A DNA stretch of 64,000 nt from Psilocybe azurescens (Eukaryota > Basidiomycota > Agaricomycetes > Agaricales > Agrocybaceae). Location: NCBI GenBank assembly GCA_023853785.1, contig JAJIRX010000549.1, forward strand, positions 124,001-188,000, given 5' to 3'. Positions 1 to 64,000 of this stretch are shown here, one piece after another (the first letter of the stretch is position 1; every line of letters starts with the position of its first letter). The notes under the pieces are model-generated. The model ran no database searches. It worked only from the letters and a program-made list of their open reading frames with translations, and was not told the DNA's origin. A program made the position numbers and the translations under genes.

Positions 1-1060
1 TGGCTATTTGCTCAATGACCCTAGATAGTGGAGCTAATACGGTCGATGTCAGGAAATGGTAGCTGCATCAGAATTTACAAACTGACCGTAAACAAGAGAC
101 TGACAAGATATATTGAGCACAGGTCTAATTTAGAAATACCTTTCGCGTAGATATAAATCGTCGTTTGCACTGCCCTTGCAAGTTCAGTCAGAGCAGCTCA
201 TAGCTTGCTCATTCTCAACTGGGCTTCGTGCTCGAGCATGTGTATTGGTAATTTGATTTGTACACCCGCTGTTTTAATGCCCTGGCTTCTAGATCTGACT
301 GTTTTTGGCTTAATAACTCGAAGATAGTCAGTCCATGAATTGTGTAATTACGTAGTCAAGGCCGAACAGAATGCTTTCTACATATCCTCAAGGAACTCAT
401 TCAACCTATTAAACTCTAAATATCCATGGTTCGCCCTCAAACAGTTTGTTCTGATGTTCTCAAGTCCCCAAGGGAAACTGTTAACTTCCAGATGTCAAAT
501 GGCAGCCTACAACCATTTGAAATCTGGAAAAACCTACCTTGAACACTGAACTTGTGAAATGCGACGACGCTATCGACAGGTATCTATGACTGATCGACGC
601 CCGTACCTGCTCACTTTAACGTATCCAAATTTAGAACGTTCCTCCAGGTAGTTGATTGTTTCGGCATCTTCCGCTCGAAGACCCTTGATCGAGCATGAGT
701 TTGATTCTCCTCGGTTGTTTTTTAACAGCCCAATTTTGTGGCCGAATAGAAGAAATCCCTATTTATCGCAAGTTCCCAAAATAGAACGCCTTGATCAGTA
801 TATTAATTGGCCAGTTGTACTAGGGAAGACCTTCAGAAACCGGCTCGTGGTATCTTCACCCAATGTGAGAGTGTTTTAAACGACACTTTCTACCATTTGT
901 CTGACATAGTACTTTCTGTAGCAGTGATCGCAATTCAACAATCCCTATAGGCAGTGCATCTTTCTCCAGGTAAAATAACTTGATCTCATTATTTGTCTAT
1001 TTGCCCAGACAGTCTCATCTTCTCAGCAGACATCCAACTTCACCATTTCTATAAATTTCA
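1..1060. other. Upstream intergenic stretch, no gene supported
   Basis: Short open frames here (around 340-550 and 652-880) begin with TTG or lack any recognisable protein pattern, and codon use looks random. The last 40 bases before 1061 are C/T/A-rich (catccaacttcaccatttct), as expected for a fungal 5' leader of the next gene. Nothing else is seen. Confidence 0.5.
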
Positions 1061-1624
1061 ATGTACCCCATGAATATTCTCGCCGGCACTGACGATCTCG
1101 AAGTTGGGAAGACTTATGTCATCAACATTAGCGGAACCAGTCGAGTCTGGACTGCCGTCAAGAATGATGTTTACCTCCGTGATTATGACCCCGACGACAA
1201 GATGCAGTTGTTCCGAGCGACTCTCGATGATAAAAAGCGTTGGGGCTTCTACAGCGATGCCTATGGCAAGCGCGTCGGGCGAAACCGGTATGAAAACGTC
1301 AAATGCGAGTACGACTATGACACCCAAGGTTCTTGGGAATGTTTCGTCGCAATAGAAGAGGTGGAACCAGGAGCACGCAGGTTTTATATGACTGTCTACG
1401 ACGAGCATCGTCCTCTCCGCAAAATAATGACTTACTATGGAGATTATTTCACCATCCAGGAAGAGGGAGAGCATGTTACGTTTGGTTTGACTAAAATCGA
1501 TATCTGGTATGTTCAAGAAGCTGCCTTTACCTCAAATCTGATGGGTTCTTGGATAGATTCTGCTATTTCTCGCTTGTATGGTCTGCCTATCGGTCTTAGC
1601 ATAGGAACGCCGCTGAATAAATAA
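1061..1624 (+). CDS. Small beta-trefoil-like hypothetical protein (187 aa)
   Basis: A single-exon frame of 187 residues with no signal peptide and no membrane segment, so probably cytosolic. The ATG at 1061 follows a C/T-rich leader; a second ATG lies three codons on (MYPMN). The protein is rich in aromatic residues and has repeated turn patterns, such as GFYSDAYGKRVGRNRYENV (residues about 67-85) followed by a 'W-E-x-F' strand. This resembles the GxF-x-D-xxGK-xxGRN repeat of mushroom beta-trefoil (fascin- or lectin-like) proteins. That fold is an inference from pattern only; sugar binding cannot be judged. The reverse-strand open frame across the same bases is a shadow. No close named family was recognised. 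The gene is tail-to-tail with Tao3, about 500 bases away. Confidence 0.65.
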   Translation: MYPMNILAGTDDLEVGKTYVINISGTSRVWTAVKNDVYLRDYDPDDKMQLFRATLDDKKRWGFYSDAYGKRVGRNRYENVKCEYDYDTQGSWECFVAIEEVEPGARRFYMTVYDEHRPLRKIMTYYGDYFTIQEEGEHVTFGLTKIDIWYVQEAAFTSNLMGSWIDSAISRLYGLPIGLSIGTPLNK

Positions 1625-2149
1625 AAAGAGTGTGTATGTTACAGCGTGGCGGGAAATTGTAGTCTGGATTTGTACGTTTGACAATTAGGGCTGAATGACG
1701 TCGTCTGTGAAAACAGTACACTTTTGCGTTTCTGAAACCTTCTTGAGTTAAGAGCAATAAAATACCAATCTGGTAAGGTTCAATATTCAAGGCTTTTGTA
1801 CGAAGGCCATTAAGCTGCTGTTGAAATCAATATTCGTTACAAGTTCCACGGAAACAAACGAATGCTATTACAGACGAGCTATGGACAGATAATGTATTTG
1901 TTATTGTACAAATGATGAAAACCCATTTTTACATATAAAAGCCGTTTCGAACTATACAATGGTTGATGGAGTGTGTGAATGTGCGTGCGTGTGCTACTTT
2001 TTGGTTTTCTGCCCAAAAATTGAAAGATGGAAATTGAAAGGAAAAGGTAACTAGATGAGGAATAGATAGATGGGACGGACAAGAAAACAAAGCGATGTAT
2101 ATAGACGAGAATAAACTGGATTATAGAAAAAGAAAAGAGTGAAGAGTGG

Positions 2150-5100
2150 TTAATGGTAATTATATCGTGCGCCATTTGTCGGTGCTCTACGGTGGGGCAG
2201 ATTATCGAAAACAAACGCGTCGGTGTCTGAGTCACTGTCTGAATAGTCGTCCGAGTCGTCGTTGTGGTTGATTCCACCGACGTTGAAAACGTCCAAGAAG
2301 GGTGTTTGTGGTGTGTCTGTTACAGAGTCCGGGTTAGTGGACTTGGCCAAAATGGCTGCAACGCGGGCCTCAAGGCGCCGTGTTGGAATAGAGGACCCAT
2401 TAAGCCTCGAAGAAGACACGTCGTTGTTGAAATATTGGTTCAAATCATGCAGATTTTTGACCAGCCCACCCAAATCATCCGCAAGGGGTGTCTTGATTGA
2501 CGCAAGAGCTTCGACTTCTGGCTCAAATTCGATGCGAGAAGGCCGCGTGGGAACGGAGCATGTATCGAACACAGCCATAACGTTCCGCTGGCATGTCCTA
2601 CGGAGGGCATCTGCCTGCGCGACGCACCATCCTGAAGGTTCTGGTACGCCGAAGATCGTCGTGACGGACTCCCGAATCAGCGAGGGCAGGAAGCGAGCCG
2701 ACATGCATGCTCATACGCAGAACATGTTTGGCGGCTGGTCCGCCACCGACATGGCCATGGGCTCTTCCAAGACGTTGAGCGCTTGAGGAGCCAGATCGGT
2801 CTCGAGCAGACGAAGGAGGGGCATAAGCAGCTCGGAGCCAAGTAGTTCGACTGGATTCCGAGTTTCTCTATGTTGGAAGAGGACTTTGAGCACTTGCATG
2901 GCGTGTACCCGCAGCCACTGTTGCTCATTCAGAACAAGGCCAAGAAGGAGCGTCACGACTTGCGTCCAATCCTGAGCGCCATAATGCTCGCGAAGGCTTG
3001 CAACTGATTGTCGAAGGAAGTCGTCTCTGGTTCTGAAGTGGCCTTTGGCGAATGAGGTCATGATTTTGTAGATGCTATGCCGTTTTTCTTTGCTGGCCAG
3101 CATACTAATGTCTTCGGCAAAGGTCTTCAGACAATTTTCTGGCTGATCCATAGCGTGCAAGCACCAAGGTAATGATACTGTATACAGATCGCGGAGCCTT
3201 CCTTCCGATGGATCTATCAGCTGCCCATCCTGGACTTTGGCGAGAGATGCAAGGACTCTCATGGTGGATTCCGAAACCACTGAAGATCGCAAACCGCGTA
3301 GAAGAGGCGGTTGCAGGTACGAGACTCTTGCCAGCCCATAGGTCGATGTGATAACAACAATTCAACCGTCGCTGGATCGTTCAGGTCTAGCCTGGCGAGG
3401 AGCGATTCGAGATGGATAACTGTCTGTTTGAACTCGTCTTCTACCGTTGTTGACAGGCACGCACACGCACACCAGAATGCTTGCGGTAATAGTGATTTGT
3501 CCAGATCTCCAGATTTAGCAACGGCGTTGATAGTCAAAAACATCTCGGATGTAAAGGCCTGGATATTTTCCTCCGATGCAGCAACTGTGTTCGACAATCT
3601 TCCCAGGAGCAATGCGAAGTCTGCTTTCTTCACGCGTGGCATGAGAGCCCGAAAGAGCTGAAGCGACCTGAATGCAGTGGCACGAATAGAGCAGGTCGTC
3701 CCCCATGTCAAAGCCAGAGAACCCCACTGACTGACCAGGTGAGGAGCTAGAGGTTCCAAAAAGCCCAGAACTCGGGAACAAAGCAGCTTCATCTTCGGAA
3801 CTGCTTCTTCACTGGAGTTATCCTCGACCCAGTAGAGATTCCGAGCCTCCTTCTCCAACGCCGATATTGCGTCTTTGACAGAAGCACGAGATCGATTGGT
3901 AGATCGGTCAGGCAATTCGTCATACCCTGGCGTCCAAGACCGCAACAACTGGAACAACATGGAATGCGCACGCTCTCGTATGAATGGGACACGGTGATCA
4001 AGGTGTGTGAAGACAGAGTGGAGGAGAATGGGCAGCTGACTCTTCATCTCCCAGTAACGCTGCAATGCTACATCAGATAAGAAAAGCCAGGCATATTGCG
4101 CTGTGCCCAACGACACTCTTGGATATTCTCCAAAAGGATATCGAGGTCTTCCCACAGTTTAAGATCTTGGGGTTCAGGGAATTGCACTTTGTGGTCGACT
4201 GTCGGAAGCATGTGGACAGGAACGATGACGGAACATAGTTCCTCGAAAACCTGTCGTCCCGTATGAGTTTGACAAAGCGAAGCGACGACGTTCGCTGCGC
4301 AGGTGACGAAGACCTCGTTGCCGACTTTATGCGCTTGTTCTGTCAAGAATCGAACAGTTGCATGGCTGTTCGAATGTTGAGGCGACTCGACAAGCTTGGT
4401 CCAAAGAACGAGGATCTGCTCTGCATGACTTTTTCCGTACCGAAGAGTCAACGACGTGAGGTGATAGAGGCACGATGATCCTTCTCTCGACACCGCTGAG
4501 ATATCGTCCGTCATTAGATTGATGTTGGGTATCCAGAACTCCAAACATTGAAGGAGAAGTAGAATGACGTTCGTGTCATGAGCTTCCCCGGGCAGTTGAG
4601 GTAACCAGTTACCGAGCTGGGCCAGCATGCTGATTGCCTGGTGTGGATGCTCTCCAGCAAGAAAGTCTGCGATCAATTTGTGGGCATGAACGTACGTAGA
4701 TGGCGCCATGCTTGCGACCGAAGCTTCGAACATTGACATCGTAAGGAGACCAGAATTCTGATGATGGATAGCTTCAAGCATTGAAAAGGCCAGCGACCTG
4801 ACCGAGCCCGAAGGATGCCGCAGGTTGGTGAGGCCCAGGCATACGATTTGTACAAAAGTGAATTTGTGATGATCATAGGTAACAATATCCGAAACGACCT
4901 CGAAAAACCGATGGTTACTAGAACCGGCTTTGTCTATGACAATGATGGCTCTCCTCAATATCTCCTGGATAAGGTCCAAGTTAAGTTCGGTATGTGTCGA
5001 CAACGCACGCAACGTGTTCCTGCGTTTCAGTAAGATCAATGTCAGTGGCCATCGAAATAGGAGCGACACTATACTTACTTTCCCTTAACCTGATTTGACT

Positions 5101-8100
5101 CGTCAGAAGAGGTCATAATAGCACTCAGGCGATCCAATACATTTGCTACGCTAAGAGGTCGCATGAAGTCAGGTGACAAGCGATCTGTAGGCGAGTTCGC
5201 TGCTTGATCGGGGGAAAGAAAGCCTTGTGCTAGAGTTTGCTTTAGAACCAAGAAAAGTAGACATAGAGGATGATGCTTACGCAAAGTGCAGTCAATGCAC
5301 CAACAGCTGCGTGCGATAGTCCTGCGCTATCCAGGCGAAACTTCTGCAGTCGATCTCGTGCAGTATTAGGGTCGCCAGCTTCCACCGCCCTTTGCATGGT
5401 GTTGAGCTGTTTCTTGAACGACTCAGTTGGAGGTCCTACTTGGCACCATTCTTCACATAGCCGGTATAAAGAAAGATGCATGTGAGAGGGTATGAACCGG
5501 TCCGAATCCTTGAGAGTAGCGAGTTCATTGAAGAGCCGTTCGACAATCCCGCAAAAGTATCGTCGTAAACGATGCAGCGAGGGATTATCTCGCATATCGG
5601 TCCCGCTCAAATACGTCTGGGTGTTTCGCACGAACTTGAGTATGTTGGCCAGGACTGCGGACGACCGTTGTTGGTGCAACAAATGTGATGTCAAGCTGTA
5701 TATACGTGCAACGGCAGAATGAAGCCGCTCCTGCCGGCGACTATGGTCCATTAGCAGCGTCGAACTGCCTGATTTCGATCTATTTTCATCGTGGATTTGA
5801 CGAGAAGCCAGAAGTCCAAAACTCTGTTCTAGTCCAGGTGTCGTCACTGCTTTGGATCGGGGGTCGTCATAAGCCTGGCGACCAGTCAGAGGACTAAGGG
5901 CCTCGAGAAGCTGTGGGTACGAGTTGGGCGGGAACGAGCTGATGCACAGCACGGCTGCGTCGCGGAAGAGGGTGTACTCCGAGTCGAGGAAGGGCGTAAG
6001 GTGTCTGAACAACCCACGAGTTGACAGATACCGTTCTCGTTCAAAGTTTACGTCGGCTGAAGGAACGCGAGAGTGGTCTCTGCCGAGTTTGGTGAGTGCT
6101 GGCCGCGAAACGTCAGGTGGTATGGCCGTCGAACACAGGATCTTCACCCACATGTGCCATTGGTCGATGAGCGGTTTGTTGTCCATGACGAGTTTGGATC
6201 CGTCTCTGTCGAGAGGGTTTCGCGGAGGAAGGCCAGGCGGTACACGGTTGCTTACCCCGCCCAGATATGAAACGGAAGGGTGATATCGTGAGACGGTTGC
6301 TACAATGGCATCTCGCAGGAGACCAAGAGTCGGACCGGCGTGCTCGAGGCATTCTTGGAGGAAGGAAGGATATACATAGCGCCAGATTTTACGGTCTTTC
6401 GCGTTGATGCTATCAGCAATGCGCAGCGCAACCTCATCTGCTTTGAGTTTGCGCCATTGTTCCAGCCGTGATTTCTCGGAATTGTCCAGGAGATCGTCAT
6501 GCCCATTTAGATACGAGATTCCGGGGCGCCTGCCCTGCAGTCGATCAACGACGTACAGGTTGCTGAAAGAGGATGGATTGGGAATATTGGAGAGGAGAGG
6601 AGACATGGTGCCAAGGAACCGAACGACTTTGACTCCGGCAGAGTATATATCGGGGGAATCATGCGAAAGGAGAAAGAGTGATGCAGCTTCGATTTCGGTA
6701 CATTTCACGACAATTTGATCAACCTGGGAAAACACATCGATGCCCCGACGAACGATGCCCTTTATCCAATCATCGACGATCTCCACCCACAGACGAAGGA
6801 GCGGCGAATACTCGACATGCAGTTTGAGCCCCGAATCGTGGCAGATGCGGCTAGGGCTGTACAGGAACTGGTTGAATTGGGAGATGACTTGGATGGCGTT
6901 GGCGTCGTCGACCATGAACCGCTTCAGAGCATGCCCGGCAGAGTCTGACACCATAGGCTCGACGTGCACGACACCTCTTAGAAGCATCTCAACGGCATCG
7001 GTTGTGGAGAGGGATTGCATATCCAGCAGTCTGGGCCACGCTTGAAAGATTGTGCAAAGCAGAGAGACATGCGGCGATGACTGTATAGAGTACGCGGTGA
7101 CGATCCCATCGGCATGCCGCCGTATCACAAAGTTGTTTGACTCCTCGAATGCAGGATTCAACCGGACATACGACCACTGCTCGTCGAAAATGGACATGTG
7201 CCCCACCGAATTGTGGCAGAAGACGGCGATGGAGGAGAGCGCCAGCGAGCACTTGCGTATGAACTCCGCCATACCTGGCTTCATGGTCGACGCGCTGATG
7301 TATTCCGATGATGAGACGTAGTCTGATTTGGAAGGAAAGGCGGAGAAGTCGCTTGACGAAGGCCATGTAGGTATGGCGATGTCGCGCTCAGTATTGTGGA
7401 AGGAAAGGAGGATGGCGTTGATGACGATGGCGATTCGTTCGTGGGCCAAGACACTGGCGATGCTGCCTGATTTTTGTTCAATGCTCGTTATGGCAGGTTG
7501 TTGGATGAGATCAAGACATAGGTCTCGTCCGTATTCTGGATGTCGTGAGAGGATAAAGTGCATGATATACATCAACGGTTCTAAATGATCGTCGGGCGGA
7601 AATACGGTCGTTCGATTGGGGGAAAGAAGTGTTTGAGGAGCGTTTCGAGTTTTGACATAGTTGTAGATGCTGATTCCTGGCAACGGTATAGATACGTCCA
7701 CGCTAGGCGGACGAGGCCGTTCATTATCGTGATTCTGTAAGGTCGCTCCTGCTTCCGCCGTGAGACAGACGAAAAGATGATCAGACTAAGAGCATACCTT
7801 AAGCTTTGATACCGAAGCTTCGAAAAACGCCTGCCAGTGCTTCAAAAGTAGACTTGCGGAGCCACGCAAAGACTTGTGACCGCGAGGGGATAGGCAACTT
7901 GCCAATATCGAGGTTTGCTCATCATCTCTTTGGCCTTCGGGTAGATCAGCTCGATCGCCTTGCCCCATTGCGGATTATTCGTCTCTGCTTGCGCAGTCTA
8001 ATAAATCGTAAAATATGTTCGCGACATTAACGATGCACCTGCTAGCTTACCTTTCCGATGGGATGCAACAGCATAATCAACGTCTCTGCAAAAGCAACTT

Positions 8101-9837
8101 TGAGGTGCCCGTGCGAGTTGGCATATGATTTCGACAGCAGTTCCATGAACTCTGCCCCCTCTTCAAATGCTTCCGGTGGCCAAACCTTTTGCAGCTAGTA
8201 AGGGAGCTGGTTGACCGTATATGGGATGGCATTCTTACCTTAATCTTGATATGGCTCAGGCCTCTGATTAAATTTTCATACTTTGACCCAAGGTCTTTAG
8301 ACACCTGTCCATTTGCCACGGGCGTAAGCTCCGCCAGGAAAAGATCTGTCACACTCATGAACCTATAAAAGTTTATTAGCCTATCACCCCACCCCGACTT
8401 TAAGATATTTTTACATACCGGACATTTGCCAAGTGACCGAGGAGAGTTGCATACAGCTCAGAGTTGATTCGATGATTGGCGGAAAGTGTTTGTAATTTGC
8501 GGTCTGGTTTCTTGAATTGTTCAAAGGTAGTCGTCTCGAGGATGTGCCCTAGCGAATCGCCCAGAGCATCTTTCGACAACAGTTGGAGGACGGCTATGAG
8601 AGCGCGACACATGATGTAGATGGCTGCGAGGGATTTGCGTTCGTTGAGAATGTTTGGGATTTCCTGAAACCGGATTCGGCTGTCTTGGTGTACACGAATA
8701 AGATCTGTGCTGATGCTTTCTAGCTGACTGCGCCGCCAACGCATGATAGAGTCGATGACCTTTTTGGCATTCTTCTGAGCGATGACGCCGAGTGAGTGTA
8801 GTGTCTCGTCGAACTTTGTATCAACGCCCGGCCCCATGTGATTCGTAAGCAGTGTTTCTTGATCCTAAAGAACAGTATCAGACTAGAAACGGCGGAGGAT
8901 ACAACAAACGCACCAGAGGCTGTCGAAGAAACGAGTCAATCTTCCCCTCTGCTGATGTCACAAATCGTATGAAGATGGCGTGCAAAGCAAAGTCCGAAGG
9001 AGTTTTGGGATCCATGACCACCTTGTCTTCTTCAAAGTCTTGTGTGATGTCTTCGCGGTACATTAGGCCATAAGCACTCGGAACTCGAGGTACAGGTGGG
9101 GGTGAGGGTGGGTAAGGTTGAGAAGGATCGCTGCCTGTGTCAGAGACATGGAATATTGAACCGTTGTGAGAGTGTTGTGATTTGGTGTACCCATGACCCT
9201 TGGACTTAGTAGGATAACGTCCAAAAGGATTCGTCGAGGAGCTAGGGGTGCCAGGACGTGGATATGAAGGGTTTGATGCGCTAGTTGGGGTGGCCGATGA
9301 TCCTCGAGAGATTGTGGGTTGTGTCAGGGATGACGTTGATCGGTTGAAAGGGTTCTTTAAGACTGGGTACGGCGAGTGCTCTAAGGACGGCATTGGCGGA
9401 GGTTCGTTATTGCTCTTCTTGAAGGCATTTCGAATGGATGCAAAAGACGGTTTCTTAGAAAACCCAACGGTGTTCGTTGCGACGGACGGCTGGGCAGAAT
9501 GCGAAAAGGGAGTGCCTGGTTTACTGGCGTAGCGAGTCGTCGCTGAGCCGGTTGAATCTATAGAGGTGGACGAGTCCCCCGTGCGTGCGAGAAATAGCTT
9601 CTTTCCGAGTTCTGGAAGGCGCTTATGGGCGTATTTAGGCCGTTCGGTGAATCGAGTCCTGGTGTCAACCCTCCGAACCCTCCTCCTCCGAACCCAAATC
9701 CTGAACGGCCGAATGGTGTTGGTGCCGAGCTCACATCATCGTCAAAGTCTGATAGTTCATAACTGTGAGCCTTCTGTGCAAGATGAATGTATTCAACCCG
9801 TACCTGGAATTGTAATCTGCTGAAGCCCATTACTCAT
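2150..9837 (-). CDS. TAO3: Cell morphogenesis scaffold Tao3/Pag1/Mor2 (Furry family), multi-exon
   Basis: Furry-family proteins are giant HEAT/ARM-like scaffolds of the NDR kinase (RAM/MOR) pathway, acting in polarised growth at the cell cortex. The gene reads right to left. A likely start is the ATG at 9837-9835 (MSNGLQQITIP), joined across a ~55-base intron to DFDDDVSSAPTPFGRSG. A Ser/Pro-rich tail follows, then the conserved N-terminal domain (DFALHAIFIRFVTSAEGKID, near 8900-9010). Short exons cross 7790-8840. A long uninterrupted exon (about 5242-7720, >820 codons) holds the central region, and further exons carry the C-terminal region with IFGVPEPSGWCVAQAD near 2600-2660. The protein ends in an acidic DDSDDYSDSDSDTD tail before the stop at 2150-2152. 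Estimated length is about 2,300 residues, normal for the family. One junction near 9620-9700 needs a frame change: LTPGLDSPNG and TERPKYAHKRLPELGKK lie in different frames. It could be a short intron or a one-base error. The family call is strong; exact exon edges are not. Confidence 0.9.
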
Positions 9838-10964
9838 CCCTGCGGTTCCAAGGGAAATATCAACCTTCTAGAAGCTTGGAACAGTGGGTCCAGAAGCGTG
9901 TAACACAGACTGCCGACAATATCCGAGTCCTTCTGAACGTTGGGAAAGGGCTCAAAACTGACGTGAACGATGTGCTCAACGGTGTGGACTGCTTAACCCC
10001 AAAGCCTCCGGCGTTGTCAACGGTCAAAGCTAAGCCACGTGCTCCACGTGAGTCACTCATCAGTCTCTGTCTAAACTACAAGAAATGTTCACGAAATTAA
10101 AGGATGCTCTATCTTCTTCTATCTTCTACCTGAGGACCAGCACCTATAAACGCGAGCATGACACAAGCTTGTAGTCCCTCAATAAAAACATGGTACATCC
10201 AGTTGATACCCATATACAGTATTCTGACTTTCGACCTGATTGCCCTCCATACCATATGTAGCGTCTGTGCCTGTACACATCATCAGTATCTCTTTCTCGA
10301 GGTCATCAATGAAAGATGTATAATTCATAGTATAAGTTCGCGCGCAGATGATTACTGCTAAAGGCTCGTCTGATGTCTATCGGTCCCTGCATCCTCGGTA
10401 ACATTAGAAAAGTCCCAAGAAGTCTTGTCCGGCATACAGGCTCGGCAAAGTAAGATTGAAATAACTAGTCTGGCGTATCAAATCCATGTGCCCCGGCACG
10501 TGGATAACTTCGAGGGAGCGCGGCACCTCGCGGCACTTGGCCGGCGCTAAACTTCGGCCAGAAGATATCTAGTCGAAATGTCAGAGTCATCGCTGGAGCA
10601 CGTCTATCACTTGACGTGTAGTATGCTCGAGCTACGCAGTCCACCCATTAGAAAAAAAAAACTAATATATAGACTAAGTGGATCTACTTCTAACTGCGCC
10701 TCTAAAACTCTAAACTAAATATCAGTGGCAATTGAGATCTCTTAACTAGCGGGTCTAAAAGTGAAGAATAACTAACCAGCTGTCATGATGATTATCATGC
10801 GCCTACTTAAATCCTAAATTATGACATTCAATTTCGACCAACCAAATGTCCTCCACCGAAGTCATGATGTTATAGTTTGTTTCAGTGATAGACTTCAAGA
10901 AGATATAAGATGGCTAATTCATCTCATCGATTGCATACCATTCAAGCCTTTACAAATATCACAT
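9838..10964. other. Divergent intergenic region between Tao3 (-) and hydrophobin (+)
   Basis: About 1.1 kb lies between two genes that start away from each other, so it should hold both promoters. A short minus-strand frame at 9860-10060 (MSDSRGARGLALTVDNAGGF...) is open but has no clear link to Tao3 and may be 5' leader. A GC-rich island with repeated 'cggcac' (10495-10555) is followed by an AT-rich stretch. No convincing TATA box or RNA gene was found. Confidence 0.4.
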
Positions 10965-11491
10965 ATGCAATTCTTACTCCTCAACATTCTCGCTATGGCT
11001 GCCCTTCAAGCAGCCGGCTCCCCTACACGCAGAGAGAGCCTTCAATCCAATCAATGCAACACGGGCGTCCTTCAATGCTGTTCGTGCTTAAATTTTTCTG
11101 GCTGGATCTAATCATTGACATTTCTACCATTATTTTCCCATCAAGGTAACAGCATTCAATCCGCTAGCAGTTCCCAAGTATCAACCTTGCTAGGACTTCT
11201 GGGAATTGTTGTCGGAAATACAAACATACTTGTCGGACTCACTTGCTCCCCCGTTTCTGCCATTGGGATAGGAGGACAAGGCTGGTAAGATCTCTGGCTC
11301 TTATGTGTAGCATGGCATAGTAACTGCGTACGTATTGTTATCGTATAGCAACGCTCAACCTGCATGCTGCCAAAACAATTCGTTCGGTACGTGGTAAACC
11401 ATTGCACAAGAATAATGGATCACCGTTGGCTTATTGGATCACTTCCCTAGGAGGTCTCGTTGCCATCGGTTGTACCCCCGTCGCTATTTAA
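10965..11491 (+). CDS. Class I hydrophobin (4 exons, 109 aa)
   Basis: Hydrophobins are small secreted proteins that self-assemble into amphipathic films on aerial hyphae and fruit bodies. Exons read as 10965-11083, 11153-11284, 11349-11386 and 11451-11491. All joints have GT..AG introns (64-69 bases) and the phases match, giving 330 coding bases. The N-terminus [18 protein letters not shown] is a signal peptide. The mature part has the eight-cysteine pattern in order: C-x6-CC, then C (LVGLTCSP), C (GGQGC), CC (NAQPACCQ), and the last C in [12 protein letters not shown] just before the stop. The eighth cysteine appears only when the fourth exon is included, which supports the model. Spacing fits class I rather than class II. 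The gene is convergent with the laccase; such small genes are easily missed by ORF-based annotation. Confidence 0.93.
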
Positions 11492-11918
11492 ATACACCGT
11501 TGTAGAATCAGACTCAACATATAGCGGCTGCGGATATATTATGCATTGAACCAGGACTTTCGAATGAATATGGCCGTTAGGGTTCACAACTTCACATGCT
11601 GCACGAAGACAAGAAATTTCTCGAGCGCTTAATAAATTACAAAACCCTTGGACGAAATTATCGCACGTACAGAGCTTCTCTTCGGATTCTATTCTGCTTT
11701 TCTTATTCGATCGTATACAGAATATTCGCTACGCAAGATGCGGATATGGACTACGAGAAGGCAGTTGAAGAATAAGCAATCGACGAAGTAAAAATCATCC
11801 TTCTAACAATTCTAAGTAGCTTTCAGAAGAGAAGCGGCTTAGGTTATAAACGTCGACAATCAGTGTAAAAGTAGAATGTAACTAAAATTCAATGGCATGG
11901 CTGTTATACTCGAGTACA

Positions 11919-14386
11919 TCAGGAAGTAGGGAGGACCATAACTGTAGATATAGAAGTCATGGAGGCAGGGAGATTGTCGAATATTGGGCAAAGGTATTGC
12001 CATTGCTCTGTAACAAAGCTATTTAGTACTGGAAACTCTTTTAATAGAATGTTGACAGCCAACTTACCGGGAGGACGAATGACAGTGGGGACATCCTCTG
12101 GATCTTCGGCAAATACAATTGCCATTCCTCTGCAATGATTTGTTAGTACAGACAGTAATTCGTTGCCCAGAATGAGTACCTCTCGAGATGCCAGTCAATA
12201 TGACTAGATTTCATAACACTCTCAGTAATCCAGAGAAACGCAAAGCTTAGTGGAACCTTACCAGTGAAAAATCCATGGACCAGGGTTATCAGTTGTGAAG
12301 CGAATTGTTACGTTACTACCCGAATCGGCGTCCCCGAGATTGACAGTGTCTCTGCGTACTGGATCGATATAGTTATAGCCAGGCATGGGATCTTCAGGCG
12401 TGTTGGCGCTTCGCACTACGCTAAAGGAGTGCTGAGGTCTATATTTTAATTTTGTTGAATTTTAATGTTGAACGGATTTGAAACGTACCCCGTGTAAATG
12501 GAATGGATGCTATGTTCAGGTCAAAAAACGAATATTATGGCAAGATTCGTCACAGAGAAAGCATAGGAAACATACAGGCGTATCTTTTTTACCCGGCACT
12601 ATTGAAATGGAGATTGATTTGTTGCGAGGAAGCCAGTAAATCGAGCCCTCGGGGAGAAGCTGTCCTGGGGGGTGCCAGTCAGAATCTGCAGCAGCACCGG
12701 CACTTTGGGGGGATAAAGGTTGCGCCATTAAGTTTAAACAATTGAGTTTCTTCGTCAAACGCAAGGTTGATGTGGATGTTTTTGTCACCGCCGTCTTCGA
12801 TCGGTTTACCTGGCGCCATAGGATTAATCAATGCGTGGAGCTGTGTTTCGCGAAGGATATTTATTTGGGTGGGCTTTGTTGAGGGTTGCCCATGTACGTT
12901 AGCGCCCTTGTATCGGAGAATAGCGGAATTGAGACTGTCTTCGTCAAAGGTTATGAGTGCAGCATTACTGTCTGGAGGCGGTGGGATGGATCGAATCCAA
13001 TAGTTGCCAACTGGCTGGTTAGCTACAAGGACCACCGAGTATCGCTGTCCTGAGATGTACTGTGAACATCAATGCGCATAAGGGGTGGTACGACCGTTAC
13101 CTGCAAAGATTTTCAAAGCATCGATTCCTCGGACTGGGACAACACTTTCTCCGTCAGCCTCAATGACAGTCAACGGATGATCATCGATTGAAAAGGTATA
13201 AAAAGCATCACAAGAGATGGAAACAATACGCAGGCGATAACGTTTTCCTTGCTCGACGTTGACAACTGCGAGGTCTGTTAATGGGCCCCGCGGATATCGA
13301 CCCTTGCCATTGATCAAGTGTGAATCAGCCGCTGGTAAAATATCCAAGGATGGCGATTGAGTGTGATACCTAGTAGCATAGATTGTAAGAACTGAATAAA
13401 GTTCACGGCGTAAGCACCCACCAATCACCAAGCGTCACAACTGTCGTTTCTGAGGAAGTGGGCCAAATATCGTTAATACTTTTCTCAATAATTATCGTTC
13501 AGGAATTACCGTCATCCACTAGAACAGTTGAAACGGAAATGATTAGATTATGTTCCACATTTCAGCTGACATGACTAGGGCGTACCGTCATACAACGTCT
13601 TGTGTGGGTCATCGGGATCATAAACCACCAGAGCACCACGGACCCCATCGCAATATTGAGTACCTGGAAAGAAATTCGACGTATGAATATAGGGATAGAG
13701 CTATACTTCTTGATGGAGGCATGCAACACTACCGTAGTGAGAATGATACCAGAAAGTCCCAGGCTCAGTTGCATTGAATTGATAGAGAAAGGAGCGATTG
13801 GGCGAGATTGGACATTGGCTGACACCGACTGCACCATCGGCCCAATTAGTCCCGCCGCGTTGAAGAACGCCATGCCAATGCTAATAATATATTAAAGCTT
13901 CATTCGTTTACAAAAATCTTGAAACGCACGATACTGGTGCTGCGATGCATGGTGTTGTCCGACAAATAATTGGCCACATTCAACTTGAAGTTATCACCCT
14001 ATGGAACATGTAATGAGTACATGTCTCTAAGCCAAGCGTCAATATGCATGCTACACCTTTTGGGCGATAATCAATGGTGCAGGATATACGCCATTTATGA
14101 CAGATGCACTGGAAAGAAGGCATAATTAAAATCTCGAAGGAAGTTATAAGTAATGGGATAAGTACGAGCGGCGGAACCCATCTGGGGAGATGAATTCATT
14201 GGTGACATATAGCGTCGACTGGGGCCCTAAGGTAGCAACCGATGCAATTTCTGGGGCTGCGAGTAATGCACCAGGAAAGAAAATTTGGATAACATATTCA
14301 AAAAGTATAGGAACATCTTGAGACCAGGAAAGAATGAAGGTTGAAGACGATACTGCTCGGCTTTTATGTAGAAGCAAGTAGGTCAT
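11919..14386 (-). CDS. Laccase (multicopper oxidase), many introns
   Basis: Laccases oxidise phenols while reducing O2 to water and are secreted. All four copper-binding motifs can be read. HWHG opens an exon near 13880 ([19 protein letters not shown]), followed by WYHSHYG near 13750. HPFHLHG is expected near 12440-12480. The last, FHCHIDWHLE, forms when the intron at about 12190-12230 is removed: the codon TG|T restores the cysteine that binds the type 1 copper. Other family strings are [34 protein letters not shown] and [14 protein letters not shown]. The protein ends ...[16 protein letters not shown]... at a TGA at 11919-11921. The N-terminus is uncertain: mature-like sequence [17 protein letters not shown] is at 14150-14210. 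The best signal-peptide-like stretch ([15 protein letters not shown]) is in a neighbouring frame, which would fit one lost base. The family call is firm (laccase rather than Fet3, with no membrane anchor seen). Confidence 0.9.
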
Positions 14387-14389
14387 TTC

Positions 14390-17300
14390 CGTTGTCTTTC
14401 CGATATCCTGGAGAGTTGTATATTAAACCAAGATTGCCGTCAGTGCTTCGACTGTCTTATCGATGTAGGAATCTTCTTCCAGACTTCCTTTGACATATTA
14501 TTTGTCTCCGGAGATATTGAAAGGCGAGTATTCAAGTTTGCGCATATGTTTTTACCCCTCGTGCCTGTAACTTCATTTGAATTGGTGTGGTTCCGTGAGT
14601 GTACTGCGGATAGATAACATTGAAATGAACATACCTTGTAAGGAAGGAACTTCCTAGAGTTTATATTAACTAACTGTTTGTCTCCGGCGAAATCAAAGAG
14701 GAGGTCGACCTGACTCACATGCATGTCTTTACTTCTCTATTATTGGTCTCTGAATTCAAGTCTCTTTGACTAGAGATTGAGACAGATGTCAAGACGAGGG
14801 TCACGGCTGACCCCGCTTCATTTATTATTGCTCAGAGTGATAGATTGATCAACACTTATAGGTTAGGCCGCATTCTAACCGATCAACATCCTCCACGAGG
14901 CGCATTAAAAGTAACTCTTCATACCTAGAAAACATACGGAACAGCAGCGTCTTTGAGTATATTTGCTACTTAGTGGGAAGGCTCAAAGGGCTGACCAGAG
15001 ACTCTGTTAATTCTATGATGTACGACCATGATGCTTCAACTGATAAGTTCACCTCTACAAGGAGATGTAGCTAGGGACGCCGCCCTTGGGGAGAGAATAT
15101 GCTCTATTATGACAATAATGCTGCATGTGATTGATTATGTGGGCTACCATACATACGGCTATGAATCTTTCTTGGCTTCTGTCGGACTAATTCAAAGAAT
15201 AAATGTGAATAGGCCCATTAAGCGCCTTAGCAAAAGGGACACTCCACCACTGACCCTAGTCACGGCGACTATTTCAGTGGCCAAACAGTGAGCGATTCTT
15301 TGCAGGATACACTGTACTATACGTTACGCTTACGAGTTTTATTCTGATTCGTTTTTCGTTGTCCTGAAGGCATGTTCCACTAGTCCTTTTTAGGAATTTC
15401 CCACAGCCACCAAAGTCACCCGGCTTCGGCCCCGTACTTTGGCGCTTGTCTGGTGGTACCTCAGATAGTCTGAGATTGGAGTATAAATCAATATTTATAT
15501 TCCTATGGACGCCCTGTGAGCGATGTACGCACGTACGCAAGAGATATGTGAGTTTCTCGGAAGTAGGCGACCTAGTCTTTTAAGGATCTGACAAGGTAAG
15601 TAGTCCTGTTTCTACCGCACCCCCAAAACCGCGCTGGAAATGTTTATGTAATCTTCGGACTTTGAAACCACGTCGATTCCACGCGATTAACAAAAATTTT
15701 GGCTAATTTTCTTAGAGAAAGTTATTCTACAGAGTATATAGAGCATAGATCAAAAAATTGGTTCGAGATCAGGGTTTTCATATGAGGTTTTTTGTTGGTA
15801 GTTCACGTGATCCGGATTTTGACTTGCCATCGAACCTGCTTTGCTTAACACTCCCACATCGCCTCGAGGAATCACAATTTTTACTGTAAGATTCTCAAGA
15901 ATCAAATTAAAAATCATCTTTGTTGCAGCCTACGAAAACGTTTCTACCACCGCGCACTGGGCTCGGAAAGTAAATTTGAAGGTCCAAAGATTACATACTA
16001 CCAGATCTGCGACCTTCTGTAGAACTGTATAAAAAAGGATCTTCTTTCGAATTTCATTCAGAAATTTGTTTGTTTTTGTGCTCTGGTAATGTGAAAAGGC
16101 AGTTTACCAAATGCAAACCCTTGTTCTCATGACTATCTCCCAGAATATCTATTATCGGCAGTCAGCGCACCAAATAGAGCTGACATGTCAATACATCATT
16201 GATAATTGTTCTTTGGATATTAATGGATAGGTGGCCAAATAAATATTCTCCCTTTCATTTTTAAAACTGATCAGAACTACATATATTCATTCTGTTGACA
16301 AGCCATCATGCGTAACCAAGGCAAATCTGAGTCAGCGGCGTCCAGCTGTAAAAAGTCCAAGCTACAACAAATGAACTTACAGTTAACTTGGAATATACTA
16401 TGGTAACATTGCCTCTATATAGCCTAGGCCTTGCAACGGATATGCAACCTGGACCTCTTCATATGCCTGGATAACTACTACATGTAGTTTTTTCTGCGTG
16501 CCACACATTGGAATAATTGATATTGTTACACGAGGAAGTCATCTAATGTGTCTTAATGCTTACAGCCAGTAGTTTGACTGCCCTAAGGGTTAACACCTAC
16601 GGCATCTTATCTACTTTAACTGACATGGGCTATCTTACCAGAGCCTTCCAACTTACCGTAAAGCTTTCTTAGCTCTACAATCAAGTACATTGAACAAGTC
16701 TTTGGTTCTGTGATCCTAATTTACTTACTTTTTGATAGTAGAACAAAAGATACATCAAAAACGGTTGCTCAGTTCTACATTTTCCAAGCCAATACTTGTT
16801 GCTACTCTTTATATTCCATTATTCCCCAATACTACTCTTGAAATTACAACATTGCTTCTAATGTTACATGAGTTCACTGCTATCTGTTTAGCACATTGAT
16901 AACCATCCATCTGGTTGGCTATCTTCTGTCTATAATGTGCTAACACAGCCTTACATGCAGGTCAGCATGATTGCTCACCATAGCCAAAGCAAAAGCCTCC
17001 ACCAGCGCATCATTCTATTTTGAGCGCCCATCAACAGGCCTTCCAACATCAATGTAAAGTCTAAGCCACCTGTTCAACATGCTAAGATGCAGAAGGGGCC
17101 AAATTTTGAAGATGATATCTGCATATGACTAGCGACAGACCTATATCTGAGGCATAAGACTGACCTAACCCCTTGCATATGCGATATTCAAGCACGGAGA
17201 ATCATAGAGAGTGTTTGGACAGTTGTACTAGAACCTGAGTCTAATTTTTAAGATTCTCTAGAGTGCGCAGTTGACTGTAATATTCCCGGACATAGTGATA

Positions 17301-17773
17301 GTTTCTTAGAAAGTAACTATTTCCATTTCCTCCGTACGACAATAGCTACATATGTTTGAATGTGGGAATCAAAAGCTCCATTTCACATGATCCAGTCAGC
17401 TGAATGTGTTGCCATTAGGATGCAGGACTTTTAACTAGGCTTCATTTTCCATTTACAGAGCCGATTTAGTTAGCATAAAAATATATTTTACAGTACATAA
17501 ATAAAGCATTTACATTGTTGTACGCTATGCGTTTACCTCCCAACCTTACGGTTTGATCGGATTAGCCTTGATCTATTCAACAACACGGTGCTGTACTACT
17601 GTTATTAAGAGTGAGCTCGAGCGCCTAAACCCTGTGTGCTTCAACCCCATCTGAAAGTCGTGGGAATTATCTCGTTGATAGTTTCGAATGACAATGCCAA
17701 ACAGCCATTCCTGGAAATCCAGGACGCGCGTCGCGTTCTGCGCTCTCGACATTACTTTATACCTTTGACCGCG
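14390..17773. other. 3.3 kb gene-free stretch
   Basis: No frame here shows protein-like composition; the longest are under 100 codons and carry no motif. The DNA is AT-rich from about 15,600 to 17,500. I saw no terminal repeats, tRNA boxes or long inverted repeats. It may hold the laccase promoter at its left end and the Rpn1 promoter at its right end; the middle could be an old, decayed insertion. Confidence 0.45.
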
Positions 17774-20700
17774 ATGACAAAAGCCCAAGAATTCACTATC
17801 CAAGTACCCTCAGAAGACCCTCAGAAGAAGAAGGATAAGCCCGAGAGCGATAAACCGGACTTTGAAGGCCTTTCCAAAGTTGGAAAAGATGCAAAGGGCG
17901 GAAAGACCGAGGAAGAGGGTGAGGAATTGGTGCGTCGCCATCTTTATGTCTGATTGGAAATGCGATTAATGAACTACAAACAGTCAGAAGAAGATCAACG
18001 ACTGAAAGCAGACCTGGAGATGGCTATCCAGCGATTAAAGGTGCTTAATGAAGTCTATGCTATTAGGAATACAGCGCTGACGCAATGCTACAGGAACCTA
18101 AAACTGAACTTTATGGACCCGCCCTTGAGTCTCTACGGAACGAGATTAGAACGTCTACGTCCTCAATGACCTCAGTACCTAAGCCACTTAAATTCCTACG
18201 ACCTCATTACCCCGATCTCCAAGCACTCTACGAAGCATGGCCAGTATCGCAGGACAAGGTCAGCTCCACCCTTTGTTCTTCATCGTGATTCAGCTGATAT
18301 GTGTATAGAGTCACTTTGCCGATATTCTTTCCGTACTTGCCATGACGTACTCCGACACACAACCTAGAGGAACACTTCGCTACCGACTTCTATCTGCCGC
18401 ACAGCGACCCTCAGATTCACCGCTCCCCGATCCCGGTACATGGGGCCACGAATACGTTCGCCACCTTGCCGCAGAGCTTGGTGACGAATTTGCACTACGA
18501 GAACGCGAAGAACTTGGGGAAACCAGTGAAGCCGCAAGCGTTGCAAAAGCCGAATCAGAAGCAGCTAAAATCCCCGGGACGATCGAAGACTTGCGCAATC
18601 TGGCAAAACAATGCGCTACATTCCTTCTCGAACACAACGCAGAACCAGATGCAGTAGATCTTCTTGAAGAAATGGAGATCATCGAGGAAATCACGCAACT
18701 AGTCGATGAGAACACATTTGGACGTGTGTGCCAATATATGGTTCGGTATGTGGGTTGTTAAAGTTATTCACCTATATTTTGACTTGATCTGCCCCCAGCT
18801 GTGTAAATCTCCTACCACCCCCTGATGATAGCCTCTTCTTGAGAACGGCACACGCCATTTACGTCAAACATCACAAATTCCCTGAAGCCCTCTCCCTTTC
18901 TATTCGTCTGGGTGATCCCACTCTCGTCCGCGAAGACTTCAATGCTCCTGCCAACCCGTGAGTTCTTCACTTTTTTCAAAATTACACGGCTAATTCATGA
19001 TCTATTAAACAGAACTATGAAACGACAACTCGCCTTTATCATCGCACGTGCTCAACTTCCCATTGAATGGCTCAGCCCTCCGGATGAAGAAGCCGAATTC
19101 GAGCAGGATTTGCTAAATTGTCTATACAATGCGAAACTCAGCGAACAATTTCGAGCTTTCGGTAAAGAAGTTGGCGTTGAGGAAGCCAAGAGCCTCGAAG
19201 ATGTGTATAAATCGCATTTGGAGAACACAAGTTGGTGATTGCTAGAAATCACCCATCGAGCTTTGCTAAATACGTCGTTTAGGATCGGGAACATCTGCCA
19301 ATATCGATTCTGCCCGTGGAAACTTGGCCGGTACCTTCGTCAATGCATTCGTGAACGCAGGCTTTGGAAACGACAAATTGATGGTCATGGCTGACGAGGG
19401 CAACAGCTGGATTTACAAGAACAAGGATCACGGTATGATGAGTGCCGCTGCTTCTCTGGGCTTGAGTTTGCTTTGGGACACGGATGTTGGTCTCAGCCAT
19501 ATCGATAAATATACCTACTCCGCCGAAGAGCACATCAAGGCAAGTCTCTTTTTTATCTTTCCATCTATCTGCTTTTCTGATTTTTTCGTCCTCTACCAGG
19601 CCGGATCTCTCTTCGCCACCGGCATGCTGAACTCGGGCGTCCGGACAGAAGCCGACTTTGCTCTCAACCTGCTCACCGAATACACAGAAAACAAATCAGT
19701 TCCATTGAAGACCAGCGCATTCATGGGCCTTGCTCTTGCGTACACCGGCTCGCACCGCCAAGAAGTCCTCGAGCTCCTCCTCCCACACGTCTCGGACGAG
19801 GTCTCGATGGAAATTTCTAGTCTCGCTGCCTTGGCTCTCGGATTCGTGTTTGTAGGCAGTCAAAATGGAGAAGTGTCGTCTACCATTCTGCAGGTTTTGA
19901 TGGAGAAGTCCGACAAGGAGGGGGATAAGTCGTTAGATGAGAAATGGGCTAGGTTCATGGCTTTGGGTCTTGGGCTTTTGTATCTTGGTGCGTTCATACA
20001 GTATTCTTATGAAACTGTCACTTGATGAGTTGATTCCTTTACTATGTGCATTAGGCCAGCAGGATGCATCGGACGCGACAATCGAGACATTAAAGGCCAT
20101 CGACCATCCTATCTCCAAGACAGCGCAGATCTTGGTGGAAGCATGCTCGTTCGCGGGAACGGGCAATGTTCTCAAGATCCAGTCTATGCTCCACCACTGC
20201 GACGAGCACGTCAACGCTGATAAGGGTGAGACAGACGGAAAGAAGGATGAAGCTAAGAAAGACGATACCTTCCAGGCCTTCGCCGTCATCGCCATCTCCC
20301 TAATTGCCATGGGAGAGGATATCGGTGCTGAGATGGCCCTCCGGCAATTCAACCACTTGGTGCGTATTCATTCTATCTATCCATCCATCGCAACTTGCAG
20401 TCCACGGTGCTGACTGAACCCACCCTTTGAACTATGATAGATGCACTACGGGGACCCCATCATCCGCAAAGCGGTCCCGCTCGCCATCGGCCTCGTCAGC
20501 GCATCGAACCCCCAACTCCCCATCCTCGACACCCTCTCCAAATACAGCCACGACAACGACCTGCAAGTAGCCATCAACGCGATCTTCGCGATGGGCCTTG
20601 TCGGCGCAGGCACAAACAACGCGCGCCTCGCGCAGATGTTGCGCCAGCTCGCGGGGTACTACCAGAAGGAGCCCGACTCGCTGTTCATGGTGCGCATTGC

Positions 20701-21299
20701 GCAGGGCATGGTGCATATGGGCAAAGGCACAATTGGGCTGAATCCGTTCTTTGGCGATCGGAATATCATGAGTAGGCCTGCGGTGGCGGGTCTGTTGGCG
20801 GTATTAACGGCGTTCACGGACTCGAAAGCGTGTAAGCGGTTGTTTTTGTGATTCGGGATTCCACTCGTTCGTGTCTGATTTGATGTTGGTTTTTGCAGTT
20901 GTGCTCGATAAGTATCACTGGATGTTCTACCTCCTTACACCAGCCATGTATCCTCGATTCTTGATTACACTCGACGAGAACCTCGAGAACAAGCCCGTGA
21001 CAGTCCGCGTCGGTCAGGTAAGCTCCTCATCCACTCTCACATTCTTTCCTATCCCATCCAACTGACATTCCTCATCTCATCTTTTCTAATCAATCAAGGC
21101 TATCGATGTCGTCGGTCAAGCTGGAAAGCCAAGAACGATATCTGGCTTCCAAACGCACCAGTCGCCCGTACGGCTCGGGACAACGGAACGCGCCGAACTC
21201 GCTACAGAGGAGTATATCCCATTCAGTCACGTGCTTGAGGGCTTCGTTATTCTGAAAAAGAATCCTGGGTGGGAGAGGGAGGATAAGATGGAGCTGTAG
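17774..21299 (+). CDS. RPN1: 26S proteasome regulatory subunit Rpn1 (PSMD2)
   Basis: Rpn1 is the large base subunit of the 19S regulatory particle, acting as a docking platform for ubiquitin receptors and Ubp6. The start ATG at 17774 ([21 protein letters not shown]) opens a charged N-terminus. Exon 1 ends at 17929 and exon 2 begins at 17984 ([19 protein letters not shown]). Typical family blocks follow: [44 protein letters not shown]. Proteasome/cyclosome repeats come later ([79 protein letters not shown]). The conserved C-terminus ends [20 protein letters not shown]...MEL at a TAG at 21297-21299. At least eight short introns interrupt it. No frame break was found. Confidence 0.95.
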
Positions 21300-23567
21300 A
21301 TTATAGAAATGGTTGGATGAGATGTTTTCTGTACTCGACTGGTAGTCGTCGTCGTTATCACTCTGTTGCTATTATTCCTTTTTCTGTGTGCATGTCGAAG
21401 AGTAGGATCTTGGGCATGATTAATTTAATTTTTTCCTTTCAAAATTGAAATTGCCCAGTTTGTTATGTCTTTGGTGGGCAAAATGTACATTGTTATCCAT
21501 TTTATGTTTGAGTCCTCCACTCATTTTCAAGCTTCAAGCTCCAACGTCAAGCATTGATGGCACTAGAATGCATGCATCTTTACACTGGACACCATATATC
21601 GCTACTCAGGCATCAACCAAACTCGGGATTATTGGTGGTATAACTCCACGCCGGCTCTTATTCCGAGTTCAGTCCAGGTTTTCCATATATCTCGGTGGAC
21701 CTGGCCGTGCAAACCTAAAGGCCTCAAGGTGAGCAGACGTCCTGATTCTTTCTTGGTGTCGACGAATCGTGCAAATTCTGATCGTTCTGGATCGTTATTT
21801 TTACAAAAGATTTCTATCCTACCGTACACACTACGACGGGTCAATCATCCAACGATGTATCACCATTGGCTGTGGCGCCAATGTCGGTAGCTATATGGGG
21901 CACTTTAGACAGCAAAACTGATTCAGACCGACACATGTACGAATGTTGAATTCCTGCGGGACGGGATTAGGATTAGGACAAGCCATAGACATTGCACACG
22001 AGGGCGCAGTCTCTAGTCTGCGCTCTTGGTATGACCCGACGATGAACAAATATCTTTCACGAAGGCCTCAGAGATAATACCTGGCTGGCCTGGGATAACT
22101 GTCGAGCTACGTAAGGTGAGGTTAAGTTTCACTGATATCTCCAGTTAGGCCAAGCGCAGTCAGCATGTCCTTCTCGAAGATGGTCGCGAGATTCTGAATA
22201 GCTGATGTGGCCAGTTCTACGCTTGGCTCGAGGGTATCGCTTCCAGTGTGATGTAGAATAGCACATCTACATCGCGAATTCCAGATCTCATCAGTCCAGC
22301 CCCGCACCCATATCCATCCTTCTCGAAAAACTTTCTCCAACGCATATAAAGTCAGCAAGCGTACCCTGCTTGTGTTCATCAACACATCCGTCTTCTTCAT
22401 CCCCTGCAAAACGCACAGACGACAAGATACAGAGTGGCCTCTCGGCCGGGTACCAAAACGAAGACGACATCGCTTTATGTATGAGAGCGGCCATGGGATG
22501 AGGGGAGAAGGAGGGGTATGATGCGTACAAAGAGAATGAGCTGAGAGGGTGATTGGGGCAATGCGTATGAAGAGGACAAAGCCTGCTGTGTTGTGGGAGA
22601 GGGAGAGATGGCGGAGGTGGTTCGCAGTCACGGAAAAGTTGGCTTTTATCGTAATGATGGTCCGCAACTTGTCAACATACTTTAATTTACCTTTGACAAT
22701 GAACAACATCTGTGCTTTTACGACTTTCGTGTTGGTTGTACGGACCAACAGCATTGTCAGAAACGTATTCCGCGTCGAATATAGAGGGCTCACCTGTTTA
22801 TTCATTAGGATCATAGGTGCAAATGCTCCTCAAGCAGCCTTGAAGGTCTACTCTCCATAGCATCCCCTCTTCTTTTCCCAGGGGATGAGCTTGTAAGCTA
22901 TTAAAATCTGAGACAAGCAAAAGGATCACTCAGTTTTGCCTGTATTGAAGAAGGGACATTACTTCAGGACCAATAATTGGTACTGCAAGCTTTTCGTCGT
23001 GAGTCAGTTGAGAAACTATGCAGATAAATAATTGGTGGAATGACAGAAACAAGCTGAGATAGAAGACATGGTGCTTACATCGTGATGAATATCCTGTCTG
23101 AGATGGATGTATTTTCTGTTTTGAGCTTGGATTTATGCTTGCTTAGAATGGACGAAAAGGGTAGGTAGCGTTATTACTTCTTCCAACTAGTACAAAATGT
23201 CGGATTGTGTTGCAACGAACAAAAATCAGTTCACGCCCGCCAGATGCACTCCAGAGCTAAGACCGTTTAGAGTCTCCAGGTTTCTGAGTGCACGAGAAAT
23301 CTAGCCGTATTGTTCTCCGCTCAAGTAGCCTGTCAAGAGCATTGCACAGTCTAGAACAGTTTTCCCAGCATAGAGCATAGTACAGTTGAATCCGAAAATT
23401 GAACGTTGAACAAGAATGAAACAAGAATGGGTCCAGGAGAAGTCGGATTTCGTCGGAATTTCAATTTCGAATAGCCTGATATAAATCACGTGACATCCAC
23501 AATTTCTTTTGGACAGCGGCGACTGAGGTTAGTTCATTATACGCGACGACGACGGGCAGTGGGCAGC
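21300..23567. other. Intergenic region, one doubtful minus-strand frame
   Basis: The region lies downstream of Rpn1 and upstream of uS15m, which are in tandem. A minus-strand frame of 230 codons (22122-22814) is open, but most of it is low-complexity or reads like noise. Only its end (TSAIQNLATIFEKDMLTALG...) looks protein-like, so a small unrecognised gene cannot be excluded. Nothing else is supported. Confidence 0.35.
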
Positions 23568-24611
23568 ATGTTTAAAACTTGTACATCAAGTGGTACGTAT
23601 GCTATATCCGCTCTGTTCTAAAAATTCCACTAACCCAGGTCAAATTCAGGCTCACGAGCAGTCGCGTCGAGCTCACAAACCCAATCCTCGGCATTCCTCC
23701 ACACCTCCTCCGTGTTCAGCTCGCAGGCCAGCAAGCGCATTGGGCTGCGCACCAAAAAGCTCAACATCGCCAACACCGAACAGCGCCTCATTGAAGAAGC
23801 CGAATCGCGGCCCAGCGTCGTGCTCGGCACCCGTCCGGGCGAGGAAGCCACGAAATGGAAAAACAGCATGCTCGCCAAGCTCCTCGTCGACGAGGATGCT
23901 CTGCACCCTCCCGCGTCGAAGAGCGCGACGGGGAAGACGAATATCCCGATGGTGCGCGAGCAGAGCGCGCTGGGGACCGTGCTGCTCCCGCTGCAGTTTG
24001 GACACGGCGTAGGCCCCGTAGAGAAAAAAGACGCTTTTTGAGGACCTGCCGATGGCTAGTGTATCCATGTCGATGGCAGCCCATGAACAGACTGCGTACC
24101 TCGACAGACAGTCGACGAACCCCAAGCTTGCCAACCCGCTAACGCTGGCGGAGCTGCTCGATGTTGAGAACGGCAAGGAACTGCGCAAGTCGAACCTGCT
24201 GGCCAAAGCTCTCGATCTGAGAAACGCCAATGCGGGTGGTATCGCCTTTGAGAATCGGCGGCGGATCATCATGGCGTTCTCTACGCCTGACAATCCTTAC
24301 GATACCGGCCGCACGGAAGTGCAAGGTGCGTCTTCTTTGTCCATTCCCTTTAGGAGGTCTTTCTTTCTTGGTCTGCTGACAGACGTATTTTTCTTCCAGT
24401 TGCTCTAATGACCTACAAAATTCGAACCCTCTGGTCACATCTGAACCGTGCAAAAGGAGACGTAGCCAATAGACGAGGCCTCGCCAAACTCGTCCACCAT
24501 AGAGCCAAGCTTCTTCGTTACCTCAAAGACATCGACAGAGATCGCTACGAGACCATCTTAGAACAGCTCGCACTAGAACCTGAGAGCGTCGAAGGAGAAC
24601 TAGTTCTATAA
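23568..24611 (+). CDS. Mitochondrial small-subunit ribosomal protein uS15m, with a one-base frame break
   Basis: uS15 binds the central domain of small-subunit rRNA; this is the mitochondrial form. Exon 1 (MFKTCTSS) joins across an intron ending near 23650 to GSRAVASSSQTQSSAFLHTS, an Arg/Ser-rich mitochondrial presequence. The C-terminal domain is diagnostic: VALMTYKIRTLWSHLNRAK followed by RRGLAKLVHHRAKLLRYLK and DRYETILEQLALE, ending at 24611. An intron lies at about 24330-24400. In the middle, ...GHGVGPVEKK and LFEDLPMASVSM lie in different frames. They are separated by a run of six A at 24024-24029; five A would keep one frame. No intron fits. An essential gene is unlikely to be dead, so a consensus error is the simplest reading. 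Confidence 0.85.
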
Positions 24612-26131
24612 ACAATGCTCCGTAGAGTAATTAATTCATTCCCTTTTATTTTTCAACTCCCTGGGCGTGTCATTTTCAACCCTCAAGAAAACGATTGCAG
24701 AAACAAGATGACGATAACCAACCTCAATCAATTCATACAAGAGCCTGCTGCCCAGCTTCGACACCAACTTTCAGCTTCCACTCCTAACATCGAAATAAAA
24801 CAGAATGCAATTAGTTCATCGCAAACATAAATTATTTCTACTCTTTTAGTAATATATGTACAAGGTAGGACGCGAGTCGACTAAAACATACAGCTATACA
24901 TACTTTAACATACAATAGCCAGTTTTTTTCCCTCTTCCATCCAAATTTAAAAGGACCAGGGAAAAGAAATGGGGGCAAGAAAAACAAAGGAAAGAAAAAT
25001 GTTGTCGAGGCTGTTGGCTGATGCTGTCCTTGTTTGCGAGATGAATCAATCCCAGAGGATGAATCGCGATGCTTTGTAAGAAAAAGATAAAGGTGTGCAA
25101 TGGAAATTAGAGATAGAAAAATGAGAAAAAAGAAGATGCAGGGTGAGGCGCGGAATGGTGAAAGGGAAGGAAAGGGAGGGGGTGGGGCGGAAGAATAAAC
25201 AATAAAAAAAGCGAGAAGACATTAACGAGAAGCGATAAATCACAATTCAAGGTGAAAAATGACGACGAAAACAAAATTGTGAATAAGGAATAAGGACGAC
25301 AGCGACGATGAGGATGGTGTCGAAGACAAAACAAAACAATCAGAGGGATGGAGGGATAAACTTAACGGCGGCAAATAGGTAAAAGAAAGCACGCGCAAAA
25401 CATCACTGAAAAAGACACAATGCAATGCAATGCAGGAGTCTTCACTTCGTCCATCTTTGCTTCGTTCCTTGGAATTCCGACAAAACGACGACGACCTCCA
25501 CTGACTCTGCTTCCGGAAAAAATAAACATCCAAAAGTACATGTGCAATTGATTGAAGAGAGGAAGACATGAGATTGCAATGTCTGAAGCGAGCGAGCGAT
25601 CTAAGGAGAGAAAGAGAAGACAGAGAAAAAGCGATGTATGACGATGGACGATTGAATAGTAATGGTTGGTTTGGTTGATGATACGAGTTGGCTATGTGCT
25701 TGTTGGGATGGGTTGGGTTGGGTATGAAAGATGGAAAGAAAAAAAGAAGACAGGAAGGAGGAAGGAAAGCTTGCATGACTACGTCCTCGTATTTCGAGCA
25801 GACGTTCCATTGTACAAAGTGAGTGAATGATCGAGTCGGAAGACCACCTAGATGGATTGTTGATATAGGCGGAATGGAGTGGCTGAAGCGTTAATGCGAT
25901 GGCGAAAGACAAGAATGGAGGTGGGGATGGAGATAGATGAAACTCAAGAAAAGGGTAGGTTGGGACTTGGGGCTTGAGGTCCAAGGCCTGCACATCGGTA
26001 GGGAGTCGAAAGAAAAGACGAAGAAAAGCACATCGAGCCAAAAATAGGTTCATGGTTTGGTCCATCAGGCTCTCCATGCCTCGCTCCCATGCACACTCCG
26101 CGATCCGACATTCTCCACGCGCAATCCTAAT
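24612..26131. other. Tail-to-tail spacer with strong purine bias
   Basis: The spacer lies between the ends of uS15m (+) and cyclin B (-). From about 24,930 to 26,000 the + strand is heavily A/G (runs such as gaaaagaaatgggggcaag), so the cyclin mRNA strand is pyrimidine-rich over about 1 kb. Minus-strand open frames here (for example 25240-25776 and 25601-26077) are Ser/Phe/Leu-rich, produced by this bias, and are not believed to be genes. It probably holds the 3' untranslated regions of both genes. Confidence 0.45.
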
Positions 26132-28163
26132 TCACCGCCCCCGGAGCTGGAGCGCTGGCAGCATGCTGTACTCTCCTTCCTCCTCGTCCGAGCCCTGCTT
26201 CGCCGCCTCCTCCGTTTCCCTCTGAACCTTGATCTCCGCCTTAATCGTCAACAGCTCCTTCGCCAGATCGACCTGCGTACTTTCCGCCCATCGGTCCAGC
26301 GCCCAGTTCCTCATATACACGCTTGACTAAACATTACAATATTAAAGTTTTATCAGTATTAATATCCGGTTGGGTTGCAAGAGGGCTTTACCTTGTAGTA
26401 CCGCTTTCCGGCGTATTTCTTGTGGAACGATTCGTGTCTGATGGGCTTGAGGATATAATTCAACATCAGGTTTGCCGTAGGGATCAATGCACTTTCTCTA
26501 TATGACGAATAATGGGCCAAATTCGGTGTCTATAACGAGTCTTCATTAGCGAAACAGAGAAATTGAAAACGATGGGGGAAAAACAAAAACAAAAAGGATA
26601 ATCACCCATTGTTCCATACCCAACGCCAGTCTAGCGAGCCATATCGACGCAGCAGCCATGAGCGATGGCGGGGCCGCGATCAATCGCCATTCCAGCACGC
26701 CAATCTCCAACAAATATTTGCCCAGCGTGCGCACTTTCACATTATAATCGTCTGCCTTGCTGATCCTCCGCAAATAGTGCACAGGATTGGGGTACGAGAG
26801 GTTCCAGTCCAAGATCTTCAGCACGTATCGCTCCGCCTGGAGGATCTCGGACTCGGTGTACGACGAGTCCGCGCACATGAGGAAGTGCGACACGGAGGGC
26901 GACACGACCTCCTCGAACTTCGCGGCAATGAACATGCAGGTCACGCCGACGAGCTGCAGCTTGGCGAGCGAGACGACACGCGCGGAGAGGAAGCGATCGA
27001 TGATGTTCACGCAGAGGAAGAGCGTCTCGGGAAGGAGCCGGAAGCGGACGTGGACCTGGATGAGCCAGTCGGTTAGGATGCCTCGCATTTTCCACGCGAG
27101 CTCCTTTTGGTTCTCCATGTAATTCGGGTTGGGCATTGTTGTAAGCTGGAATATTTATCCGTCTTTGAAAAAATGACGGAGTATAAGTGAGACATACCTC
27201 TACTTGCTTGAGGTATTGGAAAATATCCTGAACATATTCGCTGACCATGAGCGGGTCATCGGTGTCGTCTGCGTCGAGATCGTCCCAAGCTGAGTCTTCT
27301 GGGTCTGCCTCGGGCTCGTCAGCAAACGCTTCCATCTCAGCAAGAATGCGGGCATGATGTAAGTCTTCTTCTGTCTGAGCCTGAGCCTCTTCAACGGCCT
27401 GGGGTTCCTCCTCCGGAGGGATGGACGATGTCCTTCGTTTCTTGTGGGCGGGTTCCTCTTCCTCGACAAGGTGGCGCCCCGATCGCAATGATGCGCGACG
27501 GTGGACGTCAGGGCGACGCGCAGCTGTGATGTGACTTTCTTTGACCACGGTCGACCTGCGAACCGCGATTTTGGGAAGTGCCACCTGGACCTGAGTGGGT
27601 ACGTCAACGACCATAGCGTTGGCGTCAACAACCACGACCGCATCCTGTTTACTCTTGACGTGAATCGTCGATTCTTTCTTGGTGACGGAAAGAGTGTCTT
27701 GACGTGTTCCTGCCACCGTGCGGAGCGGCTGGCGTGTTGCGACGCCCTTGCCCTTGATCATCACGCCATCGTAGGTTTCCTTTTCCTTCCCTTTGGCCGC
27801 CACTCCCGTCGGTTTGTTGCTGCTCGCGACGGCGACTTCGCCCAGTGCTTCGCGTTTTCGCTTTCCCGCGAGGTTATCGATCTTGGAGTCGGGTACTACC
27901 GATGTCTTGGCTCGCGAGGCGGCAGTGGCTCGGGTGACGCCGCCTGTGGCACCCGTGAGTCCCGCGGTGGTGGACGTAAGCCCTAAAGGCTTCGAGCGCG
28001 TCGATATTCTTGAAGGGCGAGCATTTGCATTTTCATTCTCTTTCACCGCAGCCGCCCGTGCTGTCCTTGTAACACGACGTGTCTGTAATCACCGATGAAC
28101 CCAGGTGAGACGGAAATGTCACGAAACTCGATGAAATGGACTTACAGGGATGTTTGAAGACAT
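26132..28163 (-). CDS. G2/mitotic-specific cyclin B
   Basis: B-type cyclins activate Cdk1 for entry into mitosis and are destroyed by the APC/C. Exon 1 is MSSNIP (ATG at 28163-28161), joined over an intron to TRRVTRTARAAAVKENENAN. A KEN degron sits at residues 20-22, and RxxL-type strings (for example RQPLRTV) follow. A long basic/acidic N-terminal region runs to FQYLKQVE. After an intron come MPNPNYMENQKELAWKMRG and the two cyclin folds: ILTDWLIQVHVRFRLLPETL, FIAAKFEEVVSPSVSHFL, ILDWNLSYPNPVHYLRRISK, and LGKYLLEIGVLEWRLI. After introns at about 26520-26610 and 26330-26390, the end reads YMRNWALDRWAESTQVDLA... to the stop at 26132. No break was seen. The upstream side faces the CHAT gene (divergent). 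Confidence 0.93.
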
Positions 28164-29086
28164 TTGACCTCGCCGTGTAGGGGGTTGCTCTAAGGATACG
28201 GAATTTGAGAGACAGGTATGGTGGTGGTGAGCGAGGTGCAAGCCCTCAAAACAACCGAAAACCACAGTCTGTATTCAACATCACGTGGACAACAAATACG
28301 GAAACAAATAACACAGACGCGTCAGTCACATGAACGCGGCCTAATTGGCGCGTAACGCGTCTTTTGTTGTTTTCATAGCGCCGTATGCTGACTCAAATAC
28401 CTCGAACCAAACACTCTGACATTTATTTCCCGAACCCAATCTAAGCCAACCTTTTTGTGACCTTACACCTCCGACCTGATTCTTATAATGACTTTCTTTT
28501 ACTGCGAGGTCTTTAATTAACGTTTAAGTAGCTGACCCTTGAAAATTCAGATGGCAGAAATTTAGAACTTATCAGACGTACAGCATTGACCAACAGAAAA
28601 TACGGTCGCCAGACAAAGCGCGTCCTGAAGTAATGGTGTATTTACTTCAATCTCGGCATCTCGCCTAGCATGCCCTGTGAAAGACTGGCATCGGAAGTTC
28701 AATATTTGAATGTACGCAATCTATCAATAAGCACGTTGGCGAACCTTAACTATTGACACTTACGCCGATTTGCCTGATGATCGATGAAGGCCTGCTCGTT
28801 ACTTTTGTAATGTGTGCTTGCCTATCCGCGACACTGCTCAATGATCATAAAAGATTGCTTCAATTCTCACAGTACGTTCTATACCAACTCGGAGTGCCAA
28901 CGCTTAGTGCTCAGGACATCGATTAATATGGAGCATTGACAGGTCCAAGATTGATTGATACGGCCCGTGGACAAGTCGCAACTGAATGTCAACTTCCTGC
29001 TATGCCCATGCTGTGTCAGATTACGGGGACTGCGCGAAAGTCAACCCTTTCTTCAACAACACCATACCGAACTCAATACATCGGAG
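28164..29086. other. Divergent intergenic region, cyclin B / CHAT gene
   Basis: About 0.9 kb separates two genes starting away from each other. Near the cyclin side there are repeated MluI-core-like strings (acgcgtcagtcac and taacgcgtctttt, about 28318-28362). ACGCGT is the known binding core of the fungal MBF cell-cycle factor, so these are plausible cyclin promoter sites. No gene is supported here. Confidence 0.45.
28318..28362. promoter_or_regulatory. Two ACGCGT (MCB-like) sites upstream of cyclin B
   Basis: ACGCGT occurs at about 28318-28323 and again at about 28355-28360 (taacgcgtctt), within 200 bases of the cyclin B start. In yeasts ACGCGT is the MluI cell-cycle box bound by MBF. Two close copies in front of a cell-cycle gene are suggestive; binding is inferred only. 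Confidence 0.4.
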
Positions 29087-32000
29087 ATGGACGTACCGTT
29101 GGTCTCGACCGTCGATCAAGAGCTCGGGGAAGCGATATCGGGGCTGTCTTTGGCTGAGAATCCCACATCTGAATCTCTTCTCCACGTTGAGCCTTCTATG
29201 GAAGAATCGAATGAAGTTCTTATCGTGAGTTGAATGCGTTATTGTTGGTACTTATCAACTCACTAAGTTGTTTTCATTCTAGGCTAACATTGAGATCGAC
29301 TCGAAAGAAATGCAACGTCAATTATTCGACGTTGCTCGCAATGAACACGAGAAGTTCAACGAATCGCGAAGCATGGAAGACCTGAATAGGACGATAAACC
29401 TCTACTGTTCTGCCATTTCAAAGATTCCCGAGGATAATGATCTTCATCTTATGGCTCTGTTCAGTCTCTCTCTTGCGTTGCAAGACCGATTTCAGCAAGG
29501 CGGACAGCTTCGTGATCTTGATCAATCCATTGCGCTTAACCAGTGGGTTCGAGACCATTGTTCACCGACCGACAGCGACCAACTTTTCTACCTTGACAAT
29601 CTTGCTACAGGACTTCAAATTCGATTCATCCAAACGAAACAGATTGAAGATCTCAATGAAGAAATTAAAGTCTGTAGAGATATCCTGGAGCTCGATACCG
29701 TACCTCTTGCCATCCGGCATTTATTCCTCCGCCAACTTGCGCGCGCACTCGAAAGTCGATTCGAAACAAACAGAGAACGGATAGACCTCGATGAAGCGAT
29801 ATCGCTATACAGAAAATGTGTGGAATGCATTTCTTCTGACCCGTCACACGCAGATCTCCCACTTTCCCTTCGTAGATTGGCCAGTGCACTCGGTCATCTA
29901 TACGAGGAAACCAGCCATGAGAACAATCTAGATGAGGCGATTTTGTTATTGAGACGGACGCTCGAGCTTCACGACTCTACGACTGGGCAATGCGATTCTC
30001 TCCATAATCTTGCATACATGCTGAAAATCCGCTTCGGCCATTCAGGTCAGCCACAGGATCTCGAGGAATCCATCAAGTTACATCGACAAACGCTCGACTT
30101 CGCTTCCGAGCACGGTCTGAGTAGATCTAGTATGCGTATCAATAACCTTGCAAATGCGATTCTGGTGCAGTTCGCGCAAACAGACCAAGAAAGCGATCTT
30201 ACGGAGGCGATTCTGATGTTCAGAGAAGCTTGGAGATTAGAGTCGGAGGTGTCCGGTCCACCCCGTGAAAGCGATTACATGGTCGCCAACAACCTTGCAA
30301 TTGCACTCATGTATCGATTTGAACTAACCGGACAGCAGGATGACCTCGATGAATCAATTCTATTGCACCGGCGCAATCTAGAACGACTCCCTGCAAAGCA
30401 CCCTAGACGACATGACCACCTAGCTAATCTCGCGAATTCACTCTGCACCCTGGTCAAGCGAACAGGTCATCGTGGGGCTCTTGACGAGGCAATTTCTATC
30501 TACAGACAGGCTTTTGAACTCTTCCCAACATTACATCCAACGCGATCCCAGTTTCTCAACAACCTTGGACAGGCATTATCGATGCGCTTCAAGCAAACAG
30601 GCCAGCAAAGCGATCATGAAGAGGCTTTGGCGTTGCATAAAGAAGCTCTGAAGCTCCAACATGGGTCCCATCCGAGCAGGGCTCAATCCCTGAACCTTCT
30701 TGCCAATACGCTCGTGGAGAGAGGACCTGTCGGTAATAGTCAAATTGATGAACGTAGAGTCGAGGAAGCGATTGGCTTATATAGAGAGGCCCTAGAGCTC
30801 CATGATTCAGCCCATTCGAATCGACCAAGTGTACTAAGCGGTCTTGGAGGTGCACTTTTAAATCTATTCAACCGGACTAAAAATGGAGACTACATCGACG
30901 AAGCAGTTCTACGATATAGGGAGGGTCTTGCGCTAGTTCCTTCATCCAGTCCATATCAACCGTTATACATCAGTGAGCTTGCCCATGCGTTCCGTGTTCG
31001 ATACATACATACGGGCTCAGTAGAAGACTTTGCTCAAGCAACCGCATTGAACTACAAGGCTATTGAACTCTTTCCTTCCGCCCATCGCTACCGATACCAC
31101 TGTTTCACGGATTTGGGACACCTTTTTGTGCGTGCCTCCATACTACATGGGTCACCGCCCTTATTGGAGAAGGCGATTAGTTCTTTTAGGTTGGCTCTAG
31201 AGAGTGCCTCACATAGTGCCTCCATTATGCATGGTATTGCAGATTCTTGGTCCTTTACGCTTCTGATCACGAGCACTCGTCGACGCTTGAAGCTTATGAC
31301 GCTGCCTTGGAGAGCTTGTGCCAGATGGCATCCCTCAGTCTTGATATATACTCCCGACAGCGTATTATTCAGACAGCAAGAAATGGATTAGCCACCAGAG
31401 CTGCCTGTTATGCTATCAGGAAAGGTCATTTCGACAAGGCGATTGAATTTCTGGAGGGAGGACGAGCTATATTCTGGTCCCAGGCTCTTCATCTCCGTAC
31501 ATCCTTTGATCGTCTACGAGATACGGCACCAGAGCTTGCTCATCGACTGCAGACCATTGTGATCGAGCTGGAGCATGCATCTTATCGTAGTACCCTCTCT
31601 ACTGACTGGACACTGGACAATAAATCAAAGATGTCTATAGAGGTACAGGAAGCTCGATTCCGGCGACTTGACGAGGAGTGGTCCAATAGCCTCAACGAAG
31701 CTCGAAATATACCTGGATTTGAATACTTCCTCCAAACCCCTCGCTTGACAATGTTACAAGCAGCAGCGGCTGAGTGTCCCGTTGTCTTTCTTGTTCCGAG
31801 CGAGGAATATAGTGACTGTCTCATTATGACGGCCACAACCATCCACCACATTCATCTCACTAGTGTGTCCGAGGAAACACTCCGTAACCTCATCAATATG
31901 ACAAAACTTGCCTGTTCGAAAGGAGGAGCATTGCGGTCCACATGCAACGAAGGCGACAATGCTTCATTGTGTGAGATCATAGATATGCAAGGCGACTTGG

Positions 32001-33048
32001 TTCTGGGAGAAATGGCGAGATCCAAGGGCGCGTTTGGAGGACGTCGATCAAAACCATCGTCGAACAACCTCTTCGAATATATTCTGAAAACTCTGTGGCT
32101 CGATGTCGTAAAACCTGTCATAGAAATTCTCAGCCTTCAGGTCAGTCCTTTCAGATTCACTGGCCGCATACTCGGCCGTTGACTTGGCATTCTAGAAATT
32201 AGAATCCCCACAGGCTTTGAAGTGGTGCCCTACTGGTCTATTTAGCTTCCTTCCTATTCACGCAGCTGGCTGCTATAATCCTGATCACGGTGCATTAGAA
32301 TGTGCCTCTGATTATATGATATCCTCGTATACGCCAACCCTCGGCATGCTCCTCCCATCCATAAACGACAAAGTACCTCGTTCACAGCAGCCATTTCAGA
32401 TGATGGTTGTTGTAGATGTCCAACTACCTTTCTCCGGTGTCGAATTACAGAAAATTAAGGCACGGGTACCAACCGACTGCTTGGTAGAACTTGGATCAAG
32501 TGACGCTCCAAGTTCAAGTGTCGACGCAATCTGTTCTCACCTTCAGAGCGCCTCTATCGTCCACTTTGCATGACATGGAGTACATGACACATCAAACCCT
32601 CTGGCTAGCTCACTGCCTGTAGAGGACGGAAGGCTATCGATCGCAAAAATTATGCAACAGTCGGTTCCTAGTGGATCGCTTGCTTTTCTGTGCGCATGTG
32701 AGACGGGAATGGGAGATATGAACATTCCGGATGAAGCCATGAGTGTTGGTGTTTATCTGCTCTTCTCTGGATATCGCAGTGTCGTTGCCACAATGTGGTG
32801 AGTGTTTGTTCAAATGTGTCGGAAAGCAGGGTCTAATCAGTTATGGGAATAGGGAAATAGCGGATACAGATGGTCCCACGGTGGCTGATGTGTTTTATGA
32901 AGAGCTTTTAAAAGGCACCGATGGCAAACCCTCTTCTCAACCCGACATGAACAGGTCCGCTCTAGCACTTCACGTGGCTACTCAGAAGTTACGTTTGAGT
33001 GGTGTTGGATATAACCGATGGGTCCCGTTCATTCATATGGGACAGTGA
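29087..33048 (+). pseudogene. TPR-CHAT (caspase-like) protein gene with a frameshift and a stop at the catalytic motif
   Basis: Exon 1 is 29087-29224 (MDVPLVSTVDQELGE...), and exon 2 starts at 29283 (ANIEIDSKEMQRQLF). A long tetratricopeptide region follows (about 640 residues; repeats like DLDEAISLYRK, DLDESILLHRRNLERLP). Then comes a linker (ALESLCQMASLSLDIYSRQR) and a C-terminal CHAT domain: WCPTGLFSFLPIHAAG, then IVHFA-stop-HG, LAFLCACETGMGD, SVVATMW, and NRWVPFIHMG at the end. CHAT proteases use a His/Cys dyad. The Cys of CACETG is present, but the codon before the His-Gly pair is TGA (32571-32573) where the family has Cys (ACHG). A one-base deletion at about 31250 moves the frame between ...GIADSW and LYASDHEHSS. 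Introns at about 32141-32213 and 32799-32850 fit. The frameshift may be a consensus error; the TGA is a substitution and harder to dismiss. Confidence 0.8.
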
Positions 33049-34171
33049 ATTATTGATACATTTTATTAATAGTTACATGCACCGGAGAACAAAGGCGGTG
33101 TTAGGCAATATATTTTCACTCTTACTGCTCGAGTTGATATGTCACTAGAGATGGCGGGCACTGTGTAAAAATCATCCCGGTCCAGTACCAACTTTACTAC
33201 TGTATATCCAGTTGCATGTGTCTTGTGATTCTTGTACATTTTTTCGCAGGCCGATCTTCTTTGCCTGTATCTACATCTTAAGGTAAGCAGTACGGACACC
33301 GGATCGACAAGTAGGGCCGCACATTGTTATTTCCTCCTTTCCCATTATTCGAGCTTTTCTCGCCGATAGACATGAATCCATTTTGGATCATACGCTGAAG
33401 TGTCTGTTACACTTTGTTGAGATATTTTCAACCAGACGTATGTTGGGTGAAATGTCCAAGAAAACACTTGAGAAATTGTGATGAACGCCTCCCATGACAT
33501 CATTATATTTAATTTGTTTCTAGTTTGGTTTTTATTCATATCTCCTTTTTAGTTGCGATTCCCACTTACTCGTGTAGTTTACTTTGTTGTTGCCTTGTAG
33601 AGTCAACGCAGTGTTTCGATTCGGATCAATGGATCTACTTTAACTCTCACTGCTGGCAGGGGCCGTTTTTAGATAGGGCAAAATCTTCGTAAAAGATCAG
33701 TTTGCTTGTTTTAGTTTTAGTCAGATAATAGCACAGCTAAAATGTCACTAAAAGGTCTCCTTTTAGTAACAATTGCAGACCGATAAAATGTTGCGTATTT
33801 AGTTTATTGTAGTCTCAATAAAATATTGCTTCAATTGTAACTTTATCGGGAGGGCAAATCGGGCATACACGACACATTTTGGCCAAATATTATGGACAAC
33901 AATAGATCAAATTTGTATAAGGAGAAAAAAGGAACAAAAAGAAATGCATACCAATTCTTTTCTTGACACTCAAACTTAAACTTTCTCAATTGTTTTCGCC
34001 GTCGGTAAAATTTTTGCAAAAATGACATATTTAACAAGTAGTAATAATTATCGCCCCTCCATGCGACTCGCCAATCGGGGGTTCGACGGAGGTCACAGAC
34101 TCACAGTGACCTGATGCGGAAAGCCAAGGCTGAGCTATGGTACGGAATCAAAGTGGATAAAAATTGAAGGT
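33049..34171. other. Intergenic region with a 9-bp perfect hairpin
   Basis: No gene is supported. The only structure is ACTAAAAGG / CCTTTTAGT around a TCT loop at 33747-33767, in AT-rich DNA. It could be part of a small decayed element or a transcript end signal. Confidence 0.4.
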
Positions 34172-36775
34172 CTAGGCAATGGGAAGGGATGCACATATTT
34201 TGTTCGATTGTTCAAGATTTATCATCATGACCTTTCTCCAAGAAGGCGCCGACTTCAATTTACGCCGCCATCCCGTATGGCTAAGAGGCAGGACTTTCCC
34301 ATCTTGGATCTTCAGCAAATGCTCTTGATACCAGTGTTCGTCCCATTCCGTCCAATGTCCCCAGTTGAACGAGTTACTCGCTTGGTCCCAATATTCAGGC
34401 AGCGGCCACCATGAGAGTTTGGCAATTTGGTCTTGATTTCCTAAAATATGGTTAGATACCAATAGACTTAATGAACATGTAACATACCAGTATGGCAGTA
34501 AAACATCCCACAGATTATGGCAAGTTCATCGTCGGTGAGATTGTCATCCCAAAAAGTCCCTTGGGAGTGGTCAACGGAACAACCAAGACGATAGGTAGTT
34601 ACTACTGAAGAAGGGCCAGAGAGGACCGCGTCGACTCCAAGACACTCTTTGGCGAGGGCGGCCTACAATTCCCCCTCGAAGAATAGCTGCTCGGCCACGA
34701 GGGGTGGACAGGAGTCGATTGCGGTCTGAAAGATATGTCTGGTAATCGCTGACGGTAAATGTGTAGTTGGCGCTACGCCGAGGAATTGCTGCTTTGATCC
34801 CAGACAAAGAAATCGTTGATGGGAGTGGGTCTAGGGTGAGATATGTGCGAAAAGACATGCCTTCTTCGGCAAGATGTTGGGCCACATCTTCAATCGAAGA
34901 CGCTCTCGGTTTTGATATCGACCAGCCATCTGGTTACATAGAGTGCATTGGCAGATGTTGTTAATGCGATATGCCAATCACGCGGCCTATCATTGCACAG
35001 AGAGGATTTCAGAAGGAGATATTCGCCGTTTGGAAGTTGACGAAGGTGACGGGAGATGAGGTCCTTGGTTAGAGGATTGTAATTATCCGCCAGAAGGTCC
35101 CATTCGAAGGCCTGTGGTCCAGCTGCTTGTTGCATCCCTTTGATGAAATTGACGATAGGGCCAGTGAGTCCTGGAAGAGGTTCAATGACTTTGGCATCGA
35201 GGCCGACAGATTTCAGACATTCACCCCAGTCATTGTTAGAATTTACAGGGGTGGCATCAGAAATAGATATAGGGGCCAGAAACCTGTAGTAGCGGTATAG
35301 GTACTGATGAATATTGACCTGACCAGCACTATGCTCCAGATTGGTCTCTGGACCGCGCTCGGAATACCTTCTCAGGTCGATGGAATAAGCATTCGGATTT
35401 CTTTGAACCTCCTCAACCCGCTTCGTTGAGGATGGCTTCATAGTCCTGAGCTTCTGTGCCAAGTTCTGGGGCAGAGGACACTGGGTGCATATCCCTGTAA
35501 TCGCCGTCGTCGTCGTCGTCGTCGTAGTCATTGTCAGGTTCTCCAAAGTACTCGCAGCAATCCCAGACATTCGAAACGGCATCGTATATTTTTGGGAAAC
35601 TGAGTGCTCTCCAAGGGTGTCTTCACATAACCGGTTGGGAACACGTGTACGGACAAGCTCGATTCCATCATCTTCACTCCAATCCCACAGATATACTTCA
35701 GCAGAGACTGTGGGTGGCTTTTGCTCCCAGTTCAGACGTGTCATGCGATCTCGGTCATTTTCCTTGGCGATGACTCTCTTATTTCTCTCCAGCGCGATCA
35801 GCGAAAAAAATTTCCCAAGGCTTGGTAGCAAGGTAAGCCTTCTTGGCTTTCTGGTACTCATTGAGCTGAGAGCTCCGTAGGTCGGCGAAGGGGAGATAAA
35901 GGACGAGGTGATGGTGCCGAAGAAGGAAACGATCGGAACCGTTCGAGATGGTGACTTGGGGATAAAAGTTGTCGCATCTTGTAAGAAGTGCGCTGGGGGC
36001 CGCGAATTGGTCAGGACCGCCTGGGTGCCAGCAATACCAAACAGGTATATGAAAGGCAAGGAACCATTGGACGCTTGGTTGGTGTGGCTGTGGATTGTGA
36101 ATGTTGAGGAAGGTCCCGACACGTGGACACTGCTGAGAAAAGCTGCATATCCTGGAGGCTATCATGGAATTCAACCAAGCTTCTGGAATATGGTCGTCGC
36201 TGAGCAGAGAGAACCAGTCTTTTGCTTCCTCGGGTTCATTTAAGCTCAAAATATCGGCCATCTTGCCGGAGATTAATGCCATCCACATGAGGAACCAATC
36301 ATGTGAGGCAGCGATAGAAAGACGAGCAGAGCGGTGTTCCCGATAGGCTTTGCCAAACCCGAGAAAAGATGGAAGAGGTGGCTTCAGGGCCACACAAATT
36401 TGCATTCGGTGATGTTTATTGAGGAGGAAAGCGATCATGAGGAGGCCATCCTCCAAATCCTTCCACTGAGAAACCTTCTCTGATGCCAACCCGTACTTAT
36501 CTCCATCTCCATATGATATGATGTGGGGGACAAATTCACGGAGGCAACCAAACACGAGTCCATTGAATGAGGGTCGTGAGGGGAACAAATGCGAGATAGT
36601 GATATGGTCGCATCCACCATGTGGGCGATAGGAACCTTTCATATCGCACATCCTGACGATGAAAGGGGTAGGGATTGTTTTCGTGGTATTCCGGTACGGC
36701 TACTCGACAGCGAGCAGTTGGGGGAATAGTAGATCTCCCCATTCCTGAGGAAAGCATGCCCGAAAGAATGGTCAA
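34172..36775 (-). CDS. Unrecognised conserved mushroom-family protein, read through four one-base shifts
   Basis: No named domain was recognised. From memory the sequence style matches a multi-copy family in Agaricomycetes. Blocks in order: VPEYHENNPYPF; MCDMKGSYRPHGGCDHITIS; AYLATKPWEIFF; LIALERNKRVIAKEND; TVSAEVYLWDWSEDDGIELV; a Thr run from a GTC/ACG triplet repeat (about 35505-35530); LPNGEYLLLKS; DWHIALTTSANALYVTRWL; TPRGRAAILRGGIVG; SGPSSVVTTYRLG; and the end KLSWWPLPEYWDQASNSFNW...WTEWDEHWYQEHL. To stay in the family frame a reader must skip one base near 36660, at the A7 run 35804-35810, near 34898 and near 34657. All four are extra bases in short runs. The last exon joins over an intron at about 34443-34490. 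The gene is either a recent pseudogene or, more likely, intact with consensus errors. Confidence 0.6.
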
Positions 36776-36923
36776 TTTTGCTGGAACTGAGGCTGGGTTT
36801 CATTCTAGCAGGAGTTTAGTAATGAGAGCCTATCAAACATACTGAATACATACATTGAATAGAAGTTGTTTGAGCGATAAAATTCGCGTCGAGTGTGTTG
36901 GACAAGAGCGAAGTGACTGAGGG

Positions 36924-37332
36924 CTCTAGGCACCCAGAACACGGTGTCAAAGCGCCAAAAGGAGAGATAGCGGTAGGATTTGAGGTATTGGAGATTGGGA
37001 TGCAGGACTCTGGGCTCTGGACACCCAGAACACAGCGTCAACACGTCCGAAGAGGAGAGGTTGGGTGGAGGACTCTGGGCTCTAGACACCCAGAACACAG
37101 CATCAACACATCGAAGAGGGAGAGGTTGGGTGGAGGACTCTGGGCTCTAGACACCCAGAATACAGCGTCAACACGTCGTAATGAGAGAAGGTAGAGGTTG
37201 GGTAGAGGTATAAGTGGAAGTGGTCAAAATGAAGAGAGACGAAGTTATGTGAGTGAATTAGTGTGTATTAAAGAGAGAGATAAGTAGGAGTAGACAGACG
37301 GCCTGTAGAAGCACTCTAGACACCCAGAGTGC
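36924..37332 (-). repeat. Hairpin array, left arm (five copies, 65-base units)
   Basis: Copies sit at 36924-36939, 37015-37030, 37080-37095, 37145-37160 and 37311-37332. The three at 37015/37080/37145 are spaced exactly 65 bases apart inside a tandem unit that also carries 'cagcgtcaacac' and 'gagaggttgggtgga'. On the minus strand each reads stem-GTGT-stem, for example TTCTGG GTGT CTAGAG; the first copy has loop GTGC. The 37311 copy is the strongest: minus-strand GCACTCTGG GTGT CTAGAGTGC, nine pairs with one G-T. Confidence 0.85.
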
Positions 37333-37379
37333 GTTGGTTGTCGTCAAAGAGGTTGAGAAACGACTTAGGACAACAACTG

Positions 37380-37524
37380 CATCAGCAAACCTTGGGATGC
37401 TAGCTAGCACTACATAGCACTATGTAGAGGGGGACCTTTGCTATGACACTAGGGCATGCTATGTAGTACTACATAGTACTCGGTAGCATCGTTTTGTGCT
37501 ATTTTTAGCACAAAAAAATCAGGA
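37380..37524. mobile_element. Small palindrome-rich element with ~10-base terminal inverted repeats
   Basis: The ends are CATCAGCAAA (37380-37389) and TTTGCTGATG (37515-37524), perfect inverted repeats about 145 bases apart. Inside are TGCTAGCTAGCA, CTACATAG-ca-CTATGTAG, CTATGTAG-ta-CTACATAG, and TTTTGTGCTA-TTTT-TAGCACAAAA, four near-perfect palindromes in about 110 bases. There is no coding capacity. It resembles a very short MITE; a two-base 'tg' flank on both sides is too short to prove a target duplication. It sits at the turning point between two oppositely oriented hairpin arrays. Confidence 0.5.
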
Positions 37525-37648
37525 TTTGCTGATGTGGCACTAGTGTTTGTCAGTGTCTTTGCATACAAACATCACGTGTGCACTTCGTCCGCACCTCACT
37601 TCGACTGTTGGCACTTGTGACATTGTCACTTGTGCCTTCCCGTCCACT

Positions 37649-38045
37649 ACTCTGGGTGTCTAGAGTCGTGGCTAGGGTAGCAATATCGCCCTCGGCTCTG
37701 GGTGTCTAGAGTCGTGGCTAGGGTAGCGCAACATCGCCTTGGCTCTGGGTGTCTAGAGTCGTGGCTGAGGATGTTACTCTGGGTGTCTAGAGGAACAGCG
37801 ACTCGCCCCACGGTTGGTTCACGGTTCTCTTCTACGCTCTGGGTGTCTAGAGTGAGGACTGATACTGTGTCCGGGGCAATGGCAATATATGTGCGATGTT
37901 TCCGACCGATGCCTCCTGGTGCACCACTTCCCTTCGACTCGCCGGTTGACTGACGGGCGCTCTTCTCGGCTCTTACTCTGGGTGTCTGGAGTGGTGCCTG
38001 ATATATCTTGAGGCTACTCTGAAGTCTTGTTCTGGGTGTCCAGAA
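37649..38045 (+). repeat. Hairpin array, right arm (seven copies)
   Basis: Copies sit at 37649-37666, 37695-37712, 37743-37758, 37777-37792, 37837-37852, 37976-37991 and 38030-38045. On the + strand each reads stem-GTGT-stem, for example ACTCTGG GTGT CTAGAGT and TTCTGG GTGT CCAGAA. The first three share a 46-47-base unit with 'cgtggctagggtagc'. The orientation is opposite to the left arm. The array lies just past the 3' end of the minus-strand gene ending at 38122. Confidence 0.85.
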
Positions 38046-38121
38046 TGTTTGACTTCGCTATTGACATGGCATAACTGGGTATCGATTGTAAGTACATATT
38101 GGAATCAAACTAATTGGTATA

Positions 38122-39773
38122 CTAATTATTGTATGCTATGATTACAGGGAACGCCATCTCTGGCTCGGGTTGCAAAAAGCTCAACTCTTTGCTAGTGAGG
38201 TTCGACAACCAGGTTTTGTCGTAGAAGTTCCTCGGGAGGCCCTTGATAGCCGACCTGGTGCTCGGTGTTGCCCCTGCAAGACGCGTTCGTTCTCGGTATG
38301 GATTTCCGGGCTTTGCATTTCCATAACGATTGTACCGATTGAAATCACGGTCAATCATTTGGAGATATGGAATGAGTTCTCGACTACGCCAAGCGACCGA
38401 CCTGATAACAAACTTGCGGGGTTACTTCCACATTCGACACTGCTTTCGTCAGAGCTCGTACCGCCCAAACCAAGCCTAGTCGCAACAACCCAAAGGAAAT
38501 ACCATACATCATCAACACTTCCATCAGACTTGCTTTTGTTTCCGTCCGTTATTTCAATTCGGAGGTCTTTGAGCTGAAATTCGGTAAGCATCCAGCTATT
38601 TGTTTAGATAAATGAATGTCAACTTACATGGTGTCGCCTAGCATCCCGTCTTGTCACCTTCTGCATCTTTTTTCTTCTTTTGGGAGTTGCGAAGTTTCAC
38701 CTCTTTATCGTCTTCGCCCTCCTTCGCTTGCCAACTCTTCCATTCCTTCTTGAGGTTCCCAAAGCGCTGCCAATACTTCTCATAAATAACAGGCCATTCG
38801 GACTTCTCAATGCGCAAAGGTTCCCCTTGGTTTTCCAAGAAATCGTCAAAAACATCTCGGCCAGGGCGACGTTCCACGGCTCCTTCTTCTTGTAGGCGAA
38901 TGCAAGCTCCATTGGAATAAGCTTTGGACCTTCCCCTTCTCCGTCAGCAAAGGCTTCAACAGTATCTTTGGTTGGCTGTGGAAGTTTACGGATCTCATTG
39001 TCGTTCTGCACCTGGAGAAGTTTGTTCATATGTTTCCGGATTGCCGACTATGGAAAAATCAGTCCACCATTTTCTTTTGAAGACATTTATTTTCTTACCA
39101 CCAACTCGCGTGTTCTTGGAATCCTCTCTCTATTCGATTGCTCGACAATCGTCCCAGTAACATTTTTCTTTGAGGTCCGTATCGGAGCGACCTACTTGCC
39201 CGAATTCTGGCCCTGAGTCGCAAGGACGATCTGGACAATTGCCGCAACTTGCTCTGGTGTCATTCCAAGTGGCTGAAGTAACAACATTGGCATGTTTGTG
39301 GGATTGGGTGTTGGCTTGGTGGTGGGATTGAAAGGCTTTGTAGAATCCACTCGTAATCGTGGCCCAGCACCTCCAGCGTGGTCTTTGGAAATGAAAGACA
39401 GGCTTTGGGACGGAAGATTTATCATCGTTCTGTGAGAGAGTCAGCGTAGATCTCCAAGACAAAAAGGCATCTTACCAATTCTTCCCCGTCGTCCTCGTCA
39501 TCGCCGTCATCGCCCTCCTTGTCACTATCACTGTTGGACTCGGGCGGTCATTTCATCATCATCATTGTTCAACGCAGCACGACGGTGTTTTCTCCCCGTA
39601 ACTTTCTTCCCTTCCTGTTTTTTGGTTCCCTTGTCGTCATCGTACATGTTGACATCATCACCTTTGAATTTATCGTCGTTGAATTCAATTGGTTCCTGGC
39701 CCCGTTCCTCAGCATCCTTCACCATAGAGCTTGAGTCTCCCTCATTCGAAATGCTCTCTTTGGTTGTCAGCGG
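38122..39773 (-). pseudogene. 3' part of a host gene split by the retrotransposon
   Basis: Minus-strand pieces, in order from the insertion: LTTKESISNEGDSSSMVKD, an acidic-basic stretch (ALNNDDDEMTARVQQ lies in another frame), LLQPLGMTPEQVAAIVQIVL, KLLQVQNDNEIRKLPQPTKD, MELAFAYKKKEPWNVALAEMF, SEWPVIYEKYWQRFGNLKKE. After introns come LTEFQLKDLRIEITDGNKSK, DDVWYFLWVVATRLG and GLPRNFYDKTWLSNLTSKE, with the end at 38122. I recall proteins with a 'GLPRxFYDxxWL' end and a 'SSDESS' string as a multi-copy mushroom family of unknown function (memory only). Some frame changes (near 38890) are not explained by introns. The 5' part is at 57056-58094. Confidence 0.6.
39770..39773. repeat. Target-site duplication, left copy (gcgg)
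   Basis: The four bases gcgg precede the TG of the left LTR and recur directly after the CA of the right LTR (57056-57059). A five-base duplication (agcgg) is possible only if the terminal A of the LTR is counted as flank. Confidence 0.75.
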
Positions 39774-41705
39774 TGAGATGTTTAGTGCGGGGTGACTTTG
39801 TAATTGCCCAATACACAACACCCAATCAAAATATTTATATTGATCAGTTCGATCTGGGAGGGTAAGCTCGTAAGGCTTATTACAATAACTAGTTTAGCAG
39901 AGTACAGACTTAGACGATCGCTCTGGGGTGACCACTAGTAGCTAGAGAACGCTTTTACAGGCTAGTACACACAAGGCACTTGAATAGTAAGGGTGATCTC
40001 TCTTATATGAGGGCGATCACCAATATCAGGGGGATCGCTTTTGGGGGCGAGTGTACACGGGACACTTGACAGTTTCTCTTTATATAACCCAAACTCAAAC
40101 TTTGTCAAACACTATAAGCGATCACCCGTATTAACACGTAGTAGATCCTTGGTTCCTATAAGCAACTGGGCACACTAGTGTGCACAGTCCTTAGTTTACT
40201 ATAGGCAACGTCCTGAAAACAGTCGGATTTCTCTGACAGTCGTCCCTAGTTACTATGAGCGATCACTAGCCTTTATAGGGTTCCCACCCGTACTTAATAA
40301 TCCCCAGGGCAGTCTTACTATAGGCAACGTCCTGAACAGTCGGAGTTCTCTGACAGTCGTCCCTAGTTACTATGAGCAATCGCTAGTCGTATAGGGTTCC
40401 AATCCGTACTTAACAATCCCCAGGGCAGTCCACGGATGACTTATAAAAGCCTGCTTATCAAATCTAATAGACCTGACGTTGAATATCACAATGGCGATCG
40501 CTCACGAAACCAGGTAGCGCCTAATTGCTTAAGGTGAACTGCAGTGTTCGATTTCTTATCACACAAATCACTAGTCCTCAAGTGTTAACACTAGAATTCT
40601 TATTCAGAGTAAATTCTGATATCAAATCTGGGGTGTAAATTACTTGGTTCCTATTCTAAGATACAGGACTGTTTTTATAGACTAAATAGATACTTTGGCT
40701 TGTGATAATTGAAAGAGACTAAGAGAAAAGGAAGGAAATGGACCGCGTGCTGCCTAGCCTTTGCTGCACCAATTATAATAGTGGAAAGTACTAGTTTGCC
40801 TGGGCTACGGCGCTTATTTGAAGATAACATGGTTGTCCATGCGGCAGTGCCTTCTTGGGTAGCGATCACCCGACTTATTTTATCAGATGGCTCGCGGCTA
40901 AGGCATGTCGGGACTAGATTACTTAGGGGTATATTTCCTAGGAAACCCTTCCAAGGTTCCCCAGCACAGTTGCTATTGGTTTAGGACCCCCTGGAACAGC
41001 AGGTGCCCTTATCATGAGGCAAGTTACCTCTAGTATCGTGTGGCGATCGCCGGCTGGGCGATCGCTCACTCACGTTGGCTGCATTGCAAATTACAAGTTG
41101 TTATAGTCGGATCTATTAGACCGCCATATGCTGAGTTGTACACAAGATTTCAATTGCCAATACATTCGGTCCGTGGGGCGATCACCCGTGTGGCGCGAGT
41201 GATGCCTGATCCCCGAGCGGTTGATCGCCTAATTTAGTGAACAGCCTTTGTGAGGCCTGGACACAGTGATCGCTTTTGCTAATTAATAAGGTTTTCATCA
41301 CTTGGCGATCGCTCGGTAAGACACTGGTGGGTGTTACCCCTTGTAAGAGCCAAGGTCATTTCTTAAGGGTTTCTTCTTTGCATGGGACTAATAGTATGAT
41401 CAATGGAGCGGGCGATCGCTTCGGACGCTTCGGTTAGGGGTTGCTTTGATAGCTGTGTAGGAAACTAAAGGTAGTCTTTGATTCGTAGCACTGGTTAATA
41501 GGCCACACTACACCTTAGTTAGTTTGTAAGGTCTATTACTCTTGTTGGCCCACTAGGAAGTAAAGCCTCAAAGCCTAATAGTCTGGCTGTATCTCCTACC
41601 CTTCACTAGTATAATGTACTAGTTTATTACAGATAACAATCGCAAAAATAAGGGCCTCTGTGTCTCACTATGAATTGTAAGCTCAGAATGGTTTACACCC
41701 TTTCA
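39774..41705 (-). repeat. 3' LTR (left copy)
   Basis: On the element strand it runs TGAAAGGG...CATCTCA (TG..CA ends). It contains two tandem copies of a ~118-base unit (about 40196-40313 and 40314-40430; both end in 'aatccccagggcagtc') that differ at a few bases. Element-strand TATA-like strings occur at about 40077-40087 (TTATATAAAG) and 40671-40680 (CTATAAAAAC). Five GCGATCGC sites are present. Confidence 0.95.
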
Positions 41706-41715
41706 TCTCCCCCCC
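41706..41715 (-). promoter_or_regulatory. Polypurine tract of the retrotransposon
   Basis: On the element strand GGGGGGGAGA directly abuts the 3' LTR (TGAAAGGG). This is the expected primer site for plus-strand DNA synthesis. Confidence 0.85.
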
Positions 41716-42153
41716 AACTAAAAGATGACTGTCCTCAGTCGATCGCTCACTTGGTTTCACTATTACTTTGGGTTTGTCCGAAGATGCACTCCTTCTGATT
41801 TTGGCCAAGTACGGTTATTACAAGTTCAGTTTATTCCTATCAGGAGTTCACTATGTTCCAGTGGGAGGATACCCTCAACGTTAGGCAGCGATCGCCCCTG
41901 GCTGAGATATCTCGTCCCGCGATCCCCTTCCGATATCCGTGATCGCCGTGATGTTTATTAATAGCCATGCCTATAATTAGGCACGGAGATCACCGTCTCA
42001 TTAGCGGGTTTCTTTGGGCGTCAATTTAACTTTAGTCTTTCGGCGCTTCTCTATCGTCGCTGCCGTACACATTTTTTTCACATAAAAAGCTGGGGCGATT
42101 TACTGGCTGGCAGCCCACCTACACCCATCTTTCTCACTGCTCTTTCCCGTATC

Positions 42154-44206
42154 ATGCCTCCTTCTTCTCAAGAGCTTCTCCACCATCTGCAAAAGGCCTG
42201 GGAACTTGCCCACAAAGCCCCGTTCGCCGAGGATCGCCCTGACGCATGAAGAGGCCGCCGTCGTTCTTGGTGAAATGCAAGTTCATCTGGTGAGTTGCAC
42301 GATTCCCGTTTCACTTGTTTTCTCTTATTCAACAATTTCTATTAGTCCAACCACTTCCTCCAGTACGAGGATAAAGACTTTGAAGAATCCGAGTTCGCGA
42401 ATCAGTGTGTCGCCGCACACTTTCGCAACATATTTTCTTGTTTGTTCGGGCACGGTCTCGGACTTTTGAGTTGTACCAGCACTTCTTTCCTCGTGGTCCT
42501 TTCTCTCACGGTAGGTCTTTTATCACTTTGTTTTGCTATTTATATTTTACAGCCGTGACTACTTCTTGTTTAGGAGAACACGATCTCTTGGGACGTGCAT
42601 AGTCTGGCCGGTGCTGCTTTTCTTAGGTCTTGACGGGGATCGTCCCTCCTAGCCCGACAGACGAGGGCGATTGCTCCCTCCTCTGGTCCTCGGGCCACCA
42701 GAACAATGCCCTCTCGCCGCGTCAAAGGGAAAGGTAAAGCTCGCGCCCTTACCCCTCCTCCCGCTTCTCCAGTTGCTGCATCCCCACCTCTCCGTCCGAT
42801 GGAGATCCTGGAGATGTTCGCTCAGGCTGAGGACCGTCGCCACCAGCGCTCTTCCCTCCACGCCCGTAGCAGGTCCAAGCGGCGTTCGGCGATCGCCCTC
42901 TCCCGACATAACTCCAGCACCCGTCGATCCTCCTGCCAAACGAAAACGTGGAACCGCTAAGTCAACGACTGGCCAACGAGGAGTCCACGCCAAGTCATAC
43001 GATCGCAAGAAATCGACGGCGATCGCTGCACTCGAGGCGAACCCTGGTGAGCCTGTTCTGCGGGCGGCGAGTCCAGACGATCCTCCTATCGCTGCTCAAG
43101 AGCTCGCTGATCTAGGCAATCACAAGTCTGTTGTAGGTCACTTTTGCTTTATCTGACTGATTATTTCTGACTTTAAGTGTTTTGCCAGCCTCTGATGATT
43201 TGCGCCCAGTGTGTTTTGTCAAACACACCTTCGGCCTGTACATTCAGCGGCCTTGGCGAGCGTTGTGGACCTTGCCAGAGGCCAAAACCAAAACCCTGCT
43301 CTTTCCGCGCTCCCCACCTGTCCAGATGCGTCTGTACAACCGGTACGCTCAGATGGGATCGCTTTCGGCCAATGGTAAGTTTTTATCTTTTGCAGTTTTA
43401 CCCCGGTATGCTTTTTAACAGATTTCTTTTAGCCCTCACGCTTGCTATGTCGGGATTTGCGGGATGCGCGTCGCCTTGAGGTCGAGGGCGATCGACCTCG
43501 CCGCCCGACTCCAGTCTCGCACGCTTGATTTAGAGTTCCGCCTCTCCGAGACCCTTCAGGCGATCGTCCACAACTTCCCCACCGCCGACAACATTTTAGC
43601 CCCCTTGTTTGATGGTGACGAAGCGCTTGACGAGCGGCCATCGGCTTCTCTCTTTTGATCTGGAGGACCCTTTGAAGTGGGCGATTCCCTCTCCGAAATT
43701 TGCACGAACTCCTTCGAGCCCTTCCCCCTCGCCATCTCGAGCGATTCCCGCAGCTTTATCAGCTGCTTCAAGAATCTGGCTATCTGGATGACGACGGGAA
43801 CTTCGTCCCTCCTGTCCCTCGACCCTCTGATGATCATCCCATGCTCGATTTGGAGGCCGAGGAAGTTCCCAGTGGCAAAGAGTCCAGTGAGGACTCCACC
43901 GAGTCTGTCTCATCTGACAGTGGAGGAGAGAGTTCTTCCGAGGACGGGGATCGCCCGAGAAGGCTCCCCCCTGCCGTAACGGAGGAGTCCTCTGACTCCG
44001 TTTCTGAAGGATCTGCCGAAGAGTCTGAGGACGATCGCCCCCCTCCAAGAAGGCCCGGCTCGCTCACTGACTGTTTTTCACCCTTGCTTTCTTGGGACTT
44101 TATATGTTTTTATATGGCAGTACTTTTCTTTTTGTGCACTTTTTGCATACTACTTAGGATATTTTTCAGGGTTTCTTCCTATAGTAGTTTTATTTGTATC
44201 GCATAA
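42154..44206 (+). CDS. Cargo gene A: Cys-rich, acidic-tailed protein, antisense to pol
   Basis: The ATG at 42154 opens MPPSSQELLHHLQKAWELAH. After introns come LTHEEAAVVLGEMQVHL and a basic/Ser-Pro stretch with APVDPPAKRKRGTAKSTTG. A cysteine cluster then begins an exon at about 43190 (CAQC...SAC...RCGPC...PCSF, six Cys). A helical stretch (RTLDLEFRLSETLQAIV) and a long Ser/Asp/Glu-rich tail (EEVPSGKESSEDSTESVSSD) follow, near 43700-44060. The C-x2-C...C-x2-C cluster suggests zinc binding; the function is unknown. From memory, related Cys-cluster proteins sit in other mushroom Gypsy elements. Several joints need one-base shifts (near 42235, 43480 and 43650). The 3' end may be at 44206 or earlier. 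Confidence 0.5.
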
Positions 44207-44599
44207 TTCTCTTGTAATGAAACCCTTTTTCTTGGTCGGGTGAATGTTTCTTTAAGAAATTAGTTACATTGATCTCTCTTAATTGACCATGCTATCCTTT
44301 TCCTTGCCGAAGTCTTCAGTCCTACTGCTTATTTTACTTTTACTAATTGCTAAGTTTCGCTTTTAAAAACTTGTTAGAGAATCACTAGATTTTTAAAATC
44401 GCAAAATTTCTTCTAAGTCCTCTACCCACGTGGTGATCGCTTCGTAGTGATCGCTACACATGGTGATCGCACCCCCCAACTAAAGATCACAACTCCCTAG
44501 TTGTGTAGAGATCGCCAAGCATTCGCACTGAATTATGTGTAATACAGCGGCCGACCACGTGTGGATCCCATAAGTTATACCTGACCCGGGCGATCCTTT

Positions 44600-44607
44600 T
44601 ATAAAGG
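44600..44607 (+). promoter_or_regulatory. TATA box of cargo gene B
   Basis: TATAAAGG lies 40 bases before the ATG at 44640, a spacing that leaves only a very short leader. A comparable TATA lies in front of gene C. Confidence 0.55.
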
Positions 44608-44639
44608 AGAATCGACATAGTTAGTCTTGTCCCGTAGCC

Positions 44640-46375
44640 ATGGATCCACCTATTGTTCCACCCATTGCGCGCCTAGCCGAAGAGAGGCTCGCTTCTGATT
44701 TCATTCCTCACACAACACCGTACTATCAGCGTGCACTCAGCGAGTATTATCACTTGGATGAGGGTATTATCCAGAGGTATCGCCAGCACCCTTACTCTTC
44801 TGCCCTCGACCGACGCCCCAAGCCTTCGCAAGCTTCTCGATGAGTATTGCATTTATAAACATGAATGCCAGAATCGGGTGTTGAAGCGCAAGTGGACCCC
44901 GTCCTAGGGTTCGTACCACCTCTGCAATCCTTAATCCTAGCCACTGTACAGCTGGTACGTTACTCTATAACTTTTGTCCTGATGATAACACTTTCTGATC
45001 CCCATCTTAGCTCCAGTTCGACATTGCTGACATCAACTATGAAAACGAAGTAGGCATGATTTTTGTTGACCTTGCCAAGTCCTGGATTCAACTAGGCCCC
45101 GTGGGTCTACCACCCGGACGTCTTCACGACCATATCTATGTTCTGATCGCTCGACCGGAGGTCCCCAGTTTCCGTGCCATTGGTCCCGTCATTAGTCGGC
45201 CTATTCGACAGGTAAAACTTTTATTCACAAAATGCTTAGGAACCCATACTGAGCGTTAGAGAGTCTAGATTCTTTATACCTCGTGGATCCAAAGCAATCA
45301 ACAATTTCAGAATAACCAATTACTTCCTCCCCACTTGGCGCCTATCAATATTGGCTGCCCGGCGTCAGGAATATGTTCACCTTTTCGCCAGTTTCCAATT
45401 GGGCGTTCGCTTGGAGCCGCATGGGATATGGAAGTCCAACCGCAAGGCGATCGCTCGAAGGGGATCTCCCTCAGCGATCCACAATTCTCACACTCGTCTT
45501 GGCCGGATTGACTAAACACATAAGTAGCTTTAGATAGCCTATCTGTCTTGTATAGACCAATGTCTAATCCTTTGCCTAATCTCTACGTGCCTGTTCAAAT
45601 TCCCCCAGCCAGGTCTTCTATGAGGACCTTGATTTTCGTTATGCTGTCGCCGACGAATATGAAGACCTAGCCCCGAGATCAAGGCGCTATTTTACCAGGT
45701 TCCCGAAATTATGAACCCTACTAGCGATCCCGTTGCTTATCACAATTTGTTGTACGACCTCAACGCTGCTCACCAGAAATTCAAGCGGGCGTTCTACCAG
45801 AAACAGAAAGAACAACCTAGTTCCGGTCGTCCCCCTTTGGCAGAGCTCATCCAACTGACTCATCTCTTGGTGCGTAGAAACAGTTATCAGAAGTTAATGT
45901 TGGCTAGACTCATGATCTCTTAGTTGGCAATTCCTCGTGGTGACATTCACTTTGGGCAATACTCCGGTCAAGCATTTCAGACTGCCGCGTATCACTGGTT
46001 CCGCGTGTGCGCAGCACCCATTGCTTGGGAGCTCAGTTCCATCAGTTTTTCACTCTCATGTCGGACCCGACAGTGCCAAGGTTTCCCCAACAATGATCCT
46101 TACCCGTCCCGTGTAAGCGCTAATCACTTTTACTAGATGGGTTTAGCAACTGATGGAGCCTTTTTCAGCTGATCCGGGCTTTTTACCGACGGGTACCCGA
46201 ATACTACAGCGCTCTGAGAACCATTTTTCCTATCCGCCACTTCCTATTGACTTTGGAGTGCCGTCGTTTGGAGTATTCAGCCATCTTTAAGCGTTATAGT
46301 GCTCCTCTTCGTCCCCGTTCTGTTGCTTTCCATCCTGGAAATATAGAGGAAATTCCGGACCATTTCCGCCCGTAG
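44640..46375 (+). CDS. Cargo gene B: unknown protein, many short introns
   Basis: Exon pieces read MDPPIVPPIARLAEERLASD...PYYQRALSEYYHLDEGIIQRY; then, in a shifted frame, LRKLLDEYCIYKHECQNRVL. Next come QLQFDIADINYENEVGM and IFVDLAKSWIQLGPVGLPPG, TWRLSILAARRQEYVHLFAS, and NPTSDPVAYHNLLYDLNAAH. Last are ELIQLTHLLV and a final exon ending EEIPDHFRP-stop at 46373-46375. No domain was recognised. Composition is that of a soluble, helical protein. Introns between these pieces have GT..AG ends. One or more one-base shifts are needed. Confidence 0.45.
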
Positions 46376-46546
46376 TTTCGCGAATTTAGCTGCATCAGTT
46401 TTCTAATCACTTCGTATTAGGCTTGTTTTTACATACGAACTGATTTGCAAATGTCTACCACGCGCTTGCCCAGTGTCTTCTCACTTCTGCAGATCTTGTC
46501 AAGCGATCGCTCGCCCATTGATCTTTCTATGAGAGGGTTCTTCCAG

Positions 46547-46552
46547 TATAAG
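46547..46552 (+). promoter_or_regulatory. TATA box of cargo gene C
   Basis: TATAAG lies about 46 bases before the ATG at 46593, similar to the spacing in gene B. GATCGC-type motifs fall between the TATA and the ATG. Confidence 0.45.
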
Positions 46553-46592
46553 AGGGATCGCCCTATTGTCAAGCGATCTCCCTCACTTCATC

Positions 46593-47880
46593 ATGCCTGT
46601 TCTCACTTCAGAAGTAACTGCTATATCTCTTGTGCCATCTGTTGCGGATGCTACGAACTTTACGTTCCGAGCCCTTCACCATGCTCCTAAGGACTGGACT
46701 CCTACTGCTGAAACCGCCGCTGTCAATTATCCGTTGTTGAATGAAGCGGCACGGTTCCTTGTGCGTTTTTAACATCCTTAAACCTGTACTAGTATTCGAT
46801 TGTTTTTGCTTTCTACTAGGTGGGCTGGAAGGACCATGCTGCTATCATTAATCAACTTGGGGATCCTTGTGAGATCGTTTTTCGGTTTGCGAAAAGGGCT
46901 TCAGAGCTGCCACTCGTTCGATTCCAAACTGTATCGCTATACTTCAGAGTATCACATTATTGGGGCGATCTGCAAAGGAATTCATGCTGATCGCGAGGCC
47001 CAACTCAACGCTGCATCTCCTACCAAGGCCGCAGAGGACGAAACCCCGGTTGTGAGTGTTACAGCGATCGCTTTCTCTCTCTCTATAGCCCAACTCGCCC
47101 TTCAGATTCAAAGGATTGGCAATCGTCTTCACCAGACTCGCCCTACTGATGAATCTGGAGAGGTGGAGTTCGTCTCTTCCACTTGTAGCAACCCTGAGCT
47201 TACTTTCTATCCTCAGGAGGAATTTTCCGACGTAAGCCGCTTATCCGTGCTATCGAGCGATCCCCTAACATTCTCTGCATCAGTCCGCCCCTATGATCGT
47301 TGACGATGATGTCGAGATCATTAGTTCCACTACTAAGAAGTCTCGTAGTAAGCGATCGGCCGCTGATACCAGCAAGGTATGTCCTCCTTTTCATTAGGTC
47401 CCTTGACATGAATGATAATAAAGCTAGGGCTCTTACAAGTCTAGTGATAAACGCCCCGAGGTGATTATACTGGACTACGATCAAGTCCCTGGAGTTGATA
47501 CTAAAGGACATCCTTTTCTCAAGGCGTCCCGCTATGCAGCCACTGGTTCCAAACGTGCTAGAACTGACAAGTTTGACTTTTTGTCTACCGAAGGTACGCA
47601 TCTAGCGATCGCCCTTTTCTTGTTTTGGCGATCCCCTCCGCTAAACTCTTGGTTCGCAGATCCGTCCACTAAGGTCATCCCGGAGGCGCTCTCTCAATTC
47701 TTTGACGCAGCCAGCACTTCCCCTTTTATTGCAAGTGAGGATGCCGAAGTTAACCGCCACCAAATCCTCTTTTTACAAGCACGTATCCGGGACTGCGAGT
47801 CTAATATGTTTTTCAAGGCGGTCGAACGTAGAGTCGCTATGAAACAGCTCTCCGAGATTACTTCAGCTCTGTCTAAATAA
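46593..47880 (+). CDS. Cargo gene C: unknown protein, antisense to pol
   Basis: The start is MPVLTSEVTAISLVPSVADA; then, after an intron, GWKDHAAIINQLGDPCEIVF. Later exons carry IAFSLSIAQLALQIQRIGNR and DDDVEIISSTTKKSRSKRSA (a likely nuclear-type basic patch). VIILDYDQVPGVDTKGHPFL and KASRYAATGSKRARTDKFDF follow. The final exon has VIPEALSQFFDAASTSPF and ends ...AMKQLSEITSALSK at the TAA 47878-47880. No family was recognised. The stop lies 188 bases from the pol stop at 48068 on the other strand, a tail-to-tail arrangement. Confidence 0.5.
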
Positions 47881-48067
47881 TTGTCTGTCCTCCTGAAGTC
47901 CCTTCTAGTTTTCCCCTTTTTGGTAGAGTACCTTCCAATAGCAAACTTCTTAGTCTATTATTGGTTTGGTGTTTCCTCTTATTACCCAGTACGAGTTTTA
48001 ATGAAGACGTTTTCGCCGTCCTGGCGATCGCTTGTTCGGGCGATCGTCATTACCGGTTTTAAGATTT

Positions 48068-49413
48068 TTACTCGTCTTCATCTGAGTGTAAAGGAGCATG
48101 CTCAAAGGCCATGTCTTTGAAAGGCAAGGACTGGTCATCGGGGCCGTCTATTATTTTTCTTAGACCTTGCTTAGATATATCAATGAGGTCCGTAACAGAG
48201 CCGGGGATCGCTATCTTCTCCCTAGCAAAGTAAGGTACTACCCTAAAGGCTGCTACCTTGCTCTGCATAACCGCTCCGTTCATTTCTGCCACTACATACG
48301 AGCCTCCCTAGTCCGCCTTATCACTATCATAGGTCCTAGGTATCTTGGCTTTAACTTCTTATTTAAGGAAGATTCAACTCCTGAATTGCGTACTAGTACT
48401 AGATCTCCAGGCACAAAATTATAGTCTTTAATTACTGCCTGATTATCTCGTTCATATCGCAATAGGGCTTCATATTTTTGCTTATCTATACGAGTCCGCA
48501 TCGAGGCTACGTGTAACTGGTGTTTCGCTAGTGCTTGAGCGCGGAAAGCGATTAAGGCTTCATCGGTCATTACCCCAGTAGGAGGTTTGACTAGCCATGT
48601 CGCTTCCTTGACGTCTAATGGGAGAACAGGGTTCGCCCCAGTGACCATAAAATATGGCGAACACCCCAGCCTCCTTCGTATAGTCACACGATCTGCCCAC
48701 ATAATATATGAGAAGAACCAGAACCACTTGTGTACATTAGCGGCTCCTAGCATTTTATATATTACCTGGCGAACGTCCCAGTGTGGTCGTTCCACCGCAC
48801 CATTGGCTCGTGAATTATACGGAGAGATCTTAATGCTGACGATGCCATACTTCTCAGTCAACCAGTTGGCAGCTGCTACAAACGGTGGTCCATTATCTGT
48901 TACAAATTCCGCTATACAAGCCCATCTGCAGATGATATCTTCCCAAATCCATTGTCCTATAGCCCTACCCGTTTCCGAGCGTAAAGGTCGTCCCTCCATC
49001 CAAGATGTAAGAGCGTCTCTTCCATGCACTATATGATGACAATTATTTGATGCAGTGCTCATTACCATACAGTCTGCATGTAAGGTCTGAAATATTGAAG
49101 GAGTATGTGTGATAACCGGTTTAATCCTTATCAGTGTCTTTTGTCGTTCCTGACATAAGTGACAAGTTTTCACAAACCAATTAATATCCTTCTCCATTTC
49201 TGGCCACCAGAATCGCTGTACCAGTAGCTGAGTTGTTGCATAGACTCCTCTATGGCCGACGTGGTCATGGGCTGCAGTAAGCATATACAGTCGTTTGTCT
49301 TTAGACACCACTAATCTATGGGTAGCGCCCGAGTTCCTTAGATATAAGCGCCCTTCAAACATAATGAATCGCCTAACCCATTGTAGAAATTGCATATGTT
49401 GCTTTTTATCCAA
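48068..49413 (-). CDS. Retrotransposon integrase
   Basis: The HHCC zinc-binding domain reads HDHVGHRGVYATTQLLVQRF followed by FVKTCHLCQERQ. The catalytic D-D-E triad is visible in LHADCMVM, FVTDNGPPF and NGAVERPHWD. The chromo-like/GPY end LKPRYLGPMIVIRR is followed in another frame by VAAFRVVPYFAREKIA and an acidic end (HAPLHSDEDE, stop at 48068). One shift joins the two frames near 48290. Confidence 0.9.
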
Positions 49414-49772
49414 ACCCTTCGGTTGGAAGCTGTGATCCTTGTGCCACTGGATCGCCCCATTCTAATTGGCGATCCTGCTGTTTTCCTTTTGGCGATCGCT
49501 GCTCTTCTGGATAAGGCATTGCCAGAATTGCTGTCTCATCAGGTAATGTTAGAGTAGATACTAATTGCTGAACATAGTCCCTTCGTTCAGGACCTAGTTC
49601 CTCCCCTTAGATTGCAGGTATAGCTCAAGCTGCTTTTGTTCTATTAGTCTCATTTCGTCCGCTTCCGCCAACTCTATTAAGAAGTTATCAGCAACTCTAG
49701 CTATCCTGTCAAACTCTGGTTCTTGCTCTATCTCTTGCTTAATGTCTAATATCTTTAGCAGACCTCTTTCCT

Positions 49773-51429
49773 TCAGAGGCTTTTGGCTTTTGGTGGACGC
49801 TGGTGATCGCTTCGATAGGGCGATCCCCCCCTACGATCTCCCAGCTCTTCCAGTACAAATCCGGTCCTCTTATCAATTTCTGATACGAAGTCTTCTACCG
49901 GTAAAGGAGGTGGATCGCTAGAGTTGTCTAATTCTATCACAGGTGGTCCCCAGGGTTCTTCTTCCGTATTCTCACTAGGCGGTTCCGGATTATCAAGCGG
50001 CTGGCGAGGTCGCCTTGATAAACCATCTGGTCCGAAGGTTTTTCCAGCAACATGTCTGATAGTGAAATGGAAGAGACCTATCTCTTCTATCCATCTATTT
50101 ATAGTAGCATTAGGCATAACATCAGGATTCATTAGCATACCCCGATATATTTTGCATCCGTTTCTACCACAAGATTTCTGACACCTATCAGCCAGTGGCG
50201 ATTGGCTTCTAAGGCTCTTTTAAACCGTAGAGTTCCCTCTTAGGTTGAGAGTATCTGGCTTCATGCTCGTGTAGTGTGATAGACCCAAACTTCGCAAAGT
50301 AATGTTTCTTAGGGTTCTTATTATCCTCTTGGTAGATATAGTAGCCTACAGCTATGTAGGAAGTATCAACTGCTAATACAATGCGATCCTCGCTTTCGTA
50401 GTCCAAGGGTCTTAAGCATTGCGCATTTATTACTCCGTCTTTAACTCGCTGCATGCTAGCAATCTGTTCTGGACCCCACTGGAACGGTGTGTTCAGATGG
50501 GTTAACTTTTGTAATGGTCGAGCCCTCTCTGCAAAACCAGGGATATACGATCTTAGTACCCCAGCAGTTCCTAAGAAGGCGCGAACCTCTGACACATTTT
50601 TACAGTCTCCCAGTCCATGATCACTTTAACCCGTTCTTCCGTGGGCTTTCGCCCATCGAAACCACACAAGTGTCCCACTACTACTATTTCTTCAGCACAT
50701 AACAACGACTTAGTACCCGAGAAGGTCGCTCCTGCGTACTTAATTCGCTGAATTATTCGATTTACATTTTGCAGATGCTCCCACACGAAACGGCGAATAC
50801 CTAGATTTTCGGCGATCGTCTCATAAGTTCCATCCTTATCCTGATATCGAGAGACCGGTCCTCGCACACCTACATCGTCAATGTAAGGAATGGTATACTC
50901 AGGCATCTCTTCTCTAAGGATATAAGTTACATCATCATGAAAGATGGGTACAGAGTTGGTCCATCCCATAGGCAATGTAGTTAGGCGCATAGCTCCAAAG
51001 GGTGTCTGGAAGGTAGTCATGTCTCGGGAGCTCTCTTCTAAGGCTCGCTCATCATATCCTACATACAAGTCAAACATTCCCCACATGCTCTCCCTGCAAA
51101 ATGTCCTGCTAAATCCTCTGTCGCTGGAGGAACCCCGAATGTGCTATGGTTACTGCATTAAGAGGCTCCAGACTATGGACTATCCTAAGACTTTTCCCAT
51201 CCTTCTTTACAACCGTAAACCACTTCGATCTAAAGGATGAATTTGATGGTTCATAGACTCCTGATACCTGTTTAGATTTAATAATCCTACAGACTTCATT
51301 ATAGAGTCCCGGTGGTATTGGGATATTCTTATAAACCCAAGGCTTGTGTTCTACCGTAGGAATTCTGACAGGCGGGAAGAAGTCTTCGAAACTGACCCCT
51401 TTCATCATCATTCCAGGCGAACGCCTCAT
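49773..51429 (-). CDS. Retrotransposon reverse transcriptase and RNase H
   Basis: RT blocks, right to left, are VYEPSNSSFRSKWFTVVKKD, LRIVHSLEPLNAVTI, TTFQTPFGAMRLTTLPMGWT and the catalytic YIDDV (near 50880). A connection region follows (AFLGTAGVLRSYIPGFAERA). The RNase H region has IVLAVDTSYIAVGYYIYQED and YSQPKRELYGLKE; its distal part, FHFTIRHVAGKTFGPDGLSR, lies at about 50020-50080. Three frames are used, separated near 51110, 50590 and 50210, which fits the one-base shifts seen between the LTRs. Confidence 0.9.
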
Positions 51430-52232
51430 TTTGTTGCATCATAATATGATGTACTAGTTTTCGCTCTTCAGGCCATAAGAATTCTCCTTTATGAACCTTG
51501 TCGAACGCCGCTTGCCTTTCTGCCGGGTGTATCACCCAGTCGGGTTCGAAGTCAGGAGGGTGTGGGTTTAGAGGAGGCATATCTTTAAGGGATCGCCCAC
51601 AATATTCCTCACTATCCTGTACTGCTCCGGTAACTCTGTATATACGGGCTTTATTTTTAAGGCTACAGGCTTATATTTCTTACCCAGTAAGACGGTCGCC
51701 GCTGGTCCAGCTTGGTCTTTCCTGGTCGCAGGATCGCTTATTTCAGGAGGCGATCGCCCTAAGTGGTGATCGCTCCCTCTATCACAATTAGATAACTGAT
51801 GCAGGTACGTTTCTACTTTTCTTTATCACTAAGTTCTACTTTTTCTTCTCTTATGGCTTGGGATAGAAAAGCATTCCTAACCCCTTCTGAGGTGAAACCT
51901 CCGTCGGATGCTAGGGAATACCCTCTACTGAGATACTCTGAGTCTCTTCGTCCAGTTCAAACACCACCGCTACCTCTCCTTGTTCTGGAACCAAGTCCTC
52001 GAGGCTGTCTAAAAAGACTGGGCTTGCTTGACTTTCAAAAGGTCTCCAGGACCCAGACCTCTAGCATAGGTAGGCAATAGTGCCTTTTGCTGGGTGTTGG
52101 GGTCTGTGACTAGTACCGTTGTAGAGCCATCTGATTCAGTAGTAACTACACTAGTAGTTAGCTGATTAAACGGCTGTCCCAATAGAACTTTATAAGCAGG
52201 AGCTTTGATGATATGTACTTGTAGATATATAG

Positions 52233-52709
52233 TCACCCTCCGAAACGGAATGCTACATTTTCTGCAAGACCTAGCGTTCGGTCCACAGTTTTATTAGCAC
52301 TTTGCATGTTTATCGTAATAGCAGGATTCCATGTTAGCCCCATCTCAACTGCCGTGGCTTCAGCCATAGACACAATTTGTGAGCCTGAATCTAAAATGGC
52401 TTCTTCTTGGAAGACTCCATTGATTTTAGGGAAGATAACCCTAAGATTACCTGACTCCCGGGCCACATAGGGTTCTTTGGGAATAGCACCGTCATTACTC
52501 AAAGCAAATTGAAGATAAGGATCCGACGCCACTTTCCAAGTAGGCTCCATCCGGTCATCAGCTCTTATGTCACTGGCCATTAAGAACGCTGCTACAGGGA
52601 GTTCGTCCACAGTTAAACCCGTTTCTATTTCTTTGGGACCCAAAGGAATCGCTTTGGGCAACTGTTTTTGGGTGGGCGATTCCTCGTCCTCAATTTCTTC
52701 TAATAACAC
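52233..52709 (-). CDS. Retrotransposon aspartic protease
   Basis: The active-site string is AILDSGSQIVSM (near 52390), a D-S-G motif in a hydrophobic setting, followed by the MGLTWNPAITINMQSANKTV strand pattern. This matches Gypsy proteases placed between gag and RT. Confidence 0.8.
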   Translation of the reverse strand: MLLEEIEDEESPTQKQLPKAIPLGPKEIETGLTVDELPVAAFLMASDIRADDRMEPTWKVASDPYLQFALSNDGAIPKEPYVARESGNLRVIFPKINGVFQEEAILDSGSQIVSMAEATAVEMGLTWNPAITINMQSANKTVDRTLGLAENVAFRFGG

Positions 52710-53164
52710 GGGTGTCCTAACTTTGGTTAAGCTTTTCTTAAGGAAATCTCTTAAGTTGGGCGATCCCCTATCAGGCCCCTCAGTGTGACCGGCATTGTTA
52801 GGTCTAACATTTCTTTGAAAACCCTTTCATAGTCTGCTTCTGACTCAATAGGCGCTTGAGTTTTATAGGCTGGACCAGGTTTCTCTTTCTCTTTTCAAAT
52901 GACTGAGTAGGTACACTGGTACCATTTGGTCGGACTACCGTTGTTAAAGGGGGAACGTCTATATAGGGAAGCTCAGGCGTGCTATCCTTATTAGTACTTT
53001 CTGATTCCGATACAGGCATCTCCTTTTCAGGTAACTCCGTGGGTATATTCGCTTTCTTTTATTTTTAGGTGGGGAAACCCCTTTTCGCTGGTAACTGTAT
53101 CTCTGTCTCCTCTTCACTTGACTCACTTTCTTCTACTGGTTCTTTAAATTGTACTTCTTTTCTT

Positions 53165-55008
53165 TTATTTTTCAATTGGTTCTCCGTAGCTTTCGCGAGA
53201 TCTGGTAGTCATAATAGGCCGTCGACGATCCACGTCCGCACCCTTCATCGAACTTAATGAAAATTTGATCCTTGTTCCCCATGGTTGAGTTATCCTCGTA
53301 TGATAAGAATTGGTCCACCTTGTTGCCATATTTCTTTTAAGATCACCAAAGACACGGGCGATCTCTGCTTCCTCTGAGTCTTCTGACTGGACTAAACCAT
53401 CATAAGTCTCATCGGGATCAGGAAAATATAGATTCTGGACTAGAGCTTTAGCCACAGATACAACTCCAGGCTTCCCTTATTCATATTCTCAATAACTTCT
53501 TTCATGGTTTTCTCATTATCCTGTCTGACCATGAGACCTCCTGGCAGACGGATTTTCCCATTTTCCCTAATGATCCAACCAAAGCTAATGTGTTTTTCAG
53601 CGGCAGGACATTCTCCCCATCGGTGACCTGGTTCCCTACAGTAGTAGCAGGTATTAGGTCCCACATAGGTTTGCTGACCTGTTGCCCCTGGGGCGAAGTT
53701 TGGTAGTTACTGCTGTTTCCAGGAGTTGGCGATCGCTGGTTACTGGCGTTCGCCTGGCTTCGCTCAATAAGGCTGTGTGTACCTCATTGAACTTCCTATT
53801 CACGTTTTCATTAAATGCCGCTTGGTCTTTAGATTGCTTTAGTAGTAGCTTCATAGAGTCAAGGAGGTTTGCTGTGGCCTCTTCATTCTTAGGTATTACA
53901 TCCTCAGGAATCATAGCGTCACGGTCGAGCGATCGCTTGACGGGCTCATCATCAGTTCGCCTAGTAGAACTCTGGGAAGTTCTTTCAGCTATTGTCACTG
54001 CATGACTGATGACTTCTGCGTATTTGAAGCGATCTTCTAACCTTACGTTGGGCGTTTGCCCGTCGTCTAATGAATCCGCTCTTAGGTCTAACCTATCTAT
54101 TAGTCGGCCTCTGAACGCAGGTGACAGACAGCTCATAAAACGTTCAACCAATTCCCTATTGGATACTAGGGGAGGGTCTTGGGTTATTTTCACTGCTGCT
54201 GCACCAAAACGCTCTTTTGAAAGATAGTAATTCCTCTAGCTGATCAGCTTCGATCAGGTAACGACCACGGTAAGGTTGACATATTTTTGCCAACCTAGAC
54301 AGCGATCCCCTTTTAATGCTGATGCCTCCGGGATAACTACTAATAATTTCATCTCGGTATTGCTCCCAAGTGCCTTCTGCATAGGTATCAAATGCTATCC
54401 ATTCTTGTTCTGTTTCAGCAGACGCATATTTGCCAACTTTCTCTTTCTTAGCTTGATCTTCTTCTATTTTATGTTGTTTAAAGAGATCCTCCATAGATGA
54501 AAGGAATCTCAGCAATTCTGCCGGTTTCCTCTCATCGAATTTCGGTGCATCTTTAGAAGTGGGTAAGGGAAACCCTATTGGTGCCATTTCAACACTGATT
54601 TCGGATTCTGGAATGTCTGAAGGGGCTGGATCTAGTACTAGTCGAGGTTGTAGTCTCGACAAAGTTTCACCACTAGTTTCTGTGTGCTCAGAGATGACTG
54701 GAGCGGGGCTACCAGTTATTGTTTCTAAAGGATAAATGACGGAGGCGGGTCCTGGTCTATTAGGAATCGTCGATATTCTATTGAAGTTCTCAAGCGAACG
54801 TCCCCTCCTATTACTCTCAATAGGGGTTTCTGTTATGCCGGCTGCAATAGAATTACGGGTAGTCCTAGATATTCTAGTTCCTGCTGTGTCTACTATCCCA
54901 AAATCGGGTTTTGGAATTGGTTTGCTACTAAGAGCAGTGTTTTTAGGTTTAGTCGCTTTACAGCGTGCGTCAGGTGGTTTGGTTGGTGCAATGTTTTCAG
55001 ACTTTTAA
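53165..55008 (-). CDS. Retrotransposon gag region with zinc knuckle
   Basis: A Pro/Thr-rich N-terminus is followed by VEMAPIGFPLPTSKDAPKFD, FLSSMEDLFKQHKIEEDQAK, YAEGTWEQYRDEIISSYPGG and LVERFMSCLSPAFRGRLIDR, a capsid-like helical region. The zinc knuckle is CYYCREPGHRWGEC (C-x2-C-x4-H-x4-C) near 53610-53650. The frame changes at about 54180 and 53660. The start codon was not resolved; the frame is open to near 55008. Confidence 0.8.
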
Positions 55009-55103
55009 TCTGAAGGCAAGATAGCGGTGTATTTGGTGCCAAATGCTTATCGAAATTTTTCTCAATGTCAAGCTGGTTTTGCTTTATCTAGTATTAACCC
55101 TCC

Positions 55104-55121
55104 CCTCAGCGGTGGGCTCCA
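55104..55121 (-). promoter_or_regulatory. Primer-binding site of the retrotransposon
   Basis: On the element strand, two bases (TC) after the 5' LTR, the sequence TGGAGCCCACCGCTGAGG begins. TGG matches the CCA end of a tRNA and the position is right. I cannot name the tRNA: it is not the usual initiator-Met pattern (TGGTAGCG...). A half-tRNA primer is also possible. Confidence 0.65.
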
Positions 55122-55123
55122 GA

Positions 55124-57055
55124 TGAGATGTTTAGTGCGGGGTGACTTTGTAATTGCCCAATACACAACACCCAATCAAAATATTTATATTGATCAGTTC
55201 GATCTGGGAGGGTAAGCTCGTAAGGCTTATTACAATAACTAGTTTAGCAGAGTACAGACTTAGACGATCGCTCTGGGGTGACCACTAGTAGCTAGAGAAC
55301 GCTTTTACAGGCTAGTACACACAAGGCACTTGAATAGTAAGGGTGATCTCTCTTATATGAGGGCGATCACCAATATCAGGGGATCGCTTTTGGGGGGCGA
55401 GTGTACACGGGACACTTGACAGTTTCTCTTTATATAACCCAAACTCAAACTTTGTCAAACACTATAAGCGATCACCCGTATTAACACGTAGTAGATCCTT
55501 GGTTCCTATAAGCAACTGGGCACACTAGTGTGCACAGTCCTTAGTTTACTATAGGCAACGTCCTGAAAACAGTCGGATTTCTCTGACAGTCGTCCCTAGT
55601 TACTATGAGCGATCACTAGCCTTTATAGGGTTCCCACCCGTACTTAATAATCCCCAGGGCAGTCTTACTATAGGCAACGTCCTGAACAGTCGGAGTTCTC
55701 TGACAGTCGTCCCTAGTTACTATGAGCAATCGCTAGTCGTATAGGGTTCCAATCCGTACTTAACAATCCCCAGGGCAGTCCACGGATGACTTATAAAAGC
55801 CTGCTTATCAAATCTAATAGACCTGACGTTGAATATCACAATGGCGATCGCTCACGAAACCAGGTAGCGCCCTAATTGCTTAAGGTGAACTGCAGTGTTC
55901 GATTTCTTATCACACAAATCACTAGTCCTCGAAGTGTTAACACTAGAATTCTTATTCAGAGTAAATTCTGATATCAAATCTGGGGTGTAAATTACTTGGT
56001 TCCTATTCTAAGATACAGGACTGTTTTTATAGACTAAATAGATACTTTGGCTTGTGATAATTGAAAGAGACTAAGAGAAAAGGAAGGAAATGGACCGCGT
56101 GCTGCCTAGCCTTTGCTGCACCAATTATAATAGTGGAAAGTACTAGTTTGCCTGGGCTACGGCGCTTATTTGAAGATAACATGGTTGTCCATGCGGCAGT
56201 GCCTTCTTGGGTAGCGATCACCCGACTTATTTTATCAGATGGCTCGCGGCTAAGGCATGTCGGGACTAGATTACTTAGGGGTATATTTCCTAGGAAACCC
56301 TTCCAAGGTTCCCCAGCACAGTTGCTATTGGTTTAGGACCCCTGGAACAGCAGGTGCCCTTATCATGAGGCAAGTTACCTCTAGTATCGTGTGGCGATCG
56401 CCGGCTGGGCGATCGCTCACTCACGTTGGCTGCATTGCAAATTACAAGTTGTTATAGTCGGATCTATTAGACCGCCATATGCTGAGTTGTACACAAGATT
56501 TCAATTGCCAATACATTCGGTCCGTGGGGCGATCACCCGTGTGGCGCAGTGATGCCTGATCCCCGAGCGGTTGATCGCCCTAATTTAGTGAACAGCCTTT
56601 GTGAGGCCTGGACACAGTGATCGCTTTTGCTAATTAATAAGGTTTTCATCACTTGGCGATCGCTCGGTAAGACACTGGTGGGTGTTACCCCTTGTAAGAG
56701 CCAAGGTCATTTCTTAAGGGTTTCTTCTTTGCATGGGACTAATAGTATGATCAATGGAGCGGGCGATCGCCTTCGGACGCTTCGGTTAGGGTTGCTTTGA
56801 TAGCTGTGTAGGAAACTAAAGGTAGTCTTTGATTCGTAGCACTGGTTAATAGGCCACACTACACCTTAGTTAGTTTGTAAGGTCTATTACTCTTGTTGGC
56901 CCACTAGGAAGTAAAGCCTCAAAGCCTAATAGTCTGGCGTATCTCCTACCCTTCACTAGTATAATGTACTAGTTTATTACAGATAACAATCGCAAAAATA
57001 AGGGCCTCTGTGTCTCACTATGAATTGTAAGCTCAGAATGGTTTACACCCTTTCA
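55124..57055 (-). repeat. 5' LTR (right copy), promoter-bearing
   Basis: Same length as the left copy. I aligned the two by eye and found ten one-base insertions/deletions (five extra bases in each) and no substitution. The ~118-base tandem unit is present twice (about 55546-55780). TATA-like strings on the element strand lie near 55427-55437 and 56021-56030. Confidence 0.95.
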
Positions 57056-57059
57056 GCGG
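57056..57059. repeat. Target-site duplication, right copy (gcgg)
   Basis: It follows the LTR end CCCTTTCA and matches 39770-39773. Confidence 0.75.
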
Positions 57060-58094
57060 CATCTTCTGCGTGTGATGCTTTATGGAGCATGACCGTTTCC
57101 GACCCCACTTCAGTGGCACTGGCCATGTGAATGTCTTCCCCACTGGGCAAAGGATTGTTGGGCAAAGGATTGTTGGAGGAATTTGGGGTCGATACGGCAG
57201 CAACCTGAGTGGTTGACCCGTTGCCTAGATTGTCCCTTTTCGCGATATCCCCTCCAGCTTCTCCAGTCATGCCATGAACTCCGATAATTCGGTTTTATAA
57301 ACGTCAACCTATCATTTGTTAGCTTTTAAATGGTTTTGAGGGCACATATAGCTGTACCTGGGCCTCTAATTCAATGATCCGTTCCTCCCTCTGTCCAAGC
57401 AACAATTTCGTCGCCAGTCCTTCCTGTTCGATGAAGCGTGTTTTCTTGGCCTATATATGTTGAAGTCAATTTGCATATACAGGGCATTTTAAGGCATACC
57501 TGAGCCTCTACCTCAGCACTCTTCTGATTAATTATCTGCCTGGTTGCCAATGCATGCTGTTTGACGACCCGAGTTTTCTCGACCATCGATTCTTCCGAGA
57601 TCGGAAGTCGTTCAGTACCCTTATATTTCCCTGCTCTGCCTTCAAGATGGGATGGACGCTATGGGATATTGGCCTTTTTCACTAAATTTGAACTGAAAAG
57701 GTGATCCCAATGCAGGCGCTGGAAGGAATTGAAGTTGAAATTGGTTGGACAGAGGTTATGGCGGACAAACGTCCAGGGCTATCATCCATGAGTGGTCTCG
57801 GAACTGCATCCAGCTGCTCCCCTGCCAATGGGTGGCTCAAGTCGGCACCAGTCCTAGCGCATATCCAAAAGGCAGTGGTATATAACGTGAGGGGGGAGTA
57901 AACACGCCCATGAGATTCTAGATCTCTGTATTAGAAAATGGACAGATATAGCATCGTGTAAATACCTCTTCGTCGTTGGTCGATTTCTGGAATTTGCTGT
58001 TAGATGCGGTGTTTTCGTTCATCTCAACGTCCTTGGTTCTAGTCCGCGGCCTGGACAGTGGTAAAATCTGCTGTAGGAATGAACTCGAAGGCAT
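57056..58094 (-). pseudogene. 5' part of the host gene split by the retrotransposon
   Basis: The ATG at 58094 gives MPSSSFLQQILPLSRPRTRT. After introns come MVEKTRVVKQHALATRQIIN (coiled-coil like), KTRFIEQEGLATKLLLGQRE, and QVAAVSTPNSSNNPLPNNPL to HMASATEVGSETVM. Coding then runs into the LTR at 57055 (HAEDAA|). Joined across the element it continues into LTTKESISNEG at 39773, so the insertion is in an exon. Charged helices suggest a coiled-coil N-terminus. Confidence 0.55.
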
Positions 58095-58503
58095 GGTGTT
58101 TCGGTAAAGCAATTTGCAACCGTAATACTACTGCTATATATTGAATATAATAACTTTATTGTTTCACTACATGGGTATACGATTTCAAGCTACCGAGTAA
58201 CTGAACAATGGCTCCTTTCTCCTGAGTCGCCAAGTGGAGAAAGTGTCAACGCAATGCAAACTAGTACTCAATCCGACCCTTCGCGATCCACTTGCCGCTA
58301 TAATGCAAGTCGGTATTTATAGCATTCTTTTGTCGACTTGCAAAACTGAGCGAACATCAAATACAAATCAAGTAAGTTGTCCGGTTGTCCATCACAAGTT
58401 TATTGTTATAATTGTTATGATTTTGTTATCCATCTACATGCACAAGTGCGTAGAATGAATTACATGGTTACAACAGGGCTCACAATAATTATTATATAAA
58501 GTG

Positions 58504-59036
58504 TATGGTCTCGGAGTTGGGAGCAAAGCAAACAGCAAAGAAGTTGATCTTTGTGCTCAATCGCCTTTGAACATCAGAAATGCCCGAAAAACTCCCAGTT
58601 TATGCTTTGAAGAAGGTATGAAAGAAATTGATATATTGGGTTATTGTACTTATACAAGCTCACTACTTCCTAGGTCAAATATTTCAGAGTCAGGGGGCGA
58701 CTTTATTGCCAAGGTGAAACCAGGCCATTCTTTGGCAATATAATGGTCCAAGATGCAGCTCCGAAATTGAAGCAGACACACAGTGCTTTTGGAGATCCAT
58801 TCCCCAAGTCATACATCTACGACTATCACATAGTCATCCTTGAAGGCCGCAAGTCACATGAATTCCAGATATCATGTAAGAACCGAACAGGCCTCGTGTA
58901 CAACAATGTTATTGACAAGATGGGCAGAAAATGGCACGGGGATATTGTGGTCATGAGGATAGGCAAGAAAAATCCGTCTGATCCAGTTGACATGGGTGGA
59001 AAGGATGCAGGACGCGTAGACTTTGCTGTCAAAAAG
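58504..59036 (+). CDS. Hypothetical protein fragment
   Basis: Pieces read SPLNIRNARKTPSLCFEE; then, after an intron ending near 58675, GGDFIAKVKPGHSLA. Next come HSAFGDPFPKSYIYDYHIVI, LEGRKSHEFQISCKNRTGLV and WHGDIVVMRIGKKNPSDPVD, ending KDAGRVDFAVKK at 59036. The ATG at 58743 gives a 98-residue frame; the upstream pieces need one more shift. Not recognised by name. It diverges from the split gene (starting at 58094). Confidence 0.4.
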
Positions 59037-59249
59037 TGAGTTAGTGCATCTGCAATGCAAATTTGTTGAAATTTGATGATATGTCTTACCCTTCAGATTC
59101 TTGTCTTGCGTGAGGCAGTCTGGTTTGAGGGTAGGTGGAGAATGGCTTTGCTTCTGGAGACGTTGAAGATCCAGGAAACGCGATTCTGTAGCTTCATAAT
59201 TTTTTAATATACCCCATTGGTTGATATGCCAGGAGATAGGGTTGAGCGT

Positions 59250-59640
59250 TTAATTGTTTGGCGGTGTTTGGTAAAAGCTTCGGGCGGACTTGGTTCAATC
59301 GCCTTTGGCAGTGTTTGGTAAGAGCTTTGGCGGACTTCATACAATCGCCCAACACACTTCGCAGAGTCCGCCATGCTTGAACAAGATCGTCCACTGGGTG
59401 TCTAGTGCACGATCCCAACCTCAATGTTCAACGCCCAACACGTCCCAACGCACTTCGCAGACACCGACTCCACCCATACTTGACGAGATCGTCCACTGGG
59501 TGTCTAGTGGACGATCTCAACATTCAATGCCCAACACGACCCAACGCAGTTTGCAGACACCGACTCTGCCACGCTTGACGAGATCGTCCACTGGGTGTCC
59601 AGTGGACGGTTTCAATGCTCAAGTGCACCAGTAATACGAC
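59250..59640 (+). repeat. Hairpin-bearing tandem/direct repeat, copy 1
   Basis: Three units of about 95-102 bases share 'cccaacgca', 'gcagacaccgact', 'cttgacgagatcgtcc'. Each carries one GTGT-loop hairpin: 59385-59414, 59485-59518 and 59580-59613. The best has a 15-pair stem, GAGATCGTCCACTGG / CTAGTGGACGATCTC. The whole block recurs at 63255-63590. Open frames across it are repeat artefacts. Confidence 0.85.
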
Positions 59641-59672
59641 CAGGATGCTCACTCTCTGTCTGTCTTCAACGT

Positions 59673-59732
59673 GTTCAGGGTGACCAGAACATATCTTGTT
59701 TGAATTGAACGTCTTCTGGGTGTCCAGAGGAC
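59673..59732 (+). repeat. Two further hairpins beside the 3' end of the heptad-repeat gene
   Basis: 59673-59690 is a degenerate copy with loop GTGA (GTTCAGG GTGA CCAGAAC, one mismatch). 59711-59732 is GTCTTCTGG GTGT CCAGAGGAC, nine pairs with one T-G wobble. They lie 31-90 bases beyond the stop at 59763. Confidence 0.75.
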
Positions 59733-59762
59733 CTCTTTATTTGTGGTATATTGTACTACTAT

Positions 59763-60666
59763 CTACTCCTTACTCTTCGATGAAGCCCGCCTTGCAATCT
59801 GTAAGTCTCGTCAAATGCTGTTCTGCTGATATGCTTATATGTAATTCCTTACCTTCTTGATCTCCTCAGTGGTCTCTCTTCCCCTTGTATTCCGAGCTGT
59901 TTGTGAACTGTTTTTTAGGTAAGTCTTCAGCATGTCATGTACTGGCCAATCTTTCTCGTAGTCTTTCAGGAAACTGAATTCTTTGTGAACCTAGATTCTT
60001 AAAGTAAGTCCTTGAACATAATTTGGGGAACGAAATGTCACTGACAGTCTCTAAGAGCTGATGAACCTTTCTCTTGCTTTGCCCGCGATAGCTCTTGCTT
60101 GTATCAAGCTTCTCCTTGGCCAATTTTGTGACGACACTCTTAAGTTTTCGGTCAGCGGCTTTGTATTTAGACTCTACAGGGTGACTTACCAATACACTGT
60201 CATAGGTCTTCTGGTTCCAACCTAACGCCTTGCTGAGGTTATAGCCGCCTCTTCCTGGACGTGATACATCACCCTTTGGCTTTGGTATCAACCCCTTTCT
60301 GATTCCCTCACTTCCGGTTGCTTCTTCGTCCTCACTCGCTTCTTCGCCGTTGTCGTCGCCCATGATCTCGTCATCATCTGACATGATGAACTCGACCTCG
60401 ATTGCATCTCCTATGGTTGAATGGCCTGGTGATGCGCCACGTTGTACACCCTTTGAAGGAGCTTCAGAAATTCTGACCCGCTTGGGTGGAGTAGTCGCTT
60501 GCCGGACTGGAGTAGTCGCTTGCCGGACTGGAGTAGTTGCTTGCCGGACTGGAGTAGTCGCTCGCCTGACTGGAGTAGTCACTCGCTGGACTGGAGTAGT
60601 TGCGTGCCTGATGTCAGGCATAGGAGAATGCTCTCGTTCTTCTAAAATAATTGACGGAAACTCCAT
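59763..60666 (-). CDS. Heptad-repeat mushroom-family protein of unknown function
   Basis: The start MEFPSIILEEREHSPMPDIR is followed by six to seven copies of a seven-residue unit (ATTPVRQ) from a 21-base tandem repeat. An acidic stretch (DDDEIMGDDNGEEASEDEEA) and GRGGYNLSKALGWNQKTYDS come next. After introns it reads VHKEFSFLKDYEKDWPVHDM, LKTYLKNSSQTARNTRG and finally IARRASSKSKE, with the TAG at 59763-59765. From memory, a 'GYNL..LGW...Y' plus 'DYEDxWxVxD' protein is a large mushroom family; no function is known to me. No frame break was seen. Confidence 0.65.
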
Positions 60667-61194
60667 TCATGGAGTAATGGTAGGAGGAGGGTGAAACACT
60701 TTGGGAGCAAATATGAGCCTAGCCGTGATCAGTGGAAGATGGGTTTCAATCTGAGCATCCATGGTTCGAAGTGTACATTTGCGTTTCGATGTGGACGCAC
60801 TTATAGTCTGATTCCTGTATTGTATTTGCTTTGTATTTCGTTATTAGCTTGAATAATAAGTGCATTGTTTTAAATCTGGATCTGACAGCTTTGTCTTCGC
60901 CTTGGGGATATTGACACCGAGATGACAGTGCCAGGACACACTTACCAGATTTATACATCATCGTCATCTAAGTGTGTCGTTAAGTAAACAATAAGTGAAC
61001 GACAACAATAAAATCGGTTCTCATATAATAGGATGGGTTGACCTCAGAAGCAATTGACATAGTACTATCGACTCTCATGTTTGCTGATCTCCTCTATAAA
61101 TGTTTTCGTCTTGTTTCCGTCTATCTGCGCTGATCACCAGATGAGGTGTGTTTTTAGGGTTCATGAAATAACTTATTAATTATGCATGATTTAG

Positions 61195-62873
61195 GCCTAC
61201 TACAAGTACGCTAAGTTCAAAGGACCAACAGGCCCAGTGAACTGTCTATCTTTCACCCACGGAGGCGAACTACTGGCTAGTGGAGGTACGTATGTCATGA
61301 CTAATGCCTTCGCTGAATCTGAAAGTGTTGTAGGTGACGATGAAGCGGTGCGCATCTGGGAGATTTCCACGAAGAAGTGCCTGGATATTCTCGAAGATCC
61401 TGGGAAACGATGGGGCCAAATTACATGTCTGACCTGGCTGGGCAGCCCAGGGAACGACGAACTGAAGCCAATTGCGTTTGGTACTGGTCGTGGTCTTGTA
61501 GTCATTTATCGGCCGTCCAAGGGTCGATGTAGGCCTTTTTCAACATTTCCTGAATAAATTATGTTGACAACTTTCAAGGCACAAATGGTCGAATTGGCTA
61601 GTAATAGGGTGTTTGAAGCTAGTGACCCAGTTGAAGCAATTGCATTTGACAGCAAAAATCTCACCTTGCAATAACAAGTCACCATGGTAGTATTGCCTTG
61701 TACGATATTGGTAGAAATGGTGAGTTATATCTGGCACCATTGTGGAGTAATATAAATTAGTCGATCAACAGGAACTATGATTGAGCTGTGGTCAGTGAAA
61801 AGCAACGAAAGAAAGAAGATCGGCATACCGCGATCTGTTCAATTTTTGAGGGAGGCAGGAAGATCTTAGTTTTTATTCTGGAAACTGGCGAAATGTAAGC
61901 ACTTTTTGGAACGAAGACCGCTGAGACTTACAGTAGCTCTTCTCAGGGTTTGCCACAATGTAGAGACATCTCGAGAAGAATGGAGAAAGGTCCTGAAGTC
62001 GGGAATGTAAGTCCAAAATAAGCACGATCTTTTGGATACTCACAAAGTTGATCAGTGGCAATGCGACGACCTGTCCCTCAAGCAAGCTATTACTTGTTGA
62101 CAATTTGTCAAAAGGATTTGATTTGTACGACTTACCACGCTCTTCTCCCTCTTGGCGCCTTCGCAATCCCCAGTACCAAGAAGTGTGTCAAAGATGGAGC
62201 CTTTGCTGAGCAGGGATCCGCGATTGTCTGCGGAAGTGACCATGGAAGGGTATATATATTCACCAATTCGTCGTCAATTCCCATCCAGGTCTTGGCCCCT
62301 GCTAGCAAGAGAGTGGAGGTGCAAGCAATCAGTGTACGTCGTGATAATTTCTCTCTTGAATGTACCTCTGACCATGACACTAGACAACGACAACCACCGA
62401 GGCACATTTTATAGCAAGTGGTGTATCGGCCGGGTCTTTCGAGATCACTGTATGGGAAAAGACGGTAAGAAAGAAAAACATACTGAGAATTGTTGAGAAA
62501 CCTACCGATGAATGTCAGATTAAAAAGGCAAAGATATACAATGAAAGTGACTACAATAGCCGAAAGGTCGGAAGGATTTTGAATCTTCTGATAATTCTTC
62601 TGGTATTACATTGGACGTCGGGCGATTTGGGCACCTCTTGCTTCACAGGTAAATATTCCTGCATTATACATGTAAGGAGATACTGATAATTTCAACAGAC
62701 AGCAAGACGTACACTGGAAGGGATCAATCAGATCGTCGAGCAGTCCACCAAGGCTCAGGCAGGAAGGAAAGGACCGGGGATAACTGAATGGGATCCGAAA
62801 GCAGCATTTCCGCCATCGGAGGAGGATGAATATGACGGAGACGGTATCGAATGGGGCAAGCTTCAAGGCTAGA
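61195..62873 (+). pseudogene. WD40-repeat-type protein gene with one-base shifts
   Basis: It opens AYYKYAKFKGPTGPVNCLSF. A ~50-base intron then joins LLASGG to DDEAVRIWEISTKKCLDILE. GRGLVVIYRPSKG, FEASDPVEAIAFDSKNLTL and ITSHHGSIALYDIGRNG follow, with a one-base shift near 61665. GTMIELWSVKSNE and KILVFILETGEM need another shift at the T5 run near 61835. Later come KDGAFAEQGSAIVCGSDHGR, VYIFTNSSSIPIQVLAPAS and an end rich in D/E (AAFPPSEEDEYDGDGIEWGK) with stop near 62873. WD repeats form beta-propeller scaffolds; partners are unknown. The start codon was not settled (ATG at 61141 with an intron is possible). The gene may be intact if the shifts are consensus errors. Confidence 0.6.
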
Positions 62874-62916
62874 AAGGTGGGACGAGCTTTAGTTGGTGTC
62901 GAAAGAAAGGTGGTGC

Positions 62917-63199
62917 ATATCCAACTAGACACCCAGTTGATATGGAGTTGAAAGCGCCGAGAGCAAGGATATGCTTTGGAAGGAAGTTCCCTTAAGAAGT
63001 CTTATTATATTCTCTATTTTTTTTTCATGTAGAAGGTCCCAAGCACTTACCGAATGATATATCTGAATGATTGAGTCGAGTAATTACAAGTTGGTAGGAA
63101 GTCAACTAGACACCCAGTTGACAGTTCCTATGAGAGAGAGGAATATGACCGACGGATATCAACTCCACATCAACCAGACACCTAGTTGATATGGAGTTG
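62917..63199 (-). repeat. Three long hairpins beyond the WD40 gene
   Basis: 62917-62944, 63101-63122 and 63160-63199. On the minus strand all have GTGT loops. The last has an 18-pair stem and its inner pairs are changed to CTAG GTGT CTGG instead of CTGG GTGT CTAG, keeping pairing. Its two non-Watson-Crick pairs are G-T on the minus strand. The array begins about 45 bases after the WD40 stop. Confidence 0.85.
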
Positions 63200-63254
63200 A
63201 GAGCCAGGAGATAGTACGGGTTGAGCGGAGAACGAGCTAGCGGGTGGTTCAATT

Positions 63255-63617
63255 GTTTGGCGGTGCTTGGTAAGAGCTTCAGCAGACTTCATACAATCGC
63301 CCAACACCACTTCGCAGAGTCCGCCACGCTTGAACAAGATCGTCCACTGGGTGTCTAGTGGACGATCCCAACCTCAACGTTCAACGCCCAACACTTCCCA
63401 ACGCACTTCGCAGACACCGACTTTGCCACGCTTGACGAGATCTTCCACTGGGTGTCTAGTGGACAATCTCAACGTTCAACGTTCAATGCCCAACACGACC
63501 CAACGCAGTTTGCAGACACCGACTCCGCCCACGCTTGACGAGATCGTCCACTGGGTGTCCAGTGGACGGTTTCAATGTTCAGTACGAGCTTATAACATGA
63601 GATCTGGGTGTCCAGAT
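63255..63617 (+). repeat. Hairpin-bearing tandem/direct repeat, copy 2
   Basis: A direct repeat of 59250-59640, differing at scattered bases and small gaps. Hairpins sit at 63338-63367, 63437-63470, 63540-63573, plus an extra short one at 63602-63617 (ATCTGG GTGT CCAGAT). The 63437 copy has two adjacent mismatches in its stem. Confidence 0.85.
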
Positions 63618-64000
63618 ATCAGTTTCCGGACTTCAAGACCTTCAAGATGTTTCTCCCTTTCGAGAACAATAACACTTTCTCAGTGGGGCACCGGCGAACG
63701 AGCAAGAATGGTTGCAAGGCGACAATTGTTCCATATTCGCTCAAACCTCGAGTATTTCTTCAGAGCCGCAAGCTTTGCCCTCAACATCTCATCCGTCTTT
63801 GTCGCTCCCAATTTCAACCCTCAACAACTTCATCCATTCCGACGCTCCCTTCTTTGTGTTAGAAATAGACAATAATGCACAAATCAGTAGCTATACTGAT
63901 GAGTAACAATAGAGTCAAATCTCAAATGCGCAACAATGACAAGTATGAGTGAAAATAGTAAATTGCTTCTGTAGACTCCAAATCTTGTTCTAGTGTCTTT
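63618..64000. other. Right-edge region, no gene supported
   Basis: Frames such as 63608-63862 (SRYQFPDFKTFKMFLPFENN...) are open but carry no family pattern and start beside repeats. A gene entering from outside the window cannot be excluded. Confidence 0.35.

Follow-up and report, generated by a model that had tools for sequence, protein, structure and literature searches.

GTGT-loop hairpins with covarying arms in arrays of a CACTA-type transposon of Psilocybe azurescens

The window, a stretch of 64,000 nucleotides of Psilocybe azurescens (contig JAJIRX010000549.1, positions 124001 to 188000), contains short hairpins with a GTGT loop, and these hairpins belong to a repeated CACTA/EnSpm-like DNA transposon. 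Related transposons in the same genome share the layout of the hairpin arrays and differ in the hairpin sequences, so that the folded shape appears to be kept by selection, which likely acts on the folding of one strand.

The host transposon and its hairpins

A sequence-only reading of this DNA had described about 24 GTGT-loop hairpins, including one GTGC and one GTGA loop, and had named no known element of this form. The hairpins hold up: with stems of at least six pairs, a scan of the two stretches concerned finds 15 GTGT loops on the plus and 7 on the minus strand, and with the GTGC loop at 36930 and the GTGA loop at 59680 the total is 24. What had not been recognised is their host, a CACTA-type transposon with arrays upstream of its transposase and of one other gene (gene 1). 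The interval given, 36924-63617, is also not uniform, as GTGT-type hairpins occupy 36.9-38.05 kb and 59.38-63.62 kb, and between them lies a nested LTR retroelement with none of these hairpins (Table 1). In the C515 copy the left border of this insertion runs straight into the right border.

Table 1. Features of the transposon copy in the window
Feature	Position	Strand	Remarks
Left terminal inverted repeat, CACTGCTGGCAGGGG	33648..33662	+	same end in C515, C19, C670 and C153 copies
Gene 1	34200..36803	-	start codon 36803; 3' end approximate
Proximal hairpins, gene 1 array	36919..37340	-	five; loops near 36930, 37021, 37086, 37151, 37320
Insertion of ~156 bp relative to other copies	37380..37534		copy comparison
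Distal, opposite-orientation hairpins, gene 1 array	37640..38050	+	seven; 37656, 37702, 37749, 37783, 37843, 37982, 38036
Gene 2, 3' part	38630..39773	-	boundaries approximate; tblastx with family B; split by nested LTR element, continues at 57056
Nested LTR retroelement	39774..57055		1.93-kb LTRs, 99.5% identical; outside hairpin system
Gene 2, 5' part	57056..58094	-	start codon placed by eye
Gene 3	58580..59040	+	spliced by eye
Third hairpin group	59291..59735	+	59398, 59500, 59595, 59680, 59720
Gene 4	59830..60762	-	boundaries approximate
WD40-repeat gene	61141..62872	+	spliced, boundaries approximate
Distal, opposite-orientation hairpins, transposase array	62915..63200	-	three; 62929, 63110, 63178 (19-bp stem)
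Proximal hairpins, transposase array	63337..63617	+	four; 63351, 63452, 63555, 63608
Start of 437-bp insertion	63858..64000		element and transposase resume beyond the window, C465:189447-190060

Over both strands of the whole window, 15 of 70 four-base-loop stems with at least eight pairs carry GTGT, and every other loop occurs at most twice. Further GTGT matches of the window scan, at 3463 and 18850, are unrelated to the family. A single hairpin is copied at 59398, 59500, 59595, 63351, 63452 and 63555 (6 of the 24 sites), so that there are fewer than 24 independent sites; the segment 59291-59621 is a duplicate (90.6%) of 63245-63581 in the transposase array. Some array sites are tandem duplicates. 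The swap of inner pairs noted before, CTGG/CTAG versus CTAG/CTGG, is real (the long stem at 63178 includes two G-T pairs), as are the exceptions: site 59398 has a C-C pair and site 63452 has mismatches. The genome-wide motif search proposed earlier gave a clear excess: the cores CTGGGTGTCTAG (110 occurrences versus 11 for the reversed pattern) and CTGGGTGTCCAG (152 versus 6) outnumber their reversed controls 10-fold and 25-fold.

The element has the termini CACTG..CAGTG, with terminal inverted repeats beginning in CAC, and CACTGCTGGCAGGGG recurs inverted at the right end of the C515, C19 and C669 copies. Both copies in which the two ends were read are flanked by 3-bp target duplications, TCA/TCA (C515) and ACA/ACA (C19). 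One transposase fragment contains the Transposase_21 (Tnp2) domain PF02992 (E 1.3e-9, 38 bits versus a cut-off of 28.6). In the proximal hairpins, the sense strand carries GTGT or GTGC at gene 1 and GTGT at the transposase, the orientation table of the transposase array being built on the C515 copy.

Precomputed Pfam data assign PF28437 to 41 of 60 homologues of gene 1, and Pfam scans of three homologues gave nothing above a cut-off. No structural relative of an AlphaFold model of a homologue (pLDDT 80) was found in the PDB or a viral library at E<=0.001, nor any relative of gene 1 in the viral_contigs scan. In A, B, D, and E, an intron judged likely by eye separates the array from the start codon of gene 1, so that the upstream sequence would fall in a leader exon. 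Gene 3 has homologues in Psilocybe cyanescens, Galerina, and Gymnopilus, and its predicted structure is poor (pLDDT 37). The WD40 gene (PF00400, E 4e-9 on a joined exon pair) has a homologue in family B.

Covariation and layout in several lineages

In 37 distinct hairpins (one row being family C, later judged a coincidence), the loop and the innermost pair are nearly fixed and the outer arms vary on both sides with pairing kept. Paired cells amount to 86.9% versus 66.1 +/- 1.6 after shuffling, a value as high being reached by 0 of 500 shuffles. Cells with a double change number 98 versus 28.8 +/- 5.8 in shuffles (0/500 reaching) and 18-31 in slid controls, and they affect 11 of 12 pairs versus 8.1 (2/500). 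Lineages G and E, present in the same genome, have cores other than that of the GTGT family, and their arms covary as well: among sites picked by the core alone, pairing being ignored, stem pairs 4-9 are paired to 98% versus 77 +/- 4% in shuffles for ten distinct sites of G, and nine sites of E are paired to 93% versus 71 +/- 5%. The claim that the stems differ yet still pair is therefore borne out in three sets, and the outcome named beforehand as refuting it, no excess of paired arm changes as in merely diverged minisatellites, is rejected by the shuffles and by G and E. Chance or neutral minisatellites, for which the tandem duplication of some sites could be quoted, are extremely improbable given these results and the excess of the cores over reversed controls.

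Nine arrays are available, those of A, B, E, and G at both the transposase and gene 1 and that of D at gene 1. All nine lie upstream of one of these two genes with inverted hairpins distal and sense hairpins proximal to the start codon; the probability of this layout by chance is 2.8e-6 at one array per lineage, as calculated once the pattern was known. Lineage G, retrieved to test the pattern, carries arrays at the transposase and at gene 1; C554 and C219, retrieved alongside, have none. Loop and inner stem are nearly constant within a lineage and different between lineages, with GTGT, TCA and TAT as cores. TATA-like words occur in the gap between the half-arrays in six of the nine cases, and similar words are scattered elsewhere upstream.

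Among more distant transposases, 12 of 14 upstream regions, C554 and C219 included, are without arrays. A survey of the other 12 regions, one of just 323 bases and with the start codon located in part of them, gave three sense hairpins with another core at L058 (C587) and four hairpins, the stem of one measuring 23 bp, at L059 (C336); the latter lie within a repeat of the CCACCTGG type, as found at L037, and are not counted as an array. The remaining 10 regions have at most two hairpins each, the same scan giving 0.87 per 1400 bases in window positions 1-32200. L037 (C529:51660-52860) has a 20-bp hairpin and is not counted as a lineage, since it is a D-type gene 1 copy whose upstream part has been replaced by the CCACCTGG repeat. 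Family C (CACGATTCTGGGTGTCCAGAATCGTG; C228, C529, C603, C859), once considered a third GTGT family, is treated as a coincidence because its surroundings, in the two of four loci examined, form a repeat in which GATTC palindromes abound.

Arrays occupy the space beyond the 3' end of each of gene 2, gene 4, and the WD40 gene; the gene2/gene3 and gene4/WD40 spacers yielded none of these hairpins. This distribution would suit hairpins, or their ACAC complements, that act as transcription boundaries, separating the element's gene units by 3' end formation, termination or insulation. However, the neighbor on the far side of the transposase array is the WD40 gene in A and gene 4 in B, whereas the array stays with the transposase, and the better-folding strand is antisense to the 3' ends of all three genes; we regard a boundary function as improbable.

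Strand asymmetry and the recognition of a folded strand

On the GTGT strand of the A/B class stems, which include 23 window sites (the 24th being 37151), G-T pairs outnumber A-C pairs by 20:3 (p 0.0005), although the 20 G-T contexts partly go back to common ancestry and their effective number is smaller. Recent copies show 10:11 in family A and 6:3 in family B, together 16:14, which differs from the class stems (Fisher p 0.016). In lineages D/E/G the ratio is 17:10 (p 0.25), a count that includes one spurious coding site, and the pooled 37:13 does not differ significantly from the recent 16:14 (p 0.087). The excess of G-T over A-C claimed at first thus stands for the class stems, is weak in D/E/G and is missing from recent copies; the equality that was to speak against selection is found in young changes, as in family A, but not in the class stems. 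We read the equality in recent copies as neutral decay following insertion. The GTGT strand gives the more stable RNA fold in 34 of 39 hairpins, a comparison that counts duplicates and partly overlaps with the G-T bias itself. Distal halves seem to carry the G-T bias too, and an RNA model therefore needs divergent transcripts.

Template-switch correction of imperfect palindromes during replication is known in microbes and could produce double changes by mutation alone, with no selection on pairing. The tandem duplicates in the arrays are in line with such a process, and so are 2 of the 28 unique recent stem substitutions of family A, which form one matched double change at a single pair. Yet after 23 of the 28 the pair is G-T, A-C or mismatched, and template switching leaves unexplained the preference for G-T over A-C, the fixed loop and inner stem, and the layout that several lineages share at two genes. 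This explanation seems unlikely to us.

A weightier alternative, which we hold possible though doubtful, is that the arrays are DNA sites for a TNPA-like protein, acting in a transposition complex or in promoter control and recognising an extruded hairpin or cruciform or a core-specific dyad. CACTA elements have arrays of protein-bound motifs, and those of soybean Tgm can form stem-loops (PMC2613891). The motif occurs in both orientations with a layout symmetric about its center, and a core that differs between lineages is expected if protein and sites coevolve. On the other hand, a double-stranded dyad site does not require arms that change and yet remain complementary. In a cruciform, G-T pairs on one strand stand opposite A-C pairs on the other, so that the 20:3 bias would demand a preference for one strand. 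In addition, the GTGT hairpins, the only motif scanned, are not subterminal: the first lies 3.3 kb inside the left element end and the last 4.3 kb short of the right one.

That the sequence of the arrays drifts while the fold is kept points to recognition of a folded strand. The original proposal of selection on an RNA or on one extruded strand is partly supported, by the covarying arms and by the bias in class stems, and is weakened by the missing bias in recent copies and the weak one in D/E/G. The reading that we tentatively prefer, from sequence comparison, is that the hairpins may be cis-acting structured arrays, most probably folded as 5' leader RNA and read by a protein of the element. 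Divergent transcripts would begin between the two half-arrays and carry hairpins in their 5' leaders; the protein would recognise the loop and inner stem, the outer stem merely having to pair, and its reading would tune expression of the transposase and gene 1. The gene 1 product is a candidate reader by association. More speculatively, there might be a clade of CACTA elements in Agaricales with a fast-changing hairpin code, in which a co-evolving protein of the element would read a lineage-specific word of loop plus inner stem, repeated in divergent leader arrays at the transposase and the PF28437-type gene, in the form of a folded single strand of RNA or DNA, so that elements would recognise and regulate their own kind.

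Comparison with known systems

No Rfam family reaches its gathering threshold in window positions 33600-64000 and seven further loci, although structured cis-regulatory RNAs in Rfam resemble the mushroom hairpins in combining a specific loop with a covarying stem. Bacterial REP/BIME sequences and the end hairpins of IS200/IS605 are small palindromes, imperfect and with a conserved core, that occur in opposite orientations and are bound as one folded strand. They are similar to the mushroom hairpins in palindrome form and core but are bacterial and associated with HUH transposases, whereas the latter belong to a eukaryotic CACTA element. In the open-access full-text literature, judged mostly by title and the opening of the abstract, no recognisable description of such arrays was encountered.

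Fungal EnSpm elements have CAC..GTG termini and 3-bp duplications, and Plavaka elements end in TGT..ACA (2-bp duplication) or CATCA..TGATG (2-3 bp), according to Kojima 2025 (PMC12730594). Transposases of both groups are related to that of the mushroom element; the EnSpm termini and duplications are alike, whereas the CACTG..CAGTG termini fit neither Plavaka type and a Plavaka identity was rejected. The words 'hairpin' and 'subterminal' are absent from the main text of that article.

Plant CACTA elements, i.e., soybean Tgmt* and TgmR* and maize En/Spm with its TNPA sites, have family-specific arrays of direct and inverted motifs capable of forming stem-loops (PMC2613891, PMC4219821). Direct and inverted arrays, stem-loop potential and a motif that varies by family are thus common to plants and mushroom. 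However, the stem arms of the plant elements are built from the repeated motif itself, which adjoins the terminal repeats; in the mushroom element the loop and inner stem stay constant, the outer arms covary, and the arrays sit kilobases inside the element, where genes start. Because one genome harbours several lineages with different core words, the coevolution of protein and hairpin can be tested directly. CACTA arrays are known as DNA bound by an element protein, and a eukaryotic cut-and-paste transposon whose arrays were recognised as a folded strand would have an additional, unfamiliar level of control.

Covarying hairpin arrays in two related elements

The sequence-only reading had put the short hairpins of the window at about 24, and this number stands: GTGT hairpins occur in two stretches, 15 on the plus and 7 on the minus strand, and a GTGC and a GTGA variant raise these 22 to 24. 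Across the 70-Mb genome, in which the window spans C465:124001-188000, the core, i.e., the loop with the inner stem, outnumbers its control, the reversed pattern: CTGGGTGTCTAG occurs 110 times (control, 11), CTGGGTGTCCAG 152 times (control, 6), and CTRGGTGTCYRG, when its end letters are specified, 301 times (31+101+118+51; controls, 65, 17+21+11+16).

The hairpins lie in family A, which is a CACTA/EnSpm-like element. Pieces of it occur on nine other contigs (C515, C19, C669, C714, C670, C153, C248, C253, and C715), where long blocks align to the window at roughly 92-99% and some copies are partial. C515, C19, and C669 gave the sequence of the right end, CACTGCTGGCAGGGG is the terminus at both ends, and the two copies with both ends read show 3-bp target duplications, TCA in C515 and ACA in C19. 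The gene on the right-hand side gives a Transposase_21 match (PF02992, E 1.3e-9) in one fragment. Identity with Plavaka is ruled out by the termini published for that element, as given in excerpts of PMC12730594. Gene 3 is 98% identical across 98 residues to a protein of Psilocybe cyanescens, which makes a Psilocybe or a near relative the probable host. The window copy carries three insertions, one of which, the 437-bp insert, flanked by a roughly 6-bp duplication (CTTTGT) and ending in GTGTTAG/CTAACAC, splits it; the element resumes beyond with its transposase outside the window. The octamer GCGATCGC, which resembles the cyanobacterial HIP1 octamer, is present 22 times in the nested LTR element (0.15 copies expected after shuffling) and nowhere else in the window.

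Coordinates of the two elements and of insertions in the window copy
Feature	Position	Remark
Left end of family A element	window 33648	
156-bp insert	window 37380-37534	inside gene 1 array; absent from copies such as C515
LTR retroelement, 17.3 kb	window 39774-57055	nested in window copy
437-bp insert, MITE-like	window 63858 to C465:188294	upstream of transposase
Family B	C465:3001-13500	

The related family B has genes 1, 2, 3, and 4 and the WD40 gene (identified from PF00400) in common with family A in tblastx comparisons, and an adjoining transposase fragment (C465:1767-2324) is 58% identical. Read in one direction, both are collinear except for an inverted gene4-WD40 block, which has hairpins at both borders. 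An extra hairpin group of A (59291-59621) duplicates the transposase array (90.6%), and an extra hairpin of B lies where a portion of the B transposase array recurs inverted (87.7%; fetched region L030:4682-4762); this suggests that the block was turned round when arrays recombined with each other.

For the covariation test, 37 distinct hairpins were aligned without gaps to a model of 12 pairs and a 4-base loop, 22 from A (one site being represented by two indel variants; three identical 28-mers had been removed beforehand), 14 from B, and one, probably unrelated, from a family C. Paired cells amount to 86.9%, versus 66.1 ± 1.6 after shuffling, and 98 cells are changed on both sides, versus 28.8 ± 5.8 after shuffling and 18-31 in slid versions. 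Double changes affect 11 of the 12 pairs (8.1 in shuffles, 11 being reached in 2 of 500). Since some rows are related tandem copies, all significances taken from the shuffles are overstated; the slid controls retain this relatedness, and they score far lower. The innermost pair is invariant and the outer pairs vary freely, with pair 7-22 comprising C-G 14, U-A 11, A-U 6, U-G 4, and other 2. The earlier claim that the stem arms differ yet still pair is thus borne out, and the covariation is selection-like. In a GATTC-palindrome-rich repeat on C228 and C859 (fetched regions L044 and L045) the GTGT core occurs as well, and the C228 repeat has a perfect 20-bp palindrome.

Lineage-specific cores and layout at two genes

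Gene 1 has at least 65 matches in the genome, A and B copies included. Eight further upstream regions of gene 1 were fetched, of which seven were informative, five from lineage D and two from lineage E; in the remaining one, L037, another repeat occupies the upstream part of a D copy. All seven contain at least one strong hairpin. By a stricter count per 1.2 kb, D regions have 4-5 and E regions 1 and 3, against a background mean of 0.29 and at most 2 (28 blocks of window 1-33600), the E region with 1 not exceeding background by this count alone. Upstream regions were then obtained from C746 (lineage G) at both genes, from the E transposase, and from two more distant transposases (C554 and C219). 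The cores are lineage-specific, i.e., GA[GCGYT]TC in D, GGA[TAT]TCC in E, and GGA[TCA]TCC in G; the G core is found at transposase and gene 1 alike, and the E core recurs upstream of the E transposase. When every core occurrence was taken, pairing being no criterion, pairs 4-9 were 98% paired in G (77 ± 4% shuffled), with 12 double changes versus 3.0 (10 distinct sites), and 93% paired in E (71 ± 5% shuffled), with 11 versus 3.1 (9 sites).

The layout is fixed at two genes. In nine of nine arrays, namely those at transposase and gene 1 of A, B, E, and G and at gene 1 of D (only three hairpins), inverted hairpins are all distal to the start codon and sense hairpins, with the loop word on the gene's sense strand, all proximal, at roughly 100-620 bases from it, as scored with patterns that miss some hairpins, with the B transposase start codon (L030:414) located separately and with the extra groups (A 59291-59735, B 4734) outside the nine. 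The chance of this ordering, one array per lineage, is 2.8e-6, calculated post hoc after the pattern had been seen. In A and B alike, hairpins of this family are missing from the divergent spacers gene2/gene3 and gene4/WD40. An intron, recognized by eye, likely lies between array and start codon in gene 1 of A, B, D, and E, so that the sequence upstream of it is plausibly a leader exon. A separate hairpin shortly precedes the transposase start codon in A (L010 near 1537), G (L047 near 971), and E (L048 near 760), and by eye GGGTGTTYTGGTTMAACCA is common to those of G and E.

Among 14 upstream regions of distant transposases, 12, including C554 and C219, are without an array, one of these being only 323 bases long and the start codon being located in only part of the regions. 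C587 has three sense hairpins with a different core, and C336 (L059, C336:301-1700) a differing array of CCACCTGG repeats in which one stem has 23 bp. This CCACCTGG/TGGAGTCC repeat array lies upstream of a gene 1 copy (L037, C529:51660-52860) and of a transposase copy (L059), its palindromes there measuring 20 and 23 bp, respectively, and could belong to a further element as its array. None of the 14 contigs is among the gene 1 matches listed. Arrays therefore accompany gene 1 in this sample, C587, and perhaps C336, departing from this, and gene 1 is a candidate for their reader by association, which is no proof.

Strand asymmetry and possible mode of action

The sequence-only reading had also claimed an excess of G-T over A-C pairs on the GTGT strand, which holds in A and B and weakens elsewhere. 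Under a stem extension rule that makes no difference between the two and removes terminal non-Watson-Crick pairs, 40 sites give 400 Watson-Crick, 42 G-T, 3 A-C, and 22 other pairs; when every sequence context is counted a single time, and likewise the frequent second pair, 20 G-T versus 3 A-C remain (binomial p 0.0005, optimistic because some contexts share ancestry). Recent changes, i.e., unique stem substitutions departing from each site's majority, convert Watson-Crick pairs in A to G-T 10 and to A-C 11 times (28 substitutions overall; members that had over six differences were left out), and in B 6 and 3 times (strings typed by hand, indel variants excluded, one stem length set manually). 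The contrast of 20:3 with 16:14 (Fisher p 0.016) resembles a polymorphism-divergence test, in which dead copies decay evenly and lasting lineages kept G-T. The other lineages give 17:10 (p 0.25, one spurious coding-sequence site, L046:1288, being included), and for all lineages pooled the contrast has p 0.087; the strand signal is therefore good in A/B but, taken over all lineages, no more than suggestive.

We infer that a folded single strand is recognized. Given the tolerance of G-T pairs, the short distance to start codons, and the introns that likely interrupt the leaders, we prefer the reading that the hairpins would act in RNA leaders. A serious rival is that they are DNA-level sites for a TNPA-like protein, which is favored by their presence in both orientations and by the precedent of plant elements. 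Covarying hairpin arrays in CACTA elements have no recognizable description in the parts of the open-access full-text literature covered; plant CACTA elements, according to excerpts of PMC2613891, use arrays of motifs that are bound by protein.
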